64,000 nucleotides of DNA from Cupriavidus sp. AU9028 (lineage in GTDB: Bacteria; Pseudomonadota; Gammaproteobacteria; Burkholderiales; Burkholderiaceae), in contig NZ_JAIMCG010000016.1 in NCBI RefSeq assembly GCF_019795295.1, positions 56,195-120,194 on the forward strand, written 5' to 3'. The translations under genes and the position numbers were made by a program. Numbering within the stretch: position 1 is the first letter of the stretch; each line of letters starts with the position of its first letter. The notes under the pieces were generated by a model that did no database searches, was not told where the DNA came from, and was given only the letters and a program-made list of their open reading frames with translations. This document shows, piece by piece, positions 1 through 64,000 of this stretch.

Positions 1-332
1 CGTCAACGGGAGGTTAGACGGGGTGAGGAACCCCTTGGAGGGCGAAAGCTCACGAAATCATCGTGTCTTTCGATGTCAAGTCCCAGAAAAAGCCTATCTT
101 TGCCCCTCATTTAACGGCAGCAATTCTGTGCAATTTAGGGTAACCACCTATCCGTTGGGGGCGGCTGTATATACAGCGTAGCAAGTGGTCAATATCGTGA
201 TATCGAGTTGCCCGCTAAATCGTCAGCTCCGCCACGTGCAAATCATGGAAAAGAGCCTGGCCCACTCGCACGGTGCTAGGGGCTTGGAGGTGCCACTGTT
301 GTTGCGTGGTCGTCGGGAATTCGTGTAGATTT
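1..332. other. Left-edge region without a recognisable gene
   Basis: No open frame here looks like a real gene by codon use or similarity. Two things are visible: a perfect 14-bp palindrome, GCTGTATATACAGC, at 164-177, and a 14-base word (CGTAGCAAGTGGTC, 177-190) that recurs at 24476-24489 just before another leader. Both may belong to a promoter or operator, but nothing shows which gene they would serve. Confidence 0.4.
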
Positions 333-417
333 GCGATGCGTCCTCACGCATCGAATCTCGCGCCGCCTCACGGGCACACACGCCCTCGTTTCCCTTCTTT
401 CCAGCGGCGCCTCTCAA
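333..417 (+). promoter_or_regulatory. RNA leader with box copy A
   Basis: Box at about 335-354: arms GCGT/ACGC around loop CCTC, followed by ATCGAA; the pairing can extend to CGATGCGT/ACGCATCG. A small GGGC/GCCC hairpin follows. This is one of eleven such boxes on the plus strand. No clear Shine-Dalgarno sequence is seen before the TTG at 418, so it may instead serve the gene at 571. Confidence 0.5.
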
Positions 418-519
418 TTGCTTCCCATCCTGAGCGTCTTTGCGTCATGCAATCTCGAGCATGTCGCAAGCGCGTTCGCGCTCGTCTTTGGATTCCTTGC
501 TCATTCGAGCATCGAATAG
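418..519 (+). CDS. Possible 33-aa membrane peptide
   Basis: A short frame opening with TTG behind leader A and ending in a TAG that lies within the next box. The product is hydrophobic (LPILSVFAS at the start, FALVFGFLA near the end) and could form one membrane segment. No ribosome binding site is visible, and the gene is too short for composition to be decisive. It is listed because a leader box precedes it; it may not be translated. Confidence 0.22.
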   Translation: MLPILSVFASCNLEHVASAFALVFGFLAHSSIE

Positions 520-570
520 TCGCCCGGCATCCGCCAGGCCATCCCTTTGTCTCGTTTCTTGAGAGAAACC
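499..570 (+). promoter_or_regulatory. RNA leader with box copy B
   Basis: Stem GCTC/GAGC (499-502, 507-510) with loop ATTC, followed by ATCGAA. The arms differ from the common GCGTC/GACGC but still pair, which is covariation. Downstream, GTTTCT/AGAGAAAC can fold just before the ATG at 571 and would cover its weak GAGAG ribosome binding site. Confidence 0.55.
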
Positions 571-876
571 ATGGAATCCTTCTTCTCCAACCTCATTCGG
601 CGTCCGTTCAAGCTGTTCATGCTTTGCTCGGTGCTCTATGTCGCTTCTCAGTCGTTCATCGTCGGCTTCTTCGTGGCCGTAGTGGCACTTCACCATCTGT
701 ACCGCCTGGCCTTCGCCCCGGGGAAGGCTAGCGTTACTGGATCCCAAGCTTCGGTTGCCGCCGCCTCTACTGGCGCGACGCCGGCAGCAACGGCAAGAGC
801 GGATGCCGAGCCCTCCTATGAGCGCTCGGCAGTCGTCACCCCGATTCGCCGCGCCGGGACGTCCGTTCCCTGCTGA
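571..876 (+). CDS. Small membrane protein, unknown function
   Basis: 101 aa if started at the ATG directly behind leader B; a TTG at 547 is in frame but lies inside the leader. Residues about 14-45 form one or two hydrophobic segments (LFMLCSVLYVASQSFIVGF), followed by an Ala/Thr-rich, probably cytoplasmic tail. No family is recognised. The leader type ties it to the element backbone rather than to a cargo gene. Confidence 0.6.
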   Translation: MESFFSNLIRRPFKLFMLCSVLYVASQSFIVGFFVAVVALHHLYRLAFAPGKASVTGSQASVAAASTGATPAATARADAEPSYERSAVVTPIRRAGTSVPC

Positions 877-883
877 TCCTTAG

Positions 884-971
884 CCGCCCCCGAGGGGCGG
901 TGCATACACCTGTCGCGGGTATCCGTTACCCGCCAGCTGGTGGGTCAATGGCCTTCCCGTCGGAGACCATC
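884..971 (+). promoter_or_regulatory. Structured leader without the ATCGA box
   Basis: Three consecutive hairpins: CCGCCCC/GGGGCGG (884-900), CGGGTA/TACCCG (916-932) and an imperfect ATGGCC/GGAGACCAT pair (948-970) that holds the GGAG ribosome binding site just before the ATG at 972. Confidence 0.5.
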
Positions 972-1400
972 ATGAACACGTTGGCAACAGGATGCCAATT
1001 CGACCTCTTTGGTGAAGCGGCCCTCGTCGCAATACCTCCTTATAAGCCCGACCCGTTGCCCGACCCGTCCCATTGGAGCGAGGCCGTGCGCGAGAAGATG
1101 GTCGACGCCCTCATCAGCCTTGCCTGTGATAGCCGGCGTGGCGACAACATGCCGGAATCGCTGATCGACTGCGCTGATTTGCTGCGCGCGCGTATCCGCA
1201 ATAGACACCTCGATCATGAGGAGTTGAGGATGACCCTGGGCTGGATCTTCGGCTATTGGGATGGCGCGCTGCCCTATCGGTACGTCTGCGCTGTGTCGGG
1301 CGTGAACCCCGAGACGCTGCAGGACGTCATCTTGAACAATGCCCGCCTTCGCAGTGACCTCGACGAGGTCAGGCGTATGTGTTGCGGCTCCCTACTTTGA
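972..1400 (+). CDS. Conserved backbone protein, unknown function
   Basis: 142 aa from the ATG at 972, which has GGAG eight bases upstream inside a hairpin; an in-frame ATG further upstream at 900 lies within the leader. The protein is soluble, acidic and mostly helical, with no motif I recognise (MNTLATGCQFDLFGEAA at the N-terminus). It is followed at once by the gene at 1409, so the two are probably co-transcribed. Confidence 0.65.
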   Translation: MNTLATGCQFDLFGEAALVAIPPYKPDPLPDPSHWSEAVREKMVDALISLACDSRRGDNMPESLIDCADLLRARIRNRHLDHEELRMTLGWIFGYWDGALPYRYVCAVSGVNPETLQDVILNNARLRSDLDEVRRMCCGSLL

Positions 1401-1408
1401 GGCAAGCC

Positions 1409-2203
1409 ATGACTTGGTTGAATTTGGTGAAGCGCGTCGCAACGCTCTTCCTCGAACGGCCCAAAGCCGCCGATGTGCCCGGCGCAGTTCCGGTCGGAAC
1501 TGGTGCCAGCAACGAGCGGCAGTTCATCGTCAACGGCATTCCACACCTCCTGCGCGATGAGGGCCACCGTATCGTCCACTTCGCTCCTAGCTTCGATCAT
1601 CGGATCGAGCCGACTGCTTACGGTGAGAAGTTGCTGCCCGACGTGGTGCCTCGTTGGGTACCGGTGGGGATTCACGCGGGCGCAAAAATGGAGATCGTCG
1701 CCGCCGGCGTTGTTAAGAACGCCGGCCTCGGAGACGCCTCGCCGGCCTGGTTGCCGGAAAGCAAGGGAACCAGCGCGCCCGTACGACGCGTGAGCCAATT
1801 GAGCGAGGAAACGCCGCCGAGTCGCAATGCTGCGGGCCCACAGGATAGTGGCACGGGCGCGACCTTGGTCCGGAAGCAGTTCTCACCTACGACGGTCGGT
1901 TCTCTCCTCGAGTGGGGTGAGATGGAGTTTCCGAATAGGAAGAGCCGCGGGCCGAGCACCTACCGGTCGTTCGCAGTGAAGCTGAGCACGGCGGAGGGTG
2001 AGCAGACTCTGCAGGGTGAAGGCTTGAAGGATGCGATTGCTGAGGCTCGTTGCCAACTCGGTGACCGTGTCGTTGTGAAGCGGCTACATAAGGTCAAGGT
2101 CCCTGCGTTCGATCAAAAGACCGGCCGACCGATCATGGACCGTGAGACCGGAGAACAGAAGCTCTGGGACAAGTGGACCTGGAGCATCAACCACATTCAT
2201 TGA
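1409..2203 (+). CDS. Unknown protein with relaxase/primase-associated C-terminal domain
   Basis: 264 aa from the ATG at 1409, preceded by GAGG; a GTG at 1379 is an alternative. The N-terminal part (to about residue 150) is unfamiliar. The last 90 residues (STYRSFAVKLSTAEGEQTL, then DAIAEARCQLGDRV and DKWTWSI) resemble the small domain often found at the C-terminus of plasmid relaxases and TraC-type primases (inference from memory of that pattern). It ends 12 bases before ssb, fitting a DNA-processing operon. Confidence 0.6.
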   Translation: MTWLNLVKRVATLFLERPKAADVPGAVPVGTGASNERQFIVNGIPHLLRDEGHRIVHFAPSFDHRIEPTAYGEKLLPDVVPRWVPVGIHAGAKMEIVAAGVVKNAGLGDASPAWLPESKGTSAPVRRVSQLSEETPPSRNAAGPQDSGTGATLVRKQFSPTTVGSLLEWGEMEFPNRKSRGPSTYRSFAVKLSTAEGEQTLQGEGLKDAIAEARCQLGDRVVVKRLHKVKVPAFDQKTGRPIMDRETGEQKLWDKWTWSINHIH

Positions 2204-2215
2204 AAGGAAAGCAAG

Positions 2216-2722
2216 ATGGCATCCGTGAACAAAGTCATCCTCGTGGGCAACCTCGGGGCCGACCCGGAAACTCGTTACATGCCTAGTGGCGACGCGGTAA
2301 CAAACGTTCGTATCGCTACTACTGATCGTTACAAGGACAAGCAGAGCATGGAGATGAAGGAGTTGACCGAGTGGCATCGGGTCGCCTTCTTCGGAAAGCT
2401 CGCTGAGATCGCGGGGCAGTACCTTCGTAAAGGCTCGCAGGTCTACATCGAAGGACGAATCCGCACGCGCAAATGGCAGGATCAGTCCGGCCAGGACAAG
2501 TACAGCACGGAGATCGTGGCGGACCAGATGCAGATGCTCGGCGGTCGTCAGCCGTCGGGCGGTTCTGACGATGGCAGCGACAGCGAGCAGCATGCCTCTC
2601 GGCAGCGGTCTCGGCCTGACGATCGGCGTGACGGCGGCTACAGAGCTCCTGATCGCCACCAAGGCCAGCGCACCGCTCCTTCAAACGGCTTTGAAGATAT
2701 GGACGACGATATTCCGTTCTAG
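2216..2722 (+). CDS. ssb: Single-stranded DNA-binding protein
   Basis: 168 aa, close to the usual SSB length. Residues 1-110 form the OB fold ([18 protein letters not shown], then [12 protein letters not shown] and [13 protein letters not shown]). A Gly/Ser/Arg-rich linker follows, and the acidic tip MDDDIPF is the docking site for repair and replication partners. The start is fixed by AAAGGAAA upstream. A plasmid-borne SSB commonly protects incoming single strands after conjugation and supports element replication. Confidence 0.97.
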
Positions 2723-2910
2723 GTCCGAGAGCTCTCTCGGATTGCCACGCAGGCGGCGCTGCCGCCTGCGCTTATCTCTCTTGCTGCCCCCTTCCCGGGG
2801 GCAGTTCCCATATAGCTGTGCTGTCCCCGCAGCTTCCCCTTTCTCTCCGCGCCATGCTGAAAAGAACGTCTGGATCATTCCCGGGCGGTCTTTTGAGCAA
2901 GCGTTCCTTC

Positions 2911-2952
2911 GCCTGTCTCAGGCATCGACCAACCCTCCTCACGGAGCATCCC
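2911..2952 (+). promoter_or_regulatory. Short RNA leader with box copy C
   Basis: Stem GCCTG/CAGGC (2911-2915, 2919-2923), loop TCT, then ATCGACC. The whole stem differs from the common GCGTC/GACGC yet still pairs, the clearest covariation in the set. Only 22 bases separate it from the ATG at 2953; a small CTCC/GGAG hairpin holds the ribosome binding site. Upstream at 2750-2810 two GC hairpins (GCAGGCGGC/GCCGCCTGC and CTGCCCCC/GGGGGCAG) follow ssb. Confidence 0.65.
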
Positions 2953-4023
2953 ATGAAAAATCTGAGTGCGATTGTAAGTAGCTGGACGCCCGATCAATGG
3001 GACGCTCTAGTGCGGCGGTATCTACCGGCTGACGTCCTTACTGACTCCTTCTGGAGGGGGCGGCCCGGCCCCTGTCCAATCTGTGGAGGAACGGATCGTT
3101 TCACCTACGACAATAAGCGCGGCCGCGGTGATTGGGTCTGTCGCAAGTGCAACGCTGGAAGCCCGAAAGCGGGCGACGGCCTCGAACTCGTCCGGTGCAC
3201 GACGGGCATGTCATACCTTGAGTTGAAACTGGCACTCAACGGTCAGCGGATCGATCCGGTAGCCCCGAGGCAGCTCGCGCAGGCGCGCCCTCGCAAGCCG
3301 GACGATCGGGCAGCGAAGGTGTTCCGCATCTCCAAACTGTGGCGAAGTGGAGCGGACCTGACGCCGGGAGACCACGCCATGCGCTATCTGGCTGCGCGGG
3401 TGCCAGGCCTCCGGGCGCCTCGGCCACAGAGTCTTCGCCTTGCAGTGCAGGACTACTGGCACGATCGGACGAAGATTGGCCGATACCCGACGATACTCGC
3501 CGGCTTTACGCTGCCAGACGGACGCCTGGCCACCGTGCATAGGACTTCACTAGATCCCCGCTCTCCTGCCAAAGCGGTCATCGTGACCGAGGAGGGCGAG
3601 ATCCTTCCAGCGAAGCGCAATGACGTCTCTGCGCTACCGCTTGCGGGCGGTGCCGTTCGGCTGATGCAACCGCGTGCGGGCGAAATCGGTGTGGCCGAAG
3701 GCCTCGAGAACGCCTACGCGTCCTACATGCTGTTTGGCATCCCAACGTGGAACTGCTTGAACCGAGTCCTGCTACGACAGTTTGTCGTGCCAGATGGCCT
3801 CGGCATCCATACCGTCCACATCTTCGCGGACTTTGACAAGATCGACAGCAGGACCGGCAAATCGCCCGGCATGGCTGACGCGCTTGCGCTGGAAAAGCGG
3901 CTGCGCGCTGAGGGCTACAAGACCATGCTGCATCGGCCGAAAGTCCGTGGCACAGATTTCTGTGACCAATGGCGAACGGTCTATCAGCTACGTCAGATGT
4001 CACAGCAAGCGGTGATCGCTTAA
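2953..4023 (+). CDS. Zinc-ribbon/Toprim primase-like protein
   Basis: 356 aa from the ATG after leader C. The N-terminal zinc ribbon is CPICGGTDRF...CRKC (Cys41, 44, 63, 66), as in phage P4-type primases. A Toprim domain lies in the C-terminal half with Glu249 (VAEGLENA) and the acidic pair Asp293/Asp295 (FADFDK). There is no helicase domain, so this is a stand-alone primase-like protein, likely used in element replication or transfer priming. Its place behind ssb supports that role. Family assignment is firm, exact role inferred. Confidence 0.85.
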   Translation: MKNLSAIVSSWTPDQWDALVRRYLPADVLTDSFWRGRPGPCPICGGTDRFTYDNKRGRGDWVCRKCNAGSPKAGDGLELVRCTTGMSYLELKLALNGQRIDPVAPRQLAQARPRKPDDRAAKVFRISKLWRSGADLTPGDHAMRYLAARVPGLRAPRPQSLRLAVQDYWHDRTKIGRYPTILAGFTLPDGRLATVHRTSLDPRSPAKAVIVTEEGEILPAKRNDVSALPLAGGAVRLMQPRAGEIGVAEGLENAYASYMLFGIPTWNCLNRVLLRQFVVPDGLGIHTVHIFADFDKIDSRTGKSPGMADALALEKRLRAEGYKTMLHRPKVRGTDFCDQWRTVYQLRQMSQQAVIA

Positions 4024-4057
4024 TACTCTCCACCGAAAGGTGGCTTCCTAAAACTCT

Positions 4058-4123
4058 GCCCGGTGGGTCCTCCCACTGGGCGAGGCTCCCGTGGCAGCTC
4101 TCTCCTCTCTCTGGAGGTCTGCA
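4058..4123 (+). promoter_or_regulatory. Structured leader of the gene at 4124
   Basis: Hairpin GCCCGGTGGG/CCCACTGGGC (4058-4081) is followed by a second pair, GCAG...CTCC with GGAG...CTGC (4094-4122), whose 3' arm is the GGAGG ribosome binding site. A further CCACC-GAAA-GGTGG hairpin precedes both at 4031-4043. Confidence 0.5.
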
Positions 4124-4333
4124 ATGCCGCAAAAAGGCTTTACCGCAATCGTCAACAAGCTCCACATCCGTGCCAAGCGCGTCTCGAACACCGAAGACGT
4201 CTCTGCGGGCCAGTCGGAAGCCCAGTTCTTCGATGTGTACCAGCGAGGCCCCTCGGGGAATCTGATGTTCCTGGATCGAAAGGATTCCTTCGACTCCGCA
4301 CTCGACTTTTGTCTTGCTCCAACGCTCCACTGA
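4124..4333 (+). CDS. Small unknown backbone protein
   Basis: 69 aa with a strong GGAGG ribosome binding site eight bases before the ATG. The protein is basic at the N-terminus (MPQKGFTAIVNKLHIRAK) and has no recognised motif. It is followed by a rho-independent terminator at 4354-4383, so the ssb-primase-side transcription unit ends here. Confidence 0.6.
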   Translation: MPQKGFTAIVNKLHIRAKRVSNTEDVSAGQSEAQFFDVYQRGPSGNLMFLDRKDSFDSALDFCLAPTLH

Positions 4334-4353
4334 AGCGGCATCCCTAGAATGAC

Positions 4354-4383
4354 AAAGCCCGGCTACCGCCGGGCTTTTTTTTT
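4354..4383 (+). terminator. Rho-independent terminator
   Basis: GCCCGGC-TACC-GCCGGGC followed by nine T residues; ends the plus-strand unit finishing at 4333. Confidence 0.9.
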
Positions 4384-4394
4384 GCGCCTTCGCC

Positions 4395-4520
4395 TCAGCG
4401 TAGCAACTTCTCCTTGACAGCGGCTACGATGGACAGCGCGCCCTCTAGGGCGCAGAAGCCGGCGAGGACAGCCAAGGCGAAGAGTAGAACGTCCTCGGTC
4501 GTGGAGAGGTAAGCAAACAT
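4395..4520 (-). CDS. 41-aa membrane protein
   Basis: A short minus-strand gene: MFAYLSTTEDVLLFALAVL, then AGFCALEGALSIVAAV and a basic end KEKLLR, giving one long hydrophobic segment. The ATG at 4520 has AGAAGGA upstream; the ATG at 4529 overlaps that sequence and is less likely. GC-rich third positions match neighbouring genes. It is the last gene of the minus-strand partition-like unit. Function unknown. Confidence 0.5.
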   Translation of the reverse strand: MFAYLSTTEDVLLFALAVLAGFCALEGALSIVAAVKEKLLR

Positions 4521-4596
4521 TTCGAGCATCCTTCTGGTTCGGTACGATATGGCCTAGGCTGACACGGGTTCATGTGGTGTCAACTCATCGAGCTGC

Positions 4597-5031
4597 CTAG
4601 CCGAAGCGCTCCATGGCGTTGTTGAGTGCCTGCAGATCGAGTCCACTGAGCGCATCGTCGTCGGTAACGCCAGGTGGCGGTTGGGTGGAGGCGTACGCAA
4701 GCCGGTAGACAGTAGCCCCATCTGGGGCCACGGCAGGAGCATTTGGCGCGTTCGCCTTTGGGGCAGCGAGCGGCGGTGGAGGCGGCGCCGCGGGGGGCGG
4801 GTGAAGTGCGCCGTGTGCTGGGACGGTCGGGACCGCCGTTCGGCTCGGGGCGACGAGCAGTCCGTCCACGCCCGCGCTGGCGAGCAGCTGCAGGCCTCGC
4901 TGTGCGAGGAGCCTGAGCATCAGCGCACGCTCCCGCGCTCCGCGGAACTGCCGGAGATACGCAAGCAGCTCGGGGTTCGAGTCCTCGGATATCGTAACGG
5001 ACATCTGAAGCTTGTCGATGGATGCTTGCAT
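4597..5031 (-). CDS. Possible ParR/StbB-like partner of PRTRC protein D
   Basis: 144 aa; its ATG overlaps the stop codon of the actin-like gene (TGATG), so the two are translationally coupled. Residues 1-50 (KLQMSVTISED, then LLAYLRQFRGARERALMLRLL) resemble the strand-helix-helix start of small plasmid partition adaptors. The rest is a Pro/Ala-rich linker and a short acidic tail. By analogy with ParM-ParR, it would bind centromere DNA and the filament. This is inferred from context and pattern, not from a recognised family. Confidence 0.55.
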   Translation of the reverse strand: MQASIDKLQMSVTISEDSNPELLAYLRQFRGARERALMLRLLAQRGLQLLASAGVDGLLVAPSRTAVPTVPAHGALHPPPAAPPPPPLAAPKANAPNAPAVAPDGATVYRLAYASTQPPPGVTDDDALSGLDLQALNNAMERFG

Positions 5032-6032
5032 CAGGTATTCCTCGTGGCTTGCCGGGCAGAGCCAATGCTGTAGAACCCACGAACGTTCGCGAAGCAGGGT
5101 GCGTCCATAATATGGATCGTGTTCAGCGGAAAGGCCGCGCGAATTGTAGGTGCGTAGAGCTGTGCACCACCGCCGGTCAGGATGATCGCCCGGATATCCT
5201 CAGAGCGGCCAACACGTGTCTGTATCTCCTTCACAGGCTGATGAGTGACTGCCATGGCCTGCTCGAGATAAGGGGAGATGTCGAGGTCCTGCCCGTAGAA
5301 CAACATGGGCTTGGCATCGCGGATGGCCTTGTCGATACGCTCGATACTGTCTGTTGCCTGTCCCAGGTGCGAGGAGATCAGGCTGGCGATCTGCTGATAG
5401 ACCCGCGCCGCGCCGCCGGGGACGCCGCCACTGCGGGTGTCATCCATCGTGTACCCCCGGGCGACAACCCAGTCGGTCGTGTAGTAACCCACGTCAACAA
5501 CGAGGTAGGCATTGTCAGGGTCATAGCTCTTGCCAGTCCGTTGAATGTAGGTAATCAGACTGCCGAGCGGCTGAGGAAGGGGCAGGACGCTCCCAATCTT
5601 GATCTCGCCCCAGCCGAAGTTGTGCACGCCTGAAAACCGGTCTTTAAGATAGGCCGCGTACTTGTTCGTGTTATGGACCGGCAGACCGAGCACGAGGCGG
5701 TCCACTTCTCTCGCCTTAGCATAGTGAAGGGAGCCGGCGAGCAGCGCCGCGTAATTCGGCGTCGTGACGAAGTCCTCGGAAAGCGAGCGGCCCGTATGGA
5801 CGTGCGCAGCGCTCAGAGAAACATCCGGTCCCACTTCGTACCTGGCGCCGTCGATCTCCACATGCACTACGTCACGGGCACGGAAGAGGCCGCCACCGTG
5901 CGGAGTGAGTGAGGAAGTGGCGGCTACTGGAGCAAGGGAAGGAAACATTCGGGTTGCAACATCAGACCCGAGGGGAAAGGCGGATTTGGTGTTGCCGTAG
6001 CCAACGTCGACAGCGACGGTCGAGATCTTCAT
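5031..6032 (-). CDS. PRTRC system protein D, actin-like ATPase (ParM/StbA type)
   Basis: 333 aa. Actin-fold nucleotide motifs are clear: VDVGYGNTKSAF at residues 8-19, VVDVGYYTTDW in the middle and ILTGGGAQLY near residue 290. PRTRC D proteins belong to the ParM/StbA group, which polymerise to push plasmid copies apart. TGGAG lies eight bases before the ATG. It heads a minus-strand unit with a possible adaptor gene and lies apart from the main PRTRC block at 18-24 kb. Confidence 0.88.
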   Translation of the reverse strand: MKISTVAVDVGYGNTKSAFPLGSDVATRMFPSLAPVAATSSLTPHGGGLFRARDVVHVEIDGARYEVGPDVSLSAAHVHTGRSLSEDFVTTPNYAALLAGSLHYAKAREVDRLVLGLPVHNTNKYAAYLKDRFSGVHNFGWGEIKIGSVLPLPQPLGSLITYIQRTGKSYDPDNAYLVVDVGYYTTDWVVARGYTMDDTRSGGVPGGAARVYQQIASLISSHLGQATDSIERIDKAIRDAKPMLFYGQDLDISPYLEQAMAVTHQPVKEIQTRVGRSEDIRAIILTGGGAQLYAPTIRAAFPLNTIHIMDAPCFANVRGFYSIGSARQATRNT

Positions 6033-6336
6033 GTGGTGCTCCAGTTCGGTTGCTGTTTGTTGAGAGGCGATGCGAAGATGCCGGCACGGTCCCTGACAAT
6101 CCCATTAAGTGGGAGATAGTCCGATCTGCTCTCGCTTTGAACCAGTGAGACGACGACCGAAGTCGGACATCGTCGAATATGGGCGGCAGTGACCGGACTG
6201 TGTTCGGGTATGTGGCACATCGACATAGCCGACTCTACCTGCGGAAAACCGAAGTCAAGTCGCCAAAAGCTCTCGATTTCAAGGGGCCAAACGTTGCCAC
6301 CCAAGCGAGGGCTGGTATATCCTTCGACGATCAACC

Positions 6337-6453
6337 GCGTCCCCGACGCATCGACCTCGCCGCCGTTCGCGCGGCAACTCACATCCACCGGGCGCTGAAT
6401 TCGCTACCCGGCGGATGCCTGTCCAAGCCGCAAAATGACGCGGCATTTTTTTG
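6337..6453 (+). ncRNA. Orphan box copy D followed by a terminator
   Basis: Perfect box GCGTC-CCC-GACGC then ATCGACC at 6337-6356, GC hairpins after it, and a terminator (GCCGC...GCGGC then ATTTTTTT, 6426-6453). Only a 7-codon frame lies between. It may be a stand-alone RNA of the leader family, or a leader whose gene was lost. Confidence 0.4.
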
Positions 6454-6479
6454 TTTCGGCTCAAGTAGATACTGGCCCA

Positions 6480-6581
6480 CACTGAGGACACCGGACACCG
6501 CGATACCAATTGGCTTTGCGGTCGGTTTTCCAGGATTGGTCGCACTGAGGACATGTGTAAAGCGGACACACCGGACACATG
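6480..6581. repeat. Short GGACA repeats
   Basis: CACTGAGGACA occurs at 6480-6490 and again at 6543-6553; CGGACAC occurs several times close by, and ACATGTGT faces ACACAT. They are too short and few to call an iteron array, but they are clustered. Confidence 0.4.
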
Positions 6582-7059
6582 ACCCCCCATCCCCACACAC
6601 GCCCGACAGCAAGCTGCGGGGTAGGCGAGCGCTGGTACCCGATACACCGCGGTACAGATGCCGCTACCTGAGGGGCGGGACGTAGGTTGCTTCACGCAAT
6701 CGGACGATCTGAAACCATGACGAACGGTGAGCGCGACCGTACAAAAACAGCGCAACGAGAGTTACGCGGGTGGCGTCGGCAGGTGCATGCACCTGCCGTC
6801 GTTCATGTCGGGGGAGCGATTCTCCTCGACGACCGGGTAGCCCGGCTGGACACGCGAAGGTGCGTTGTGCCATGTCGGGACAGTCATGCACGGATCTTCC
6901 ACGTGAGGGCTGACCAGCCAATGGATCGCTAAAGGTCGGGAAGGCAGGACCATTGCCGATGGATAAACGGCAAAGAGGGGCAGGAGCGATTGAGTGCGCA
7001 ACGGGGGGCACGCCGATCGACGTCGCTGCCGAATCATGGAACACACGGCGGAGGAGGGA

Positions 7060-8208
7060 ATGCGACAGGCAGCGGTTTTTGATGTCCGGGGGATGCTAGA
7101 GAGGTATGACTTGCCCGTCAGGATGAAGGCTGAGCTGGCCACGGTCCTGGCTGACAATCTGAAGAGGATCCTCAGCCAAACACGAGTGAGCCTCAAGAGC
7201 GCGTCTATCAAAACACAGGAGCGACGGATGTACACCGTCTGCCGCTCGCTCGCGGAACTGCGCGAGATCGGACTCATGATCGAAAGCCCATACTCACTGC
7301 GCCACAAGCACCTGCGGGCGCTGGTGGAGAAATGGGTCGCCGCTGGCCAGGGCGGCGGGACGATCGAGAACAAGCTCAGCCACCTCAAGGCGTTCTGTCG
7401 GTGGCTCGGCAAGCATGATCTTGTGCGCCCGCTAGGCGAGTACATCGATCGGCGTGCCAACGGCTTGGTACGGTCGTATGTGACATCGGTCGACAAGTCC
7501 TGGGAAGGGAATGGAGTGGATGCTGTAGAGGTGATCGAACGGATCGGCCGGGAGCATCCTCGCGTAGCGGTACAGCTGAAGCTGCAGGCTGCGTTCGGCC
7601 TGAGGATCGAAGAGAGCTTCTCCCTCAAGGTCCTGAGCGCTCTCCGGAACCTCGACACGCTACACGTGGTCGACGGGACCAAGGGAGGGCGCAAGCGTGA
7701 CGTTCCAGTGCGATTGCAGCTTGCGGTTCTGGAGGAAGCCGCGCGGCTGGTGGATCCGGTGAGCGGATCAACAACACCGTCGACCTACTCAATAGCAAGG
7801 TGGCGCAACCACTACAACGCGGTGATGCGAAAGTACGGTGTTTGCAAGAGCGGGCTAGGGGTAACGAGCCATGGACTGAGGCATGGTTGGATGCAGCAGC
7901 TCTACCGAGAGATGACCGGCGCTCCCGCGCCAGTGAAAGGCGGGTCCGCGGCTGATCCAGAGACACACCGCCAGGCGATTCAAGAGTTGGTGCTCGCTGC
8001 AGGGCACAGCAGGCCTACGAAAAGCGGTGCCTATCTGTCGACGCATGCGGCAATGAATCGCAAGGAAAGGCCCGTAGTGACATGGGAGCGTGCTGAGGCG
8101 GTACTGCGCGGTGTTGGCGGAAACAAGGCTCGAGCTGCCCGCGAGCTTGGAGTGTCCCGACAAGCCCTGTACCGCTTGCTCAATAGAGGAGAGGCGGTCG
8201 CAGCTTGA
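7060..8208 (+). CDS. Tyrosine recombinase with C-terminal Fis-like HTH
   Basis: 382 aa from the ATG at 7060, which has GAGGAGGG immediately upstream; in-frame starts at 6994 and 7036 lack one. The catalytic set is complete: Arg182 (GLRIEES), His271 and Arg274 (HGLRHGW), His316 (AGHSRP) and Tyr325 (GAYLS). The last 40 residues (GGNKARAARELGVSRQALYR) form a Fis-type helix-turn-helix, unusual for an integrase. It probably integrates the element or resolves multimers; no attachment site was identified. Confidence 0.88.
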   Translation: MRQAAVFDVRGMLERYDLPVRMKAELATVLADNLKRILSQTRVSLKSASIKTQERRMYTVCRSLAELREIGLMIESPYSLRHKHLRALVEKWVAAGQGGGTIENKLSHLKAFCRWLGKHDLVRPLGEYIDRRANGLVRSYVTSVDKSWEGNGVDAVEVIERIGREHPRVAVQLKLQAAFGLRIEESFSLKVLSALRNLDTLHVVDGTKGGRKRDVPVRLQLAVLEEAARLVDPVSGSTTPSTYSIARWRNHYNAVMRKYGVCKSGLGVTSHGLRHGWMQQLYREMTGAPAPVKGGSAADPETHRQAIQELVLAAGHSRPTKSGAYLSTHAAMNRKERPVVTWERAEAVLRGVGGNKARAARELGVSRQALYRLLNRGEAVAA

Positions 8209-8483
8209 CGACCTGGCGCCTATGGGCCGCTGGTCCGGCAGTTGCGCGTACCGAGGTCAGAGAGCCCGCCTCGCTCCCCATTGCGGTTACTTTCGATTGG
8301 AGATGCGCCCGCGTCGTCGAATGGCGTGAGCGTTAGAGGAATGACTGTGCACTGAAAGGCGGAAGGAGCGTCAAGTTCCGGATGCCACGTCTGGCGGCAC
8401 GGAGCACCTTGAGCGGAAGGACAGACTCGGATGCTGGATTGGACTCCCCAACACATTGGCGGGGCTGGATGCAATAGCGTTGT
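8209..8483. other. Intergenic region, nothing recognised
   Basis: No gene, terminator or leader box is evident between the recombinase and the UPF0489 gene. Confidence 0.4.
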
Positions 8484-9299
8484 ATGCTCATGCTTCCGAG
8501 CGAGCATCCCATCACCATGCAGCAAGAGAAAATCGACATTGGCGGCAAAGCCATCTACATCGTCCAGTCCCACCACCACGTCCTGCAGTCATGGGCAGAA
8601 ATCCGGCGCGGGCTCGCGGCCGCGCCGGCGCTTCTGACGCTCGACCATCACACAGACACGTACCAACCGTTCTTGCGACACCGCTTCCACGCGACGCCAG
8701 GAACTCTCGGTGATGATAAGGAAGAGAGAATGGATGCGCTTCTGCCTGGACTGATGGCGGAATTGCGATACGAAGATGAAGAATCGGTGCTGCAAGCTAT
8801 CACGAAACTGTCCAACGACGAGCATGTCAGGACCGCGATCATGGCGGGAATAGTGTCCCGTGGGTTTGTGGTGAACCATTCAGACTCTGACTACAGCGAT
8901 CCCGGGATCCTCTACGTGACCAGTTCAATCTGCGCGGTTGGTTGCGAGAAGCTTCCGCATGATGACGCATGCCGGCCGGTGCGTTCGGGGCAAGTGCTCG
9001 AGTCTGTCTACCTCGACCACGAGCTGGGCGAACTGAATGCCATGGCGGCGGCGGAAGGGCTCGAATTCAACGAGGAGGAGCCATATGTCCTGGACATTGA
9101 TCTCGACTACTTCCATTCGGAGAAGGCTATCGAGCCGGACGACCCCGCGACGTTCTACCGACTGGTGCGCAACGCCGTTGCCGTGACCATCGCGACCGAG
9201 CCAGAGTACGTCAAGTTATGCCGCGACGAGGGCTCAAGCGTATCCGGAGAGTCCCTGCTCCAACGTATGAAGCAGCATCTGCAAGCGGCAATGACGTGA
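8484..9299 (+). CDS. UPF0489 family protein
   Basis: 271 aa from the ATG at 8484, or 260 aa from the ATG at 8517; neither has a good ribosome binding site. Motifs typical of the arginase/deacetylase-like UPF0489 group are present: TLDHHTDTYQPF near residue 55, NHSDSDYSDPG in the middle and DIDLDYF near residue 205; the Asp/His residues likely bind metal. The substrate is unknown. It is a single gene between the recombinase and a minus-strand nuclease, probably accessory cargo. Confidence 0.7.
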   Translation: MLMLPSEHPITMQQEKIDIGGKAIYIVQSHHHVLQSWAEIRRGLAAAPALLTLDHHTDTYQPFLRHRFHATPGTLGDDKEERMDALLPGLMAELRYEDEESVLQAITKLSNDEHVRTAIMAGIVSRGFVVNHSDSDYSDPGILYVTSSICAVGCEKLPHDDACRPVRSGQVLESVYLDHELGELNAMAAAEGLEFNEEEPYVLDIDLDYFHSEKAIEPDDPATFYRLVRNAVAVTIATEPEYVKLCRDEGSSVSGESLLQRMKQHLQAAMT

Positions 9300-9371
9300 C
9301 GGCGTCCAGGACGTCGGCCTGTATCAAAGCCTCGGCTCGAAGAGGGCCGCGACCGGGAACCGACCGCTTCG

Positions 9372-10280
9372 CTACCGCGACAGAGCTGATGCAAACGAAA
9401 GCATACCGCCTGAGTTATGCAGGGCTTCCGCCAGCTTCTTGATCCCGTCGTGCTTCTGAACAACCGCTCCGGACACCAGTCTGGAGAAACTCACCTGCCG
9501 AGCCGCCTTCTCGCCGGGATGCGGCGTCGGTGGGGGCAGTGCGAACTCAGCCGCCCAGGTCACTCTATCCAGCCGCGGGAATGGATCGATGCCGGTGAAG
9601 TCGCGCAGCTCCGCAATGCTTATGATGCTATAGGCCTCTGTGGCATCGTTCCGAACGATGTAAGCCGCCGCGCCCTTACCGGGGATGTAGATCGCCTTCC
9701 AGATGAAATCCGGCACCGTGACTCGGCCTCGCAGCGTTCGCGAGCTTCGGTCGAATACGGGCCCAGTCACAACAAAGGCAAGTCCGAACTTCCGGACAAG
9801 GCGCCGTGTCGACGTCTCCAGATGGCTCCAAGTCCGGCGGTTCGATACCGGATGTTGAGGGATCACGTTGGCGAGGCTGAAACTCTCAGCCTGCGATCTC
9901 TTGTCACCGAAGTCGCCACTGGGTGCAAGGTGGCCGCGGTCAAAGCCCGACCGGGCATAGTCAGCCAGGGTAGCTCGCTCGCTGACGGGCAATTTGTTCT
10001 CTTCATAGAAGTCGCTATCTCGGGCAAGCGTTCGTGCCGCTTCGACGGCGCCCCGAGTCAGTCGCTCCGCCGACCATAGCGCGGTCCGAGTCGCTCCGGA
10101 GTGAAGGATTGCATAGGCGCGGTAACAGAGCAGTGTTCCACTCCGCTCCTGCATGACAACCGGTGCCTGGCCGTGCGCAAACACGCTTGCGCACGGTGCT
10201 GCCGCTTCCTTCGCCGGCGCCGGCGCAGGAGTGAAGAATAGGGGAACAGCGAGAGTAGAAACAGCGAGCAGTAGGCGCAT
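9372..10280 (-). CDS. Secreted DNA/RNA non-specific endonuclease
   Basis: 302 aa with a signal peptide (MRLLLAVSTLAVPLFF, cleavage near residue 23). The NucA/Serratia nuclease motif is FDRGHLAPSGDF (DRGH at 114-117, His117 the general base), with Asn138 (SLANVIPQ) as metal ligand. It would cut DNA and RNA in the periplasm or outside. On mobile elements such enzymes are found near conjugation or entry functions, where they degrade competing DNA; the role here is inferred. Confidence 0.88.
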   Translation of the reverse strand: MRLLLAVSTLAVPLFFTPAPAPAKEAAAPCASVFAHGQAPVVMQERSGTLLCYRAYAILHSGATRTALWSAERLTRGAVEAARTLARDSDFYEENKLPVSERATLADYARSGFDRGHLAPSGDFGDKRSQAESFSLANVIPQHPVSNRRTWSHLETSTRRLVRKFGLAFVVTGPVFDRSSRTLRGRVTVPDFIWKAIYIPGKGAAAYIVRNDATEAYSIISIAELRDFTGIDPFPRLDRVTWAAEFALPPPTPHPGEKAARQVSFSRLVSGAVVQKHDGIKKLAEALHNSGGMLSFASALSR

Positions 10281-10331
10281 GGGCGTCCAATCCGGGGTGT
10301 GGAGTTTCAGCTTGCCACTGCGTGAAGGAAG

Positions 10332-10922
10332 TCAAGTGTCTACCGAATGCGGTATGGCATCGAGTGCACTGGCAACGAAGCTCTCCAGACTGATGGAGAG
10401 CCGGCCCTCGCTGCTGCCATCCTCCTCTGAGAACGCCGCGGGCGTACCGGGAACGGGCTCGAAGTGGACCGCCGACGAGCCGTCCACATCGATCACGGTC
10501 GCCCGGCGTAGGAGTTTGCGGTATCGGTGCGCGTCCGCCATAACGGTTTCTACGGGCTCAAACTTGAGCAATGGGTGTTCCGGGGAGGCTAGAGCGGCGG
10601 CCATGGCCGCGAACTTAGGCCCATTGGCAGGCCAGTTGTCCGAGGTCGACGCGAGTAGGTTGAGGAAGTAGGGTATGTCGGCCGAGGTGAGAACCCGACG
10701 GGCCAAGATGGATATGGTTTCCTGGTGTGCCGGGCGGTGCAACTCCCGCCGGTTCCAAATAGCGCTGAGCTGCCGGAACGCGGAATCGGGATCAGCGGGG
10801 TCGTTGCTAACCGGCGGTGTTGAGATGCCGCACTCCTCGCATGCAATGACGGCCTGGAGGCGGCCAGCGATGAAGAGAGGAGCGCCGTCGCAATGGGCGC
10901 AATCCAGCAGGCCGGTAGGCAT
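10332..10922 (-). CDS. Lar-like zinc-ribbon protein
   Basis: 196 aa. The first 60 residues carry two CxxC knuckles (Cys8/Cys11 and Cys28/Cys31) and the AFRQLSAIWNRR ending of Lar-type restriction-alleviation zinc ribbons. Lar proteins modulate type I restriction-modification; whether this longer protein does so is unproven. The remainder is helical and unfamiliar. It is transcribed with the minus-strand genes upstream of it. Confidence 0.65.
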   Translation of the reverse strand: MPTGLLDCAHCDGAPLFIAGRLQAVIACEECGISTPPVSNDPADPDSAFRQLSAIWNRRELHRPAHQETISILARRVLTSADIPYFLNLLASTSDNWPANGPKFAAMAAALASPEHPLLKFEPVETVMADAHRYRKLLRRATVIDVDGSSAVHFEPVPGTPAAFSEEDGSSEGRLSISLESFVASALDAIPHSVDT

Positions 10923-10975
10923 TGGTGCAAACGGGGGCGGAAAGTCTCAATTATGCCTGCCCGAGACGACGAACC

Positions 10976-11272
10976 CTAAGTCGGCTCGCTGTCCAAGGCA
11001 AAAACCGGTTCGTTCGTTGCCAGGAAGCGCGTGGTGGTGGTGAGCAGGCCGCGCCGTGCCGTCCCTTGAAACCCTTGCAACGATTCGGACTGGTCGCGTA
11101 GCTCTCTCCCGATCCGCCAGAATTCATTGAGCCAATGGCCACCTTGGCCGGGTGGGCCGCCTAGCTGGCCGGTGGTAATGGCACCACGGATTGCGAGGAC
11201 GGTCTCCGGGTCGGGGTACTCTCTGTCTGTGGGGTCGGGGTGCGGCGGTGTCATACGGGGCAGCTTAGTCAT
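10976..11272 (-). CDS. Small unknown protein
   Basis: 98 aa, proline-rich start (MTKLPRMTPPHPDP) then a helical stretch (HWLNEFWRIGRELRDQ). Overlaps the end of the upstream gene by a few bases, so it is probably coupled to it. No family recognised. Confidence 0.5.
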   Translation of the reverse strand: MTKLPRMTPPHPDPTDREYPDPETVLAIRGAITTGQLGGPPGQGGHWLNEFWRIGRELRDQSESLQGFQGTARRGLLTTTTRFLATNEPVFALDSEPT

Positions 11273-11564
11273 GATGGTCTGTGGCGAACATGTCGATTGT
11301 TCGGGTGTCGCGTTGCTCGCTGCCCGAGTCGGTCTTCAGGAGCTCGCGGATCGACGGCAGAGCAAGGCCACCGTAGGGCCGGTCCGACTCGGACCAGTTG
11401 CCGTCCAGATCCTTGGCAGTGCGGATGGGGCCAGCTACCTTGTACCGCGGTTCCCGGGCGTCCTCGATCTCGCTTCGCTCTTGCATAGCAACCTGCAGTG
11501 CGGCCGAGGCGTCGCCGGCGTGTATGACGGCGCGGTAGACGATATCCACGTTGTACAAAGGCAT
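11265..11564 (-). CDS. Small unknown protein
   Basis: 99 aa, beginning MPLYNVDIVYRAVIHAGDAS, an alternating strand-helix pattern with an acidic C-terminus (FATDHHD). Member of the same minus-strand run; no motif identifies it. Confidence 0.5.
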   Translation of the reverse strand: MPLYNVDIVYRAVIHAGDASAALQVAMQERSEIEDAREPRYKVAGPIRTAKDLDGNWSESDRPYGGLALPSIRELLKTDSGSEQRDTRTIDMFATDHHD

Positions 11565-11609
11565 TGTGAAAGTTGTAGTGGGTGGAGCCGGGCGTGCACG
11601 GAGGGGCCC

Positions 11610-12032
11610 TTAGAGGTTGGAGGTTGGGCGGACGCACCGAACTGGAAACTCGAAGACGGTCGCGCAGACGCACTCATCACAGCAGCGCTCCTTCACGACT
11701 ACTTCTTCGGCCAGCCCAAAGCGAACCGCTGCCGAGCGTACGCAATCAGGGTCGATCCGATCAGCCGCGACCGCCGACAACACTTCTCGCGCGAAGCCAT
11801 TGAGCCGAGCCAACTCCTCCCCTATTGGCCCGTGGGTGTACAGATATAAGCCGGTCTGCATCTTCCGGACTATCGTAGTCTCGGCCGCGATGTGCTCAAG
11901 AATCTCCTCGGCGGTCGCTCCATCGACCTGCAGATGGCGCTGGAACAGGGCGACCGAGGCGGCGCGGTGCTGGTGCACTACGTCAATGGCGCGAGCAAGG
12001 AGCGTCGTATCGAGTGTCGTTCCGGCGCGCAC
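11610..12032 (-). CDS. FtsK-gamma-like winged-helix protein
   Basis: 140 aa with a GTG start placed directly after the stop codon of the DUF1173-type gene and GGGAGG upstream in that gene's tail. Residues 8-60 (LLARAIDVVHQHRAAS, FQRHLQVDGATAEEILEHI) match the FtsK gamma winged-helix pattern, a small DNA-binding fold also used by plasmid proteins. The C-terminal part has a Cys cluster (RCCDECVC). It is likely DNA-binding; the partner is unknown. Confidence 0.6.
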   Translation of the reverse strand: MRAGTTLDTTLLARAIDVVHQHRAASVALFQRHLQVDGATAEEILEHIAAETTIVRKMQTGLYLYTHGPIGEELARLNGFAREVLSAVAADRIDPDCVRSAAVRFGLAEEVVVKERCCDECVCATVFEFPVRCVRPTSNL

Positions 12033-13265
12033 TTACCCAACCTCCCCAAGCTTTGCAGTGGGCTCCGGCAGCTGCATTGCCGTGAGCGACTGTGCCGGGT
12101 CCCACTCGATCAGCGGGATGCCGGACGACCTGTAATGGTGTCGTTTCGCTTCGAGCCTAGTGTCGTATTCCGTATTGCCCACCATCCCGAGAACCTCGAT
12201 CACGGACTCTGGCGAAGTATCAGTGAGGATGAAGTCGGGATGCACCGGCGCGCCGTCGACATGGCGCAGCGGCTTGACGAACGCTCGCCTCTGGGAGGCT
12301 AGGTAGTCTGCCATGGCAACCTCGTATGCGGAATCACACGGTAAAAATCTCGAATCTGTCAGCATCGCCGCTGCGTCAACAATCGTCAGGTAGTTCTTTG
12401 CCTTCGGCCGTTCGATCAGGAAAACGGCGACGCAACGCTGAGTCGGCTGGCCGGCCCCAGCCAGTGGCGCTTGAAAGGAGCGCTGCATCCGCTGGTACAG
12501 CGCGGAGCCCAGGAAGAATCGTTGCTTCGTCTGGCGCAGCTCGATCTCCCCGCCGAACTGACTAGGCTTGTGCGCGACGACCTCGCCGATTAGGAGACCC
12601 CGCGGCGTGTCGGTCGATGTGGGCGCGAGGCGTCCGGTCCAGCTGGCCATCTCGGCCAGGATTTCGTCCTTGCGAGCCGGGTCCCAACGCTCGACGATAT
12701 GGAGGATGTCTGCGCCGGCGCGGCCGTTGATCTTGCAGTCCGCCATTTCACTAGAGAGGCGGGACCAGCAGGCGCTCCAGCCTCGGCCGCCATAGCCGGG
12801 CCAGACGTTCAAGCCTGCTTGCTCCCAGGCATACTCGAGGAAGGCCAGGAGCCCGGCAGTCCGCCGCTGCGGCTTACGCGCGGCGCCAATCTGATCGGAC
12901 TGGGGCGGCTTAGTTCGCGCACGGGAGCTCACCTTCAGACTCGCGTCGAGCTTTACATCGAGGATGCCCTCCCGATGCCGGAACGCGTCTAGATCGGCGC
13001 GAGACCCTGCCCGGCCCGCATTCCGGTTCCAGAAAGGGCATCCCGGAGTGTGCATGGATGACTTGCCCGGCCAGCACGCCAACAAAAAAAGGCCCGCGGG
13101 ATGGCGCCGGATGACGAGCTTTGGACTGGGCCTTCCGTCGTTGCACCCGCACTCCGCAAAGCCCTGCGCGGTCTTCGCTCGCTCGAGTTGACGAACGTAT
13201 CGCTCCGGATTCTCGAGAACGGCTTCGAGCGGTGCCTGATAGCCCCCGATTCTTACGGTGATCAT
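12033..13265 (-). CDS. DUF1173-type protein
   Basis: 410 aa from the ATG at 13265 (MITVRIGGYQAPLEAV); an upstream in-frame start at 13412 would overlap the previous gene. It has conserved cysteines (CGCNDGRPSP, then HTPGCPFW) and a C-terminal segment (DYLASQ, VHPDFILTD, VIEVLGM) that looks like a PD-(D/E)XK nuclease core, with Lys only later in EAKRHHY. DUF1173 proteins are common on large Burkholderiales elements with unknown role. The nuclease idea is inference. Confidence 0.65.
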   Translation of the reverse strand: MITVRIGGYQAPLEAVLENPERYVRQLERAKTAQGFAECGCNDGRPSPKLVIRRHPAGLFLLACWPGKSSMHTPGCPFWNRNAGRAGSRADLDAFRHREGILDVKLDASLKVSSRARTKPPQSDQIGAARKPQRRTAGLLAFLEYAWEQAGLNVWPGYGGRGWSACWSRLSSEMADCKINGRAGADILHIVERWDPARKDEILAEMASWTGRLAPTSTDTPRGLLIGEVVAHKPSQFGGEIELRQTKQRFFLGSALYQRMQRSFQAPLAGAGQPTQRCVAVFLIERPKAKNYLTIVDAAAMLTDSRFLPCDSAYEVAMADYLASQRRAFVKPLRHVDGAPVHPDFILTDTSPESVIEVLGMVGNTEYDTRLEAKRHHYRSSGIPLIEWDPAQSLTAMQLPEPTAKLGEVG

Positions 13266-13308
13266 AGGTGTCTCTCTGGGGCCGGGGTCACCGGAATGGC
13301 GGTCCCGA

Positions 13309-13758
13309 TCATTGAACGCCCTCCAGCGCGCCTTGGCGTGGAAGGGACGCCCAGACTTTGCGCCGAACCGCCCGGCTGGTCTCGGCGGCCGCCACGCGTC
13401 GCGCTTGATCACCGCTCAACTCGTCGACAAGGAAGCTGAAGTACAGGGCGGTGGTTGGGCCTGTCCATGCGGCCCATCGGCGACGAATCTCCTCTTTGAC
13501 CGTTTCCGGCAGCGAGAAGAAGCGCGTCCTGGCTTCCCGCCAGACCCGGGCATGAAACGCCCGCTGACCCGCTTCGAACCGGTCGGCTTGGCGTTGCCGC
13601 CGTGAGAACTCTTCGTCTTGGCCATGCTGCTCGCCCTGAACGTGCTCGGCGATCAGTGGATAGCGGTCGCGCTCCCGCTGCTGCTTGCGGATGAAGGCGG
13701 CTCGCCGGCGGGTGTTGAAGTCGATGGGGGTGTAGCGCTCAAATCGGGTGAATCGCAT
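13309..13758 (-). CDS. Basic unknown protein
   Basis: 149 aa, very rich in Arg and Gln (RRRAAFIRKQQRERDR) and mostly helical. It is first in the minus-strand run 13758-9372. A GGTATC/GATACC hairpin lies just upstream (13765-13795) and may regulate it. No family recognised. Confidence 0.5.
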   Translation of the reverse strand: MRFTRFERYTPIDFNTRRRAAFIRKQQRERDRYPLIAEHVQGEQHGQDEEFSRRQRQADRFEAGQRAFHARVWREARTRFFSLPETVKEEIRRRWAAWTGPTTALYFSFLVDELSGDQARRVAAAETSRAVRRKVWASLPRQGALEGVQ

Positions 13759-13916
13759 GGCAGTTGGTATCGGGTCCTATAAAACCAGGATACCGGCGTA
13801 TGCGGGAAGTCAAGGCTGCCGGCTGGCGTGGTTGTCCAGATAGCATTTTGGCGCCTTGCAGCACAAGAATTTCCATGCAAACGCTATAGAATCGGGGCGT
13901 CTTTTGAGAAAGCTCA

Positions 13917-14474
13917 ATGTCTTCACCCCGCCGTCATGCCGTTCACGAAGTCTCCCTTGGGACCCGGCCCAGTCGAGAGACGCAGTTCGTCTCGCCTGGC
14001 GACCCACAGTATGAGGAGATCGCTCGGCTAGATGCGTTTGCCTTCAGGCGCTATCTCGATCGAGTGTTCTGGTACCCACGCCGGGAGGTGGTTTGCTTTG
14101 AGGTCCGCGCTGTGCCGTCCCGAGATGGAAAATTCTACGACGTCGTGGCGGTGGTGGCAGTGGGCGAGGGCGAGGCTTGGTTCTCTGCCGATGCGGTACC
14201 AGACAGGTGGGACTTCGTTGCCCTCAGTGAGATCATGCATGGCCTCTCCGTCATGGAGGGGAGGGCGTGGGGGCCCGGCCGGGAAGCGCCTGGCGATGTG
14301 CCGCGCATCAACGCGAGTGAAGTCTTTGACTCTTCTCGTCTAGAAGACCCAGACGAGGCGCAATCACGCCGGTGGGCGGTGATCAACCGAGTGCGCGAGG
14401 CAAGCAGGCAGCGGCGCGGTCGCCGCTTCGGGCGGCCAGTCAATACCTTGAATCGGACTATCGATTCGCAGTAA
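13917..14474 (+). CDS. Unknown protein
   Basis: 185 aa, starting MSSPRRHAVHEVSLGTRP. The middle has a strand-rich stretch (VVCFEVRAV, VVAVVAVGEGEAWF) and the C-terminus is basic (RQRRGRRFGRP). Divergent from the DUF1173 run. No recognisable motif, and no strong ribosome binding site. Confidence 0.5.
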   Translation: MSSPRRHAVHEVSLGTRPSRETQFVSPGDPQYEEIARLDAFAFRRYLDRVFWYPRREVVCFEVRAVPSRDGKFYDVVAVVAVGEGEAWFSADAVPDRWDFVALSEIMHGLSVMEGRAWGPGREAPGDVPRINASEVFDSSRLEDPDEAQSRRWAVINRVREASRQRRGRRFGRPVNTLNRTIDSQ

Positions 14475-14491
14475 TATTCGACCGAATCTCC

Positions 14492-14587
14492 GCGCTTGCA
14501 GCGCATCGACACAGCCGTACACCGGCCATTTCCTTTCACCCATTGGGGCTTTCCCAATGGGACGGCTCCATCATTTTGGAGCCTGTC
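14492..14587 (+). promoter_or_regulatory. RNA leader with box copy E
   Basis: Box GCGCT-TGC-AGCGC then ATCGACA (14492-14511), again a stem with changed but pairing bases. It is followed by CCCATTGGG/CCCAATGGG (14539-14561) and GGCTCC/GGAGCC (14564-14583); the latter hides the GGAG ribosome binding site. GGGGCT in the first loop can pair with the same GGCTCC arm (with G-U pairs). Confidence 0.7.
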
Positions 14588-14797
14588 TTGTATATCTCGT
14601 CCCGTACTACCGGCCTCGCCGTTCTCTCGACCGTCTTCAACCTGGTCGCGCTTCTGTTCTTCCTCACCGCCACCGCTGACCATGGCCTCGCTATGGTGCA
14701 AGTTCAGCTCGTGGTCGATATTCAGTTTCTCATCATCATCGCTTGGCTGCTCGCAAAGCTGCTGAGCGGCGATCAGAAGCGTCCCATCACCGGCTGA
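14588..14797 (+). CDS. 69-aa two-span membrane protein
   Basis: Start set at a TTG six bases after GGAG in the leader hairpin; the ATG at 14372 in the same frame lies inside the upstream gene and has no leader. The product has two hydrophobic segments (GLAVLSTVFNLVALLFFL and VVDIQFLIIIAWLLAKLL) and a short polar tail. It is unknown, possibly a small inner-membrane regulator. The leader-defined start makes the prediction more credible than size alone. Confidence 0.6.
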   Translation: MYISSRTTGLAVLSTVFNLVALLFFLTATADHGLAMVQVQLVVDIQFLIIIAWLLAKLLSGDQKRPITG

Positions 14798-14822
14798 CGG
14801 ACCACCGACAGCCCGATTCACC

Positions 14823-14882
14823 GCCCACCGGGGAAGCACTCCCTGGTGGGCAGTGCTTCCTTGCACCCATTGAGGAAGCACC
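14823..14882 (+). promoter_or_regulatory. Two-state hairpin leader of the methylase-like gene
   Basis: GCCCACC/GGTGGGC hairpin (14823-14851), then GTGCTTCC (14853-14860) pairing perfectly with GGAAGCAC (14874-14881), which contains the ribosome binding site. GGAAGCACT at 14832-14840, inside the first hairpin, is a second perfect partner for 14852-14860. The two pairings exclude each other. Confidence 0.75.
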
Positions 14883-14948
14883 ATGGCATACCACCACGCA
14901 GTTCCCCCGCTCCTGGCCCATTCTTTCGGCATGGAGCCGCGGACATGA
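14883..14948 (+). CDS. 21-aa leader peptide
   Basis: The hairpin-controlled ribosome binding site sits at this ATG, not at the methylase-like gene. The 21-residue frame (MAYHHAVPPLLAHSFG...) ends in TGA overlapping the next ATG (ATGA). It is therefore likely to be translated mainly to couple the switch to the downstream gene. Early His and Pro codons are notable, though no amino-acid-specific attenuation can be shown. Confidence 0.55.
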   Translation: MAYHHAVPPLLAHSFGMEPRT

Positions 14949-15826
14949 GCCGCGCCGCACAACGCCGGCATCAAGCCACCGCAACCGATCCTCACAGGGA
15001 GCTTCTGTCCCTGTTCAAGGCTTTCGGGTACCGGCACAGCATGAACGACGTCTTCGCGGATTTTGTGGAGGTGTCAGCGCTGGCCATCAGCAACGCCGTG
15101 GATCGCCATCACTTCGAAGACCGGGAGAAGCGATACCTGGAGATCGCAAAGAAGTACGATCGAGAGGAGCTGTCCCGGTTCGCGCAGATGCTAGGCGCGC
15201 TAACTATGACCTTCGAGGAGCGCGTGCAGCAGCTGGTGCCGAATGGAGACGGCCTAGCCGACGTGCTCGGGCAGACTTACATGATGCTCGAGCTCGGCAA
15301 CGATAGGGCGGGGCAGTTCTTCACGCCCTATACGGTCTCTCGCATGATGGCCGGCATCAATATGGCTGACGGCGCCTCCTCCATCGAGAGGGACGGGTTT
15401 GTGACCGTGTTGGAGCCCGCGTCCGGCGCCGGCGGGATGGTGATCGCCTGTGCCGACGCGCTCAATGACGCTGGACAAAATTACCAGCGGACAATGCACG
15501 CCACGTGCATCGACATCGATCCTCGCTGCGTCCACATGACGTATGTCCAGCTGGCGCTCCTTCATATCCCGGCCATTGTCGTCCACGGCAACGCTCTTAG
15601 CCTCGAATCGTGGTCCAATTGGTTCACGCCGGCTCATATCTTGGGCGGCTGGGGAGCGCGGCTCCAGACGGCGCGCGCCAGGGAGGACCTCACAGCTGCA
15701 GAGCAGGACGCCGGTTCTCGCGCCTCTCCTGACGAGATCGTGATCGCTGTCCCGCCCGGGGCCGCTGAGTTTCCGCCGCCCGCGCTCCGGGCGTTCGTAC
15801 CGGACGATCAGTTGGCGCTCTTCTAG
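14945..15826 (+). CDS. N6 DNA methylase-like protein lacking the NPPY motif
   Basis: 293 aa. It has the HsdM-type GQFFTPYTVSRMMA segment (residues 123-136) and the AdoMet-binding motif LEPASGAGGM (156-165). Where the catalytic NPPY/F should follow, the sequence reads VHGNALSLESWSNWFTPAHILGGW in shortened sense (VHGNALSL...HILGGW, about 213-236), with no NPP. It may bind AdoMet and DNA without methylating, perhaps as an anti-restriction factor (inference). Start fixed by ATGA overlap with the leader peptide. Confidence 0.75.
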   Translation: MSRAAQRRHQATATDPHRELLSLFKAFGYRHSMNDVFADFVEVSALAISNAVDRHHFEDREKRYLEIAKKYDREELSRFAQMLGALTMTFEERVQQLVPNGDGLADVLGQTYMMLELGNDRAGQFFTPYTVSRMMAGINMADGASSIERDGFVTVLEPASGAGGMVIACADALNDAGQNYQRTMHATCIDIDPRCVHMTYVQLALLHIPAIVVHGNALSLESWSNWFTPAHILGGWGARLQTARAREDLTAAEQDAGSRASPDEIVIAVPPGAAEFPPPALRAFVPDDQLALF

Positions 15827-15933
15827 GCCAGAAACGCAGGCCAGATTGGCGAGCTTTCGCAGGTCTTCCGTGGACCAGCGCCGGCTATGATGATTCCCGT
15901 AGCCCCCGCTACGGCAGTTCTCTCAGATGACTC

Positions 15934-15962
15934 AAAGCCCTCTTCGGAGGGCTTTTTTTTTG
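15934..15962 (+). terminator. Rho-independent terminator
   Basis: AAAGCCCTC-TTCG-GAGGGCTTT with a run of T, about 110 bases after the methylase-like gene. Confidence 0.9.
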
Positions 15963-16035
15963 CATTCCATGAGCCATGAACCGCCCCGAGCCGTCTGTCG
16001 CGCGCCGAAGAGAAGCCGTCATAGCATTCGGACGC

Positions 16036-16962
16036 CTATCGGTAGCTATGGAATCGATATCGTCGTGCGTTAGGGCGCCCGGCATTCTCGGCAGATCCGC
16101 ACAAGGCGGTATAGAAAAAGGTGCTTCCATCCGACGAATTCTCTTGCTCGTCGAGCTTGACGGTATAGCCGGAGGGCGGCTCACATGCGTACATTTCCTT
16201 CCCCCGCCACTCGTCCACTGAATATGTGGTAACCACCATCGCATTCAAGCTCTCGGATGTGCCGGGGCACTGGTCGTCATAAAATAAACGCGTTATTAAT
16301 GAAAGCGGACCATGCCATTCGAGCGGCAGAGTGTGTGGGGGGCGTCGCTGATAGTGGACCTTATCACCCGTGGCAAAGGCATTGATATTGGGCTGCACGC
16401 AGATGGGCCAGCTCTTACCTGGAAGCGGTTTTATTATGAGGGCTTTACCTTGTGAAGAGCTGACTTGCCACCACGTGCCGAAAGAGAAATCCGGATGAAT
16501 GTGGCGTTTCCCACCTGCAAGGGGTTGAGCCAGGATACAACTCTGTCCGATCTGAAGCTGCTCAACCGCCCCTTGGGCATCGCTACTGCGGGCCGTACAT
16601 GTTGGAGCTTGTTGAATGCACGTAGATGGACGCTGTAAGACGACCGCGTTCGATGTGCCATCCAGATTCGATGGGCACTCCTTCGAGAAAACTCGCCCGC
16701 ACGCAACGTAGCCTATGTTTGGTGCGGGATCACGAGTATAGTCAGGAGCGGTACACGCCGTGACCCCGGGGGCCAGAGCACCGAGTACCCATGCCTTTCT
16801 TGGTTCCGCCGTTCCCTCGCATTCTGGACTCTCAATCTCGCCTACGGGGACAAAAGAAGGCGGCATTGTCTGACCCTTGCAGATCGCGTCTCCAGCTTCC
16901 AATGCGCTCACCATACTTGGAAATGTAAGGGCTATGGCGATCAGGAGGGGAATGAGATGCAT
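16036..16962 (-). CDS. Exported cysteine-rich protein, unknown function
   Basis: 308 aa from the ATG at 16962, four bases after the stop of the upstream gene. An N-terminal signal peptide is evident (MHLIPLLIAIALTFPSMVSA). The mature part has about 16 cysteines, many in positions suited to disulfides (CKGQTMPPS, CGRVFSKECPS), and an aromatic WWQVSSSQG segment, suggesting a folded periplasmic or secreted domain. No family recognised. Operon with the papain-like protein suggests a joint extracellular function. Confidence 0.65.
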   Translation of the reverse strand: MHLIPLLIAIALTFPSMVSALEAGDAICKGQTMPPSFVPVGEIESPECEGTAEPRKAWVLGALAPGVTACTAPDYTRDPAPNIGYVACGRVFSKECPSNLDGTSNAVVLQRPSTCIQQAPTCTARSSDAQGAVEQLQIGQSCILAQPLAGGKRHIHPDFSFGTWWQVSSSQGKALIIKPLPGKSWPICVQPNINAFATGDKVHYQRRPPHTLPLEWHGPLSLITRLFYDDQCPGTSESLNAMVVTTYSVDEWRGKEMYACEPPSGYTVKLDEQENSSDGSTFFYTALCGSAENAGRPNARRYRFHSYR

Positions 16963-16966
16963 TGTG

Positions 16967-17821
16967 CTACCTGCACAAACCGATACTCTTCGCGTGCCAT
17001 CTAACGCCAGCGACAACTTTGCCGTGCAAGCTATGTTGATCGGGACACGTACACTGTATCCATCCTGCCGGAACACGGTCCGCTTCGGCCTTCGCGCGCT
17101 TCGCCGCCTGGGCATCCGCAAGTGCACGGTCACGTTCCGCTGCAGCTTTGTCTCGCTCGGTGCGTGCTCTCTCAAGCTCCGACTCAGCTTGACGCCTTGC
17201 TGCGTCGGCATTGTCGGCGCGCGCCTTCTCTCTCCGAAGAGCATCCTGTGCTTGGATTGCATCTGCAACAGATGCAATGTAGTGCTGAGGGAGCATGTTC
17301 AGTAGAGAGCGGGCCGGCGGCTCATAGCCGGCCGCCTTCAGTACATCCGCCAGGAACGAGTTACAGTTGGAATTGATGAGGTCGTAGCCAGCGGAATTCC
17401 ACTTTGAGATTATGCGATGGACACTGCGATACTGGTCCAAAGACAGTTCTATGCTGGCCGTTTTTACCGTATCCGCTGATGCGCCTAATTTTCGAGCGAA
17501 ATCCCGTTCTCCGCACGGTTCCGATGGCATGCATCGCCATTCACTCTTGAGCATACCCGGTCCGCGGATTTTGCCCTTACCGTCGGCTCCTGGGTAAAAA
17601 CCATAGGCGTCTTCTTTAATCCCGCTAGATGTTCTAACGCCTAAGATAATATAGGCATGGCCGACCGGAGACGGCCCTCCATATCCAGAGGCCGTGACCG
17701 GTCTCGCAAGAAACGTGACAGTGTAGTCACCTCGCGGAGCGCTGCTCGAAGCTGCAGGTATGGCCACGCCACAGATCGACGAAGCCAGCACGGCTATGGA
17801 GAGACGCCTAGGAGCGGCCAT
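16967..17821 (-). CDS. Exported permuted papain-like protein with coiled coil
   Basis: 284 aa from the ATG at 17821 with TGGAG upstream. Signal peptide at residues 1-26. His55 (PVGHAYIILG) followed later by Asn152-Cys153 (NSNCNSFLADV) is the order typical of permuted papain/NlpC-like hydrolases such as DUF4105-type proteins. Residues 195-262 are a charged Ala/Arg/Glu coiled coil. The active-site reading is inference. It may be a cell-wall or lipid hydrolase, or an effector; followed directly by the Cys-rich exported protein. Confidence 0.6.
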   Translation of the reverse strand: MAAPRRLSIAVLASSICGVAIPAASSSAPRGDYTVTFLARPVTASGYGGPSPVGHAYIILGVRTSSGIKEDAYGFYPGADGKGKIRGPGMLKSEWRCMPSEPCGERDFARKLGASADTVKTASIELSLDQYRSVHRIISKWNSAGYDLINSNCNSFLADVLKAAGYEPPARSLLNMLPQHYIASVADAIQAQDALRREKARADNADAARRQAESELERARTERDKAAAERDRALADAQAAKRAKAEADRVPAGWIQCTCPDQHSLHGKVVAGVRWHAKSIGLCR

Positions 17822-17929
17822 CACATTACTCCAGCCGTCAACGTAAACACAGCATAGCAAGCCACCGGTAGACCGCAAGACTCAACAATCAAACTGCGCT
17901 CGACCTGCGTGCTACTCGACCGCTGTTCC

Positions 17930-17959
17930 TTGATCACCTCTAAAGTTCTTTGGTATGCT
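17930..17959 (+). promoter_or_regulatory. Sigma70-type promoter of the PRTRC operon
   Basis: TTGATC (17930-17935), an 18-base spacer, then TATGCT (17954-17959) with an extended TGG before it. The transcript would begin near 17966, only a few bases before box copy F. Confidence 0.5.
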
Positions 17960-17972
17960 GCATGGACACCAA

Positions 17973-18129
17973 GCGTCCCTGACGCATCGACTCCGCACCG
18001 GCAGGTGCTAGTTTTCTTTCTGTACGGTGGCTGCCCGCATTTCGCGGCATGCCGCTCCTATCTATCCCACCGGGAACCACGTTCCCGGTGCGGCAACGGG
18101 TTCCCCATTCCTCTTCGGAGAACCCACAA
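17973..18129 (+). promoter_or_regulatory. RNA leader with box copy F, upstream of PRTRC ParB
   Basis: Box GCGTC-CCT-GACGC then ATCGACT. Hairpin CACCGGGAA/TTCCCGGTG (18068-18090) is followed by GGGTTC..CC/GGAGAACCC (18098-18125), which covers the ribosome binding site. GGGAACC in the first hairpin (18072-18078) is complementary to GGTTCCC (18099-18105) in the second, an alternative pairing. Confidence 0.7.
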
Positions 18130-19812
18130 ATGCAACTCAGCAATACCACTGTTCCGCTTCGCAAGATCCGTCGTCGCGCGAATCCTCGGACCTATCGGAA
18201 CCCCGGGGAGTTCGGCGAGCTCTGCGCGTCGGTAAAGCTTCACGGTGTTATCCAGCCCATCCTCGTTCGTCCTATCCCGCTGGATGGCGAATGGGAGTTT
18301 GAGGAGTTCGCCGGGGAAGGACGGTACCTCGCAGCGCTTCAAGAGCACGGGCCGGACTATGAGATGCCCGTCTACATCAAGGAAGTCGATGACGACACGG
18401 CAGATACACTCTCCGGCGTCGAAAACGTGCAACGAGCGGACATGCCGCCCGCGGACGAGGCAGTCTGGGCCGCAGGCCTGGTTGGCCGTGCGAAGGGAAA
18501 TCGCGACGAAGCGGCGAGAATCGCAGGCTGGTCTCGAAGCAAGCTGGACAAACGGCTTGCGCTCATGAACTGCAGCACCGTCGTGCGGGAAGCGTTGACT
18601 CACGAGCAAATCCAGCTCGGGCACGCCGAACTGCTTGCGACGCTCGCGAAGGACAAGCAGGACATCCTCCTGCCGGTCATTATCAGTGAGAAGAAGTCCG
18701 TCTCTGAACTGAAGAAGACCATCGAGGCTGCTGCGTGCAGCCTGGAAGCGGCCATCTTCGACAAGACTGAGTGCGCGGCGTGCCCGCACAACTCCTCGTT
18801 GCAGACCGAGATGTTTGGCGAGGCAATTGCGACCGGCAACTGTACGAACCGCGCTTGCTATAACGAGAAGTCGGAGCGGCAGCTCGAAGCGGTTGCCTAT
18901 GGCATGCGTGACGAGTACCCGATCGTGCGGATCATCCGTGCCGGTGACAATCACACCCGCATCCAGGTGAAGGTCGACGGACCGACCGGGGTTGGCGAGG
19001 AGCAGGCGAAGGCTTGCCACGCTTGCCAGAACTTCGGCGCGGCGGTTAGCGGCTTGCCGGACTCGATGGGCAAGGTCTACAGTGGCCAGTGCTTTGACAC
19101 AGCCTGCCACCAGAAGATGGTGGCAGCGCGAATCAAGTCGGAGCGCGACGCTGTGAAGGCCGGTGCTGCCGGCAGTGACACAGGCGAAGCGAGCAAGCCT
19201 GCTGCGGGAACGACGTCGTCCAAGGCGTCCAAGCCCGCTGAGAAGCCGGTCACGGTCATCAGCGAATCGGAGAAGGTCAAGCAGTATCGCACCGCTCTCT
19301 GGCGAAAGGCGCTGCGCCGGGAAGTGGCGCAGGATGCCGAGCAAGCCAACGCTTACCTGCTGGCGATGGCCCTGAACGGGCTCTCTCGCAATATCGGCGG
19401 GGATGCAATGAGCAAGTTCTTCGAGAAGCTCACCGACCAGAAAGTGTCCTCAACACTCCAAGGCTGCCTCACCGCCGTACAGAGCACGGATGCGGGCCAC
19501 CGTCAGCAGCTCACAGTGGCTCTCACCGTGGCCGCAATCGAAGGGCTCGAAGTGTCCAATCTCCAGGCACTTTGCAAGTACCACAAGCTGGATTTGCGAT
19601 GTCACTGGAACCTGCAGAAATCGCAGGACTTCCTCGAGATGCTGACGAAGTCCGAGATGAAGGTACTCGCGGACGAGCTCGGCATTCGCAAGGCGCTGGG
19701 CGACGGCTTCGCGAAGCTGTTTGCCAAGTCCAAGCCAGAGGTCGTGGCAGGGCTCTTGTCCGTCAAAGGCTTTGACTACGCCGGCAAGGTGCCCAAGGTA
19801 TTGGGCTACTGA
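18130..19812 (+). CDS. PRTRC system ParB family protein
   Basis: 560 aa from the ATG after leader F. Residues 1-110 are a ParB/Srx-like domain (VKLHGVIQPILVRP, FAGEGRYLAAL, GVENVQRADMPPADEA). A helix-turn-helix follows (AARIAGWSRSKLDKRLAL). PRTRC-specific Cys clusters come next (CAACPHNS, CTNRACY, then CHACQNF and CFDTACH), probably zinc-binding, then an Ala/Ser/Lys linker and a helical C-terminus. It is much longer than a chromosomal ParB. First gene of the PRTRC operon, likely a DNA-binding partition or regulatory factor. Confidence 0.92.
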   Translation: MQLSNTTVPLRKIRRRANPRTYRNPGEFGELCASVKLHGVIQPILVRPIPLDGEWEFEEFAGEGRYLAALQEHGPDYEMPVYIKEVDDDTADTLSGVENVQRADMPPADEAVWAAGLVGRAKGNRDEAARIAGWSRSKLDKRLALMNCSTVVREALTHEQIQLGHAELLATLAKDKQDILLPVIISEKKSVSELKKTIEAAACSLEAAIFDKTECAACPHNSSLQTEMFGEAIATGNCTNRACYNEKSERQLEAVAYGMRDEYPIVRIIRAGDNHTRIQVKVDGPTGVGEEQAKACHACQNFGAAVSGLPDSMGKVYSGQCFDTACHQKMVAARIKSERDAVKAGAAGSDTGEASKPAAGTTSSKASKPAEKPVTVISESEKVKQYRTALWRKALRREVAQDAEQANAYLLAMALNGLSRNIGGDAMSKFFEKLTDQKVSSTLQGCLTAVQSTDAGHRQQLTVALTVAAIEGLEVSNLQALCKYHKLDLRCHWNLQKSQDFLEMLTKSEMKVLADELGIRKALGDGFAKLFAKSKPEVVAGLLSVKGFDYAGKVPKVLGY

Positions 19813-19831
19813 GCGTCATCAATCTCTCTCC

Positions 19832-19887
19832 GAAGGGCGCGATCCTAGCGCCCTTCCGTCCATTCATTTCCCCATAGGAACTACTTC
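19832..19887 (+). promoter_or_regulatory. Hairpin between ParB and protein E
   Basis: Perfect 9-bp stem GAAGGGCGC/GCGCCCTTC at 19832-19856 without a T run, followed by AGGAAC ahead of the ATG at 19888. It may stabilise or attenuate rather than terminate. Confidence 0.45.
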
Positions 19888-20313
19888 ATGTTTGCTGAAC
19901 TGTCTACGCTCGTCCGCGCGAGTGAGAAAGTGGTACTTACGCTTGCCATGCACGGCGATGCGCTGTCTGTCGTCGTCATGCCGGTCGCGAAGAAGGCCGA
20001 GGATCCGGCCCTGGCCGCGCCCCTCGCCATCTCCGGGAGCCCTGAGGAGCTCGATGACGGCTTCGTCGAGGCCCTGCAGAGTTACGTCGCCACGCGGCGA
20101 TCGCTCGCAGAGCAAGTCGAGGCGACGAACTCGATCCTGGAGGCTGCAAAGGCTAGTCAATCGACCAAAGCCACCAAGGCGCTTACAAAGGCCGCAGCTC
20201 CCGGGAGCGCGGCAACCGAGACCGATGACGACGAAGGCAAGCCGGCCGCACCCGTGCAGCCGACGGAAAGCCAATCGTCGTCGGCTGGGACCGACCTTGC
20301 ATCGTTGCTTTGA
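19888..20313 (+). CDS. PRTRC system protein E
   Basis: 141 aa, matching the length and position of PRTRC E between ParB and C. N-terminus MFAELSTLVRASEKVVLTL, a conserved VVMPVAKKAEDPALAAPL segment and a low-complexity Ala/Thr/Glu tail. Biochemical role unknown. The stop lies 11 bases before the start of protein C. Confidence 0.85.
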   Translation: MFAELSTLVRASEKVVLTLAMHGDALSVVVMPVAKKAEDPALAAPLAISGSPEELDDGFVEALQSYVATRRSLAEQVEATNSILEAAKASQSTKATKALTKAAAPGSAATETDDDEGKPAAPVQPTESQSSSAGTDLASLL

Positions 20314-20324
20314 GGGAGACTGGC

Positions 20325-20543
20325 ATGGCGATCGAAGTGAAAAAGCTGGTTCGCGAGTTCTCGTACAACGGCATGACGCTGGTCGACCCCGGTCCCCAGT
20401 TCACGCCGGACCAGGTACGTGAGATATACACCGCGCAGTATCCGGAGCTGACCACCGCCGCGGTGGATGGCCCGGAACATAAGGACGATGTCGTCCGCTT
20501 CACGTTCGTGCGCGCCGCCGGCGCGAAGGGCGCCGATGCGTAA
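20325..20543 (+). CDS. PRTRC system protein C, small ubiquitin-like protein
   Basis: 72 aa. MAIEVKKLVREFSYNGMTLV then DPGPQFTPDQVREIYTAQYP is the pattern of PRTRC C, which belongs, as far as I recall, to the prokaryotic ubiquitin-like group (Prok_Ub). A beta-grasp fold is expected. The end reads AGAKG-ADA: removal of the last three residues by the cassette's JAMM peptidase would expose a glycine. That processing is a hypothesis. Confidence 0.85.
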   Translation: MAIEVKKLVREFSYNGMTLVDPGPQFTPDQVREIYTAQYPELTTAAVDGPEHKDDVVRFTFVRAAGAKGADA

Positions 20544-20595
20544 ATCTGATCTGATGAAGGCGCTGTCCACAGGGCAGTTTGCCGCCACCAACCAT

Positions 20596-20622
20596 GAGCC
20601 GCCCGAGAGGGCGGCTTTTTTT
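20596..20622 (+). terminator. Terminator/attenuator inside the PRTRC operon
   Basis: GCCGCCC-GAGA-GGGCGGC followed by seven T residues, after protein C and only 20 bases before the start of protein F. Confidence 0.85.
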
Positions 20623-20642
20623 CACTCTGAGGAGACGAGGGA

Positions 20643-21797
20643 ATGCTGTTCGATCCTCTATCGATTGTTCAATGCGACGATGTCGCAGCACCTTCATGGA
20701 CGCCGCCCCGACAGCATCCCGCTGCCCGAGGGCGACCTGCCAATGATTTTCTGACCCTGCCTGCCGTTCCGGCTGATGTGCCTAGCCGGGCCGTGCTCAC
20801 CTACCGGGACGCTGAAGACCTTAGCGCCCTTGTGCTTTCGCAGTTCCAAGCAGGAGTGCTCCGCGCCAGTGATGTCACCAACCCGGTCAATGCGGGCGAT
20901 GCATTCGCTCAGGCAATGTTCGCGTGGATCAACGCGCGGCGACCGGTGTGCCACCGGCTCATATTCGACTTCGCCCTGCTGGAACTTGGCGCGGCGCAAT
21001 CCGAGGTTTCTCAGTTCGGCTGGGAAGATCAGCTTCAGGAACCTCTTTACCTGGCCATCCATCTGCCACAGGAGACCGTCTACGTGATCGGCGATGAGCG
21101 CGCAAACGCGTTGCGCGCCGCCCACCCGGCGCTCCTCTTCACAGCAATGTCACTCATATCCGCGGCGGATGTGAAGTCACTTGACCTGCGCACGCCGAGC
21201 CGCTTGCTTGACCTATTTGCGATGTGGCATTGGGACGGCGATTCGACGTCGGACGACGAGGAAGCGCGCGAAACGATGCTCGCCTACGGTCGAGATGAGG
21301 AGGATCTTGAGCGGTATCTGCCTTCCACAGTGAGGGGTGAGCTCGCGCCAGACGATGTCCTGCCGTATCACCCCCGCCGCAATCCTGAGGCGGGGAGCCT
21401 GACGGCTCTCTCCGTGAGAAGGCTTCGAGCCTTGGCGCGGTGCAACGAGGGTTGGATCGCTGCTGTTTGCAATGCACTCGCTGACCTGAGCCTAGAGCTT
21501 CACCACAACGGCACCCTTAACGTGTTCGCGCGGGCTCAATGGGCCGAGCCTGCGTACGCAGCTGCGACGATTGTTTTTCGTGAGAACGACACTGCGCTTG
21601 AGGTGCTGGACGACCACATCAACCAGCTGAATGCCTCCGGCGAGGCGACGCTTTACCAGGCTTTCATCCCGGTAGCGAACGCACCTGACGCGATCCGCGA
21701 GCAATTCCTCGCTCTAGGCGGAATGCTCAGGATCATCGGCGCACTGGATCGTGTTCTAACGCTTATTTCTGAGGAGGCCACATGGCTGAATATGTGA
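20643..21797 (+). CDS. PRTRC system protein F
   Basis: 384 aa with GAGGAGACGAGGG before the ATG. PRTRC F has no known fold; this copy is soluble, acidic and helical, with a VCHRLIFDFALLELG segment and a C-terminal region (QFLALGGMLRIIGALDRVL). Overlaps the start of protein B by 16 bases, so the two are coupled. It begins the distal half of the operon, behind the terminator. Confidence 0.85.
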   Translation: MLFDPLSIVQCDDVAAPSWTPPRQHPAARGRPANDFLTLPAVPADVPSRAVLTYRDAEDLSALVLSQFQAGVLRASDVTNPVNAGDAFAQAMFAWINARRPVCHRLIFDFALLELGAAQSEVSQFGWEDQLQEPLYLAIHLPQETVYVIGDERANALRAAHPALLFTAMSLISAADVKSLDLRTPSRLLDLFAMWHWDGDSTSDDEEARETMLAYGRDEEDLERYLPSTVRGELAPDDVLPYHPRRNPEAGSLTALSVRRLRALARCNEGWIAAVCNALADLSLELHHNGTLNVFARAQWAEPAYAAATIVFRENDTALEVLDDHINQLNASGEATLYQAFIPVANAPDAIREQFLALGGMLRIIGALDRVLTLISEEATWLNM

Positions 21798-22504
21798 GCG
21801 CCTTGCAGGCGACTGAGGTGGCCCTTCGCGGGGCCATTTTGCTCTATGGGCCGGACCTCGGTCAGTTCACGTATGCGACTGCGCATACGGTTGACATCGG
21901 ATTGGACGGCTCCGGCCCGGTTATCGGTCCCGGTACGCCCATCAATCGGCGCGCCCTGATCGACGCTGTACGACATGTCGCTGAGGCGTCGCTGCCGAAG
22001 GGCGAGTTCCTGACGCCGAACGTGCTCTCGATAGGACCAACGGCAGTGACATGGTGGTGCGCCCCAGCGCATCGTCGGGTGTTCTTCCGCTGCAAAGAGT
22101 TGGGTGAGCGCTCCGCTGTTGTTCCTCACCCAGGGCTGGTCTTTCGTGCGTCCACTGCTGGCTTTCGCGTGTTCGCTTTGGCGGGCGAAGCGAGGCCATC
22201 GCCGGACGCCGCACTGTTCGAGCCGCCATATTTCAACACATGGGATCGCGGCTCGATCTGCATCGGCTCCGCAATGGTGCCGAGGGAGATAGACGTGGCC
22301 TCCATACCCGGCTGGGAGGGGGGGTTCTTCGACTCTGCTTTCACCCACCCCAACCAGGGTGGGCCACGTATCTCGTATGGCGACGGCTTCTACGCCTTTT
22401 GGCGGGACATACTCGAGGGGAAGTTTGACGACTTCCCGCGGGATGCTCTCGTACCGATGAATTTCACGCTGGCGGACTTAATTGCCGGCAATCTGGAGAA
22501 ATGA
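21782..22504 (+). CDS. PRTRC system protein B, E2-like
   Basis: 240 aa. Residues 115-165 (VVPHPGLVFRA, LFEPPYFNTWDRGSICIGSA) follow the E2/UBC layout in which a HP motif precedes a strand ending in G-x-ICxG; Cys160 is the candidate catalytic cysteine. PRTRC B has been placed among prokaryotic E2-like families. It lies between protein F and the JAMM protein with ATGA overlap to the latter. E2 activity is inferred. Confidence 0.85.
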   Translation: MAEYVSALQATEVALRGAILLYGPDLGQFTYATAHTVDIGLDGSGPVIGPGTPINRRALIDAVRHVAEASLPKGEFLTPNVLSIGPTAVTWWCAPAHRRVFFRCKELGERSAVVPHPGLVFRASTAGFRVFALAGEARPSPDAALFEPPYFNTWDRGSICIGSAMVPREIDVASIPGWEGGFFDSAFTHPNQGGPRISYGDGFYAFWRDILEGKFDDFPRDALVPMNFTLADLIAGNLEK

Positions 22505-23148
22505 CGATGAGTCCTTCGGACATCACACTGCAGCAATCCTTCCCTGCCGTCATGGTGCCCCGGTCTTCCGAGGTAGCTCCCATGGAGAGGCAGGGAGAGA
22601 GGTTGCTCGTGGCGCAGAACGGTGTCTATCTCGAGATCGTTCGGCCGTGGGTTCGCCTAGTGCGCAAGCTGGGGGGGTATGACCATAAAACGTCGATCCC
22701 CTATGGCGACATGGCTGAGGAAACGGCGTTGCATTGCGGTCGCTTGCCTGTTGAGCTGATCCGTCAGTTCGCTGACATGGCTATGGCGGCCTATCCCAAG
22801 GAGACCGGGGCATGGATCGTCTGGAACGCTGCGACGCATCTGTTTCGGCTGGTTCCGGTGACTATCCGGGAGCACAGCGAAAGCCACCTTCGGTACGACC
22901 GGCCATGCTTGTCAACTGACGACGTGTTGTTGGTCGACTGTCACTCGCACGGTCCATCGCCGGCGTACTTCTCTCCGACGGACGATGAGGATGACCGGTA
23001 CGACGTCAAGTTCGCGTTCGTTCTGGGGAATTGCGTGTCGCCGGTGCCGTCCATGGCCCTTCGCCTCTGTGCTAAGGGCATTTTTGAGCCGGTAGAGCCG
23101 GTACCCTCTGATTGGTATCGCGCTGTTCGGCGAAAGGAGTTGTCATGA
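22501..23148 (+). CDS. PRTRC system protein A, JAMM/MPN peptidase
   Basis: 215 aa. A complete JAMM metal motif is visible: Glu101 upstream, then His148-Ser-His150, Ser158 and Asp161 (HSHGPSPAYFSPTD). JAMM enzymes remove ubiquitin or ubiquitin-like tails; here the likely substrate is protein C or its conjugates. Both ends overlap neighbours as ATGA, showing tight coupling with B and ThiF. Confidence 0.9.
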   Translation: MTMSPSDITLQQSFPAVMVPRSSEVAPMERQGERLLVAQNGVYLEIVRPWVRLVRKLGGYDHKTSIPYGDMAEETALHCGRLPVELIRQFADMAMAAYPKETGAWIVWNAATHLFRLVPVTIREHSESHLRYDRPCLSTDDVLLVDCHSHGPSPAYFSPTDDEDDRYDVKFAFVLGNCVSPVPSMALRLCAKGIFEPVEPVPSDWYRAVRRKELS

Positions 23149-23954
23149 TCGAACACAGCATCCCCCCAGAGATGACTCGCCGCGCATGGAAGGTTGTGGT
23201 CGTGGGTGCTGGAGGCACAGGAAGCGCGCTGCTTCCTAGCCTTGCTCGCCTCCACCACGCCATGCTCGAGCTTGGTCACCCAGGTGGAATCGAGTGCATC
23301 GTCTATGACGATGACACCGTTAGCGAAACCAACGTCGGTCGACAAGGCTTCTACCCTGTAGATGTTGGCAGGCCCAAGGCGACGTTGCTCGTCAACCGCC
23401 TCAATAACTTGATGGGTACTCGTTGGGAGGCGCGTGTCTGCCAACTCAGCGGGACGGACAGTCTCCGCTGCGACATGGTGGTCGGATGTGTCGACACCCG
23501 GAAAGCTCGAAAGGCGATCGTCCAAGCAATGAAGCGTGGCGCTGGCGGCTACTACCTCGACTGCGGCAACGAGTCGAACAGTGGTCAGGTCATTCTGGGC
23601 GAGGTGAGACAGCGCGCACCACGTCGGTTGCCGCATGTTGGAGACCTTTTTCCGGAGTTGCTCAATCCCGCTGCGGACAAGGCCGATACGGCGCCGTCTT
23701 GTTCCATGGCGGACGCATTGCGTAAGCAATCGCTGGTCGTGAACCAGGCGATCGCCGTGCAAGCGTTCAATCTCCTGTGGACGCTCTTCCGAACGGGCAC
23801 GTTGAAGTACTCAGGTGTGTTCGTCAATCTTGACGCCGGCCGAACCACATCGCTGCCCGTTGATGAGGGCGCCTGGATGCGGTTTGGGTATCAATCGCTG
23901 GCCGCGAAGCGAGAAGCACGGCTGACTGCACGCGGCGGCAAGGTCCCAGCATAA
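23145..23954 (+). CDS. PRTRC system ThiF family (E1-like) adenylyltransferase
   Basis: 269 aa. The nucleotide loop is VVVVGAGGTGSAL (residues 17-29), the conserved adenylation segment DDDTVSETNVGRQ at 55-67, and a candidate catalytic cysteine is Cys186 (APSCSMADAL). ThiF/E1 proteins activate the C-terminus of a ubiquitin-like protein with ATP. It starts with ATGA overlap after protein A and ends the operon before a terminator at 24004-24038. Only one CxxC-like pair is evident, so structural zinc is uncertain. Confidence 0.93.
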   Translation: MIEHSIPPEMTRRAWKVVVVGAGGTGSALLPSLARLHHAMLELGHPGGIECIVYDDDTVSETNVGRQGFYPVDVGRPKATLLVNRLNNLMGTRWEARVCQLSGTDSLRCDMVVGCVDTRKARKAIVQAMKRGAGGYYLDCGNESNSGQVILGEVRQRAPRRLPHVGDLFPELLNPAADKADTAPSCSMADALRKQSLVVNQAIAVQAFNLLWTLFRTGTLKYSGVFVNLDAGRTTSLPVDEGAWMRFGYQSLAAKREARLTARGGKVPA

Positions 23955-24003
23955 CGGGGCTTCGACACGCCATCTTATTGTTTGAAGTGCTACCCCATGT
24001 CTA

Positions 24004-24038
24004 CCCCCCGATCGACGAGATCCGGGGGCTCTTTTTTT
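24004..24038 (+). terminator. Rho-independent terminator of the PRTRC operon
   Basis: CCCCCGAT...ATCCGGGGG followed by CTCTTTTTTT. Confidence 0.9.
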
Positions 24039-24123
24039 GGGCCTCGGGACTGTCACCCTGGGACATGTGCCGTATCGGTTCGCACGGCTCCAGCGCAACT
24101 ATTACCTGAAGGAGGTTCGAGAG

Positions 24124-24480
24124 ATGACGGCGAATACGCCAGACCGCACCGCTGTTAGCCCGGCTGGGGCTGAGGCACCGTTCTATGAGGAAACCGTGGT
24201 TACGGGAGACTGGCTGCCCGATAGCGTGCAGGTGGTCGCTTACTGCTTAGCGCGCCGCTGGAACGGCTTCCTTGTCCCTATGTTCCCACTGGAAAGCGGG
24301 CTTGCCTTGGCCAAGGAGATGAAGAACCTGAGCTATGAGGAATTGGGCGACCGATTCGTCATTGAGGAGGACGGGCGCCTTGACTACTTGCCCGGTACCT
24401 GGATCACGGTGGGAGCAGTTAGAACGAAGGTATATGGTATCGGCGATAGTTGGTGCTGGATTCCCGGAGAGACCACGTAG
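24124..24480 (+). CDS. Unknown backbone protein
   Basis: 118 aa from the ATG at 24124, with GAAGGAGG ten bases upstream; the in-frame start at 24037 lies in the terminator region. Contains several Trp residues (ARRWNGFLVPMFPL, GDSWCWIPGETT). The sequence alternates strands with one helix (LALAKEMKNLSYEEL). No family recognised. Confidence 0.65.
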   Translation: MTANTPDRTAVSPAGAEAPFYEETVVTGDWLPDSVQVVAYCLARRWNGFLVPMFPLESGLALAKEMKNLSYEELGDRFVIEEDGRLDYLPGTWITVGAVRTKVYGIGDSWCWIPGETT

Positions 24481-24555
24481 CAAGTGGTCGAGCACGGTAC
24501 TGTCACAGGATGCTCGCCAAGGTGAGCGAGCATTGGTAGAATCGTCGGACCATCC

Positions 24556-24663
24556 GCGTCAACGACGCATCGACCCTTCCGGCTATTTGCCGGACAGCTT
24601 TTTTTCCCCACTATGGGCTTCCACGCCCATAGGCATGGTGGCCCATCTTTTTATGAGGCCGTC
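24556..24663 (+). promoter_or_regulatory. RNA leader with box copy G
   Basis: Box GCGTC-AAC-GACGC then ATCGACC (24556-24575). CTATGGGC/GCCCATAG (24611-24632) is followed by GGCC.AT/AT..GGCC (24640-24660), which holds the GAGG ribosome binding site. ATGGGC of the first hairpin can also pair with GCCCAT (24641-24646). Confidence 0.7.
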
Positions 24664-25137
24664 ATGTTCCAGCGTTGCTTCCTGCTTTTCCTTACGTCTG
24701 TTCTCTTCACCGGTTGCGCTGCACAGCCTACCTCGCCGAACGTTTATCGTGCCTCGGAAGCGCTCCGAACCGGTACTGCTCAGGCCGTCACCGTCGTGCG
24801 GGTGCGTCCGGTGACGATTGTTGCCGGCGACGGCATGATGTCCGCCAGCTCGGGCGTGCCAGGTGTTCTAGGTGCTGTAGTCGGTGCCGTGCTCGGTGCT
24901 CGTGTTATCGGCGGCGGTAACGGTCGCTACATTGCTGGCGCGCTCTCCGGTACTGCGTCTGCTGCGATCGCACAGGTAGCTGCCAGCCACCTGAGCCGCC
25001 GGCACGGTGTGGAGGTTGTTGTCCGTACCAATGACGGCCGACAGGTAGTGGTCGCTCAGGATGCGGATCAGCAGTTCGTCACCGGCGAACAGGTATTCCT
25101 GGTCTCCGGCAGCGGGGGCTATCGCCTCACCCGATAA
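24664..25137 (+). CDS. Outer-membrane lipoprotein with glycine-zipper (SlyB/Pcp-like)
   Basis: 157 aa from the ATG behind leader G. Signal peptide with lipobox LFTGC at residues 15-19 (LFLTSVLFTGCAAQP). The central part is a glycine-zipper 2TM stretch (GVPGVLGAVVGAVLGARVIG, then IAGALSGTASAAIAQ), followed by a strand-rich domain ending GYRLTR. Such proteins sit in the outer membrane. On an element they might influence surface exclusion or envelope stability (inference). Confidence 0.85.
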   Translation: MFQRCFLLFLTSVLFTGCAAQPTSPNVYRASEALRTGTAQAVTVVRVRPVTIVAGDGMMSASSGVPGVLGAVVGAVLGARVIGGGNGRYIAGALSGTASAAIAQVAASHLSRRHGVEVVVRTNDGRQVVVAQDADQQFVTGEQVFLVSGSGGYRLTR

Positions 25138-25138
25138 A

Positions 25139-25218
25139 CGCTCTCGAGAGCGTCCTCCATCTACTACTTCCCCGCGCGGGCCTCCCGCCCGGGGCGGTGC
25201 GCGCAACCGGAGTTCACC
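25139..25218 (+). promoter_or_regulatory. Structured leader of the gene at 25219
   Basis: A 14-bp palindrome CGCTCTCGAGAGCG (25139-25152), then a strong hairpin CCCCGCGCGGG/CCCGCCCGGGG (25170-25194). A short GGTG/CACC pair encloses the CGGAG ribosome binding site. No ATCGA box. Confidence 0.5.
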
Positions 25219-25623
25219 ATGTCCGCAGTTGCAGCAGATACCTTACTCAAGGCGACACCGATCGAGACTAAGGGAAAGACTATCTTCGAAGTCGCGGCTG
25301 AGATTCGCCGTCAGCTACGTCTCACCGGCCTCGATCCCGAGTGGTTCGATCCGGCAAACTTCATGAACGACGAGAACGAAAGCCTCTATGGACCGAAATC
25401 GTCCAGCCGTTGGCCGGAGCTTCGTACACGCGAACGACTGGCCATCTCCGTCCACCGGGGTTTCTCCGAAGGATGGGGAATCTTCGTTGACCGGGTTGGG
25501 TACGCCGGCGGGCACGCCGACGCCACAACCACTGCGGAGAAATTGCTCGTTGGAAAGTCGCTGACACAGCGGGATGCCTGGGAGATCGCCAAGGCGCTCA
25601 GCACCATGCTGGAGACGTGCTGA
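25219..25623 (+). CDS. Unknown backbone protein
   Basis: 134 aa, starting MSAVAADTLLKATPIETK; soluble with helix-rich ends (FEVAAEIRRQLRLTGL, DAWEIAKALSTMLETC) and an aromatic centre (WPELRTRERLAISVHRGF). No motif recognised. Preceded by a hairpin leader and followed by box copy H. Confidence 0.65.
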   Translation: MSAVAADTLLKATPIETKGKTIFEVAAEIRRQLRLTGLDPEWFDPANFMNDENESLYGPKSSSRWPELRTRERLAISVHRGFSEGWGIFVDRVGYAGGHADATTTAEKLLVGKSLTQRDAWEIAKALSTMLETC

Positions 25624-25693
25624 CCCGACCGTACCGTAGCAAGCCCGAGAGGGCTTGCCCAACCCTTGGGGGTTTGGCAAGCCGCTTTTCACC

Positions 25694-25794
25694 GCGTCAT
25701 TGACGCATCGACCAATGTCCGGCGCTGCCGGACCAACCCATTGCGGGACACTCGTCCCGTTTGGGAGGGATGTCCCCATTCCCGAGGATATCCC
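25694..25794 (+). promoter_or_regulatory. RNA leader with box copy H
   Basis: Box GCGTC-ATT-GACGC then ATCGACC (25694-25713), preceded by TTTTCACC. CGGGAC/GTCCCG (25744-25759) is followed by GGGATGTCC/GGATATCCC (25767-25794), the latter abutting the ATG and covering its ribosome binding site. Confidence 0.7.
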
Positions 25795-26175
25795 ATGAAA
25801 ATTCCTAAGTCTTTCCTGCCACACTCCTCACTCGAGGGTCGGCCCGCGTGCCAGACTTTCCGGCGCGACGCCTGCCGTGTTCTGCGCCGGTTCGCGTGCG
25901 ATATGGCCCTGCGGTCGCGCGAATTCACGATTCGCTCACACAGCCATCGTGTTCGTGCCGTCGACGTTTTCGCCCTGCAGACCGACTCGTTGCTCGTCGA
26001 GATCCAGCCTTCAGCTGGTGCAGGCGGGGTGCAGATGTCGTACCGTACCTGTCAAGGGCGAGGCGATCGTGCCGGCGGCCGCTGTAACGCCGTCAACGTC
26101 CAGTCGCTTGGTACGGATCAGGGCTACGCCAATCTGCTCTCCACCTTCCGGGTGGTGGCAGGACGCCGACGTTAA
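25795..26175 (+). CDS. Small basic unknown protein
   Basis: 126 aa from the ATG behind leader H. Basic and Cys-containing at the N-terminus (CQTFRRDACRVLRRFACDM), with a central VFALQTDSLLVEIQP stretch. No family recognised; ends just before the next gene at 26187. Confidence 0.6.
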   Translation: MKIPKSFLPHSSLEGRPACQTFRRDACRVLRRFACDMALRSREFTIRSHSHRVRAVDVFALQTDSLLVEIQPSAGAGGVQMSYRTCQGRGDRAGGRCNAVNVQSLGTDQGYANLLSTFRVVAGRRR

Positions 26176-26186
26176 GGCGTACTGCC

Positions 26187-26657
26187 ATGACGGTACTCAT
26201 CAGAGTCACGTTCACATCGACGGTCGGAGAGGAAACAACCGGGCAAGCACCGTATGACCCGTCAACGGGCTTGGTTACACTGCCTTCACGCCTACTCAGC
26301 CGAGTGCAGCGCGCCAAGAACGCGGGGGAGGGCTTCGCACTTGCGGCCCATGAGGATGGCTATCGCTATCCTCTTATCGCAGTCCAGGAGGGCGTCTATC
26401 ATCTTGACCGCTCCAAGCGCAAAGGTAAGGCAATCCTATCCCAGGTCGCGACGGCTATTGTCGCCCCGACGAAGGATCAACGGCAGCAGTATGGCCGCTT
26501 CGCGCACACGCTTTCCGCGGCGGCAATCATCGCCGCCTGTGGCTACATTGGCTCGACTCGGGTCTGGTCCGTCAGTGCAATAACCGACGTGGTGAGCCTG
26601 TCGGCCATCAGTGTTGTACTATTTCTGGCAGGTGCAGTGCTTTCCAAAGGAGACTGA
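26187..26657 (+). CDS. Membrane protein, unknown function
   Basis: 156 aa. A soluble N-terminal part (to about residue 105) followed by two membrane segments (LSAAAIIAACGYIG and VVSLSAISVVLFLAGAVL). No recognised motif. It is followed within 3 bases by a 31-codon membrane peptide, suggesting a small membrane complex. Confidence 0.6.
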   Translation: MTVLIRVTFTSTVGEETTGQAPYDPSTGLVTLPSRLLSRVQRAKNAGEGFALAAHEDGYRYPLIAVQEGVYHLDRSKRKGKAILSQVATAIVAPTKDQRQQYGRFAHTLSAAAIIAACGYIGSTRVWSVSAITDVVSLSAISVVLFLAGAVLSKGD

Positions 26658-26659
26658 GT

Positions 26660-26755
26660 ATGACTCTCGGCCTTTTCGTTGTAATCGTCGGCGGTGGCTT
26701 CGCTGCCTATCTGCTCTGGGCGGACCAGAACGGTCGACGGGTAAACAAGGACTGA
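26660..26755 (+). CDS. 31-aa membrane peptide
   Basis: MTLGLFVVIVGGGFAAYLLW then a polar tail ending RRVNKD: one membrane segment with a charged C-terminus. GGAG lies eight bases upstream, within the end of the previous gene, so translation is probably coupled. Confidence 0.55.
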   Translation: MTLGLFVVIVGGGFAAYLLWADQNGRRVNKD

Positions 26756-26828
26756 GTGATTGATGCGCCACTTTTCTGGCGCACGCAATTGTGGTCCACT
26801 TCGGTGCCGATTGTCGGCCCAGGTTCTG

Positions 26829-26856
26829 AACGCACCCTGCGGGGTGCGTTTTCATT
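26829..26856 (+). terminator. Terminator
   Basis: CGCACCC-TGCG-GGGTGCG followed by TTTTC, between the small membrane genes and the gene at 26965. Confidence 0.7.
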
Positions 26857-26913
26857 TCTATTGCAGCGGAGCTTTCCCATAGGCGCAGCCTTGGTCAGCT
26901 CCTACCCTTCCAA

Positions 26914-26964
26914 TCCCACTGGGGCACGCTCCCCGGTGGGATCGTGCTCCTCCAGGAGCGCACA
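26914..26964 (+). promoter_or_regulatory. Two-state hairpin leader of the gene at 26965
   Basis: CCCACTGGGG/CCCCGGTGGG (26915-26940), then GTGCTCC with GGAG..CAC (26944-26963) covering the ribosome binding site. GGGGCACG (26921-26928) can pair instead with CGTGCTCC (26943-26950), with one G-U pair. No ATCGA box is seen here. Confidence 0.7.
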
Positions 26965-28521
26965 ATGTACGTAGTCGCCATCGGACCACGGTCCGAAACT
27001 CGCACGACGCTCGCCGGCGTGCTTCACCTGCTCAATGACGACCGAGAGGGTCGCGCAATGCCCCGTGTCGAAGACATTTCGGTACGCCACGTGGAGCGGG
27101 GCAGTATTCCCGTCGTTAGCCTGGGGCACGGCAAGTTCGGCGTCCGACCGGTAGGCTCGATCCGGGCCGTGTTATCGCAGGTTATTGAGGAAATCGATCG
27201 ATTTATTGTTCGGGTCGACGGGAAGGTGCTCCGTCCGCATGAGCTGACGAGAACTTCATGGGGCTCAGTGGCCACGGCGGGCCGCCTTGGCTATTTTCCC
27301 GAGGAAGTCGCTTCGGTGACAGATCGAACGGGCACAGGGGCGTTGTCCGAGACCGCTGACCTTTTCGAGAGTCAGTTCGATGCCGCCGCTTTCGTCGAGA
27401 CCGAGTTCGTTCGTCGCTTTGGGTACGGGACCAACGGCCCGCCCTACCATCCGAACAGAGGCGTCAACGCGCGTCATGAGGTGCATGTGGCCTACGCTCT
27501 GCTGCGCGGCGATCCTGTTCGCACCTGCGTGATCAACGCGTACCGAGATCGCACGAGCTTGACCAGATCCGACCTGCAATGGATGGATGTCCTCATCAGA
27601 GTGCCAGAGTGGCGAGGCGGTCTGACGGAGTCACAATTGCAAGGCCTTTGCCTTGCAATGCGGAGTGAGAATATCCCGATCACGCCCAACAATGCTCCAA
27701 GGCTGCTCTCGACGCTGCGGCAGGCCCCGGTCGATGCGAATGACGCGCTCATCGACGACGTGTTGTTCGAAGCCGGCATCCTGCCACCGGTGACTACGCC
27801 ACCCTTGAGACTGCCCGTCGGCGACGATGCTGCCCCAGTATCAGCGTTGGCCGAACGGATCCATCAGTTCACCACCGAGCGGTTGTTCAAAGACGCGATG
27901 GCTCGCGCTAAGAGCGACCGTGAAGCGATGCGGATTAGTCAGCGGCGCTTCGATGATCTTTCACGCCGAGCGGTAAATGCACGCCTCTCGACAGGCTATG
28001 GTTGGGCAAACAAAGTGGCCCTTGCAGTCCTGCAGCGTGACGTCGCCACTTTGCTCAAGGTGTTTGACGGCCCGAGGGATTGGAATACTGACTCCAAGCG
28101 CGCTGTCCGCGAGGTCCTCGGAGTGGACCTCTTGGGCTGCTCTTCAACATTGCGTAGACAGCGGCTGTTCGCGATGTGCGGCTTCTCGTCAGAGGAGCAA
28201 GAACAGTGGGAAAAGCAGGCAGCCGCAGACAAAGCGCAGCGGCTTGCCGCGCGAGACTTTGACGAGGCCTGCAAGCTCGCAGAGTCGTCACGCTGGCGGA
28301 TGGACAATGGCCAGTTGCTGAACGGCCGCGACTACGTCGATTTGTGTATCGCCGAGGGCTATTCGAGGATCGTTGATCGGCCTCGTGGGCGGGCCAGGGA
28401 GTATTTCATCCACGACATCCGCCGCGGTCATTATCGCCGCCTTAGGGCAAAGGATGGGACGTTGTCCTATGCCCGAGCAAGGCTGGCCCAGTCAGTGGCT
28501 CTCGTTCCCCTTGCAGCATGA
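26965..28521 (+). CDS. Large unknown backbone protein
   Basis: 518 aa from the ATG abutting the leader hairpin. Soluble and mixed helical-strand; no recognised domain. Notable segments are YGTNGPPYHPNRGVN and a helical C-terminal half with HDIRRGHYRRLRAKDG. Single gene between two terminators, so it is independently regulated. Confidence 0.7.
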   Translation: MYVVAIGPRSETRTTLAGVLHLLNDDREGRAMPRVEDISVRHVERGSIPVVSLGHGKFGVRPVGSIRAVLSQVIEEIDRFIVRVDGKVLRPHELTRTSWGSVATAGRLGYFPEEVASVTDRTGTGALSETADLFESQFDAAAFVETEFVRRFGYGTNGPPYHPNRGVNARHEVHVAYALLRGDPVRTCVINAYRDRTSLTRSDLQWMDVLIRVPEWRGGLTESQLQGLCLAMRSENIPITPNNAPRLLSTLRQAPVDANDALIDDVLFEAGILPPVTTPPLRLPVGDDAAPVSALAERIHQFTTERLFKDAMARAKSDREAMRISQRRFDDLSRRAVNARLSTGYGWANKVALAVLQRDVATLLKVFDGPRDWNTDSKRAVREVLGVDLLGCSSTLRRQRLFAMCGFSSEEQEQWEKQAAADKAQRLAARDFDEACKLAESSRWRMDNGQLLNGRDYVDLCIAEGYSRIVDRPRGRAREYFIHDIRRGHYRRLRAKDGTLSYARARLAQSVALVPLAA

Positions 28522-28526
28522 ACTCT

Positions 28527-28556
28527 CCCCTGGCCGCGAGGCCGGGGGATTCTTTT
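28527..28556 (+). terminator. Terminator
   Basis: CCCC-T-GGCC-GCGA-GGCC-G-GGGG followed by ATTCTTTT, immediately after the gene ending at 28521. Confidence 0.8.
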
Positions 28557-28675
28557 GAAAGGCATATTGAATTCAGGAGGTTTCCAGTGGGCCCGCAGGA
28601 ACAGCATCCCTTAGCCTTGAGTCCAAAGAAGCTGTGTTCGCACTGGTAAGGATCAGTCCAAACACAGTTTCACCC

Positions 28676-28787
28676 GCGTCACCGACGCATCGACCCCAAC
28701 GCCGGCATGCCGGCTTATCTCTTGAACCTTCCCACAGGGACCATCCCTGTGGGGGCGGCCTGTGGGATATCCAATCTGGACAATCCC
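28676..28787 (+). promoter_or_regulatory. RNA leader with box copy I
   Basis: Box GCGTC-ACC-GACGC then ATCGACC (28676-28695), preceded by TTTCACCC. Hairpins GCCGGCATGCCGGC (28701-28714) and CCCACAGGGA/TCCCTGTGGG (28731-28753) come next. GGGATATCC/GGACAATCCC (28764-28787) abuts the ATG. GGACCATCCC of the second hairpin can pair with the same GGGATATCC arm. Confidence 0.7.
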
Positions 28788-29813
28788 ATGAACCTGAATC
28801 CATCTCAACTGCAAGCCCTGCTGGCTGCCTGCATTCCCGCCAGGCTGCCTGTCCTTGTGACCGGTGCGCCTGGTATCGGCAAGAGCGATATCATCGCGCG
28901 CGCCGCCGCAGAGGCCGACCACGACCTTCTGATCTCTCATCCGGTCGTGGAGGATCCCACCGACTCGAAGGGCCTGCCCTTTCCCGCCGAAGATGGCGCT
29001 ACCGCCCGCTTCCTTCCTTTCGGGGACCTGGAGCGGGCACTCGGCGCGTCGAAACCTACCGTGTGGTTCCTTGATGACCTTGGTCAGGCTCCTACCGCGG
29101 TGCAAGCGGCGAAGATGCAGTTGGTCCTTGCCCGTAGGATCGGCGAGCATGTCCTCCCGGACCACGTGACTTTCGTCGCAGCAACGAACAGGCGCGTCGA
29201 CAACGCAGGCGTGTCCAACATCCTCGATCCGTTGAAGTCCCGCTTCGCGACTATCGTGGAGCTGTCCACGTCCATCGAGGATTGGACGCGCTGGGCGGTG
29301 GCAACCAATCAGCCGCCCGAGCTCATCGCGTTCCTGCGCTTTCGCCCTGATCTGTTGCAGTCGAAAGAGAGAACACGAGAGATTGAGAACCGGGAAAGTC
29401 CGCGCACTTGGGGCAACATCGGCAAGCTCTTGCGGGTGGTACCGCCGTCCCTCGAGCACCAGGCATTCGCCGGCGCGGTCGGAGAGGCAGCCGCGACCGA
29501 GTTCGTCTCTTTCAGGCGTCTGTTTCGGGAGATGCCTTCCCCGGACGGCGTTCTCACGGCACCTGCCACAGCTCCGATCCCTGAGAACGTTGCAGTGCAG
29601 TACGCCCTTGTAACGGCGCTGGCCCGGCTAGCCAATCCAAACAACTTCGATCGGGTCATGGTCTACGCGACTCGGCTCCATGAAGCTGGCCTCGGCGAGT
29701 TCGCGGTTCTGCTGGTCCGCGATGCGGTCGAGCGCGAGCCTGGCATCGTCAACACGCCTTCATTCATCACCGCGCAAGGTGGGCCCATTGGCGCCCACAT
29801 CCGCGGTGGCTGA
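28788..29813 (+). CDS. MoxR-type AAA+ ATPase
   Basis: 341 aa. Walker A GAPGIGKS at residues 26-33, Walker B VWFLDDLGQ at 93-101 and a sensor-1 segment FVAATNRR near 127. MoxR-like ATPases act as chaperones for metal or complex assembly, usually with a VWA-domain partner; here the partner is the gene at 30848. The unit reads ATPase, unknown protein, VWA-metallopeptidase. Substrate unknown. Confidence 0.87.
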   Translation: MNLNPSQLQALLAACIPARLPVLVTGAPGIGKSDIIARAAAEADHDLLISHPVVEDPTDSKGLPFPAEDGATARFLPFGDLERALGASKPTVWFLDDLGQAPTAVQAAKMQLVLARRIGEHVLPDHVTFVAATNRRVDNAGVSNILDPLKSRFATIVELSTSIEDWTRWAVATNQPPELIAFLRFRPDLLQSKERTREIENRESPRTWGNIGKLLRVVPPSLEHQAFAGAVGEAAATEFVSFRRLFREMPSPDGVLTAPATAPIPENVAVQYALVTALARLANPNNFDRVMVYATRLHEAGLGEFAVLLVRDAVEREPGIVNTPSFITAQGGPIGAHIRGG

Positions 29814-29922
29814 GACCCGTTCTCACTCTTTGCCTTCTTCAGCAGCCGGCCGGGATTCCCCCGGACCGGCGCTCTCCCCATTTCTACGCCGCGAGCATGC
29901 GGTGTCCCAACAAGGAAACATC

Positions 29923-30840
29923 ATGAACATCACTAACCTGACCTCTCGCGTAATGCTGTCCACGCTGAACGTGTCGGTCTGGCGGGCACGCCGGTTTGAC
30001 ACTCGCGCAACCCAAGCCGTCGAGGCCAAGCATGAAGCCAAGGATATCGGTCGCTTCAACAAGCGGCTGCTGACGGAGGGCGCTACGTCGTATAAGGAAG
30101 TATGCGCGATCGGAAACCGCGCCCGCGCGCTGTTCGATAGCCATTCGCTGGACTACGACCAGCTTGGCGTGCGCCTACTGCCGACTGCCGTGTACATGGA
30201 TGTGGCGGCAAGGCTTCGCGCCCTCAGGGACGAGTTTGAGATCGCGACGGAGCAGTTTTTGGCCGATTACCCAAGGCTGAAGGACGAGGCGCAAGTCGCG
30301 CTCAACGGGCTCTTCGACGAATCGGACTACCCACCAGAGGCGGAGCTTCGCAAGAAGTTTGGTATTCGCTTCTCGGTTCTGCCGTTCCCCGACGCGAGCC
30401 AGTTTGGCATTGACCTGCCACCTGACGTGTTGAAGGGCATCCGCAACGAAATGGATGGTCGCGTGATGAGCGCGGTGAAGACCGCCAACAACGACCTTGT
30501 CGGCCGTCTCTACGAGGCAGTACAGCACTTCGCCAACCGCTTGTACGGGGAAGGCAATGTGCGACTGGACGTGGCCGATAAGGTGCGGGAGCTCAGCACT
30601 CTGCTGCCTAAGCTGAATTTCTCGGACGACCCGGCGCTTGCAGACATCCTCGCGAAGACGCAAGCTCAATTGGCTTGCTACACGGGATCTCAGTTGAAGG
30701 ACGATCCGCTCCTGCGCTTGAACGTGGCTGAACGCGCGATGGAAATCGAGGCGCAGATGGCGGCGTTCATGGGTGGGTCGCCAGCTCCGTTCACAAAGCC
30801 GGCCGGAGATATGCCGATGCTGCAACTGCTTGCCGCGTGA
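29923..30840 (+). CDS. Unknown protein of the MoxR-VWA module
   Basis: 305 aa from the ATG at 29923; longer readings start inside the previous gene. Mostly helical, basic at the N-terminus (VSVWRARRFDTRATQ), with a conserved-looking middle (LPFPDASQFGIDLPPDVLKG). It recalls proteins, such as DUF3150-type ones, that sit between AAA and VWA genes on plasmids and phages, but I am not certain of the family. Ends seven bases before the VWA gene. A CCGG-rich hairpin (29850-29875) precedes it. Confidence 0.65.
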   Translation: MNITNLTSRVMLSTLNVSVWRARRFDTRATQAVEAKHEAKDIGRFNKRLLTEGATSYKEVCAIGNRARALFDSHSLDYDQLGVRLLPTAVYMDVAARLRALRDEFEIATEQFLADYPRLKDEAQVALNGLFDESDYPPEAELRKKFGIRFSVLPFPDASQFGIDLPPDVLKGIRNEMDGRVMSAVKTANNDLVGRLYEAVQHFANRLYGEGNVRLDVADKVRELSTLLPKLNFSDDPALADILAKTQAQLACYTGSQLKDDPLLRLNVAERAMEIEAQMAAFMGGSPAPFTKPAGDMPMLQLLAA

Positions 30841-30847
30841 GGTCGCC

Positions 30848-32011
30848 ATGCGTGACCGGATCGTGAAGCAGCGTGCAGCCCTGGTGCTATCTCAGCCGTT
30901 CTTTGGTGCGCTCGCATTGCGTCTCTCCTTAGTGGAGGACCCGTCCTGCGAAACGCTTTGGGTTGACGGCGTGCGGCTTGGCTACAACGCGGACTACGTG
31001 GCCACATTGGACGACTTGGAGTTACGCGGAGCTCTTGCGCATGAAGTGCTCCACGTGGCGAACGGCCATTGCTGGCGCATGGGGGCACGGGATCAGGGCC
31101 GGTGGGACGAGGCGTGTGACTACGCGGTAAACCCGCTCGTGCTCAACGCCCAGTTCAAGCTGCCCCAAGGCTCATTGCTGGATGGCCGCTTCCTTGGCAA
31201 GTCGGCCGAGGAGATCTACTCCATGCTGCGGCAAGATTCGGCCGACAAACAGCGTGGGGATCGAGCTGGGCGGGAAAGCAGCCAGCCAACGCAAGCGCAA
31301 GCGTCGTCTGCTCCCTCACCTGTGTCCAGCCGTTGTGGCGAGGTAAGGCAATACGCGGGCGGCGACGCTGCGGCCGTTGAAGGCGAATGGCGGGTCGCGG
31401 TGAGTCAAGCAGCGAAGGCTGCGAAGATGCGCGGGGCTCTGCCTGGTGATCTCGAGCACCTAGTAGAAGCCGCACTAAGCCCCTCAGTTGACTGGCGCGC
31501 AGTTCTTCATCGCTTTGCATCTCAGGCTGCCACTGCCGACTACAGCTGGCGGGCGCCGAACCGGCGCTACCTGCATCTGGGTCTCTTCCTGCCTGGGCTG
31601 CATTCGGAAGCGGTAGGCGATGCGGTCTTTGTGCGGGACTCCAGCGGATCGGTGTTCGACGAGACGCAGCGGCAGTTCGCGGCCGAGATCGTCGCCGTGC
31701 ATGAGCAACTGCGGCCGGCCCGGCTGATTGTCATCGACTGCGATAGCCGTGTGACTCAGGTGCAGGTGTTCGAGCGCGATGAGACGATCGATCTGCAGCC
31801 TTTAAAAGGGGGCGGGGGCACTAGCTTTCGGCCACCGTTCGCTTGGCTTGAGCGCGAGGGCATAGAACCGGCATTTCTAGTCTATCTGACTGACTTGCTG
31901 GGAGCGTTCCCGCCGGCGGCGCCTCCGTATCCGACCCTTTGGGCGTCTGTCACCCCACTTGACCGGGTTGCCGCACCGCCCTTTGGAGAGACGGTACCAG
32001 TGATCGTATGA
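30848..32011 (+). CDS. VWA-like protein with N-terminal zinc-metallopeptidase motif
   Basis: 387 aa from the ATG at 30848 with GAGG upstream. Residues 60-75 read AHEVLHVANGH, an HEXXH-type zinc site (His65, His69). A Gln/Ser-rich linker follows (130-165). The C-terminal half is a VWA-like domain with MIDAS residues DSSGS at 264-268. This is the arrangement of DUF2201-type partners of MoxR ATPases. It probably processes or remodels a complex together with the ATPase. Confidence 0.82.
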   Translation: MRDRIVKQRAALVLSQPFFGALALRLSLVEDPSCETLWVDGVRLGYNADYVATLDDLELRGALAHEVLHVANGHCWRMGARDQGRWDEACDYAVNPLVLNAQFKLPQGSLLDGRFLGKSAEEIYSMLRQDSADKQRGDRAGRESSQPTQAQASSAPSPVSSRCGEVRQYAGGDAAAVEGEWRVAVSQAAKAAKMRGALPGDLEHLVEAALSPSVDWRAVLHRFASQAATADYSWRAPNRRYLHLGLFLPGLHSEAVGDAVFVRDSSGSVFDETQRQFAAEIVAVHEQLRPARLIVIDCDSRVTQVQVFERDETIDLQPLKGGGGTSFRPPFAWLEREGIEPAFLVYLTDLLGAFPPAAPPYPTLWASVTPLDRVAAPPFGETVPVIV

Positions 32012-32113
32012 TGCCGCCGGTATCGCTATCCGCTTCTTGAGCTTCTCCTCTAACAGCCTCAAGCGTCCTACTGGTGTGCCGATCTCAGGTACCACAGTAG
32101 TCCGTTGACGGCT

Positions 32114-32147
32114 CCAGCCCCGGCACGTCCGGGGCTCTTCTTTTTTC
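32114..32147 (+). terminator. Terminator
   Basis: AGCCCCGG-CACGT-CCGGGGCT followed by CTTCTTTTTT, after the VWA gene. Confidence 0.85.
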
Positions 32148-32234
32148 TCGTTGCTACGTCCGCCTGCCGGTTCACGACCCAGGCGCAGTAGCGGCGGGCC
32201 GTCGTGGGTAGGCGGCGTAGTGCTGGAGCTGCGC

Positions 32235-32600
32235 ATGCAACAGCCAACAGACACTTCCCGATACGGCAAAGAGCGATTTACAGAGTTATTCCTGGAGTGG
32301 CAACGCCGCGGATCGCTGAGAAAGGCAGTCCCCTACGATGAGTGGATGAACGCTCGGTTCCATCGTCTGGCCAAGCGAACGGTTCTGCTTCGGCAAGGAG
32401 CGATCGTCTTTGAACTCCGCCATGGCCAGACCTACTCGGTCCGCGGTGAAGATGGCACGGAGCGGATGTTCCGAGTCCAACTGTCCCGCGATTTTCCGCA
32501 TATTTCCTTCCGTCAGCCATTCGGCGTCGACCTGCCGTGGATAGCGTTCCCCGGCGTTTTCACGCAGGCGGAGTTGATTACTCTGAGGCGCGTATCATAG
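32235..32600 (+). CDS. Small unknown protein
   Basis: 121 aa from the ATG at 32235 with GGAG six bases upstream; an earlier in-frame start at 32151 lacks one. Strand-rich centre (TVLLRQGAIVFELRHGQTY) and a hydrophobic C-terminus. Ends right at a bidirectional terminator. No family recognised. Confidence 0.6.
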   Translation: MQQPTDTSRYGKERFTELFLEWQRRGSLRKAVPYDEWMNARFHRLAKRTVLLRQGAIVFELRHGQTYSVRGEDGTERMFRVQLSRDFPHISFRQPFGVDLPWIAFPGVFTQAELITLRRVS

Positions 32601-32603
32601 AAA

Positions 32604-32634
32604 AAGCCCGGCGTAAGCCGGGCTTTTCTTTTTG
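32604..32634. terminator. Bidirectional terminator
   Basis: AAGCCCGGC-GTAA-GCCGGGCTT with T runs on both sides, between convergent genes ending at 32600 and 32681. Confidence 0.88.
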
Positions 32635-32680
32635 TCGAAAGGAACTGCTATAGCAGTGCGTTTCCGTCGGCAAGTCAATA

Positions 32681-33070
32681 TCAGGATATTGGCTCTGGTG
32701 CTGTCCGTGCCGCCGCGCTGTTGGTCTCGTCATGCCCAATGAGCGGCGTGCGCGAGAGGGTGACACCTTTGAGGTCTGCATCGGCGCCAAGTCGGATAGT
32801 GCCGCCGTAGAGGACCTGACCCGTTACGCGGCCGTTCAGCAATACCGATGAGAGGGCTCTGATCTCACCCTCCACGGTTCCGTCGACGATGACGTGTTCC
32901 GCATGCACATCGCCTCGGATCACGGCTCCTCTTGCCACGTGGACAAGTCCTCGAGAGCTTTTCACATCGCCAAGCACCAAGCCCATGCAAGTCATCCCAT
33001 GGTCGCTGACGATGTTGCCTTCCACCGTGAATCCGGCCTGTACCAGGCTGAAGTATGGACTATCGCTCAT
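32681..33070 (-). CDS. Bactofilin (polymer-forming cytoskeletal protein)
   Basis: 129 aa. Repeating beta-helix strands with valine and glycine every few residues (GNIVSDHGMTCMGLVLGDV, AVIRGDVHAEHVIVDGTV, LNGRVTGQVLYGG) are diagnostic of the bactofilin/DUF583 fold. Bactofilins polymerise without nucleotide and scaffold membrane proteins. The neighbouring single-span membrane protein is the likely partner. Plasmid-borne bactofilins are uncommon. Confidence 0.87.
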   Translation of the reverse strand: MSDSPYFSLVQAGFTVEGNIVSDHGMTCMGLVLGDVKSSRGLVHVARGAVIRGDVHAEHVIVDGTVEGEIRALSSVLLNGRVTGQVLYGGTIRLGADADLKGVTLSRTPLIGHDETNSAAARTAPEPIS

Positions 33071-33078
33071 AGTGCCCC

Positions 33079-33675
33079 TTAGAAGAGTCTGATCTCACCG
33101 CCAGCCGTGTTTTGTTTCTGAGGCACAACTGCTGCGCGGGATGTCGCCTCTTGCTTCCGTACCTCCGATGCAGGCTCTTTCTGCGCCGGCGGAGTAGGGC
33201 GCGCTTTGGGCTCCGGCGCGGTTTGCACGACAGGACGCTGCGGCGGGGCCTTAGATGGGGAGGGCGCTGGATTCGAGGCCGCATCGCTCTCCGGGTGCGG
33301 CACTGCCGCTTCCACTTCAGCAACGGAGGGGGTGTCCGGCCACCGCGTACTCGATGCTTCGAGGCCCCCATCCCGCTGACGCTCTGTGTCAATCGCCGTC
33401 GCCTGCACGGCAGGAACGGCGTTCGATTGCTTGGTTGCGGATGCGATGAACATGCCGACGGGCAGGGCAATGGCAGCGACGAGCACCATCATGAGAATCA
33501 CCTTTCGGTTCTCGATGAGGTATGCGCCATGTGCGCGTTTCCCATCGGCCTGCTCACCGCGGGACCGCGCCTTCGGGGCAGGGAGTGCCGCGGCTATGGG
33601 GGCAGCTTCCACGTCAATGGTTAGAGGTCCCTGCGCGTATTGCTCGTGCAGGCGCTGGATGTCGCGAAGATCCAT
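33079..33675 (-). CDS. Single-span membrane protein with Pro-rich periplasmic domain
   Basis: 198 aa from the second ATG (33675), which has GAAGGA six bases before it; the ATG at 33681 overlaps that sequence. A cytoplasmic N-terminal part (1-57), one membrane helix (KVILMMVLVAAIALPVGMFI, about 58-80) and a Pro/Ala/Glu-rich outer part. Sits between the helical protein and bactofilin, eight bases before the latter. Probably anchors the bactofilin polymer (inference). Confidence 0.7.
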   Translation of the reverse strand: MDLRDIQRLHEQYAQGPLTIDVEAAPIAAALPAPKARSRGEQADGKRAHGAYLIENRKVILMMVLVAAIALPVGMFIASATKQSNAVPAVQATAIDTERQRDGGLEASSTRWPDTPSVAEVEAAVPHPESDAASNPAPSPSKAPPQRPVVQTAPEPKARPTPPAQKEPASEVRKQEATSRAAVVPQKQNTAGGEIRLF

Positions 33676-33677
33676 GG

Positions 33678-34298
33678 TCATTCCTTCGTTGAGCCGCTGG
33701 CCTTCTGCGGTACGCGGCTGCCGTCCTGTGCGAACTTGTCGTTGTCGGGTATGCAGAGAATGTGAATCTGGGAAACCAGCTTCGCCGCACGGCGGAGCAC
33801 CTCTTCCCTCTCAGCTCCGGAGACCGACCCTGCAGCGTTGCAGAACATCGTCGACGCGAACAGCCGATCATAGAGACGCACAAGTCTGAGGAGGCGCCCG
33901 GCAAACTGGTGCGTCAATTTGACCGGAATCTCCATGTAGGCGAGGGGGAACTCGATTTGGTGCCGCTCAGCGAAGTCCGCCAGAGCGGTGGCGTACCACG
34001 ACTCGGCCTCCCGGAAGGCTTCGTCGAGCGCCTTCACCTTTCCACCGCGCGCTACGGTGAATTTCGCCGAGCAGAAGTACAGATTCGCGTCTAGGAAGTC
34101 GCGGGCGAACCTGGAGCAGTATGACGCGACGGCTCCGGTGTCCGTATGCGGGACGATGCGCGAAAGCCGGCCATCACTGTTGAATTTATCGATTCGGCGC
34201 AGTCCAGCCGCCGCCGCGGCGCTGTCGGTCCCGCTTATGACGGACCCCCGTGGCAACCCCGGCTCGATCGCTGTTTGGGTGTGCGATTCTTCAGCCAT
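33678..34298 (-). CDS. Helical protein, DUF1845/AcaB-like
   Basis: 206 aa. RIDKFNSDGRLSRIVPH and a long helical region (YCSRFARDFLDANLYFCSAK, then KLVSQIHILCIPDNDKFA) recall proteins grouped as DUF1845 or AcaB on conjugative elements, some of which are regulators. The match is from memory and moderate. First gene of the bactofilin operon; its stop overlaps the region of the next start. Confidence 0.55.
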   Translation of the reverse strand: MAEESHTQTAIEPGLPRGSVISGTDSAAAAAGLRRIDKFNSDGRLSRIVPHTDTGAVASYCSRFARDFLDANLYFCSAKFTVARGGKVKALDEAFREAESWYATALADFAERHQIEFPLAYMEIPVKLTHQFAGRLLRLVRLYDRLFASTMFCNAAGSVSGAEREEVLRRAAKLVSQIHILCIPDNDKFAQDGSRVPQKASGSTKE

Positions 34299-34436
34299 TT
34301 TTCCATGTTATGACGATCTCTCTCCCTGCAATTGTGGGCGCGTGCACCCCGATCTTTTTAGCGAAAGCTATATGAAAATAGCGAGAATTCGCCATTCCCG
34401 TTGGGAAGGCACGTGCCACAATTCACTCCACACCTC

Positions 34437-34543
34437 GCGTCACTGACGCATCGACCCTGACTCGTAGCGAGTCCATCTCTTGCTTCAAGTCGTGCATATT
34501 GCGCACGCGCCGACCGGTTGGCTACCGGTGTGGAAATTCCCTT
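34437..34543 (+). promoter_or_regulatory. RNA leader with box copy J
   Basis: Box GCGTC-ACT-GACGC then ATCGACC (34437-34456). Three hairpins follow: ACTCG/CGAGT (34460-34472), GTGC/GCAC (34492-34506) and CCGGT/ACCGG (34514-34528). GGAA lies before a GTG at 34544. Confidence 0.65.
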
Positions 34544-34750
34544 GTGATAAGTGACTTCGCCGAGCACTTCCCATGTCAGCTCGTAAAACGCGTCTCTGTT
34601 GTGCCTCTCTATGAGAGCACGCGGACACTGTTCGAGCCTGGGACCATGTGGCGTCTCTCTCAGGCCCCTCCTAGGCAGAACAGCCGTCGTTGGCTGACCC
34701 GTGATTCCTGCGGTGGACGTTTGTCCAAAATGGGTTGTTGTGCAGCGTGA
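34544..34750 (+). CDS. Small Cys/Arg-rich unknown protein
   Basis: 68 aa with a GTG start chosen by its distance from leader J. Segment SVVPLYESTRTLFEPGTMW is well-formed; the C-terminus is basic and Cys-rich (RDSCGGRLSKMGCCAA). No family recognised. An ATG at 34573 in another frame gives only 13 codons. Confidence 0.45.
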   Translation: MISDFAEHFPCQLVKRVSVVPLYESTRTLFEPGTMWRLSQAPPRQNSRRWLTRDSCGGRLSKMGCCAA

Positions 34751-35092
34751 TCGTGCTGCACGAGGGCGACTTTACGTCCTCAGCATGAGCATCGTGCCCT
34801 GTGCGCCTTGCTCCCTGAGTGCCACGCCCCCGGAAGGGGCGTGGCGCTTCAGGTTTCTCGACAAAGCTCGCTTTCCGGCGCATCCGGGACGCGGGCTTTT
34901 TTTGTTTCCGGTTTCTGCTTAGCCGCTTCTTGCGGTGACCCAATTCAGCTTCACGCATGATCCCATGCGTGGAAAAGGCTCATTTTTCAACCAGCGACCC
35001 AGCGCGGGGCAGACACAGCCTCGCGCCCTTGCGGCCGTGCTGCGTCTCCTCGGGCGAACGTCCATTCGTTTCCCATCCGACAGGAGGAAAGC
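34751..35092 (+). other. Intergenic region with hairpins and a terminator
   Basis: GCCACGCCCC/GGGGCGTGGC at 34821-34845, then a terminator-like AAGC.CGC...GCG.GCTTTTTTT at 34864-34905. A weak variant of the box (CTCA-GCA-TGAG then CATCG) lies near 34780. No convincing gene. Confidence 0.5.
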
Positions 35093-36385
35093 ATGCATGC
35101 TCCCATAACCTACAACGGCTTCGAAGGCCCGAGAAGCCTGCTCGATGAACGGCCCATGCGGCCACCTATCATCGGCACCATCCGCCCCGGTATCAAAGTC
35201 CTAACGCGCAAAGCACGGGACAACCCTGAGGCGGTCAGGATTCATGACATGTTGCTGGCCCAAGGGCATTCGTTCGAGAAGATCGGTGCGGAGATCGAAC
35301 GCAAGACAAACCTGCGCAACGCGCTAGTTCCGAAGAATGTTCCGTGGTTCACGTGCCGCGGTTCGGACTTCACGAACCCCGCAATCGCAGACGACATCCT
35401 GCAACGCTACGGTGAGGACCGAGGGGATGGGAACGGCCACCGCCTTTGGCGCTTCCCGGTGGTTTTCGCATTCGACGACTGGCTACAGAACATGCCTAAC
35501 CAGCTCGTCGCGTATGCCACGAGCGGAAAGCAGTTCTTCTCGGAATACGGACCTGATGGCTTGCGCTACTGCAAGACGTATGGGGCTCTGCCGAGAGACG
35601 AACGCGCCAGCCGGGCAAGGCGCGTCTGGGGCGGTCGGCCGATCATTCTGAGGCAGGACGACGCCATCCCGGACGGCCGGTGCGATCCCCATAGCTGTCC
35701 GCAGTACCAGAAGGGGGATTGCAACCTTTCCGCGTCGTTCTATTTCGCGATTCCTGCCAGCCGCGGGCTTGGCTTGATCAAGATGCCGACGACGTCGATC
35801 TACGTCCTCCAGAAGGCGCACGCAGCCATGCAGACGGTGGCGCTAGCGCGCGGCCGCCTGGTAGGTGTCGAGTTCACGATCGGCAAGCAGGAAGTTGAGA
35901 TCAGCCGCATCGACCTGGAGTCCGGTCGGCCGGTACGCCAGAAGCAGTGGCTGATCACGCTTGATGCGGATCTGGACATGGCAGGACTTCTGGACGGCTC
36001 CGATCGTGCACGCATACCGCATGGTATGGCGGCATCTGAAGCGGTTGCGGCCCTCTCTGGCGAAGGCCATTCATCGGCCGAAGAGCCGAATCTGGCAGAA
36101 GCCGACGAGCCGAAGGCGGATGAGTCCGGTTCGGGAACGGAGCTTGACCCGGATGAAGACCTCCGGGCCGCTTTCGATCAGGCCGCGAAAGGCCTGGGCT
36201 TCCATGAGAGCACCCAAGCCCAACGGGAGCTGCGCACCTTCCTCAAGGAAAGCTACGGAGAAGGATGGAATCACCGTCCTACGTGTATCCGGCAGATCGT
36301 GAAGGACATGCGCGCGGCCCTCGCTCACAGCCCTCTCGAGTACCGCCAGAAAGTGAAAGCGGTTGCTACTGAAGTTTCTTCCTGA
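35093..36385 (+). CDS. Recombination-directionality-factor-like / metal-binding protein
   Basis: 430 aa with GGAGGAAAGC before the ATG. IGTIRPGIKVLTRKARDNPE, NVPWFTCRGSDFTNP and a Cys motif CDPHSCPQYQKGDCNL (Cys197, 202, 209) match a family on large conjugative elements annotated as hydrolase or metal-binding, related to phage Gp3-type recombination directionality factors. The C-terminal third is acidic and then helical. It precedes the SbcD/SbcC-like pair, consistent with recombination. Family membership is from memory. Confidence 0.7.
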   Translation: MHAPITYNGFEGPRSLLDERPMRPPIIGTIRPGIKVLTRKARDNPEAVRIHDMLLAQGHSFEKIGAEIERKTNLRNALVPKNVPWFTCRGSDFTNPAIADDILQRYGEDRGDGNGHRLWRFPVVFAFDDWLQNMPNQLVAYATSGKQFFSEYGPDGLRYCKTYGALPRDERASRARRVWGGRPIILRQDDAIPDGRCDPHSCPQYQKGDCNLSASFYFAIPASRGLGLIKMPTTSIYVLQKAHAAMQTVALARGRLVGVEFTIGKQEVEISRIDLESGRPVRQKQWLITLDADLDMAGLLDGSDRARIPHGMAASEAVAALSGEGHSSAEEPNLAEADEPKADESGSGTELDPDEDLRAAFDQAAKGLGFHESTQAQRELRTFLKESYGEGWNHRPTCIRQIVKDMRAALAHSPLEYRQKVKAVATEVSS

Positions 36386-36484
36386 GACCGGCTCCCTGTT
36401 AGGGTCCGGTAGGCGGGCGCGCTAGCGCGCTCGCTGTCCTTTTCTCGCCGCGCTCGTCGGCATATCAAACCATTTGGAGGTCCT

Positions 36485-37894
36485 ATGGACAACGAGGGCG
36501 AGAGCCTGCGTCTATGCCACTTCTCAGATTTGCACTATTCCCCGGGCCACCTTGCGGAGTCCGACCGTTGCTTCGGTTTTGCAGTGGAGCACGCAATCGA
36601 GACCGGCTGTGAGGTTGCAGTGGTTTCGGGAGACTCGACCGATCATCGGCTTGACGCTCATACGCCCGCGCTGGCCGCGCTTGCTCGGCGCATCCACCAG
36701 CTCTCGTCGCACATGCCGGTGGTAATGCTACAAGGTACCTTCAGTCACGAGCCGCCCGGCACGTTGGATATCTTCGGCCTTATTGGGGAGCGTCATCGAG
36801 TCTACGTTGCGGATCGGATCCACCAGGTGGCTCTCTGTGGAGGAACATTCGTACCGTCGGTTGGAGCCGTCTTCACAGCTGCAAAGCTTCAGCAGCTGAT
36901 CGTTGATGAGGGCGAGCCCGAGGTGGTGTTCACATGTGTGCCCACCGTCAATAAGGCAGTACTGGCTTCGGCAGTAGGAGTAACGCTGGCCCCCACGGCT
37001 CTTGGCGATCATCTGAGTGCGTACCTAGAGGCCGCTGGCGTCGTCAATCAACAGTTACGGCGGATGGGCGTCCGAACCGTCGGGATTTCCCACGGTACTG
37101 TTAATGGCTGCCAAACAGAGCACGGCGTCCCTATGGCGGGTTTCGACCACGAATTCACGATCGGCGCGCTGTTCGAGGCGAACTGTGACGCCTTCATGCT
37201 TGGCCATATCCATCGTGCCCAGCAATGGGAGCGGGAGGGACGCGTCGTTGCGTATCCCGGTTCCATTGGGCGCTTTCACTATGGGGAGCTAGGCGACAAG
37301 GGCTACCTGAAGTGGGAGGTTAGCGCCGGAAGGGCCTCGGCATCTCTAGTCCCGACGCCGGCTCGCGAGACCGTCTGTCTCGATTTCGATGGACCTCCCG
37401 ATATGGAGCGCCTGGCGGCGATGGCGGAAGAAGCCGCCGGCAAGTTCGTTCGCTTACGGTGGACGGTTGATGAGGAGCATCGCCAAGTGATCGACCGAGA
37501 GGCGATCACGGCTCTATTCGGAAAGTCTGCCGACCTGAAGCTCGAGGCTCGTGTCCTGCCCGCCGTGCGCAGTAGGGCCGAGGGCATCAGCCGGGAAACC
37601 AGCGTACCGGAGAAGCTCGCGCGGTGGGGCGAACTGACCGCAGTGGACACCAACCCGTTGCTGGAACGCTTAACGATGCTTCAGACGCTTGATGCTGAAT
37701 CCATTGTTGAGCGTGTACTGGCACACCTGGACGTCGGGGATGCTAGCTCGCAGCTGAACTCCGTCGCCGATGTGCCCGAAGCTTCCCCTCCGACGGCGAA
37801 CGGCGGAGACAAGCCACGCCAGCCCGCCACCCCCGCGGAGAAGTCAGGGATGGATTGGCTGACCGATGATCTTTTTGCGGATGCTTCCGCCTAA
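36485..37894 (+). CDS. SbcD/Mre11-like metallophosphoesterase
   Basis: 469 aa with GGAGG upstream. Metal motifs: FSDLHYS (Asp15, His17), SGDSTDH (Asp50, Asp53), ISHG and LGHIH (His241, His243). The expected GNHD is replaced by QGTFSHE (84-89), losing the usual Asn ligand. SbcD-type enzymes form a nuclease with the SbcC ATPase, here the gene at 38558. Activity may be altered by the changed motif. A Pro/Ala-rich tail ends the protein. Confidence 0.82.
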   Translation: MDNEGESLRLCHFSDLHYSPGHLAESDRCFGFAVEHAIETGCEVAVVSGDSTDHRLDAHTPALAALARRIHQLSSHMPVVMLQGTFSHEPPGTLDIFGLIGERHRVYVADRIHQVALCGGTFVPSVGAVFTAAKLQQLIVDEGEPEVVFTCVPTVNKAVLASAVGVTLAPTALGDHLSAYLEAAGVVNQQLRRMGVRTVGISHGTVNGCQTEHGVPMAGFDHEFTIGALFEANCDAFMLGHIHRAQQWEREGRVVAYPGSIGRFHYGELGDKGYLKWEVSAGRASASLVPTPARETVCLDFDGPPDMERLAAMAEEAAGKFVRLRWTVDEEHRQVIDREAITALFGKSADLKLEARVLPAVRSRAEGISRETSVPEKLARWGELTAVDTNPLLERLTMLQTLDAESIVERVLAHLDVGDASSQLNSVADVPEASPPTANGGDKPRQPATPAEKSGMDWLTDDLFADASA

Positions 37895-37957
37895 CCCTTG
37901 GACATGCAAGCCATGTTCCGACAGCCGAAGAGGCTGTCGAAACCCGGTTTCACCCCC

Positions 37958-38057
37958 GCGTCTCTGACGCATCGATATGCAGTAACCAACACCATCTTAT
38001 CTACCCTGGCGGGGTGCTCTCCGTCAGGGGTGCACTCCGTCATTCTTGGAGTGCATC
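37958..38057 (+). promoter_or_regulatory. RNA leader with box copy K
   Basis: Box GCGTC-TCT-GACGC then ATCGATA (37958-37977), preceded by TTTCACCC. CCCTGGCGG/CCGTCAGGG (38004-38029) is followed by TGCACTCC/GGAGTGCA (38031-38055), a perfect 8-bp stem over the ribosome binding site. GGGGTGC (38011-38017) can pair instead with GCACTCC (38032-38038). Confidence 0.75.
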
Positions 38058-38570
38058 ATGATTCTGTATCACGCTGGCCCCCAGTGGGTTCATGTTTTCG
38101 AAGCCTTGGTCAATCGCGCGGTTCTGGCGAAGGCCTTGCACGAGCAGCACGGCTTCACGCAGTGCATGCTTTACGAACCATTTGGCGCCGGCAGAGGCGC
38201 TGTGATCGCTAAACGGGGTCACATGGTCGTCATGGCACTCGGTGCGGAGAACGGCACCGAATGGTATGCCGTCGCTCCGTCTAAGGAGTTGCAAGACCTG
38301 ATCTGGTCGTTCTCAAAGGGCTTTGCGGGCCAGTGGAGCGCGCTCGAACTCAAGGTCATTACCGGGTATGACGATTGGAAGTCCTTGCTGGCAATGGCTG
38401 GGCACCAGTTCTCTGAAGTCGTCGGCGTTGTTCAACGGACAATCGACGGGCCCACGCACGCAGATCCCGCGGAGCCCGCCCTGGATCCCTTCTATGGCAA
38501 TGCTCTGGAGGTACCAGCCGACTACCTTTATTCCCTCTCGGGTGAGGAGATCGCTGAATGCGTCCACTGA
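38058..38570 (+). CDS. Unknown protein between SbcD- and SbcC-like genes
   Basis: 170 aa from the ATG abutting leader K. Soluble; segments RAVLAKALHEQHGFTQCMLY and VVMALGAENGTEWYAV. Overlaps the start of the SbcC-like gene by 13 bases, so both are coupled under leader K and it may modulate the nuclease complex. No family recognised. Confidence 0.65.
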   Translation: MILYHAGPQWVHVFEALVNRAVLAKALHEQHGFTQCMLYEPFGAGRGAVIAKRGHMVVMALGAENGTEWYAVAPSKELQDLIWSFSKGFAGQWSALELKVITGYDDWKSLLAMAGHQFSEVVGVVQRTIDGPTHADPAEPALDPFYGNALEVPADYLYSLSGEEIAECVH

Positions 38571-40885
38571 AACTGACCCTCACCGGCTTTCATGGAATCC
38601 GTGATGGCATGCATCGGGACACGGTCACGGTTGACCTCGCCGGACTTCCCCCAGGACTGATTGCGATTGTCGGCCCCAACGGCGCGGGCAAGACCACGCT
38701 TATGGACAACCTGCATCCGTACCCGCTTATGCCAAGCCATGCGAGCAAGATGTCGGCGGACGGCTTCTCGTACTGGGACCATCTCTGTGCTCCCCGTGCT
38801 GAGAAGGACCTGGAATGGGAATACGGTGGCAAGATTTACCGGTCCGCCTTCGCATTTCGCAACCCCGGCAAAAGCCGCAAGGCCGAGTACTACCTGTTCG
38901 AGAGGGATGCCGCTGGCGAGTGGGCTCCTGTCCAACTCGCCGACGGGACCCTCTCTGACGGAAAGGCGGACACCTACGGCCGATGCCTGGAAGCGGTGCT
39001 TGGATCTCCCGAAGCGTTTTTTACAAGCGTTTTCTCCGCGCAGAACCGGCGCCCGTTGGCGAGCTACCAGCCTTCCGAGATCAAGAAGCTGCTGGCGGAG
39101 CTGCTCGGCATTGAGTTCCTACGGGAACTGGCAGGCAAGGCATCCGAGGTGGCAAAGGCGCTGACCCGTTCGCTTGAAGGCGTGCAACGTGAAGTGTCGA
39201 CGCTGACCGCCAAGCGCACCAACGCTTCCGCGTTGGCGCGCCAGATCGAAGAGATCGAGTTGGCATTGTCCACGGCCAGGGCACTTCGGGCCGACCACCT
39301 TACTTCCATTGGAAAGCTCGAGCAGGAACGCGCCACGCTGGCCGCAAAGCAGGCCGCCGCGGCCGGGACTGAAGCCCGTCTGCGGGAGCTGGCTCAACGC
39401 AGACGAGAGGTGACTACGCGCCGTGAGCAATTGGTCGCGGATGAGCACAGCGCCTCGGCACGTCACTGTGCGCGCCGGCGAGAGGCCGACGATGCGGTAG
39501 CCGTCCACGGCGCGACCCTCGCACAGGGGGACGCGATCAGGGAGGCTGACAGTCGTCGTGATGCGGTACAACTGGCCTTGAGTGGAAAGCAGGCGCAGGT
39601 GCTTGCGATGCAGCAGGAACTAACAGAGATCGAGGCTGTGGTTGCCCGTCATGCGGCGCTGACTATTGAGCTTCGCGGAATGGAGCAGCGTGGCTCAGTC
39701 GCAGCGAAGCTTGCCAAGACTTTGAAAGCGCAGACCGACGTCATGGACACCGTTCCATGCCAAGGCCATCCATTGCACAACCAGTGCCCCTTGCTGGCTC
39801 AAGCCCGTGAGGCGAGTGGCAGGTACGCGACGCAAATCGTGGAGGTCACTCAGCTGCGGACGGCGTACCGCGCGAAGCATGACGAGGCCAAAACCATGGA
39901 GCCTGCTGTGCAGCGGCTATCGGACGCCCGGTCCGCCGTCGCATCATTGCGAAGCCAAATCGCAGCAGACAATCAGGAGTTGCATCGCCTGACTGGACTT
40001 GCAGCGAAGCGACCTTTGCTAACTGCAGCCGCCGCGGGGCTGGAAAAGGCACGGTCAACTCTAGCCGCTCTCGAACAGGAAGAGACAGAGAGAAGGGACC
40101 GCCTCAACCGGAGCCTTCTTGAGGTCGAGGGGCAGCTCACTGCGGTCCAACGGGAACTGGACGGCCTGTCGATCACCGACGTTACTGCGCTGATCGCTGA
40201 CCTGGAGCGCCGCATCGTTTCCGAGAAGGAAGCGATCGGTAGTGCAGACGGATGCATCGAAGCTGCCATACGCCACCAAAGTTCTCTCGGCTCTGAGCTG
40301 GAGCGGCTGAAGGCGGATCTTGCCGGCCTCGCTTCGCTGGAATGCAGGGCACAAGCGATTTCTGACGAGATTGCGCGATGGAAGTTGTTGGCGAAGGGAT
40401 TGGGGAACGATGGCGTGATCGCGCTATCGATCGACGATGCCGGGCCTGCCATTACGTCTATCGTGAACGACCTGCTCCTGGCCTGCTATGGACCGCGATT
40501 TACGATCGCGATCCAGACGCAGACGAAGCTGGCCAGCGGCGAGGCTCGGGAGAGCTTCTCGATTGAGGTGCTGGATGCGGATAACGATAGCTCAAAGGAG
40601 TTTGCGGTTATCAGCGGTGGCCAGAAGGTCTGGATCAACGAATGTCTGACGCGAGGAATCGCCCTCTACCGGGGTCGCGATGCGCGGCAGCCGTTCAGGA
40701 CCCTGTTCACTGATGAAGCGGACGGGCCCCTGGATCCGGAGCGCAAGCGCGCGTTCATGAGGATGAAGCGTGAGGTGCTCCGCCTAGGCGGGTACGAGCG
40801 GGAATTCTTCATTTCCCAAACACCGGATCTGGTCGACGAGGCCGATGCGGTGATCGACGTCACCAAGCTCGCTGTCGCGGCTTAG
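38558..40885 (+). CDS. SbcC/Rad50-like ATPase
   Basis: 775 aa. Walker A GPNGAGKT at 39-46, ABC signature SGGQKVW from residue 686, Walker B with Asp719-Glu720 (LFTDEADGPLD). Between them lie two long coiled coils (about 190-390 and 420-620) around a hook with Cys401 and Cys410 (PCQGHPLHNQCPLL). The hook spacing is Cys-x8-Cys instead of the usual CxxC, with His between. It should form an SbcCD-like end-processing complex with the protein at 36485. Confidence 0.85.
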   Translation: MRPLKLTLTGFHGIRDGMHRDTVTVDLAGLPPGLIAIVGPNGAGKTTLMDNLHPYPLMPSHASKMSADGFSYWDHLCAPRAEKDLEWEYGGKIYRSAFAFRNPGKSRKAEYYLFERDAAGEWAPVQLADGTLSDGKADTYGRCLEAVLGSPEAFFTSVFSAQNRRPLASYQPSEIKKLLAELLGIEFLRELAGKASEVAKALTRSLEGVQREVSTLTAKRTNASALARQIEEIELALSTARALRADHLTSIGKLEQERATLAAKQAAAAGTEARLRELAQRRREVTTRREQLVADEHSASARHCARRREADDAVAVHGATLAQGDAIREADSRRDAVQLALSGKQAQVLAMQQELTEIEAVVARHAALTIELRGMEQRGSVAAKLAKTLKAQTDVMDTVPCQGHPLHNQCPLLAQAREASGRYATQIVEVTQLRTAYRAKHDEAKTMEPAVQRLSDARSAVASLRSQIAADNQELHRLTGLAAKRPLLTAAAAGLEKARSTLAALEQEETERRDRLNRSLLEVEGQLTAVQRELDGLSITDVTALIADLERRIVSEKEAIGSADGCIEAAIRHQSSLGSELERLKADLAGLASLECRAQAISDEIARWKLLAKGLGNDGVIALSIDDAGPAITSIVNDLLLACYGPRFTIAIQTQTKLASGEARESFSIEVLDADNDSSKEFAVISGGQKVWINECLTRGIALYRGRDARQPFRTLFTDEADGPLDPERKRAFMRMKREVLRLGGYEREFFISQTPDLVDEADAVIDVTKLAVAA

Positions 40886-40933
40886 ATCGGCTGGGCTGTC
40901 TCGCTTCCGCAGAATCGGCGTCTCTTTCAATCC

Positions 40934-40970
40934 AGTGCCCGCGCTCTCTGAGCCGGGCACTTCTTCTTTT
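40934..40970 (+). terminator. Terminator
   Basis: GTGCCCG.GCTC-TCT-GAGC.GGGCAC followed by TTCTTCTTTT. Confidence 0.75.
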
Positions 40971-41035
40971 GGTCGCTCGTACTTTCGTTGACGGCCTGGC
41001 CATCCCAACGCTGATCAACAGTAATCCCCTTTCAA

Positions 41036-41076
41036 CCCATCGGGTCGGCCCCGATGGGTCGGCTCGTTCTTTTTTG
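41036..41076 (+). terminator. Hairpin with T run
   Basis: CCCATCGGG-TCGGC-CCCGATGGG, then TCGGCTCGTTCTTTTTT. The first hairpin looks like those of the leaders, but no ribosome binding site hairpin follows; it may terminate or attenuate transcription into the DarT-like gene. Confidence 0.6.
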
Positions 41077-41262
41077 TAACCGGCTGGCACTTTCTTAGTG
41101 ACATCAGCTGCGCCTAGCAGGCTCCGCCTTGGCATCCGCGGATGTGAGAATCGCGGATCGTGGAGCCACTACTTCGCGGGCGCAATCGGCCACCCCCACA
41201 AGCAGATTGACGATCGATATTTCTGCCGCGTAACATCGTGCAATCCGGATCACCTAAAGAGT

Positions 41263-41811
41263 ATGGCCGCAAAGCCGAGAGACCAGTGGGGCGACGCCCT
41301 GCTGCATCAAAAAATCGTTCAGCATATGTACGGGGTTCTGTTCCATCTTACAGACCCGGCGCAGGCGCTCTCCATTCATGAGCATGGCCTTTTGTCTAAC
41401 CGAGAAGCCAGCGCGCGGGGAATCTACCCCGGCAGTCCAGGTGGTAATGCGCTGTCCCGAGCGCTGGACATTGAGCGCGGCGTAGATGACGACGTCTTCC
41501 TTTCATTCCATCGGAGCGTTGTTATGCCGAAAGATAACCGTCGGCGCCGGTGGCTCCTCCTCCGTATCGACCCTGACGTGATCTATGAACCCGGCGTGCG
41601 TGTGTCTCTGGGACGATCGACTCGATCGGAAATCTATCCAGTCATGCGTGCATATCACAAGATGGATTGGGAGATCGCCTATAGTTCCGACCAAACCAAG
41701 AGCGAATATCCCGGGAAAGGCCGTTGGATTGAGTTCTTGAACTACGAAGTCCTTGTGCCCAAGTGTGTACCGCGGCGCTTCATCATCGGGGCCGACGAGA
41801 TCGACCCCTAG
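41263..41811 (+). CDS. DarT-like ADP-ribosyltransferase, candidate toxin
   Basis: 182 aa from the ATG at 41263 (AAAGAG upstream); a GTG at 41098 would add 55 unfamiliar residues. VLFHLTDPAQALSIHEHGLL (24-43) and the end segment IEFLNYEVLVPKCVPRRFII (156-175), with Glu162 as candidate catalytic residue, match the DarT/DUF4433 layout. DarT modifies single-stranded DNA with ADP-ribose and is normally paired with DarG; no macrodomain gene is adjacent. Could also be a related orphan enzyme. Confidence 0.6.
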   Translation: MAAKPRDQWGDALLHQKIVQHMYGVLFHLTDPAQALSIHEHGLLSNREASARGIYPGSPGGNALSRALDIERGVDDDVFLSFHRSVVMPKDNRRRRWLLLRIDPDVIYEPGVRVSLGRSTRSEIYPVMRAYHKMDWEIAYSSDQTKSEYPGKGRWIEFLNYEVLVPKCVPRRFIIGADEIDP

Positions 41812-41901
41812 AGAACCGGCGGGGTAGGGTCCGCATCTGCCGGACCGAAAGCACGCTCCATATGCTTGGACCGCGGAACTAGCAAGGCGACAGGCCACCT
41901 T

Positions 41902-42819
41902 TCACAACACTGCGGCCTTCACTATGGTTGCGCTGAGGCGATCGCAGGTCCGGCTGCTGACCAGTCCTAGCGTACGGCTGACTTCGTCACGGCTCCGTCC
42001 CGCTAGTAAGTGGCGTCGGCCATACGTGTTCCGCAAGGTGCGTGGACTCGGCTCAGCGCCTGCGTAGCCAAGCCCCTTCAACGCTGCCGAAACGATCCGG
42101 CCAAGGCTCATGTCGGTAACTGGTCGACCGTCGGGTGTGAGCGTGAAGAGAAGGTCGCCCGCGACAGGAATCTTCTGGCGCCGCGCGATCCACTCTTGTA
42201 GAAGCGGCACCGCAAAACCGTCGATATGGACGGTCCGTACGTCCCTCGCGCCGCGTGCAGGGACAACGAGATAGGGTGGAGCGGCAGCGGGCTGCAGGTT
42301 TTGCATCCGCGCGCCTCGCAACTCAGCAGCGGTGATCCCGGTCGCCAGCAAGACTCCAACGATGGCCCTATTCCGCAGACCAGCAAGGTTGTCAGGCGGA
42401 GAAGCGACATACGCCTGCAAACGCGCGTCCTCTGCCTCATTGAGAAATTGCGGCATCGGGTCGTGTTCGGGCCAGCTCTCGGAGCAAAGTAGGGCGGAAG
42501 CGGGGTTGTCGTGGCGAACCCCCGAAAACACCAGGTGGCGGCATAGTCGATCGAGGAGCTTTACGTAGCGCATTCGCGTCTGCTGCGAGTACGACCTCGC
42601 GTCCCCTGACTGCCAGAACGAAGCGATATCGGCGCTTCCGAAGGATGCGACGCTTTGCCCGTTGGCGACCAGGTGCTTGAGAAAGTTCTCGAACATCGCC
42701 CGGTGTTGCACCACGGATCGTGGAGAGAAGGGGCGACGATCGGAGCCGGCTGCTTCGCGGGCTTGCCAATCCTGGTAAGCGAGCGAGGGATTGCTGAGCC
42801 AAAAGGTGCGAGAAGTCAT
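41902..42819 (-). CDS. Degenerate tyrosine recombinase
   Basis: 305 aa from the ATG at 42819. The fold is clear: a SAM-like N-terminal domain (SVVQHRAMFENFLKHLVANG) and a recombinase C-terminal domain (RNRAIVGVLLATGITAAELR, SPRTLRNTYGRRHLLAG). Catalytic positions are lost: GLR is GIT, the first His of HxxR is Arg, LGH is LGL, and no Tyr follows (SSRTCDRLS). It probably binds DNA without cutting. It lies eight bases after the DUF6884-like gene. Confidence 0.75.
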   Translation of the reverse strand: MTSRTFWLSNPSLAYQDWQAREAAGSDRRPFSPRSVVQHRAMFENFLKHLVANGQSVASFGSADIASFWQSGDARSYSQQTRMRYVKLLDRLCRHLVFSGVRHDNPASALLCSESWPEHDPMPQFLNEAEDARLQAYVASPPDNLAGLRNRAIVGVLLATGITAAELRGARMQNLQPAAAPPYLVVPARGARDVRTVHIDGFAVPLLQEWIARRQKIPVAGDLLFTLTPDGRPVTDMSLGRIVSAALKGLGYAGAEPSPRTLRNTYGRRHLLAGRSRDEVSRTLGLVSSRTCDRLSATIVKAAVL

Positions 42820-42827
42820 GGCTGCTG

Positions 42828-43688
42828 TTATATACTGAAGTTGCCCCACCACAAACACCTGCCGCCTCCTTCGAGGCGGTAGAGCCTCCAAAAGAAGGGG
42901 CCTCCAGGCCTGCCCTTGGACAGCATGTGCTTAGGGGGAATGGACTGTGGTGCAAGGTCCGTGACAGCAACCCACCGCGGGCTGGGCTTCACATGTCCGC
43001 GGGCAACGCGGTCGACTTCGACTTCGGCAGTTGGCCCAGCCGGCCCCAAGAAGAGTGATAGCACCCGAGCCCTCTCAGCGGATACCGCCGGCGCAGCCCT
43101 ATAGCGCAGGTCGACAACGGCGCCGGCCTCAAGCCATCCATACCTTCGGAAGGTCGTCATTCCGTTCCCATGCTGCCCAATACAATCGGAAAACGTGGGT
43201 GCGACGCTTCTGAGGAACTCCCCAAGCTGCGAGCGCTGCATGCCGATGCCACTGGTTGCCTCGTTGATGCAGATCCTTGCCGAATACCTTCGAGCGATTG
43301 CTGCTCGCATGACGCGGCGATATTCCTTCCCGCCGGCCAGCAGCACCCGGCGGACGTCGGTGGGCCAGGGGGTGTTCTGAACGAGCTCGTCTAGGCCCGC
43401 CAGAAATTGGTCAGCGCGCGCGGGGGACATCCGCTCCTCGTACGGCTTGAGAAGGGCCGCGGGATCCAGAAAACCGTGGCGTGCGGATAGGATGAGCACC
43501 GCCGGTTCCCCGCCGGCGCGGACGTGCGCGCGATACGACTGGAACATGACGCCCTGGTACAAATCCATCGCTGGGGCTGGTCGGTCGAGCTTTCTGCCGG
43601 AGCACGCAAGCAGCAGTAGGGCGGCCGGATCCGTGTAGGGATGCTGATCCGAGTGCCGCGGTGCGGCAGATGGCGAAGTAGGGACCAT
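42828..43688 (-). CDS. DUF6884-like protein
   Basis: 286 aa from the ATG at 43688. LLLACSGRKLDRPAPAMDLY, FQSYRAHV, LSARHGFLDPAA and LKPYEERM follow the DUF6884 pattern, a small fold distantly related to nucleic-acid base-modification enzymes. The C-terminal 130 residues are unfamiliar. It is operonic with the degenerate recombinase. Function unknown. Confidence 0.65.
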   Translation of the reverse strand: MVPTSPSAAPRHSDQHPYTDPAALLLLACSGRKLDRPAPAMDLYQGVMFQSYRAHVRAGGEPAVLILSARHGFLDPAALLKPYEERMSPARADQFLAGLDELVQNTPWPTDVRRVLLAGGKEYRRVMRAAIARRYSARICINEATSGIGMQRSQLGEFLRSVAPTFSDCIGQHGNGMTTFRRYGWLEAGAVVDLRYRAAPAVSAERARVLSLFLGPAGPTAEVEVDRVARGHVKPSPRWVAVTDLAPQSIPPKHMLSKGRPGGPFFWRLYRLEGGGRCLWWGNFSI

Positions 43689-43964
43689 GATGCAGTTGTT
43701 GCGTTGAGACCGCTTCAACCCTACCGGCTCTCGCCTGTAGTCAAGGCACGCGAACGGGTCGCGCCACAATCTGCCGCGATTTACACTCGCTTCCTCGGCA
43801 CCACTAATTTTGCGACGCTTCGATGGCTGTTCTTTTACTACAACGGTCCCTTGTGCAAGGGAACATATTGGGCGGTTGGGCGCCCGGGCATAAGTTAGGA
43901 TTTTTGGCTTTCGCACCCGCACTCACCGATGAGCACTCCGGGATGCGTTCATTGGAGTAACAGT
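43689..43964. other. Divergent promoter region
   Basis: Between the minus-strand DUF6884-like gene and the plus-strand short gene; AT-richer than its surroundings (TTTTACTACAACGG and similar). No specific motif identified. Confidence 0.35.
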
Positions 43965-44093
43965 ATGGCTCTGTCCACCGGGCAATTATTCGAAGGTATC
44001 GTGATGCGCCTATCGGAAAAGCAGGGCGGTGGTGCCTGGGCGGGGTGGAGGCCGGGCCTGGCGCGGCCTGCGACCGGGCAGGGCAGCGCCTAG
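43965..44093 (+). CDS. 42-aa protein, possibly a truncated gene
   Basis: MALSTGQLFEGIVMRLSEKQ then a Gly/Trp/Arg-rich end (GWRPGLARPATGQ). TTGGAG is eight bases upstream of the ATG, so it is probably translated. The start looks like that of a longer protein; the stop may reflect truncation by the rearrangements that left the IS remnant nearby. Confidence 0.4.
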   Translation: MALSTGQLFEGIVMRLSEKQGGGAWAGWRPGLARPATGQGSA

Positions 44094-44254
44094 ATGCGCC
44101 GGATAGCAACCCGGCGTTCCGTCCGGCGAGGGGCCGTTACCGGCCAGGAGCAGACTGATGCAATCAGTCTGCTTACGGGTCGGATGATCACACCGGCAGT
44201 CCTCCGGTGCTGTGCACTCCACGTTTTCACCAGATTCTGCGAAAAGGGAGATCA
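44094..44254 (+). promoter_or_regulatory. Dense hairpin region before the gene at 44255
   Basis: Four consecutive stems: GCCGG..CCGGC (44098-44115), GGCCG/CGGCC (44135-44145), GCAGACTGAT/ATCAGTCTGC (44151-44173) and CACCGG/CCGGTG (44191-44210). The third is a perfect 10-bp stem with a short loop. No T run follows. Confidence 0.45.
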
Positions 44255-44965
44255 ATGAAATCGGCGAAGAAAAAATCAAATGCGAGCGCGCCTTGGTTGA
44301 TGAAGCACTCGGCGCTGTCCTATGCCAATCAATGGTTCACGACAGACCGCAAGTTCATGAAGGAGCTGAGAAAAAACGGCGCCAACGGAATTGATCATCT
44401 CGTTCTGGGAGAACTCGCGGCGAAGTACATGGTGGCCCGCGGATTCAAGACCGAAAAGGACAATCCGCGCTCGAGCGGTCAACGATGGGTGACGGCGGCA
44501 GCGCACTTAGCGGCCGCCGCTCAAAGCGAGGAGCAAGCTGAGGTCAAGGTACACACTCTCGCGATTGAACTCGGCAAGGTCGCGCCGGTAAAGAGCATTA
44601 CTGGAACCAATCTGCTGTCGGCAGCCACGAAGTTCTTATGGTTTGCTGGCGAGCACGAGGTGCGAATACTGGACAAGCGAGCAGTTGATGCACTCGGCTG
44701 CCTCAGAGGTTCTCGAGGAAAATTGGGTGTCGACTACGAGCAGTATGCGGCAGTCTGGAAAGATCAGTTCAACGCGCACAAGGGAGTTCTGGCGGAAGCG
44801 CTTGTCGACCTGCCTCGCCAGCTCGCGTGGACTTGCATCCCGTCCGGTGTGCATGCCGAGGCAAAGGCGGTTTTCAAAGAAGTTTGGTTCGCTGACCGCA
44901 TTTTCGACAAGTACCTCTGGACACTCGGAGTCGGCGCAGATGGCGGGGCTACGTCGTTTGTCTAG
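44255..44965 (+). CDS. Unknown accessory protein
   Basis: 236 aa from the ATG at 44255 with AAGGGAG upstream. Lys-rich start (MKSAKKKSNASAPW), then a helical soluble domain (KFLWFAGEHEVRILDKRAV, YEQYAAVWKDQFN). The LWFAGEHEVRILDKRA segment looks like a helical protein of the kind seen in restriction or defence loci, but no family is assigned. Confidence 0.6.
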   Translation: MKSAKKKSNASAPWLMKHSALSYANQWFTTDRKFMKELRKNGANGIDHLVLGELAAKYMVARGFKTEKDNPRSSGQRWVTAAAHLAAAAQSEEQAEVKVHTLAIELGKVAPVKSITGTNLLSAATKFLWFAGEHEVRILDKRAVDALGCLRGSRGKLGVDYEQYAAVWKDQFNAHKGVLAEALVDLPRQLAWTCIPSGVHAEAKAVFKEVWFADRIFDKYLWTLGVGADGGATSFV

Positions 44966-44999
44966 GCTGACGCGCAACGACTGAACGTGTGCGCCGCGG

Positions 45000-45238
45000 C
45001 ACGGGATTCGAGACCCGGCGGCAACTGCTGGTGTCCTGGGCGGCCCAACCGTCCATTGACAAGCGATGCCGGCCGGCCCCTCAGCCTGGTACCGCCGCAG
45101 CAGTCGCAACGTCTGCCGCGTCGACAGTTGTAGCCGAGCCGCCGCAATCCCGGTCTTGAGCATGCCGTCTGCCAAGGCCTGCAGCACCTTCAGTCGATCG
45201 CTCTGCCGCATGGTGAGCGTAATTCGGTCTAGGTTCAT
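45000..45238 (-). pseudogene. Truncated, frameshifted ISNCY transposase
   Basis: MNLDRITLTMRQSDRLKVLQ, then TGIAAARLQLSTRQTLRLLR and RRYQAEGPAG form the helix-turn-helix start of an ISNCY-family transposase. After PAG the frame changes: GRLGRPGHQQLPPGLESR, the expected continuation, is read in another frame. Nothing of the catalytic domain remains. Confidence 0.7.
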
Positions 45239-45320
45239 GGCGGCTCCCGTGGGGATGGCAGCCGCTCAGGGTACGCTAGCTCAGTCGGACATTTGAAATT
45301 GGCTAAAACCGGACATTACA
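45000..45320 (-). mobile_element. Remnant of an ISNCY (IS1202-type) element
   Basis: One end of an insertion sequence: transposase start at 45238 and, beyond it, a terminus with two TGTCCG copies on the minus strand (CCGGACATT at 45311-45319 on plus, and TCGGACATTTG at 45286-45296). The other end is missing, and sequence similarity stops near 45000. Confidence 0.6.
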
Positions 45321-45357
45321 ATTAGCTCCAACAGCTCCGTGACCGATAATATAAATT

Positions 45358-45594
45358 ATGTCAAAAAATCGTTCCCAGATTGTTCGAGTCTCTCAAAGGG
45401 AGACGGGTATCAAGAAGTATCGGACTGCCACAGCAGTCGAGGCGGAGGTAGAACGCGAGCGGCGCACCGCCGAAATGATGGTAGGACTGCGCCCGCGGTC
45501 CATTGCCAAGGTCCGGAAAAACCGCGCAGAGGAGCCTAAAGGTGAGCCGAGCAAGGGCTTCGTCTCTTCCATATACGGCCGTACCAAGTACTAA
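45358..45594 (+). CDS. Small basic unknown protein
   Basis: 78 aa, highly charged (MSKNRSQIVRVSQRETGIKK, VEAEVERERRTAEMM) and probably helical. No good ribosome binding site; the upstream stretch is AT-rich (GATAATATAAATT), which could hold a promoter. It precedes the nuclease-like gene and might be its partner, a common toxin-antitoxin-like layout, but nothing proves it. Confidence 0.45.
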   Translation: MSKNRSQIVRVSQRETGIKKYRTATAVEAEVERERRTAEMMVGLRPRSIAKVRKNRAEEPKGEPSKGFVSSIYGRTKY

Positions 45595-45626
45595 TTCCAA
45601 CTGGAAGAAAGAAGACTATTCCGCCC

Positions 45627-46880
45627 ATGCTCTCTCTCGACCATCCGGAGGTCTGCCAAACGGCCTTGCAGCACCCGCTGGGTATTCATAGCATTCGTAT
45701 CCATGGCGAAGGTGTACCACGGCTCTTACTGAAACTTCCAGTCAGCTACCTACTGCCGATCAAGCTCGGCCACGGTTTTCGCATCTATGTCGTTCCCGTG
45801 GATGTGGCGGACGTAGCCTCTTACGGGCTGATGTGTGCCTTCGATGACGACGACGATGAGCCGTTGGTCTGCTGGAGGATGCTTGATGACCATCCCGACA
45901 CCCACGATCTCCTGCACGCGCTTACCCGTCGTGAGGTTTTCGTCCATCTTTTCGACGAGCAGAATCGGGAGCTAGCCGGCTACCGCGCGATCACCGACGT
46001 TCCACTGGAGGCGAAGGCCCGACTAGATCACCTTAAGTTTCCTAGAATCGACCACGCCGGCTATCACGCCGCTACTGAAGAGGCAAAGGCCTGGTTCGGT
46101 CGTCGGAACCCCACGGATGATGCAGGGGCAATGCGAGTAAAATTTGTCTCGCCTCTCTTCCCTGATGACCAGCTCATCGAAGATGATCGCGATCACCTGT
46201 ATCGTTTCCATGGCGCCAAGGGGCGAGGCTTCACGACGCTTGAACGAGTGGAAGCCGGCTTGCCCCAAGAGCTCGACATTATCCTATTGCTTCAGCGCGT
46301 CTTCCGGCCCGACCAGATTTTTCATGCGCCCCTGCGCCACTACGACAATGAGGAGATCGCCGACGTGGTCGTCCTGACGGACGACGTGTGCCTGGTGATC
46401 CAGGCGAAGGACTCGCCCAACACCTCACAGACTCTGCAGCGGTCTATCGAGCGAAAGCGGACTACGACTAGAAAACAGCTTCGATCGGCGATCAACCAAG
46501 TTGTCGGAGCGCTTAGCTACATCAAACGCACGCGTCCCTTGCGAATGAGGGTGGACGGGGAAGAGGTCGTGGTCGATCTGGGGCAGCGGAACATATTGGC
46601 CCTTGTGGTCGTGCGCGAGCTCTTCTTGGACGACTACGATGCATATAGTGCCTTACTCTTCAATGCGCTCGGCCGCGGAGAGCATCCCTGTCTGGCGTTG
46701 GAGTATGAAGAACTGCACTCTTACACTACGTTCTGTCCTTCACCAGCGCAATTTCTTAGCGCCTATTTCCAGGTATTCGATTCTGCGATGGAGCATGGCG
46801 AGTTTCCCCGCTTGCGATTCGGCCTGAACGATGTGGAAGCCCTCCTGCAAGCACAGGAGAAGACGTCTGGCACGGAGTGA
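45627..46880 (+). CDS. Protein with PD-(D/E)XK-like nuclease core
   Basis: 417 aa. In the second half, EEIADVVVLTDDVCLVIQAKD has the layout of a restriction-type nuclease: Asp246 on one strand and Gln259-Ala-Lys261 on the next (QAK variant of ExK), followed by helices with QLRSAINQVVGAL. The N-terminal 200 residues are unfamiliar. Gene position beside an IS remnant and other accessory genes suggests cargo, perhaps defence. Nuclease function is inferred. Confidence 0.55.
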   Translation: MLSLDHPEVCQTALQHPLGIHSIRIHGEGVPRLLLKLPVSYLLPIKLGHGFRIYVVPVDVADVASYGLMCAFDDDDDEPLVCWRMLDDHPDTHDLLHALTRREVFVHLFDEQNRELAGYRAITDVPLEAKARLDHLKFPRIDHAGYHAATEEAKAWFGRRNPTDDAGAMRVKFVSPLFPDDQLIEDDRDHLYRFHGAKGRGFTTLERVEAGLPQELDIILLLQRVFRPDQIFHAPLRHYDNEEIADVVVLTDDVCLVIQAKDSPNTSQTLQRSIERKRTTTRKQLRSAINQVVGALSYIKRTRPLRMRVDGEEVVVDLGQRNILALVVVRELFLDDYDAYSALLFNALGRGEHPCLALEYEELHSYTTFCPSPAQFLSAYFQVFDSAMEHGEFPRLRFGLNDVEALLQAQEKTSGTE

Positions 46881-47126
46881 ACGGGCGGCTCGGGCTCTTG
46901 TCTTCGCCGGCGTCCTCGATCGGAGCATTGTTAGTGGTGACGCCTTCTGGTGATCACATGTCCAGAGATGTAGCAAGACGATGTGAACTTCGAGCTCCTC
47001 CCTGCTGCTTCTTACGGGTCGCTGCCCCAAGGCAGTTTCCTACCCACTAACGCCTGTCGGACACAAGCCGATACCTGCGTTTGGGTTTTCCGCAGTACAA
47101 GACCAGGATACTCATAGGAGGTCACT
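46881..47126. other. Intergenic region, nothing recognised
   Basis: No terminator, promoter or gene is clear; GGAGG at 47111 belongs to the next gene. Confidence 0.4.
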
Positions 47127-47351
47127 ATGGCGGCAAATATTCATGTCGTCCCCGCTGACGGCAATGGCTGGGCGGTAGAGACGGAAGGCGCCGGTAGGTC
47201 CAATGTCCACTACCAATCTCAGGAGGACGCTATCAAGGCCGCCACCGAAAGGGCGAAAGAGGCAAAGGTCGAGCTGTTCATCCACGGCCGCGATGGCCAG
47301 ATCCGGGAGCGCAACAGCTTCGGCCACGACCCCCGGAACGTGAAGGGATAA
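47127..47351 (+). CDS. DUF2188 family protein
   Basis: 74 aa with GGAGG upstream. IHVVPADGNGWAVETEGAG, then HYQSQEDAIKAATERAKEAK and LFIHGRDGQIRERNSFGHDP are the hallmark of the small DUF2188 fold. These proteins often lie near ligD or ku genes in Burkholderiales; here LigD follows 33 bases later. Confidence 0.82.
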   Translation: MAANIHVVPADGNGWAVETEGAGRSNVHYQSQEDAIKAATERAKEAKVELFIHGRDGQIRERNSFGHDPRNVKG

Positions 47352-47384
47352 GGGTTACTTGTAGCTACGCCGTCGAGTTCACCG

Positions 47385-49868
47385 ATGGCCCGGCAGAAGA
47401 AAGCCAGTTCGGCTCCCTTGGCGAAGTATGACGCCAAACGCGATTTCGCAAGGACGCCGGAGCCCGCCGGGCGTCGGGCGCGGCGCAGCGGGGCCAGCCC
47501 TGAGCTGTCGTTTGTCGTTCAGAAGCACTGGGCCCGACGCCTGCACTATGACTTCCGGCTCGAGCTGGATGGCGTGCTCAAGAGTTGGGCCGTGCCCAAA
47601 GGGCCCAGCTACGACCCCTCGGAGAAGCGAATCGCCGTCCACGTCGAGGACCATCCCCTCGATTATGCATCCTTCGAGGGGGATATACCGGAGGGCAACT
47701 ATGGCGCTGGATCCGTCATTGTTTGGGACCGCGGCACGTGGACCCCTATCGGTGACCCTCACGACGGCTTGGTCGCCGGCAAACTCCTGTTTGACCTCCG
47801 CGGCGAGAAGCTGCTTGGCCGATGGGAACTGGTGAGAATAGCCAAACCTGGGGACCGAAGTGAGCAGTGGATCTTGTTCAAGAAGCGAGACGCATTCTCC
47901 CGGCCGCTCGCTGAGTTCGATGTACTGACCGCTCTGCCTGACAGCGTCGGCCCTGCCTCGACCGCTAGCGAAGGCTCCTCCGGGCAGGACGCCCACGGTG
48001 ACCGAACCTCCATCGAACAAGCGCCCCGCACTCCTTTGCCTGTGAAGCTAGCACCACAACTAGCGACGCTTTCGGCTACCGTGCCGGTCGGAACAGATTG
48101 GCTCATCGAGACCAAATACGATGGATACCGGTTGCTGGCGCGCATTGAGCGCGATGACGTGCGGCTGTTCACCCGGAACAGCCACGACTGGACCAGCAAG
48201 TTCGGACCACTGGTTGCCGACTTGCGTGACTTGGACCTGCAGGAAGGCTGGCTCGACGGTGAGATCGTAGTCCTTCGCAATGACCTGCCAGACTTCAATG
48301 CGCTGCAGAACGCGATTTCGGGGAAGGGCAACGATGAGATCGTCTACTTCCTTTTCGACGTGCCGTACTGGAATGGGCACGACCTGCGTGCCCTCCCCTT
48401 GTCCGAGCGGAAGAACCTGCTCTCCCAGATACTCGAGGAGGCACCCGCACGGCTGCGCTTCAGTGAGGCCATCGATGCACCAGGTCCACAGCTCTTCAAA
48501 GCTGCTTGCGACCTCGGCCTTGAGGGTCTGATGTTCAAACGCGCTGACGCGCCCTACGTGTCGGCTCGGACCGGCACTTGGCTCAAGACAAAGTGCAAGC
48601 TGCGTCAGGAGTTTGTGATCGGCGGGTTTTCTGAGCGCGCGCCGGGGCATGAGATCGGGCGGTTGTACCTCGGCGTCTATGACGGCGAACGGCTGGTCTA
48701 CACCGGCGGTGTAGGAACTGGATGGGACAGCGCTACCGCTGTCCAGCTACGCCGACTGCTAGGCAAGCATGAGATAGACGCGATGCCGTTCGACGTCTAT
48801 GCCAAGGCTAGACGTTGGGGAGGTAGCGCCGGCCCGGCTCGGTGGGTCAAGCCATCCCTGGTCGCTGAAGTGGAGTTCTCAGAATGGACGCCGGAGGGGC
48901 ACGTTCGACACGCGTCCTTCAAAGGCTTGCGCGCTGACCGTCCAGTGAGAAGCGTCCAGAGAGAAACAGCGCAGACTTCCGTGAGCCCGAAAGGCGTAGC
49001 AAGCGTGAGGGTAACTAATCCTGACCGAGTCATCGACGACACCGCAGGAATCACGAAGCTCGAGCTGGTGCGTTACTACGAAAGCATTGCAGAGCGAATG
49101 CTGCCGCATCTGCAAGATCGGCCCTTGTCGCTCGTCCGTGCACCAGAGGGGATCGGCAAGCCGACTTTCTTCCAGAAGCACGCGGAAACTCCCATCCCCG
49201 GCCTGTCGGAATTGCCGGCAAGGCTTTGGCCGGGGCACGCCGCCTTGCTCGTTGCAAACTCCGCGGAGGCCATCGTCACCGCCGCTCAAATGAACGTAGT
49301 GGAGTTCCACACGTGGAATTCTGTGGCGAAGCGGATAACCACACCGGACCGCTTCATACTGGACCTTGATCCGGGCGAAGGCGTGACGTGGCAGGCGATG
49401 AAAGAAGCAGCGCTGCTGGTGAAAGCGCTGCTGGACGAGCTAGGGTTGAAGTCGTGGCTGAAGACCAGTGGAGGCAAAGGCTTGCATGTGGTCGTGCCGC
49501 TGACTGGCCGGCAGGACTATCAAGCCGTGAAGGACTTCTCGAGAGCCGTAGTGCTCCATATCGCTGGGGTGATCCCTCAAAGATTTACTGCCAAGCCTGG
49601 GCCAGCGAATCGGAAGGGCAAGATCTTCGTCGACTACCTTCGGAATGGCCATGCGCAGACCACAGCGGCGGCTTTCTCGGCCCGCGCTCGGCCAGGGATG
49701 GGCGTGTCAATGCCTCTTGCGTGGGAAGAGCTGGCGGACCTGAAAGGTGCTTCAAACTGGACGATTCGCAACGCCAGGGAATACGTCAGCTTCCAACGCG
49801 CCGATCCATGGGCCGAGTATTGGGCGCAGTGCCAAACGTTGGCAAAGGCCATTCGACACTTCGCCTAG
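47385..49868 (+). CDS. ligD: ATP-dependent DNA ligase D
   Basis: 827 aa in the order phosphoesterase, ligase, polymerase. Phosphoesterase domain: HWARRLHYDFRLELDG (His48, His54, Asp56) and DIPEGNYGAG. Ligase domain: adenylated Lys244 in IETKYDGYRL. Polymerase domain from about residue 545: ITKLELVRYYESIAERMLPH, FILDLDPGEGVTW and KTSGGKGLHVVVPL. LigD repairs double-strand breaks by non-homologous end joining with Ku, but no ku gene is in the window, so Ku must be supplied elsewhere. Confidence 0.96.
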   Translation: MARQKKASSAPLAKYDAKRDFARTPEPAGRRARRSGASPELSFVVQKHWARRLHYDFRLELDGVLKSWAVPKGPSYDPSEKRIAVHVEDHPLDYASFEGDIPEGNYGAGSVIVWDRGTWTPIGDPHDGLVAGKLLFDLRGEKLLGRWELVRIAKPGDRSEQWILFKKRDAFSRPLAEFDVLTALPDSVGPASTASEGSSGQDAHGDRTSIEQAPRTPLPVKLAPQLATLSATVPVGTDWLIETKYDGYRLLARIERDDVRLFTRNSHDWTSKFGPLVADLRDLDLQEGWLDGEIVVLRNDLPDFNALQNAISGKGNDEIVYFLFDVPYWNGHDLRALPLSERKNLLSQILEEAPARLRFSEAIDAPGPQLFKAACDLGLEGLMFKRADAPYVSARTGTWLKTKCKLRQEFVIGGFSERAPGHEIGRLYLGVYDGERLVYTGGVGTGWDSATAVQLRRLLGKHEIDAMPFDVYAKARRWGGSAGPARWVKPSLVAEVEFSEWTPEGHVRHASFKGLRADRPVRSVQRETAQTSVSPKGVASVRVTNPDRVIDDTAGITKLELVRYYESIAERMLPHLQDRPLSLVRAPEGIGKPTFFQKHAETPIPGLSELPARLWPGHAALLVANSAEAIVTAAQMNVVEFHTWNSVAKRITTPDRFILDLDPGEGVTWQAMKEAALLVKALLDELGLKSWLKTSGGKGLHVVVPLTGRQDYQAVKDFSRAVVLHIAGVIPQRFTAKPGPANRKGKIFVDYLRNGHAQTTAAAFSARARPGMGVSMPLAWEELADLKGASNWTIRNAREYVSFQRADPWAEYWAQCQTLAKAIRHFA

Positions 49869-49964
49869 CGGACTTGCGATGTTTCCGCCCGCTGACATGG
49901 GCCGCTACTCGCCAGTAAAAATCTCACCGCGCTCCTATGGCCTCGTCGCTCATGCAGGAGTCGC

Positions 49965-50212
49965 TTACCAAGTCCAGCCCTTCGCCTTCATGCAGGCCAA
50001 TAGAGTTTCGTCGCGCCGCATGGCTAGGTCGAACCCCGAAACCATCGCGCTGCGGTAGCTGTTGTCGAACCCGCCTGCATGCATTGTTGCCTCGTAGCTG
50101 CAAGCGTGCTGGTCGGCTTGGAAGCCCGCCTCGGTGGCGCCTAGCTTGGTGAACTTAGTGGTGCAGCCAACCAGCGCGAACGCGGCAACGGCGAGGGAGA
50201 TTTGGCGTTCAT
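49965..50212 (-). pseudogene. Small lipoprotein gene with a frameshift at its start
   Basis: Minus-strand frame QISLAVAAFALVGCTTKFTK (lipobox LVGC), then ACSYEATMHAGGFDNSYRSA and LLACMKAKGWTW before TAA. It has no start codon in frame; the only ATG (50212) is followed by AACGCC where AAACGCC would keep frame. A one-base loss just after the ATG is the simplest reading. A sequencing error is possible. Confidence 0.7.
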
Positions 50213-50386
50213 TTCGCGGTTCTCACGAAAAGCATCTAGCCAGAGACACGTCGATATCGGACGGCGTGTAATGTGGGCGCCACATTAGCACACGTATCAG
50301 CGGGTCGGCACGCGGGCTTGGTTGTCCTTTCACGAAGCGTGATTGAAACCGGGTCTCTACGGCATGCGGTTTAAGGGAAGTGCATA

Positions 50387-50402
50387 CTGTATAGATATAC
50401 AG
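50387..50402 (+). promoter_or_regulatory. LexA box of the imuA-imuB-dnaE2 operon
   Basis: CTGTATAGATATACAG, a CTG-N10-CAG palindrome, ends 23 bases before the imuA start. SOS induction of the mutasome after DNA damage is the expected outcome. Confidence 0.9.
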
Positions 50403-50425
50403 TACACTGATCGAAAGACCGCACC

Positions 50426-51130
50426 ATGTCCTGCCCCGCCCCTGAAACCATCCATCCGTCACTTTGGCGCGCCTCTCAACTGGCGCGAGGGACGGGGCGC
50501 GCGTTGGTTGCAGGCGACGAAGCACTCAGTCAAGAGCTCCCCGGCGGCGGCTGGCCACTCGGTACGCTAGTCGAATTGCTCGTCCAGCAGCCCGGTGTCG
50601 GCGAACTGCGGCTGCTGCGCCCTTCCCTGCTGGCGCTCGGCAAGCGACCCATCGCGCTATTGGCGCCGCCCCATATTCCTCAGACGCTGGCTTGGGACAA
50701 CTGGGGCATTTCGCCCGAGCGGTTGCTATGGCTCCAGCCAAAGCGCATTGCGGATCTACTGTGGGCCGCCGAGCAGCTGCTGCGCGCCGGCACCTGTGGC
50801 GCCGTGCTGTGTTGGCAGCAACATGTCCGCGGGGAGTCGCTCCGGAGACTGCATCTCGCCGCGCAAGCGAGCGAGTCGCTCTTCTGCCTGGTCCGGCCGC
50901 TTGCCTGCGCACGCGATAGCTCACCCGCGCCCTTGCGCATCGCCATTGCGCCGGCACCGGGCGGTGTCGATCTGACCTTCATCAAGCGGCGAGGACCGCA
51001 ACGGGAGTCACCGCTACGCCTTGCACTCTCGCCTTCGCCGATTTTGCTTTCCCGTCATGCAGCACCTTTGGATTTGCCTACGCCTGCCGTCGCTGTCCCT
51101 CGAAGTGTTCCGGCCGAACTGGTCAGTTGA
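50426..51130 (+). CDS. imuA: ImuA, mutasome accessory protein
   Basis: 234 aa. Starts MSCPAPETIHPSLWRASQLA and carries the RecA/SulA-like core (GGGWPLGTLVELLVQQPGVG, LRLLRPSLLALGKRPIALLA). ImuA brings ImuB and DnaE2 into SOS mutagenesis. The LexA box lies immediately upstream, and imuB overlaps its end by 74 bases, so translation is coupled. It heads a complete ImuA-ImuB-DnaE2 cassette. Confidence 0.93.
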   Translation: MSCPAPETIHPSLWRASQLARGTGRALVAGDEALSQELPGGGWPLGTLVELLVQQPGVGELRLLRPSLLALGKRPIALLAPPHIPQTLAWDNWGISPERLLWLQPKRIADLLWAAEQLLRAGTCGAVLCWQQHVRGESLRRLHLAAQASESLFCLVRPLACARDSSPAPLRIAIAPAPGGVDLTFIKRRGPQRESPLRLALSPSPILLSRHAAPLDLPTPAVAVPRSVPAELVS

Positions 51131-52517
51131 GCTGCCATCAGCCGTGCTGGAGCGAGAAAAGGTGCTGCAGGCATCGGCCAGCGCTCGCGTGGCCGGAGTG
51201 CGACAAGGCATGCGGCGCGGCGGCGTGCAGACCATCGCCCCCACTACCCTGCTCTTTGACCGCGCCCCCGCCAAAGAAGCGGAGGCGTTGAACCGCGTCG
51301 CGATCGCGCTGCTGCAGTACTCCCCGAACGTCGTTCCCGCGACGGAGGCCTCGGTGCTAGTCGACGTCTCGGCCAGCCTGCGATTGTTTGGCGGCGTTCG
51401 CCAACTGCGCCGACGCATGCGTCGGACCGTAGAGGGGATGGGGTTCTCCTGTGCCATCGGTTGCGCGCCTACTGCTCAGGCGTCCTGGCTGCTGGCGACC
51501 GGCGGCGGCACGGCGCTCACGCCGGCGTCGTTCGTACGGCAACTGGAGTGCCTGCCTACCAGCTGCCTGCCGGCGACGCGCGCGCACCAGGAGTATTTCG
51601 ACGGCCTAGGATGCCGAACCCTCGCGCAGATCCGGCGCCTGCCTCGTGCAGGGCTGCAGCGCCGATGCGGCGAAGCCATCAACGATGCCTTGGATCGCGC
51701 CCTCGGAGAGGCCCCTGAGATTTTCGATTGGCTGCAGGCGCCGCCCTCCTTTTCTGTTCGGGCCGAGCTGACCGACCGGATCGAGCACGCCGACGCGACG
51801 TTGGCCTACGCCAATGGCCTGATCGAACAGCTGATTGGATGGCTGACGGCCCATCAGCTGGCGCTGACCCGCTTCGTCGTCGCCCTCGAACATGAGCGGG
51901 GCAAAGAGGCGGTTCCCCCCACTGAGGTCGATATCGCGTTGGCGGAGCCGGCCTGGCACGACGACCACCTGCTCAGGCTGCTGCGCGAGCGACTCGTCCG
52001 GCTGGAGATAGCAGCGCCGATCGTTGCCGTCCGGCTATCCGTGACCGATGTCCAGCCGATGGCACCGCCCAGCGAATCCCTCTTTCCCGAACCCGGCGGT
52101 AAGCCGGAAGATCACGCACGGGTGATGGAGCTGCTGGTCGCACGCCTTGGCGCCGACAACGTCCTGATTCCGGCGACCCGCGCCGATTACCGGCCGGAGC
52201 ACGCGAACGCCTGGGTGCCGCTTACCGAAGCGGCCGCGCCGGCGCCGCCACCGCCCGGCCTGCCTCGACCGGCGTGGTTGCTGGCCAAACCAGTGGCGCT
52301 GCTCACGCGAGACGACCGCCCCTTCTACGGTAGCCCGCTGCGCATCGTGTCGCCGCCCGAGCGCATCGAGGCCGGCTGGTGGGACGGCCAGCTGCTGACG
52401 CGCGACTACTTTGTTGCCGAAGGTCAGGACCACAGCCACTACTGGATCTACCAGGAGCGGCTTGGCAGCCGGGATGGCGACGCGGTGCGGTGGTACCTGC
52501 ACGGCCTGTTTGGCTAG
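51057..52517 (+). CDS. imuB: ImuB, catalytically inactive Y-family polymerase homologue
   Basis: 486 aa from MQHLWICLRLPSLSLEVF; an earlier in-frame start at 51021 would lie further inside imuA. The usual Y-family start (VDMDxFFA) lacks its metal-binding Asp here, as in other ImuB proteins. The palm, fingers and little-finger segments follow, with SVRAELTDRIEHADATLAYA in the centre and WYLHGLFG at the end. ImuB links DnaE2 to the sliding clamp. Confidence 0.93.
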   Translation: MQHLWICLRLPSLSLEVFRPNWSVELPSAVLEREKVLQASASARVAGVRQGMRRGGVQTIAPTTLLFDRAPAKEAEALNRVAIALLQYSPNVVPATEASVLVDVSASLRLFGGVRQLRRRMRRTVEGMGFSCAIGCAPTAQASWLLATGGGTALTPASFVRQLECLPTSCLPATRAHQEYFDGLGCRTLAQIRRLPRAGLQRRCGEAINDALDRALGEAPEIFDWLQAPPSFSVRAELTDRIEHADATLAYANGLIEQLIGWLTAHQLALTRFVVALEHERGKEAVPPTEVDIALAEPAWHDDHLLRLLRERLVRLEIAAPIVAVRLSVTDVQPMAPPSESLFPEPGGKPEDHARVMELLVARLGADNVLIPATRADYRPEHANAWVPLTEAAAPAPPPPGLPRPAWLLAKPVALLTRDDRPFYGSPLRIVSPPERIEAGWWDGQLLTRDYFVAEGQDHSHYWIYQERLGSRDGDAVRWYLHGLFG

Positions 52518-52522
52518 CCACC

Positions 52523-55500
52523 ATGACGCACCCGCCTACCACTGGCCAGATTGCGGGCCTGCCGGGCTATGCCGAACTGCAGTGCCGCTCCAATTTCAGC
52601 TTCCTCGAGGGCGCCTCACGCGCGGAGGAACTGGTCGAGCGCGCCGCAGCCCTCGGCTATCACGCGCTGGCAGTGACCGATGAATGCTCCCTCGCGGGCA
52701 TCGTGCGCGCTCACACGGAAGCGAAGGCGCACGGGCTCAAATTGCTGGTGGGCGCATCGTTCACGCTCGTGAATGCCGATGGCCGCCCTGCCCTATCGTT
52801 CGTTGCCTTGGCTCGCAACCGCGAAGGCTATGGCAACCTGTGCGAGTTCATTACGCTCGGCCGGACACGTGTGACCAAGGGCAGCTACTGGCTCACCCTG
52901 CGGGACCTGGAGGCGCCAGAAGGCGAGTTCGCCCACCTGAAGGGCCTTCCCGACTGCCTGATCGTCTTCACCCCCGAGTACGGCATGCCAGCGGAGAGGC
53001 TGCACGATCAGGCCGCTTGGATCGCGCGCACCTTTGCCGGTCGTGCGTGGATGGGCCTGACCCTATTGCACCGGCCATTGGACGACCTGCACCGGGCCGC
53101 GGTCTACGAAGCGGCCGCCGCGAATCACCTTCGTCTCGTGGCCGCGGGCGACGTCGTCATGCATGTTCGCTCTCGCAAGCCGCTGCAGGATGTTCTAAGC
53201 GCAATTCGAATTGGCAAGGCGGTGGGCGAGTGCGGCTATGCGCTGATGCCAAACGCGGAACGGCATCTGCGCTCACGCCTGCGCCTGGCCGATCTCTACC
53301 CTCGCCGGCTGCTGAACGAGTCCGTCCACATCGCCAACCTGTGCCAGTTCTCGCTCGATGAGCTGCGCTACGAGTATCCGGACGAGGTGATCCCCGACGG
53401 CATCACGCCCACGGACTACCTGCGGCGTGAGACCTACATTGGCGCGCACCGTCGCTTCCCGCAAGGCATTCCTCACGGCGTGCAGGAACAGATCGAGCAC
53501 GAGCTGGCGTTGATCCGCGATATGGCGTACGAGCCCTACTTCCTGACCGTCTACGATATCGTCCGTTTCGCCCGCTCCAACGGCATCCTATGCCAGGGCC
53601 GCGGCTCCGCGGCAAACTCGGCCGTTTGCTATTGTCTGGGCGTGACCGAGGTGGACCCGGCTCGCGGCAACTTGCTGTTCGAGCGCTTCATTTCGAAGGA
53701 GCGCGGCGAGCCTCCCGATATCGACGTCGACTTTGAGCATCAGCGACGCGAAGAGGTCATCCAGTACCTGTACCAGAAGTACGGCCGTGACCGCGCCGCC
53801 CTGGCGGCCGCGGTATCGACCTACCGGCCACGGGGTGCCTTGCGCGAATCCGGCAAGGCGCTTGGGGTGGATCCAGCCATTGTCGACCTGGTCGCCAAGT
53901 CGCATCAGTGGTTTGACAGTCAGGCCGATCTGCTACGGCGTTTTGCCGAGAGCGGTGTGGACATGGAAAGCGAGCTGACACAGCGCTGGGCGGCGATGGC
54001 GGCGCAGCTGCTCGGTTTCCCGCGCCACCTGTCGCAGCACTCCGGCGGCTTCGTGCTGGCGCGCGGCAAACTGTCGCGACTGGTGCCGATCGAGAACGCC
54101 GCCATGCCGGATCGCAGCGTCATTCAATGGGATAAGGACGATCTGGATGCCGTCGGCCTGCTCAAGGTCGACGTGCTCGCGCTCGGCATGTTGTCCGCGA
54201 TCCGTCGCGCACTGGATCTCGTTGCGGCACAGCGAGGCGAGGTATTCGAACTGCAGGACATTCCGGCCGAAGATCCCGCGACCTACGACATGCTGTGCCG
54301 TGCGGACTCGATGGGAGTATTCCAGGTCGAGTCGAGGGCCCAGATGTCGATGCTGCCTCGGCTCAAGCCACGCACCTTCTATGACCTGGTCATCGAGGTG
54401 GCGATCGTGCGGCCTGGTCCTGTGCAGGGGGGCATGGTCCACCCGTACCTGCGCCGGCGCCAAGGCAAAGAGGCGGTGACCTATCCCAGCCCGGCGATGG
54501 AGAAGGCGCTGTCACGCACGCTGGGCGTGCCGATCTTTCAGGAGCAGGTGATGCAAGTGGCCATGCTGGCCGCAGGCTTCTCCGCCGGCGAGGCTGACCA
54601 GCTGCGCCGGGCCATGGCCGCGTGGAAGCGCAAGGGGGGACTGGGCGTCTACCACGAGCGCATCGTGTCCGGCATGCTCGAACGTGGCTACGACCGCGAG
54701 TTCGCCGAGGGCATCTTCCAACAGATCCAGGGGTTCGGGGAGTATGGCTTCCCAGAGAGCCACTCTGCGAGCTTCGCACTGCTGGTCTATGCAAGCGCTT
54801 GGCTCAAGTGCCACGAGCCGGCCGCATTCCTCTGCGCGCTCCTCAATAGCCAGCCAATGGGGTTCTACACGCCGTCCCAGCTGATTCAGGACGCGCAGCG
54901 TCACGCCGTCGCCGTGTTGCCAGCCGACGTGACGATAAGCGGGTGGGATTCGGTCCTCGAGGGCGGGCCGCCTGCGGCGGTACGACTGGGCTTGTCCCTG
55001 CTCCGCGGCATGCGCGAGGAGGTCGCGCGCAGAATCGCGGAGGCACGCGCGGTACAGCCATTTAGCTCGGTCGCCGACATGGCACGGCGGGCCTCATTGG
55101 ACCGCCATGACCTTCAGGTGCTGGCGGCCGCCAATGCGCTGGAAGGGCTGGCCGGCGATCGACGCCAGGCGCTGTGGCAGGCGAGCATAGCGGTACCCGA
55201 TAAAGACCTGCTGCGTCCAACGACAATCGTGGAGGACTCCCCCGCCCTCACCGAACCCACAGAGGCCGAAGGCATCGTCGCTGACTACCGGACCATGGGG
55301 CTTACCTTGCGCCGGCACCCGTTGGCCCTGCTGCGCGAGCACTTGACGGCCCGGCGGTTTGAGTCGGCGGCGACCCTCTCCACCTATGCAGATCGGAAGC
55401 TTGCCAGAGGGGCGGGGCTTGTCACCGTACGCCAGCGTCCCGGTACCGCAAACGGCGTCATGTTCATGACGCTGGAGGACGAGACTGGCACGGTGAACGT

Positions 55501-55678
55501 GATCGTCTGGCCCGGTGTACTGGAGAAGTTTCGCAAGGAATTTCTGGGGGCATCGCTGATCGGCATCTACGGGCAATGGCAGGCCGATGGGGATGTGAAG
55601 CACCTTGTGGCGCAGCGAGCTGTAGATCTGTCGATGCTGCTCGGCGAGTTGGATACCCGTAGCCGGAATTTCTGTTAG
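52523..55678 (+). CDS. dnaE2: Error-prone DNA polymerase DnaE2
   Basis: 1051 aa from the ATG at 52523, five bases after imuB. PHP domain: YAELQCRSNFSFLEGAS, HALAVTDECSL. Polymerase domain: GRGSAANSAVCYCLG, catalytic Asp residues in PDIDVDFEHQRRE, RVDLEAVG-type KVDVLALGML, and an OB domain near the C-terminus (TVNVIVWPGVLEKFR). It performs mutagenic lesion bypass with ImuB under SOS control. Confidence 0.96.
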   Translation: MTHPPTTGQIAGLPGYAELQCRSNFSFLEGASRAEELVERAAALGYHALAVTDECSLAGIVRAHTEAKAHGLKLLVGASFTLVNADGRPALSFVALARNREGYGNLCEFITLGRTRVTKGSYWLTLRDLEAPEGEFAHLKGLPDCLIVFTPEYGMPAERLHDQAAWIARTFAGRAWMGLTLLHRPLDDLHRAAVYEAAAANHLRLVAAGDVVMHVRSRKPLQDVLSAIRIGKAVGECGYALMPNAERHLRSRLRLADLYPRRLLNESVHIANLCQFSLDELRYEYPDEVIPDGITPTDYLRRETYIGAHRRFPQGIPHGVQEQIEHELALIRDMAYEPYFLTVYDIVRFARSNGILCQGRGSAANSAVCYCLGVTEVDPARGNLLFERFISKERGEPPDIDVDFEHQRREEVIQYLYQKYGRDRAALAAAVSTYRPRGALRESGKALGVDPAIVDLVAKSHQWFDSQADLLRRFAESGVDMESELTQRWAAMAAQLLGFPRHLSQHSGGFVLARGKLSRLVPIENAAMPDRSVIQWDKDDLDAVGLLKVDVLALGMLSAIRRALDLVAAQRGEVFELQDIPAEDPATYDMLCRADSMGVFQVESRAQMSMLPRLKPRTFYDLVIEVAIVRPGPVQGGMVHPYLRRRQGKEAVTYPSPAMEKALSRTLGVPIFQEQVMQVAMLAAGFSAGEADQLRRAMAAWKRKGGLGVYHERIVSGMLERGYDREFAEGIFQQIQGFGEYGFPESHSASFALLVYASAWLKCHEPAAFLCALLNSQPMGFYTPSQLIQDAQRHAVAVLPADVTISGWDSVLEGGPPAAVRLGLSLLRGMREEVARRIAEARAVQPFSSVADMARRASLDRHDLQVLAAANALEGLAGDRRQALWQASIAVPDKDLLRPTTIVEDSPALTEPTEAEGIVADYRTMGLTLRRHPLALLREHLTARRFESAATLSTYADRKLARGAGLVTVRQRPGTANGVMFMTLEDETGTVNVIVWPGVLEKFRKEFLGASLIGIYGQWQADGDVKHLVAQRAVDLSMLLGELDTRSRNFC

Positions 55679-55743
55679 GCGCGCCGGAACACGATACAAA
55701 GCGAAGCTCAACACCGCAAGGCACAGTTTTTTGGGCCGGGCTA

Positions 55744-55769
55744 AGAAAAAGGCCGCCCCTCTGGCGGCT
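55744..55769 (-). terminator. Terminator of the gene ending at 55789
   Basis: On the minus strand GCCGCC-AGAGG-GGCGGC is followed by CTTTTTCTT. Confidence 0.75.
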
Positions 55770-55788
55770 TCCGTTCCTGATGAAGGGG

Positions 55789-56103
55789 CTATGGCCTCGT
55801 GTCGGCAACGGGGCGGCTCGAGAACCGCCGTCCGAAGGGCGCCAGTCCAAGGCTCCACCGATAGTCGATCACGCGGATGTCCATATCGACGTCGACGTCA
55901 GTAGCGTCTCGCGCGTCGTACGCGACATAAGGCTCAAACTCAACGAGCCAGCAGTCGTCATGAAATCCGGTTTCCGCAAGGCGTCGGATCTCTGTCTTCC
56001 AGTCCTCTGTTAGCGGGCTGCTTTCGGCTGGCGGCATCTGGCGCTCGTCATACCAGACCGTAAGTGTCGCTTTGCGCTCGCCCATCGCGAAGATGGGCGC
56101 CAT
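55789..56103 (-). CDS. Small acidic unknown protein
   Basis: 104 aa if started at the ATG at 56103 (MAPIFAMGERKATLTVWYDE); ATGs at 56115 and 56274 are possible, and none has a clear ribosome binding site. Contains an acidic run (ATDVDVDMDIRVIDY) and ends RRFSSRPVADTRP. A minus-strand terminator follows. No family recognised. Confidence 0.5.
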   Translation of the reverse strand: MAPIFAMGERKATLTVWYDERQMPPAESSPLTEDWKTEIRRLAETGFHDDCWLVEFEPYVAYDARDATDVDVDMDIRVIDYRWSLGLAPFGRRFSSRPVADTRP

Positions 56104-56508
56104 AAGTCCGCCCATCAATAGCTGTTCAGCGACAAATGATGCGACTATCGTGATCGCTGTCCCATACAATTGCGAAATGTTGGACGTAAGGACGTGGAGC
56201 AGGAAGATATTCGCTCGGGGGCGCCACGCACCGGAAGACCGAGTGGTGTGGCCTACCCAGAGGAGCCGGCTCATCGTACAGGCAGGAAAAAAGGGAAGAA
56301 TAATAGGGACGCTGCTGCGTCATAAAGCAACTCCGTTGGTCCGACAGGTTGATGTGGAATCACCACAGCACGCCAGCTTTCGGCGGGCGCACGTTTCAAT
56401 CTCGGCGGGCACATGCCCCTCCGAGGAACGTCAATCTATCGTTGGCGTGCGCAACACGCAACAATATTCGACCAACGGACCGCCTTACCAGACCGGTAGG
56501 CTCCCTGC

Positions 56509-56796
56509 TTATTCAGAAATGAGAAACCGGTCCCGGTTCTTGCCGAGCCAAGCGGGAGCGCGGCCGCGGCCTGACCACGTTTTGCCCGTTCTCGGGTCCC
56601 GATATTTCGGCGGCAGCGGCGCCGTCTCCCCTCTGTACCGACCACGCCGTGGGGACAGATCATCCACAGTAAGGCCGTACGCGTCCATCTGGGCCCGGAT
56701 CGTCTCAATAACGGCTGCGACTTCGGTCCGCCAGGCTTCCTCCAATTCGGCGTCCAGTCTTTCTTTCTCAGCTAGCAGTTCCCTGTAGGTAGCCAT
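56509..56796 (-). CDS. H-NS family nucleoid protein
   Basis: 95 aa. Helical dimerisation part (MATYRELLAEKERLDAELEE) and the C-terminal DNA-binding motif KYRDPRTGKTWSGRGRAPAWL in shortened form (KTWSGRGRAPAWL). Plasmid H-NS homologues often silence AT-rich accessory genes. It is a single gene near the SOS block. Confidence 0.9.
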   Translation of the reverse strand: MATYRELLAEKERLDAELEEAWRTEVAAVIETIRAQMDAYGLTVDDLSPRRGRYRGETAPLPPKYRDPRTGKTWSGRGRAPAWLGKNRDRFLISE

Positions 56797-56900
56797 CCAA
56801 GTTCCTTTGTCTGTTCCAGTTGTCGTGCAGATATTCGCCCAACCGCTTCATGGCACCACATAATCGGACATGTTGGCGCGACGGTGAGGTTGCGGGTCAG

Positions 56901-57563
56901 CTAAGAGCTTTCGCCCTCGGCGTCTGCGGTCGTTAGAGCAACAGTACGCCTTGGCGGAAGAGGGGCCGGTTCTGCATCCATTGCCTCGGCAGGTGGTAGC
57001 TTTAGGAAACTACGTGCAAGCTCGGGCTGACGGCAGGTGAGCCAGTTGTCCCACTCTTCCGGCGGCAGGATGACGACGCCCCTCTTTTCCGCCCCCGGCT
57101 TGTGCATACGTCGCATAACGGCATGGTGCTCGGCATTGACGGTCAGCATCGTGAATGAGGTCGAGCCATCTGGCCAGCCTCGCCAGAGACCAGCGACGGC
57201 AAATGCAGGCGCGTTCTTCATCCAAATCCGATACCGAATGCTCTTCTTCGGGTCCGCCTCGTAATTCGGCTCAAAGATCGCTATCGCTGGTATTAAGCAA
57301 AGCTGTCCCGCGCGCCAAGCGCCTGAGAAGGTGCGGCGTTCCCCCACAGTCTCCGACCTAGCGTTGAAAGTGTCGAAACGCCCTTTGGGGTCCATGCCAA
57401 GATTGGCGACTAGCGCCTCCCGAAGCCCGCCCTCCCCTATTCGGACGATAGGCGCCCCGTAGTTTGGCCATGTCTCTGGCTTCCAATCCAGGTGATCCGG
57501 TGGCTCTACGCCGAAAACGTCTCGCAGCAGCTTTCGTTGTGTTGGCTGGTAGTTCGCGCACAT
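56901..57563 (-). CDS. SOS response-associated peptidase (YedK/HMCES)
   Basis: 220 aa from the ATG at 57563, so that Cys2 (MCANYQPTQRKLL) is the N-terminal catalytic residue after Met removal. The active-site His lies in HAVMRRMHKPGAEKRG and the end WDNWLTCRQPELARSFL is typical. HMCES/YedK crosslinks to abasic sites in single-stranded DNA, shielding them. It fits the SOS-associated gene block; no LexA box is seen before it. Confidence 0.93.
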   Translation of the reverse strand: MCANYQPTQRKLLRDVFGVEPPDHLDWKPETWPNYGAPIVRIGEGGLREALVANLGMDPKGRFDTFNARSETVGERRTFSGAWRAGQLCLIPAIAIFEPNYEADPKKSIRYRIWMKNAPAFAVAGLWRGWPDGSTSFTMLTVNAEHHAVMRRMHKPGAEKRGVVILPPEEWDNWLTCRQPELARSFLKLPPAEAMDAEPAPLPPRRTVALTTADAEGESS

Positions 57564-57608
57564 CGAGGATCGCTCCTTCAGTGGGGCTACTCGCCCTTTG
57601 CTCAAACC

Positions 57609-57839
57609 TCAGCGCGGCTCGACGTCGAAGTTGGCGGCGGCATAGACAGCGTTGCAGCTCCACACTTCCCGACCGTCACGGTGAAACACGCACCATTTTC
57701 CGTCGCTGGTGCATTCCGCAGCCGGGTGAACCGCGGCGTGCCCATTCACTGCAGCGGCAATAGGCGTCGTTTCTCGCGTGCGGATCAAGTAGCGCCCTGG
57801 GGGCAGCGGTGCCGGCGCTGTCTTCAGTGCTCGTACCAT
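57609..57839 (-). CDS. Small unknown protein
   Basis: 76 aa; PPGRYLIRTRETTPIAAAVN, then a Cys/Trp segment (DGKWCVFHRDGREVWSCNAV). Located 45 bases before the HMCES gene on the same strand. No family recognised. Confidence 0.5.
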   Translation of the reverse strand: MVRALKTAPAPLPPGRYLIRTRETTPIAAAVNGHAAVHPAAECTSDGKWCVFHRDGREVWSCNAVYAAANFDVEPR

Positions 57840-57870
57840 TTAATGGTCCATCGCGGTTGGCATCAGTCTA

Positions 57871-58695
57871 TCAGTCTCCTTCTTGCGCCTGCAGCGCAGC
57901 CAATCGACTTCGCATGTCTTCGGCCCGGGCCCGCAGCTCCGCTAGTTCCGGGTCGAGTAGCTTCTGCAAGGGGGTCGCTCCATCCGTCCCGCGGGAACCT
58001 AGATGACGCGCGACAAAATCGAAAGCCGCTTCAGTTTGTGCTAGACGCCGGCCATAGACCGGCTCATGATGAGCGATCCGATTGCGGGATTGGTAGATCG
58101 CTTCCAAATGAGCTGCAACTACGGGCCTGGAGATCGTCTTGTAAGGAAAGACCCGCTTTAACGCAGGCTTCCACAGTGCATGTTCGTAGTCAGACGACAG
58201 CAAACGCTTCCAGAAATACATAGTCAGTTGCGCGACAACTTGCCCCATCGGAACCTGGATGGCTCCCTGCCGAGCCCTAGACAGTTCTTCATGAGGAATG
58301 CCGGGGGGTGGCATCCCCTCGTGCTGCTCGAATGCCACCTTGTCAAGCGCCCGCTTCTGCTCTTGCGTGAGCTTTGCATAGGCTGCTTGTCGTGCGCTCC
58401 TCTCGGCACTTCTGATCTTCCAACGTTCCTCTGAGTCCCACGCGAAGGGTGCTGGCGGGTTGCGAAGCCAGTCTGCAGTACCAAAGTGCTCCGTCAACCT
58501 GTCGCATATCGCGTTGCGCAGGGCGATTTCGACGACCGCGGTAACGGTCATCAGGGCCGCGGCGAGACGCAGCATCTCCTGATGCAGGGCGATTGCGCCT
58601 CGGTTTGACCCTGCCATGCGCTCGAAAGTGCTCAAGCGCTCGCTGGAGAGCAACGCGGACACTGCAGCTAGTTCTTCGTCGTTTAGTTGTTCCAT
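57871..58695 (-). CDS. Abi-like HEPN-domain protein
   Basis: 274 aa from the ATG at 58695; a start at 58710 is possible. SSERLSTFERMAGSNRGAIA, a central helical region (VVEIALRNAICDRL), and the HEPN ribonuclease-type motif in SRNRIAHHEPV (R-x4-H). Abi_2-like proteins act in abortive infection or as toxins. The ncRNA promoter at 58695-58723 overlaps its start on the opposite strand, so the RNA and this gene are divergently and probably competitively expressed. Confidence 0.72.
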   Translation of the reverse strand: MEQLNDEELAAVSALLSSERLSTFERMAGSNRGAIALHQEMLRLAAALMTVTAVVEIALRNAICDRLTEHFGTADWLRNPPAPFAWDSEERWKIRSAERSARQAAYAKLTQEQKRALDKVAFEQHEGMPPPGIPHEELSRARQGAIQVPMGQVVAQLTMYFWKRLLSSDYEHALWKPALKRVFPYKTISRPVVAAHLEAIYQSRNRIAHHEPVYGRRLAQTEAAFDFVARHLGSRGTDGATPLQKLLDPELAELRARAEDMRSRLAALQAQEGD

Positions 58696-58723
58696 TGACT
58701 CGCGGACCAAAATTCCTTATATT
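58695..58723 (+). promoter_or_regulatory. Consensus-like sigma70 promoter of a small RNA
   Basis: TTGACT (58695-58700), exactly 17 bases, then TATATT (58718-58723). Transcription would begin near 58730. Confidence 0.75.
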
Positions 58724-58729
58724 AGGAAG

Positions 58730-58820
58730 CGAAAAGTCGGGATCAGTGTTGGCAGCCGCCTGAGAGGGTGGGCGGACCCCCGACTTCCTGCTTTGGGGGC
58801 GCTCTGCGGAGCGCCCTTTT
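58730..58820 (+). ncRNA. Structured small RNA, possibly C4-antisense-like
   Basis: Long stem AAGTCGGG/CCCGACTT (58734-58741, 58779-58786) enclosing a second stem CCGCC/GGCGG (58756-58760, 58771-58775), then a terminator GGGCGCTC-TGCG-GAGCGCCC with TTTT (58797-58820). It has its own good promoter and encodes no protein. Length and shape recall the phage C4 antisense RNA, but that identity is a guess. Confidence 0.68.
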
Positions 58821-58964
58821 CATTTCTTGCGCTGGTAAACCGCAATCGTGGCGCCAACCAGCGCCCAAGCCGACCGGCGCTACCCAGCCCGGAATGCCAT
58901 GGCTGGGGCGCCGGACAGGCAAGTTCAGTTGTCGCCGGTCCATTGCCGCCCGAAGCGCCCCGCG

Positions 58965-60263
58965 CTATTGTGAGCGACGCAACTTCGACCATTTAACGAA
59001 ATGCGCCTCAATCGCAACGAGTTCGGCAAGCAACTTGTCCCGTGGCTTGCACACTTTGTAGCCGCGGGTCAATGTCTCGCGAATCTCCCGGACGGTCGCG
59101 AGCTGCTGTGCCGGCTCTAGAATCGGCGATGCCGATCCGCCGTAGTACGCCGCGTGGAACTGATCTGCGCTCATTTCATCGCCCGGGTATTCCCGTTGAA
59201 TCCAATCGTCCAGTAGCGACCGGATTTTTCCCAGACGGTGGGCCGCCGGCCACGCCAGACCGGAGACAGCGAGCGCGCGGAAAAGTGACCCTACTGCAAG
59301 GTGCAACTCCAAAGCCATCCGATGCGCGGGCCGCCATAGCGAAGGGGCCCCGCCTACCCTAGCCCCGTAGGGCAACGAACCGCCGCGCTCCACGCCAAAG
59401 GGGGCCGGCATCGGGCGTGCGCGACGGGACTTGCCACACGCCTTGCGTGCGGGACTCGCGAACTGGGTGAAATAGCCCTCCGACATCCAGCGCCAGTTGC
59501 TCGCATCGTCCGATACAGGCAAGCCCATCAACTCTGCCTCAATCGAGGCCATGTGTCGCTGGTCCGGGCCAAAAAGAAACGGAATCGCATTGTTCGGACT
59601 GTAAAGTCCATTCCATGACGGGCGCACCATGGTGAGGCCTTGCTGCGAGGCCCACTCCGCTCGTATTGCGAGCTCGGGTTTCATGTACGGTTCATCCATG
59701 AACACCCAGCCGGCGCTGCCATCCACGTCGTTTTTGACCCACAGCGATGCGTGGTCCCGGCCGGGCAACCCTTTCACTTTTCGCTCTATTAGCTGGTGTT
59801 GGCGCTGGGTCGTTGCGGGGGTCAACCCGGTGGCCGCCATGAACTGAAGGCTTCGCGCTGCATGGCGAAGTTCGGTCTTGGCGTCCTCGATGCTGTTGAC
59901 GTCCAGTCGCCGCTCCAGATGATCCGCGGAGTCCATGCGGAAGGGGGCAAGATGTCTCGCATGATCGAGCTGATGCCGAGAAACGATTTGGTTGAGCGTT
60001 TTCGCCATTGAGATGGCGAGCGTTTCGCGGCCCGCTTTTCGGATTCCACCGCTTTCACCCACCCAATAGCAGGTCAGGTAGATCGTTGCTTCGGGTGCCG
60101 TCCTGGCGAGTACGGCCTGCGCATGCCGAATGTTCTCGTATCCCGCCTCGTGAGCGGCGAAATCGAGAGCTTGGTGATGGGGAACCGATCGGTCGCGCTT
60201 TATAACTCTAGCGCGGCGCTTGATGCCGTCGAGAGTGGACGGCGGGGTATAGAGGCTGGTCAT
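58965..60263 (-). CDS. DUF5623 family protein
   Basis: 432 aa. MTSLYTPPSTLDGIKRRARV, then HHQALDFAAHEAGYENIRHA (a short helical motif common to several plasmid proteins) and WVGESGGIRKAGRETLAISM are typical of DUF5623. The rest includes a basic insertion (GKSRRARPMPAPFG). Function unknown, probably an accessory gene of the defence region. Confidence 0.7.
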   Translation of the reverse strand: MTSLYTPPSTLDGIKRRARVIKRDRSVPHHQALDFAAHEAGYENIRHAQAVLARTAPEATIYLTCYWVGESGGIRKAGRETLAISMAKTLNQIVSRHQLDHARHLAPFRMDSADHLERRLDVNSIEDAKTELRHAARSLQFMAATGLTPATTQRQHQLIERKVKGLPGRDHASLWVKNDVDGSAGWVFMDEPYMKPELAIRAEWASQQGLTMVRPSWNGLYSPNNAIPFLFGPDQRHMASIEAELMGLPVSDDASNWRWMSEGYFTQFASPARKACGKSRRARPMPAPFGVERGGSLPYGARVGGAPSLWRPAHRMALELHLAVGSLFRALAVSGLAWPAAHRLGKIRSLLDDWIQREYPGDEMSADQFHAAYYGGSASPILEPAQQLATVREIRETLTRGYKVCKPRDKLLAELVAIEAHFVKWSKLRRSQ

Positions 60264-60554
60264 GACGATTCTCCGGCCCTTGCTGAAGCGTTACCCGTCG
60301 ACCGCCACGTGGGCCTAAGATTTGCCACGTCCAGAGAAAAATCATGTAGACAGTGCCGTTTCCAGCTTCGCAATGACGGGTAGCGTGCGCCTGCAGACGC
60401 AGGCGCCACTATACCACGCCAAGCCCTTCAGTGCATCTCGATCCACCCGACGTTTGGGTGGGCACATCACGACGCGAGCGCGACGTAGCGAACCGGAAGG
60501 TCCAGCTGCTCGTGGCTCGCCATTCCAGGTCCGGAGACACGGGACGAAGTCCAA

Positions 60555-63500
60555 CTACCCGGCGGAGTCTGGCTTCGACCTGCTGTTCGCAAGCTTCTCC
60601 TCAAGTGCTCGGCCCAGTGGACCCGCGCATTGCACCAGGACGTCGACAATTCGGGTAACCTCCGCGCTCTCAATCACTGGGAGCGGGACATCACCGCCAA
60701 ACACGGCTTTGTCCATCCACTCGCACGCCCGCCGTGCGACACCGCTATCGATCCAGAACCTCGCGTTCGCATCCCACGCACGCCACCATGCCGCTACCGC
60801 GCGATCCACAACGCTCAGTTGATCGGCATGCGGCCTTACGCTGACCAGTTCCAGCATTGCGACTGCGACAAACGAGGATGTCGCTGCTTCTTCAACCAGT
60901 CGGATCAGCAAGGGCAGAACGAGGGACGCGCGTGCGGCTTCGGGGGGTGAAACATAGCAACTAGGCCCTATTAGCAGATCGCGGTACCCCATGAACATTG
61001 CGGCTACCGCTGGGCCCAGGTGAAGCTCCATCCCCTCGGACGGCTGTGCCGTCAAGCGGCGCCACTGACGAGTCGTCGCCATCTGCTGGGCAAGCGATTC
61101 CCTGATCGAGATCGCGACAGTATCTGACACCGACCCTCCATCGCACCAGAGCTTGTCCATCGCATGCAGCACGATTGCCGTTGCGTCGAGAAACCGCTCG
61201 TCAGGCAGTTGGCCAAGCGGGTGCAGGACATACTCGTGGACGCCAGCCATCCCCGTTGGAACGCCGGCCAGCACCGCCACCGCGAAATAGGCATCGTTCC
61301 ATTCGAATGCCAGTTCGCCCGGCTCCTCTTCGGACCCGCATCCGACGCCATTCGCGCCTGCCGTCCATGGCCAGCAGTGCCGCACCAGATCGCGAAGCGC
61401 GTCTGGATCGTCCGCATGCCAATAGTCCGCCGCAAGCTTTAGCCATTCAGCACCGGTGTTAGCATCCAGCGCGAACTCGCGGGGAGGCGGAATTGCACGG
61501 TCACGCTCGTGCCCGGCTTCTTTCAGCCGAATGTACTCAATCTTCTTGGCTGGGATAGGATCCGGCAGTGCCGGCCAGTCAGGCTCCGGACCGCCGCCAA
61601 CCGTGAGCCACTCAAACTCGGCCGTGACCGCTTTTTGGAGCCGGGCATGGTCCGCCTGCTTGCGCTGCATTTCTAGCGCTTCTTGGCGTGCGGCGAAGTC
61701 AGCACGACTGATATAGCTGCCCTCATCGTGCTGACGCACAGCGTAGATCGCAGAGACGAAGCCAAGACGAATCAACGACCGTTGGAGCATCGGTGGCAAT
61801 GAGAAGCCGCGCGACTTCTCCAGCCGCAGGACCGCGGCCATTCCAGTATCACGTCTGGCAGCGAGCTGCAGGAGTGTCTTCAGATCCGCCGGATCACCAT
61901 TGTTCCCATACGCAGCGAGTAGGCCTACCGCGGCAATTGCCGCCGCGTTGTATGGCAACTGCTGTACGTGAGCGCGGTCGTCGGGCTTGCGATCCGCCGA
62001 CTCCAAGAGCAACTCGTGCGCCCACTGGCCGCTCTGTGCTTTGCGCTCGTCGGTTCCATCGCGGAGAATTAGCGCGGCGACGATGAGCTTTGTGCGATCG
62101 GTCCAGTCCTGCTCGTCCTTGTCAGGCTCATCGTTGGATGTCACCGGATTGTCGGACGCCCAGCGGACCCCTTGGTCTAACAGCAATGCCGGACATGGCG
62201 GTTCGGTGAGGGCGCGCATCAATCTCGTACGAATAAGCGTGTCTTCAAGCTCCAGCTCTGACCGCTGCTGGTAAGCGGCCGATAGGGCCGCTTCCTGTGC
62301 GGGTGGCACGTATTCGACGAACTGTCCGCCATTCTCACCGATGCCTCCGAACTTGTAGTTGGAGCGATCAAGCCGATTCAGGGCGCTCATCGCGGCAAAC
62401 CTCGGGTCAGCCAGCCCCCGACTTTCGCCATCCGGCTCGCCAAGCTTTTCAGACTCGGCACGCAGCGCTTGCTGCATCGCCACGCGAACCGTTTCTGGCC
62501 CATGCCAGCCGTACTCAACCAGCACATCGTCGAGCGCGTGCCGGCGCGACTGTCGACGCCGAAGGCTGTCCAGCTGGACGGTCCCAGCAGGCTCCTGCCG
62601 TACCCAATTTGTAAGGCCATCGCCAAGGTTCACGGTGTCCCGGGCGAACCGATCTTTGTCTATCGCCAGAAGTTGCGCCGATGCGGCCAACGGCCACAAG
62701 ACTTCGCGTGACGTGGGCCAGTGGGACAGCAGAACATCCACTGCGACGAGCAGGTAGGCGGCCGGCGATCCCTCGGAACCCAGGACATCATCAATGACAC
62801 TCTGCACGGACTCCCCGCGCTCGAGACGCAGGTGTGCCCACCCTTCTAATGCCATCAGCGCAGACGCAATGATGTTACTGTCACCTGCCGTCGAGCGCGA
62901 CCACATGTAGGTCGCGCGCCAAGGAAACGACCGGGGCCCACTAGGAAAGGGAACTTCAATTCGGTTCTCACCCGGATCACCGTCCCCATATCGCCACCGC
63001 ACGGCGTGGGCGACCACACCGCGCACTAGCCGTAGCCCCTCATTTTTGTTCGCCTCCAAAAGCGTCAGAAAGGGCGGGCGGGCCGGAGATGGCGGGAAAA
63101 ACTCGTGATCCCATCTTGGAAATTCCTCCCCCCTATTGGATCGCCGGCCATCGCGTTCGTCCTCTTCTCCGGTCAGTGCTGACAGGAAGAGGTCGGCCAG
63201 CGCCTTCGGGGCGGCGTACGCTGCTGTGCCGACAAATGACAGCAGCTGGCGAAAAATGACGTGTCGATATGGATGCTCGAAGAGGCCGCGCAGGTAGGCC
63301 TCTGTGAGTGAGGGACAGAGCCGACACCACAACAGAAAGGCGTTTCGTAGCTCGTTCTCCTGTGCCGTCGTCATGGTCAACCCTTGCGCTTGCTGGGCGA
63401 CCTTCCATGCTTGGAAGCCCGATGTCTTGGGATGGTTCTTTCCTTCCGCCTCCACCAGCCACGCATACAAGCGCGCGACGAGCCGCGGGGACAACCGATC

Positions 63501-64000
63501 TTGTCCGGCAAAAAAGGTGCTCCAGCGATGATAGAGGTCGACCATCTGTGGCACTGCAGCCGGCGGGAGACGGTCATCGGCAGTAAGCGACCATTCGATC
63601 AGGTTGAGCCAAGCGGGGCCGCGCGGTGCGACGAAGTCAGCGGGCAGCTTGCTAGTGTCAACACCAGCGGCCGACCACAATGGCGCCGCCGACTGAGAGT
63701 CCACCGTGATGGCGGTGCGAACTAGTTCGACAAGCAGGGTCGCGTCGTCCGCTGCGAGGACCGGCAAGCATCGATCTAATGCTTCCCGAGCCCGCTCTGA
63801 GCGGACCAAAGCGCCTAGTACAGCACGCCGCCATGAGCCGTGCCCGCCCGGCTGGCTTACGCGGTCCAACCATGCGAGCCATGCGTGCGCGTCGCTCTCG
63901 CGCTCGGCTGACAACGTTGCAGCAAGTTCGACACCGCGGACATAGTGCACCGGTGCCGGCCGTTCCAACGGCAAGGCCGACACGTGCTCCGGCGCTTCGT
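60555..64000 (-). CDS. Very large unknown protein, incomplete at the window edge
   Basis: At least 1148 residues; the frame has no stop before the window end, so the N-terminus lies outside. The visible part is helical and repeat-like (HEAT/TPR-like feel) without a catalytic motif I recognise. Large helical proteins beside HEPN and H-NS genes are frequent in anti-phage loci, so a defence effector or sensor is a reasonable but unproven guess. Confidence 0.6.
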   Translation of the reverse strand, partial: EAPEHVSALPLERPAPVHYVRGVELAATLSAERESDAHAWLAWLDRVSQPGGHGSWRRAVLGALVRSERAREALDRCLPVLAADDATLLVELVRTAITVDSQSAAPLWSAAGVDTSKLPADFVAPRGPAWLNLIEWSLTADDRLPPAAVPQMVDLYHRWSTFFAGQDRLSPRLVARLYAWLVEAEGKNHPKTSGFQAWKVAQQAQGLTMTTAQENELRNAFLLWCRLCPSLTEAYLRGLFEHPYRHVIFRQLLSFVGTAAYAAPKALADLFLSALTGEEDERDGRRSNRGEEFPRWDHEFFPPSPARPPFLTLLEANKNEGLRLVRGVVAHAVRWRYGDGDPGENRIEVPFPSGPRSFPWRATYMWSRSTAGDSNIIASALMALEGWAHLRLERGESVQSVIDDVLGSEGSPAAYLLVAVDVLLSHWPTSREVLWPLAASAQLLAIDKDRFARDTVNLGDGLTNWVRQEPAGTVQLDSLRRRQSRRHALDDVLVEYGWHGPETVRVAMQQALRAESEKLGEPDGESRGLADPRFAAMSALNRLDRSNYKFGGIGENGGQFVEYVPPAQEAALSAAYQQRSELELEDTLIRTRLMRALTEPPCPALLLDQGVRWASDNPVTSNDEPDKDEQDWTDRTKLIVAALILRDGTDERKAQSGQWAHELLLESADRKPDDRAHVQQLPYNAAAIAAVGLLAAYGNNGDPADLKTLLQLAARRDTGMAAVLRLEKSRGFSLPPMLQRSLIRLGFVSAIYAVRQHDEGSYISRADFAARQEALEMQRKQADHARLQKAVTAEFEWLTVGGGPEPDWPALPDPIPAKKIEYIRLKEAGHERDRAIPPPREFALDANTGAEWLKLAADYWHADDPDALRDLVRHCWPWTAGANGVGCGSEEEPGELAFEWNDAYFAVAVLAGVPTGMAGVHEYVLHPLGQLPDERFLDATAIVLHAMDKLWCDGGSVSDTVAISIRESLAQQMATTRQWRRLTAQPSEGMELHLGPAVAAMFMGYRDLLIGPSCYVSPPEAARASLVLPLLIRLVEEAATSSFVAVAMLELVSVRPHADQLSVVDRAVAAWWRAWDANARFWIDSGVARRACEWMDKAVFGGDVPLPVIESAEVTRIVDVLVQCAGPLGRALEEKLANSRSKPDSAG

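Follow-up and report, generated by a model that had tools for sequence, protein, structure and literature searches.

The window analysed here, a stretch of 64,000 nucleotides from Cupriavidus sp. AU9028, carries eleven copies of a short hairpin box, all on the plus strand. Each had been reported in a first-pass annotation and is present at its place, with the first one shifted (338–349, not 335). The stem has five pairs in nine boxes and four in the other two (338 and 499), and every hairpin spelled out below runs into the sequence ATCGA. Box 1 (338..354; GCGT-CCTC-ACGC; 20.0 bits with model R1), whose sole −10-like hexamer is poorly placed (spacer 6), stands in tandem with box 2 (499..515; GCTC-ATTC-GAGC; likely start codon 571), and a similar tandem pair lies on pMSMB608 (L038, 27901 and 28061). 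Box 3 (2911..2928; GCCTG-TCT-CAGGC) is followed by a second hairpin (2935–2946, 4 bp) and by a primase-like gene (likely start codon 2953). Box 4 (6337..6354; GCGTC-CCC-GACGC) has a −10-like TATCCT at 6318–6323 and a second hairpin at 6359–6375; after it, ahead of an integrase-like gene (6994), comes a terminator-like GCCGC...GCGGC-ATTTTTTT with a 5-bp stem (about 6427–6452), which the terminator scans did not pick up, whereas they did pick up its counterparts in L033, L036 and L041.

Box 5 (14492..14509; GCGCT-TGC-AGCGC) has a −10-like TAATAT (14472–14477) and a second hairpin of 4 bp (14514–14526), and in relatives a short gene is annotated 99 and 108 nt beyond the counterpart of this box. 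Box 6 (17973..17990; GCGTC-CCT-GACGC; −10-like TATGCT at 17954–17959; second hairpin at 17995–18008) stands in the leader of the gene for PRTRC ParB (likely start codon 18130), and box 7 (24556..24573; GCGTC-AAC-GACGC; −10-like TAGAAT at 24537–24542; likely start codon 24664) has a second hairpin at 24578–24594 and then CAGCTTTTTTT. Three boxes belong to an intercistronic class: box 8 (25694..25711; second hairpin 25717–25733; likely start codon 25795), directly preceded by a stretch rich in inverted repeats and TTTTCACC; box 9 (28676..28693; TTTCACCC ahead of it; second hairpin 28701–28714), the leader of an AAA ATPase gene (likely start codon 28788); and box 11 (37958..37975; GGTTTCACCCCC ahead of it; likely start codon 38058), for which the criterion used found no second hairpin. 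Box 10 (34437..34454; GCGTC-ACT-GACGC; −10-like CACAAT at 34417–34422; second hairpin 34459–34473) heads a long leader.

Ten of the eleven boxes had been placed 22–138 bases before a gene. A short distance stands for seven (499, 2911, 17973, 24556, 25694, 28676 and 37958), with 42–157 nt from box start to an ATG picked by analogy with annotated relatives, but not for 34437 and 6337, from which the next long gene is about 650 nt away, or for 338, which lies 233 nt from the same start codon as box 499. The sequence TTTCACC, said to precede several boxes, was found ahead of three (25694, 28676 and 37958).

On its plus strand, the window has 10 hairpins of at least five pairs followed by ATCGA, compared with a mean of 0.62 and a maximum of 3 in 50 dinucleotide shuffles; one of the 10, inside an N6-methylase gene (15496), is treated as chance. 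On the minus strand there are two such hairpins, which differ in sequence from the boxes, and no box of the GC...GC type. The plus-strand restriction holds in the window, where the inner pairs of the stem also vary in step, as proposed. For comparisons across plasmids, a first set of 80 boxes was picked for pairing. The count was repeated with anchors requiring only the outer GC...GC and context (175 anchors, or 136 once near-identical ones were removed), and a non-redundant set of 126 boxes (the 136 anchors minus ten) was selected for a −10-like hexamer or a TTTCACC-type context. Matches left out by eye as coding were 15496, nine in the fetched plasmids and, in later counts, one more on pMOL28; one of the nine (L037, 10552) is likely a true box (−10 present, 27.9 bits) and is included in later sets. 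Box-like matches on the minus strand were left out of box counts.

In the set chosen for pairing, 98.2 per cent of cells are paired, and changes on both sides number 22, compared with 3.2 after shuffling. With the pairing-neutral anchors, 128 of 136 pair over at least four positions, and one of the eight misses resembles a true box. Loops of 3, 4 and 5 nt occur in 63, 16 and 1 boxes, respectively. Across the window and 12 fetched loci, there are 66 GCGTC-N3/4-GACGC palindromes on the plus strand; ATCGA follows 59 of them, and it follows none when they are read in the opposite direction. A second hairpin of free sequence lies downstream of 102 of the 126 boxes (25 per cent in shuffles). Further into the leaders, later hairpins contain nine G-U and six A-C mismatches, numbers that favour neither the RNA strand nor its complement.

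A −10-like hexamer lies 12–14 nt upstream of 100 of the 126 boxes, with an A at −7 in 90 of those 100, and because of this geometry the box should begin about 7 nt into the predicted transcript. The first set has a −10-like hexamer 13–14 nt upstream in 49 of 80 boxes, and an exact TANNNT stands 13 nt upstream of 33 of the 80, compared with 0.26 per cent of random places. Boxes lying upstream of transcription starts would have spoken against an RNA element; by this prediction they lie downstream. The main-text passages on start-site mapping in CH34 give no start sites for the boxed genes. The remaining 26 boxes, which have no well-placed −10-like hexamer, form a minority class situated between genes after a TTTCACC-type sequence. 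On many Burkholderia-type plasmids, an activator-like site (GAAAGC-N16-GCTTTC) lies above the predicted box promoters; since such sites occur also at box-less T4SS operons, we count them as support for a box layer separate from the activator layer.

A repressor or activator dimer bound to the GCGTC-N3-GACGC palindrome just past the transcription start, in the manner of the global regulators of IncP plasmids, would match the fixed distance of that palindrome from the −10, and at other plasmid operons a different palindrome (like TTAACCGGTTAA) accompanies this activator-like site. However, instead of two-fold symmetry and fixed spacing, the boxes have half-sites 3, 4 or 5 nt apart, stem changes that are paired and not one-sided, and an ATCGA tail on one side, and both the second hairpin and the 26 copies without a well-placed hexamer also count against an operator, which we consider improbable. 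The covarying stem, variable loop length, one-sided tail and second hairpin lead us to favour RNA over a DNA operator; together with the predicted start upstream of the box, they support the first-pass annotation on this point, and its interpretation as a whole is partly supported.

On each of 10 related plasmids, from Cupriavidus, Burkholderia, Paraburkholderia, Caballeronia and Robbsia, 8–13 same-strand copies of the box lie in a single region, with 0–2 weak matches elsewhere per record, as expected of the element-wide tag that had been proposed. Boxes are present on pMOL28 and pHG1 as well, and no convincing one was found in 50 of the 92.7 kb of the Burkholderia cenocepacia J2315 plasmid. 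Among 300 genomes of the order, 13 contain the exact box pattern, 10 of them outside the window's own family, and a reversed control matched 2 genomes; there are seven and eight copies in two genomes of the same genus, two in each of two others and one in the rest. Model R1 matches 70 of 249 genomes of the family at E 0.001 (at least four matches in 35, and one to three, mostly weak, in the others), and at E 1e-5 it matches one of 274 in a class sample, the window's own genome. A pattern scan of contigs gave at least 119 stretches; among the 80 listed, 69 are Burkholderiaceae by name and 11 are single matches elsewhere. Ten stretches of viral contigs have one pattern match each. A motif so short and so often repeated could be chance or a REP-like spreading repeat without function, but box positions relative to the same genes are similar across different plasmids. 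That similarity, the free loops with kept pairing, the fixed promoter geometry and the lack of minus-strand copies in the window had already disfavoured this explanation and leave it very little probability.

The boxed genes resemble a leading region and all their boxes share one strand, as they would if hairpins in the incoming T-strand formed an Frpo/ssi-like promoter or priming site through which the recipient turns on establishment genes; PMC7736820 discusses Frpo alongside plasmid methylases. Against such an entry element, two plasmids typed as non-mobilizable, pENH92 and pBB2, keep 9 and 11 same-strand matches, and promoters do not in general have a hairpin at −35 (stems average 4.24 pairs, compared with 3.85 in shuffles, in 55 promoters). 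An Frpo-like folded −35/−10 was accordingly rejected as a general feature; hairpins at −35 do exist at single promoters (eight pairs at 24556 in the window). We give the entry element a slim chance.

The boxed operons are also rich in predicted built-in terminators, which suggests that the tag helps polymerase to read through them. In boxed blocks, 41 of 105 gaps contain a predicted intrinsic terminator on the sense strand (0 of 525 shuffled gaps), compared with 1 of 12 gaps in the T4SS (transfer) blocks of the same plasmids; the T4SS side is small, since gaps of at least 25 nt separate 12 of its 80 gene pairs and 105 of 166 in boxed blocks. There is no box in 29 of the 41 terminator gaps, and 14 of these 29 terminators end 17–27 nt ahead of the next start codon. 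Over 12 loci, predicted terminators number 91 on the box strand and 3 on the opposite one, a bias that is partly expected, since the boxed regions have most of their genes in the same orientation as the boxes. Two box-less relatives have terminators in 0 of 20 gaps (L039, which has only some genes in common with the boxed blocks) and 0 of 1 (L040); outside the counted gaps, L039 has two on the plus and one on the minus strand, and L040 five and eight. The same orthologous leaders and terminators turn up on different plasmids, and these counts are not independent.

Within the window, plus-strand terminators are predicted at 20597..20616, between PRTRC genes in a gap without a box, 26 nt ahead of the PRTRC F start (20643) and with counterparts in the C-F gap of relatives; at 26830..26849, downstream of box 8 and before an ORF at 26944; and at 28526..28549, upstream of box 9. 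The leader of box 10 contains an sbcD RNA (RF01757; 34707..34856, 136.5 bits against a gathering threshold of 40), 270 nt downstream of the box on the same strand, and each of the 11 box plasmids searched has one. Between it and a gene resembling a recombination directionality factor (35093), the plus strand has a terminator-like stretch, GC-rich and then TTTTTTT (34880..34905), which the scans missed. Pairing of the box tail with the sbcD RNA was considered and rejected: the long leaders of nine loci and 10 sbcD RNAs contain no complement of ATCGACC, and the best pairings of sbcD RNA with the box consensus (7–8 nt) miss the tail core. The internal terminators, as predicted, and the known sbcD RNA inside a boxed leader go beyond the first-pass annotation, as do the second hairpin, the later hairpins around the Shine-Dalgarno sequence and the promoter-less intercistronic class.

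We put at roughly 45 per cent the probability that the boxes form the initial structured segment of mRNA 5′ leaders and serve as an RNA antitermination leader akin to HK022 put or pLS20 conAn; the read-through mechanism itself we infer. Predicted promoters with a TANNNT-like −10 would start transcripts some 7 nt upstream of the box. Once transcribed, hairpin 1, AUCGACC and hairpin 2 would attach to RNA polymerase or alter its shape, by themselves or together with a putative factor, and the modified polymerase would read through terminators within the operon. Intercistronic boxes would re-load the machinery past a terminator, and a spurious transcript, lacking the tag, would not get past the first one. 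Such a requirement would place establishment-type genes (SSB, primase, methylase, PRTRC and SbcCD-like) under tight control. Some leaders have a later pair of hairpins around the Shine-Dalgarno sequence, which may add translational control.

The main rival is a 5′-end tag for translation or stability, in which hairpin 1 and AUCGA, always close to a 5′ end, be it primary or processed, protect the mRNA or are bound by a regulator acting on Shine-Dalgarno leader hairpins, and internal terminators merely set gene ratios. It fits the distance of about 7 nt between the predicted start and the hairpin, and the TTTCACC-type sequence ahead of intercistronic boxes could be a processing site. The 5′ part of the third hairpin can pair over at least 6 nt with an arm of the Shine-Dalgarno hairpin in 19 of 40 leaders, compared with 12 per cent of swaps (11 of 47 compared with 7.7 per cent for distinct arms), but this pairing is absent from many leaders. 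The tag would also leave unexplained why boxed blocks have terminators between their genes when T4SS blocks have hardly any, and the two RNA-binding families searched, CsrA and ProQ, are encoded on 0 and 1 of 11 plasmids. We regard it as rather unlikely.

This is a large 5′-leader regulon defined by a tag, on large plasmids of soil bacteria, many of whose core operons begin with it just past the predicted transcription start, and we found no description of it in the literature consulted. If the antitermination reading is true, the roughly ten copies that occur naturally on each plasmid, pMOL28 and pHG1 included, would provide a comparative set for RNA action on polymerase and explain the coordination of the uncharacterised core of PRTRC plasmids; if put-like, the tag would be a password for establishment genes, missing from host-derived or spurious transcripts. 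Even if it acts otherwise, it would still mark a large 5′-leader regulon, and start sites have already been measured in CH34 by Cappable-seq.

The Rfam covariance search (up to E 10) matched no family at the window boxes, in agreement with the view that no described motif corresponds to them, but that view is not fully confirmed: the 'Burkholderiales-1' motif (Weinberg 2010, PMC2864571), restricted to Burkholderiales and without an Rfam number in its table line, might correspond to them. The sbcD RNA (PMC2864571) occurs on the same plasmids downstream of a box but is a different structure of 155 positions. Frpo/ssi elements (PMC11541004) are likewise folded and lie in one orientation ahead of establishment-type genes, but Frpo folds the −35/−10 itself, whereas in the boxes folding begins only after the predicted start. 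Lambda-type nut and NusG-paralogue (RfaH, LoaP) systems are characterized by boxA, ops and an encoded NusG; boxA and ops (GGCGGTAG) occur in 0 of 126 boxes and a shortened ops in 2, and 0 of 11 plasmids encode a NusG-type factor (PF02357).

The put RNA of HK022 is a structure in the early transcript that acts through RNA polymerase and needs no further factor to bring about antitermination. The boxes similarly appear to be RNA structures in the early transcript of operons crossing terminators, on 11 plasmids where the search found no NusG-type factor. Paired hairpins 1 and 2 as in put occur in 102 of 126 boxes, at a predicted position relative to the start, and predicted terminators lie inside boxed operons and hardly in box-less ones, the layout expected of processive antitermination, with one ahead of a further gene after 36 of 74 boxes (the other 38 have no strong one by the criterion used). 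The likeness is drawn from descriptions of put, and the boxes differ from it in having about 9 nt between the two hairpins and about ten copies per element, some of them between genes. Both put and pLS20 conAn, the precedents for this reading, are described in PMC8955417, which, in the part consulted, names only two systems with RNA as the antitermination factor (put and EAR) besides the two-part conAn. Like the boxed plasmids, pLS20 is conjugative, with many intrinsic terminators in operons and an element at the operon start (PMC8955417). It is, however, Gram-positive, with one long conjugation operon and one conAn in the account given there, whereas the box plasmids have many short operons, each with its own box, and T4SS blocks that lack boxes and contain almost no internal terminators. 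As a tentative proposal, to which we give well short of even odds, Gram-negative conjugative plasmids and their relatives would carry a put-like regulon in which RNA brings about processive antitermination, with one small RNA cassette copied to about ten operons and re-loaded between genes.

The window contains genes for ParB, PRTRC proteins, SSB, a primase-like protein, an N6-methylase, AAA and VWA-like proteins, and SbcC-like and SbcD-like proteins, and it represents the PRTRC core of either a plasmid or an integrated element in a Burkholderiaceae genome. All eleven boxes (a hairpin with a GC...GC stem and a short loop, followed by the one-sided tail ATCGA) reported in the first-pass annotation are present on the plus strand. 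Hairpins of at least five pairs followed by ATCGA occur 10 times in the window (one of these, at 15496, is coding and was left out), compared to a mean of 0.62 and a maximum of 3 in 50 shuffles. The boxes are real and conserved.

A DarT-like ADP-ribosyltransferase gene (41098–41811; 24.5 bits, slightly above the Pfam cut-off of 22.5) adjoins the boxed block, and LigD-like ligase and Y-family polymerase (IMS domain) genes at 47385–52517 lie next to the PRTRC core. On the same side of the core, the related loci L029 and L031 have imuA, a Y-family polymerase gene and an error-prone polymerase gene.

Regions of 12 named plasmids formed the initial comparison set. pHG1 and pMOL28 (41 kb of each covered) carry seven and eight boxes, respectively, not counting a pMOL28 match that is coding or three that lie on the minus strand. 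On pMSMB608, which was covered in its entirety, boxes precede methylase, ParB/PRTRC, AAA and SbcC-like genes, among others, and none stands in front of the T4SS and pilus operons. When whole records were searched with R1, our model of the box (E 0.01), all 10 Burkholderiaceae records gave 8–14 matches each; 8–13 of these per record lie on the same strand within one region of 31–78 kb, with 0–2 weaker matches outside. The whole Simplicispira record (L039) yielded no match at this threshold, and the Variovorax record (L040) yielded a single weak one. Among the genomes searched and the matches listed, box clusters were found only in Burkholderiaceae, with isolated single matches outside the family. 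The genomes G493 and G499 gave 19 and 20 R1 matches, perhaps from two elements apiece.

A set of 80 boxes was drawn from the window together with the named plasmids; 49 of them have a −10-like hexamer ending 13 or 14 nt upstream of the box, and an exact TANNNT at 13 nt is found for 33 of the 80, compared to 0.26 per cent of random places. In a larger non-redundant set of 126 boxes (136 anchors, 10 of which were dropped), 100 have a −10-like hexamer, a rate that is biased because the anchors were selected for such a hexamer or a TTTCACC-type sequence upstream. The base at −7, which played no part in choosing these 100 boxes, is A in 90 of them. On the minus strand of pMOL28 (NC_007972.2/CP000355), transcription is predicted to begin 7 nt ahead of five boxes, to within 2 nt of 93739, 90669, 84558, 83384 and 75119; the other three boxes (82669, 78876 and 71408) are intercistronic, and for these processed ends may occur but primary starts are not predicted. 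A motif derived from 32 Burkholderia-type promoters, GAAAGC-N16-GCTTTC (with flank), ends 21–22 nt upstream of the −10, and a FlhC-family gene is present on 10 of 12 records. Because this activator-like site also stands at T4SS operons without a box, the box is a layer distinct from it. A TTAACCGGTTAA-like near-palindrome, perhaps a second plasmid-wide operator, follows activator-like sites in locus L036 (25269 and 35926) and on pMSMB608 (locus L038, 6322 and 27737), three of the four being at box-less operons. A high-scoring activator-like site (32.9) lies on the minus strand at position 72, at the window edge.

We consider the box to be an RNA leader element, with a probability of about 0.85. 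Across the five stem pairs, 98.2 per cent of cells are paired and 22 both-side changes occur (3.2 in shuffles), in a sample of 80 sequences that were themselves chosen for pairing. Loops measure 3, 4 and 5 nt in 63, 16 and 1 of the 80 boxes, respectively. When anchors were defined by the outer GC...GC and context only, 128 of 136 pair over at least four positions; the remaining eight have the appearance of coding or minus-strand noise, except for one at 15620 in the related locus L032, which has the full box context (−10 and tail) but a C-A mismatch at the fourth stem pair. The ATCGA tail follows 59 of the 66 plus-strand GCGTC-N3/4-GACGC palindromes. A second hairpin with a stem of at least five pairs is found in 102 of the 126 boxes, compared to 25 per cent in shuffles; in 66 of these it begins 3–4 nt past ATCGA, and T-rich sequence lies 3′ of it (31 of the 102 have TTTT in the next 10 nt). 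Predicted folds of 61 leaders often include two more hairpins, the last one around the Shine-Dalgarno sequence. A subset of leaders shows more complementarity between these two later hairpins than swaps do: 19 of 40, compared to 12 per cent of swaps, and by a second count 11 of 47, compared to 7.7 per cent.

Downstream of a box, at 34707–34856, lies an Rfam sbcD RNA, a candidate RNA dating from 2010 (PMC2864571). Each of 11 box plasmids has exactly one copy, and two box-less plasmids have none. It may be part of the leader or a small RNA of this box-plasmid family.

Antitermination systems need terminators within operons headed by a leader RNA element. Predicted intrinsic terminators (at least six pairs and six of eight T) were found in 41 of 105 gaps in the boxed blocks of nine loci (the window, L030, L032 and L104 were left out of this count), where gaps of 25–500 nt plus the final 30 nt of the upstream gene were considered; shuffled gaps had none (0/525). 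Of these 41 gaps, 29 contain no box, and in 14 of the 29 the terminator ends 17–27 nt upstream of the next start codon, which leaves little space for a promoter. The gap between PRTRC C and F (20597 in the window) is the recurrent terminator site. T4SS and pilus blocks have predicted terminators in 1 of 12 gaps and 1 of 80 gene pairs (seven loci, six plasmids), and the box-less Simplicispira and Variovorax loci in 0 of 20 gaps and 0 of 1, respectively, with a few elsewhere in both. Across the boxed regions of 12 loci, 91 terminators lie on the box strand versus 3 on the opposite strand, a bias expected in part because most genes there lie on the box strand. Of 74 boxes in 11 loci, 36 are followed by an internal terminator with another gene beyond it; the other 38 lack one. 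We tentatively propose antitermination as the work of the box leader, a reading to which we give slightly less than even odds.

The box appears to be absent from Rfam 15 and from the literature searched, in a comparison that did not extend to the Burkholderiales-1 motif (2010). Among the matches listed, in a search outside subscription journals and supplements, no paper describes it in its title or the start of its abstract. The box is not of the boxA, ops or NusG-paralogue type of antitermination signal, neither sequence being present at any of the 126 boxes nor a NusG-type gene on 11 plasmids, and a single-strand promoter of the Frpo type was rejected on promoter folding. If antitermination is the correct reading, the box would work similarly to two known antitermination elements, put of phage HK022 and conAn of pLS20, a likeness of action that makes no claim of membership.
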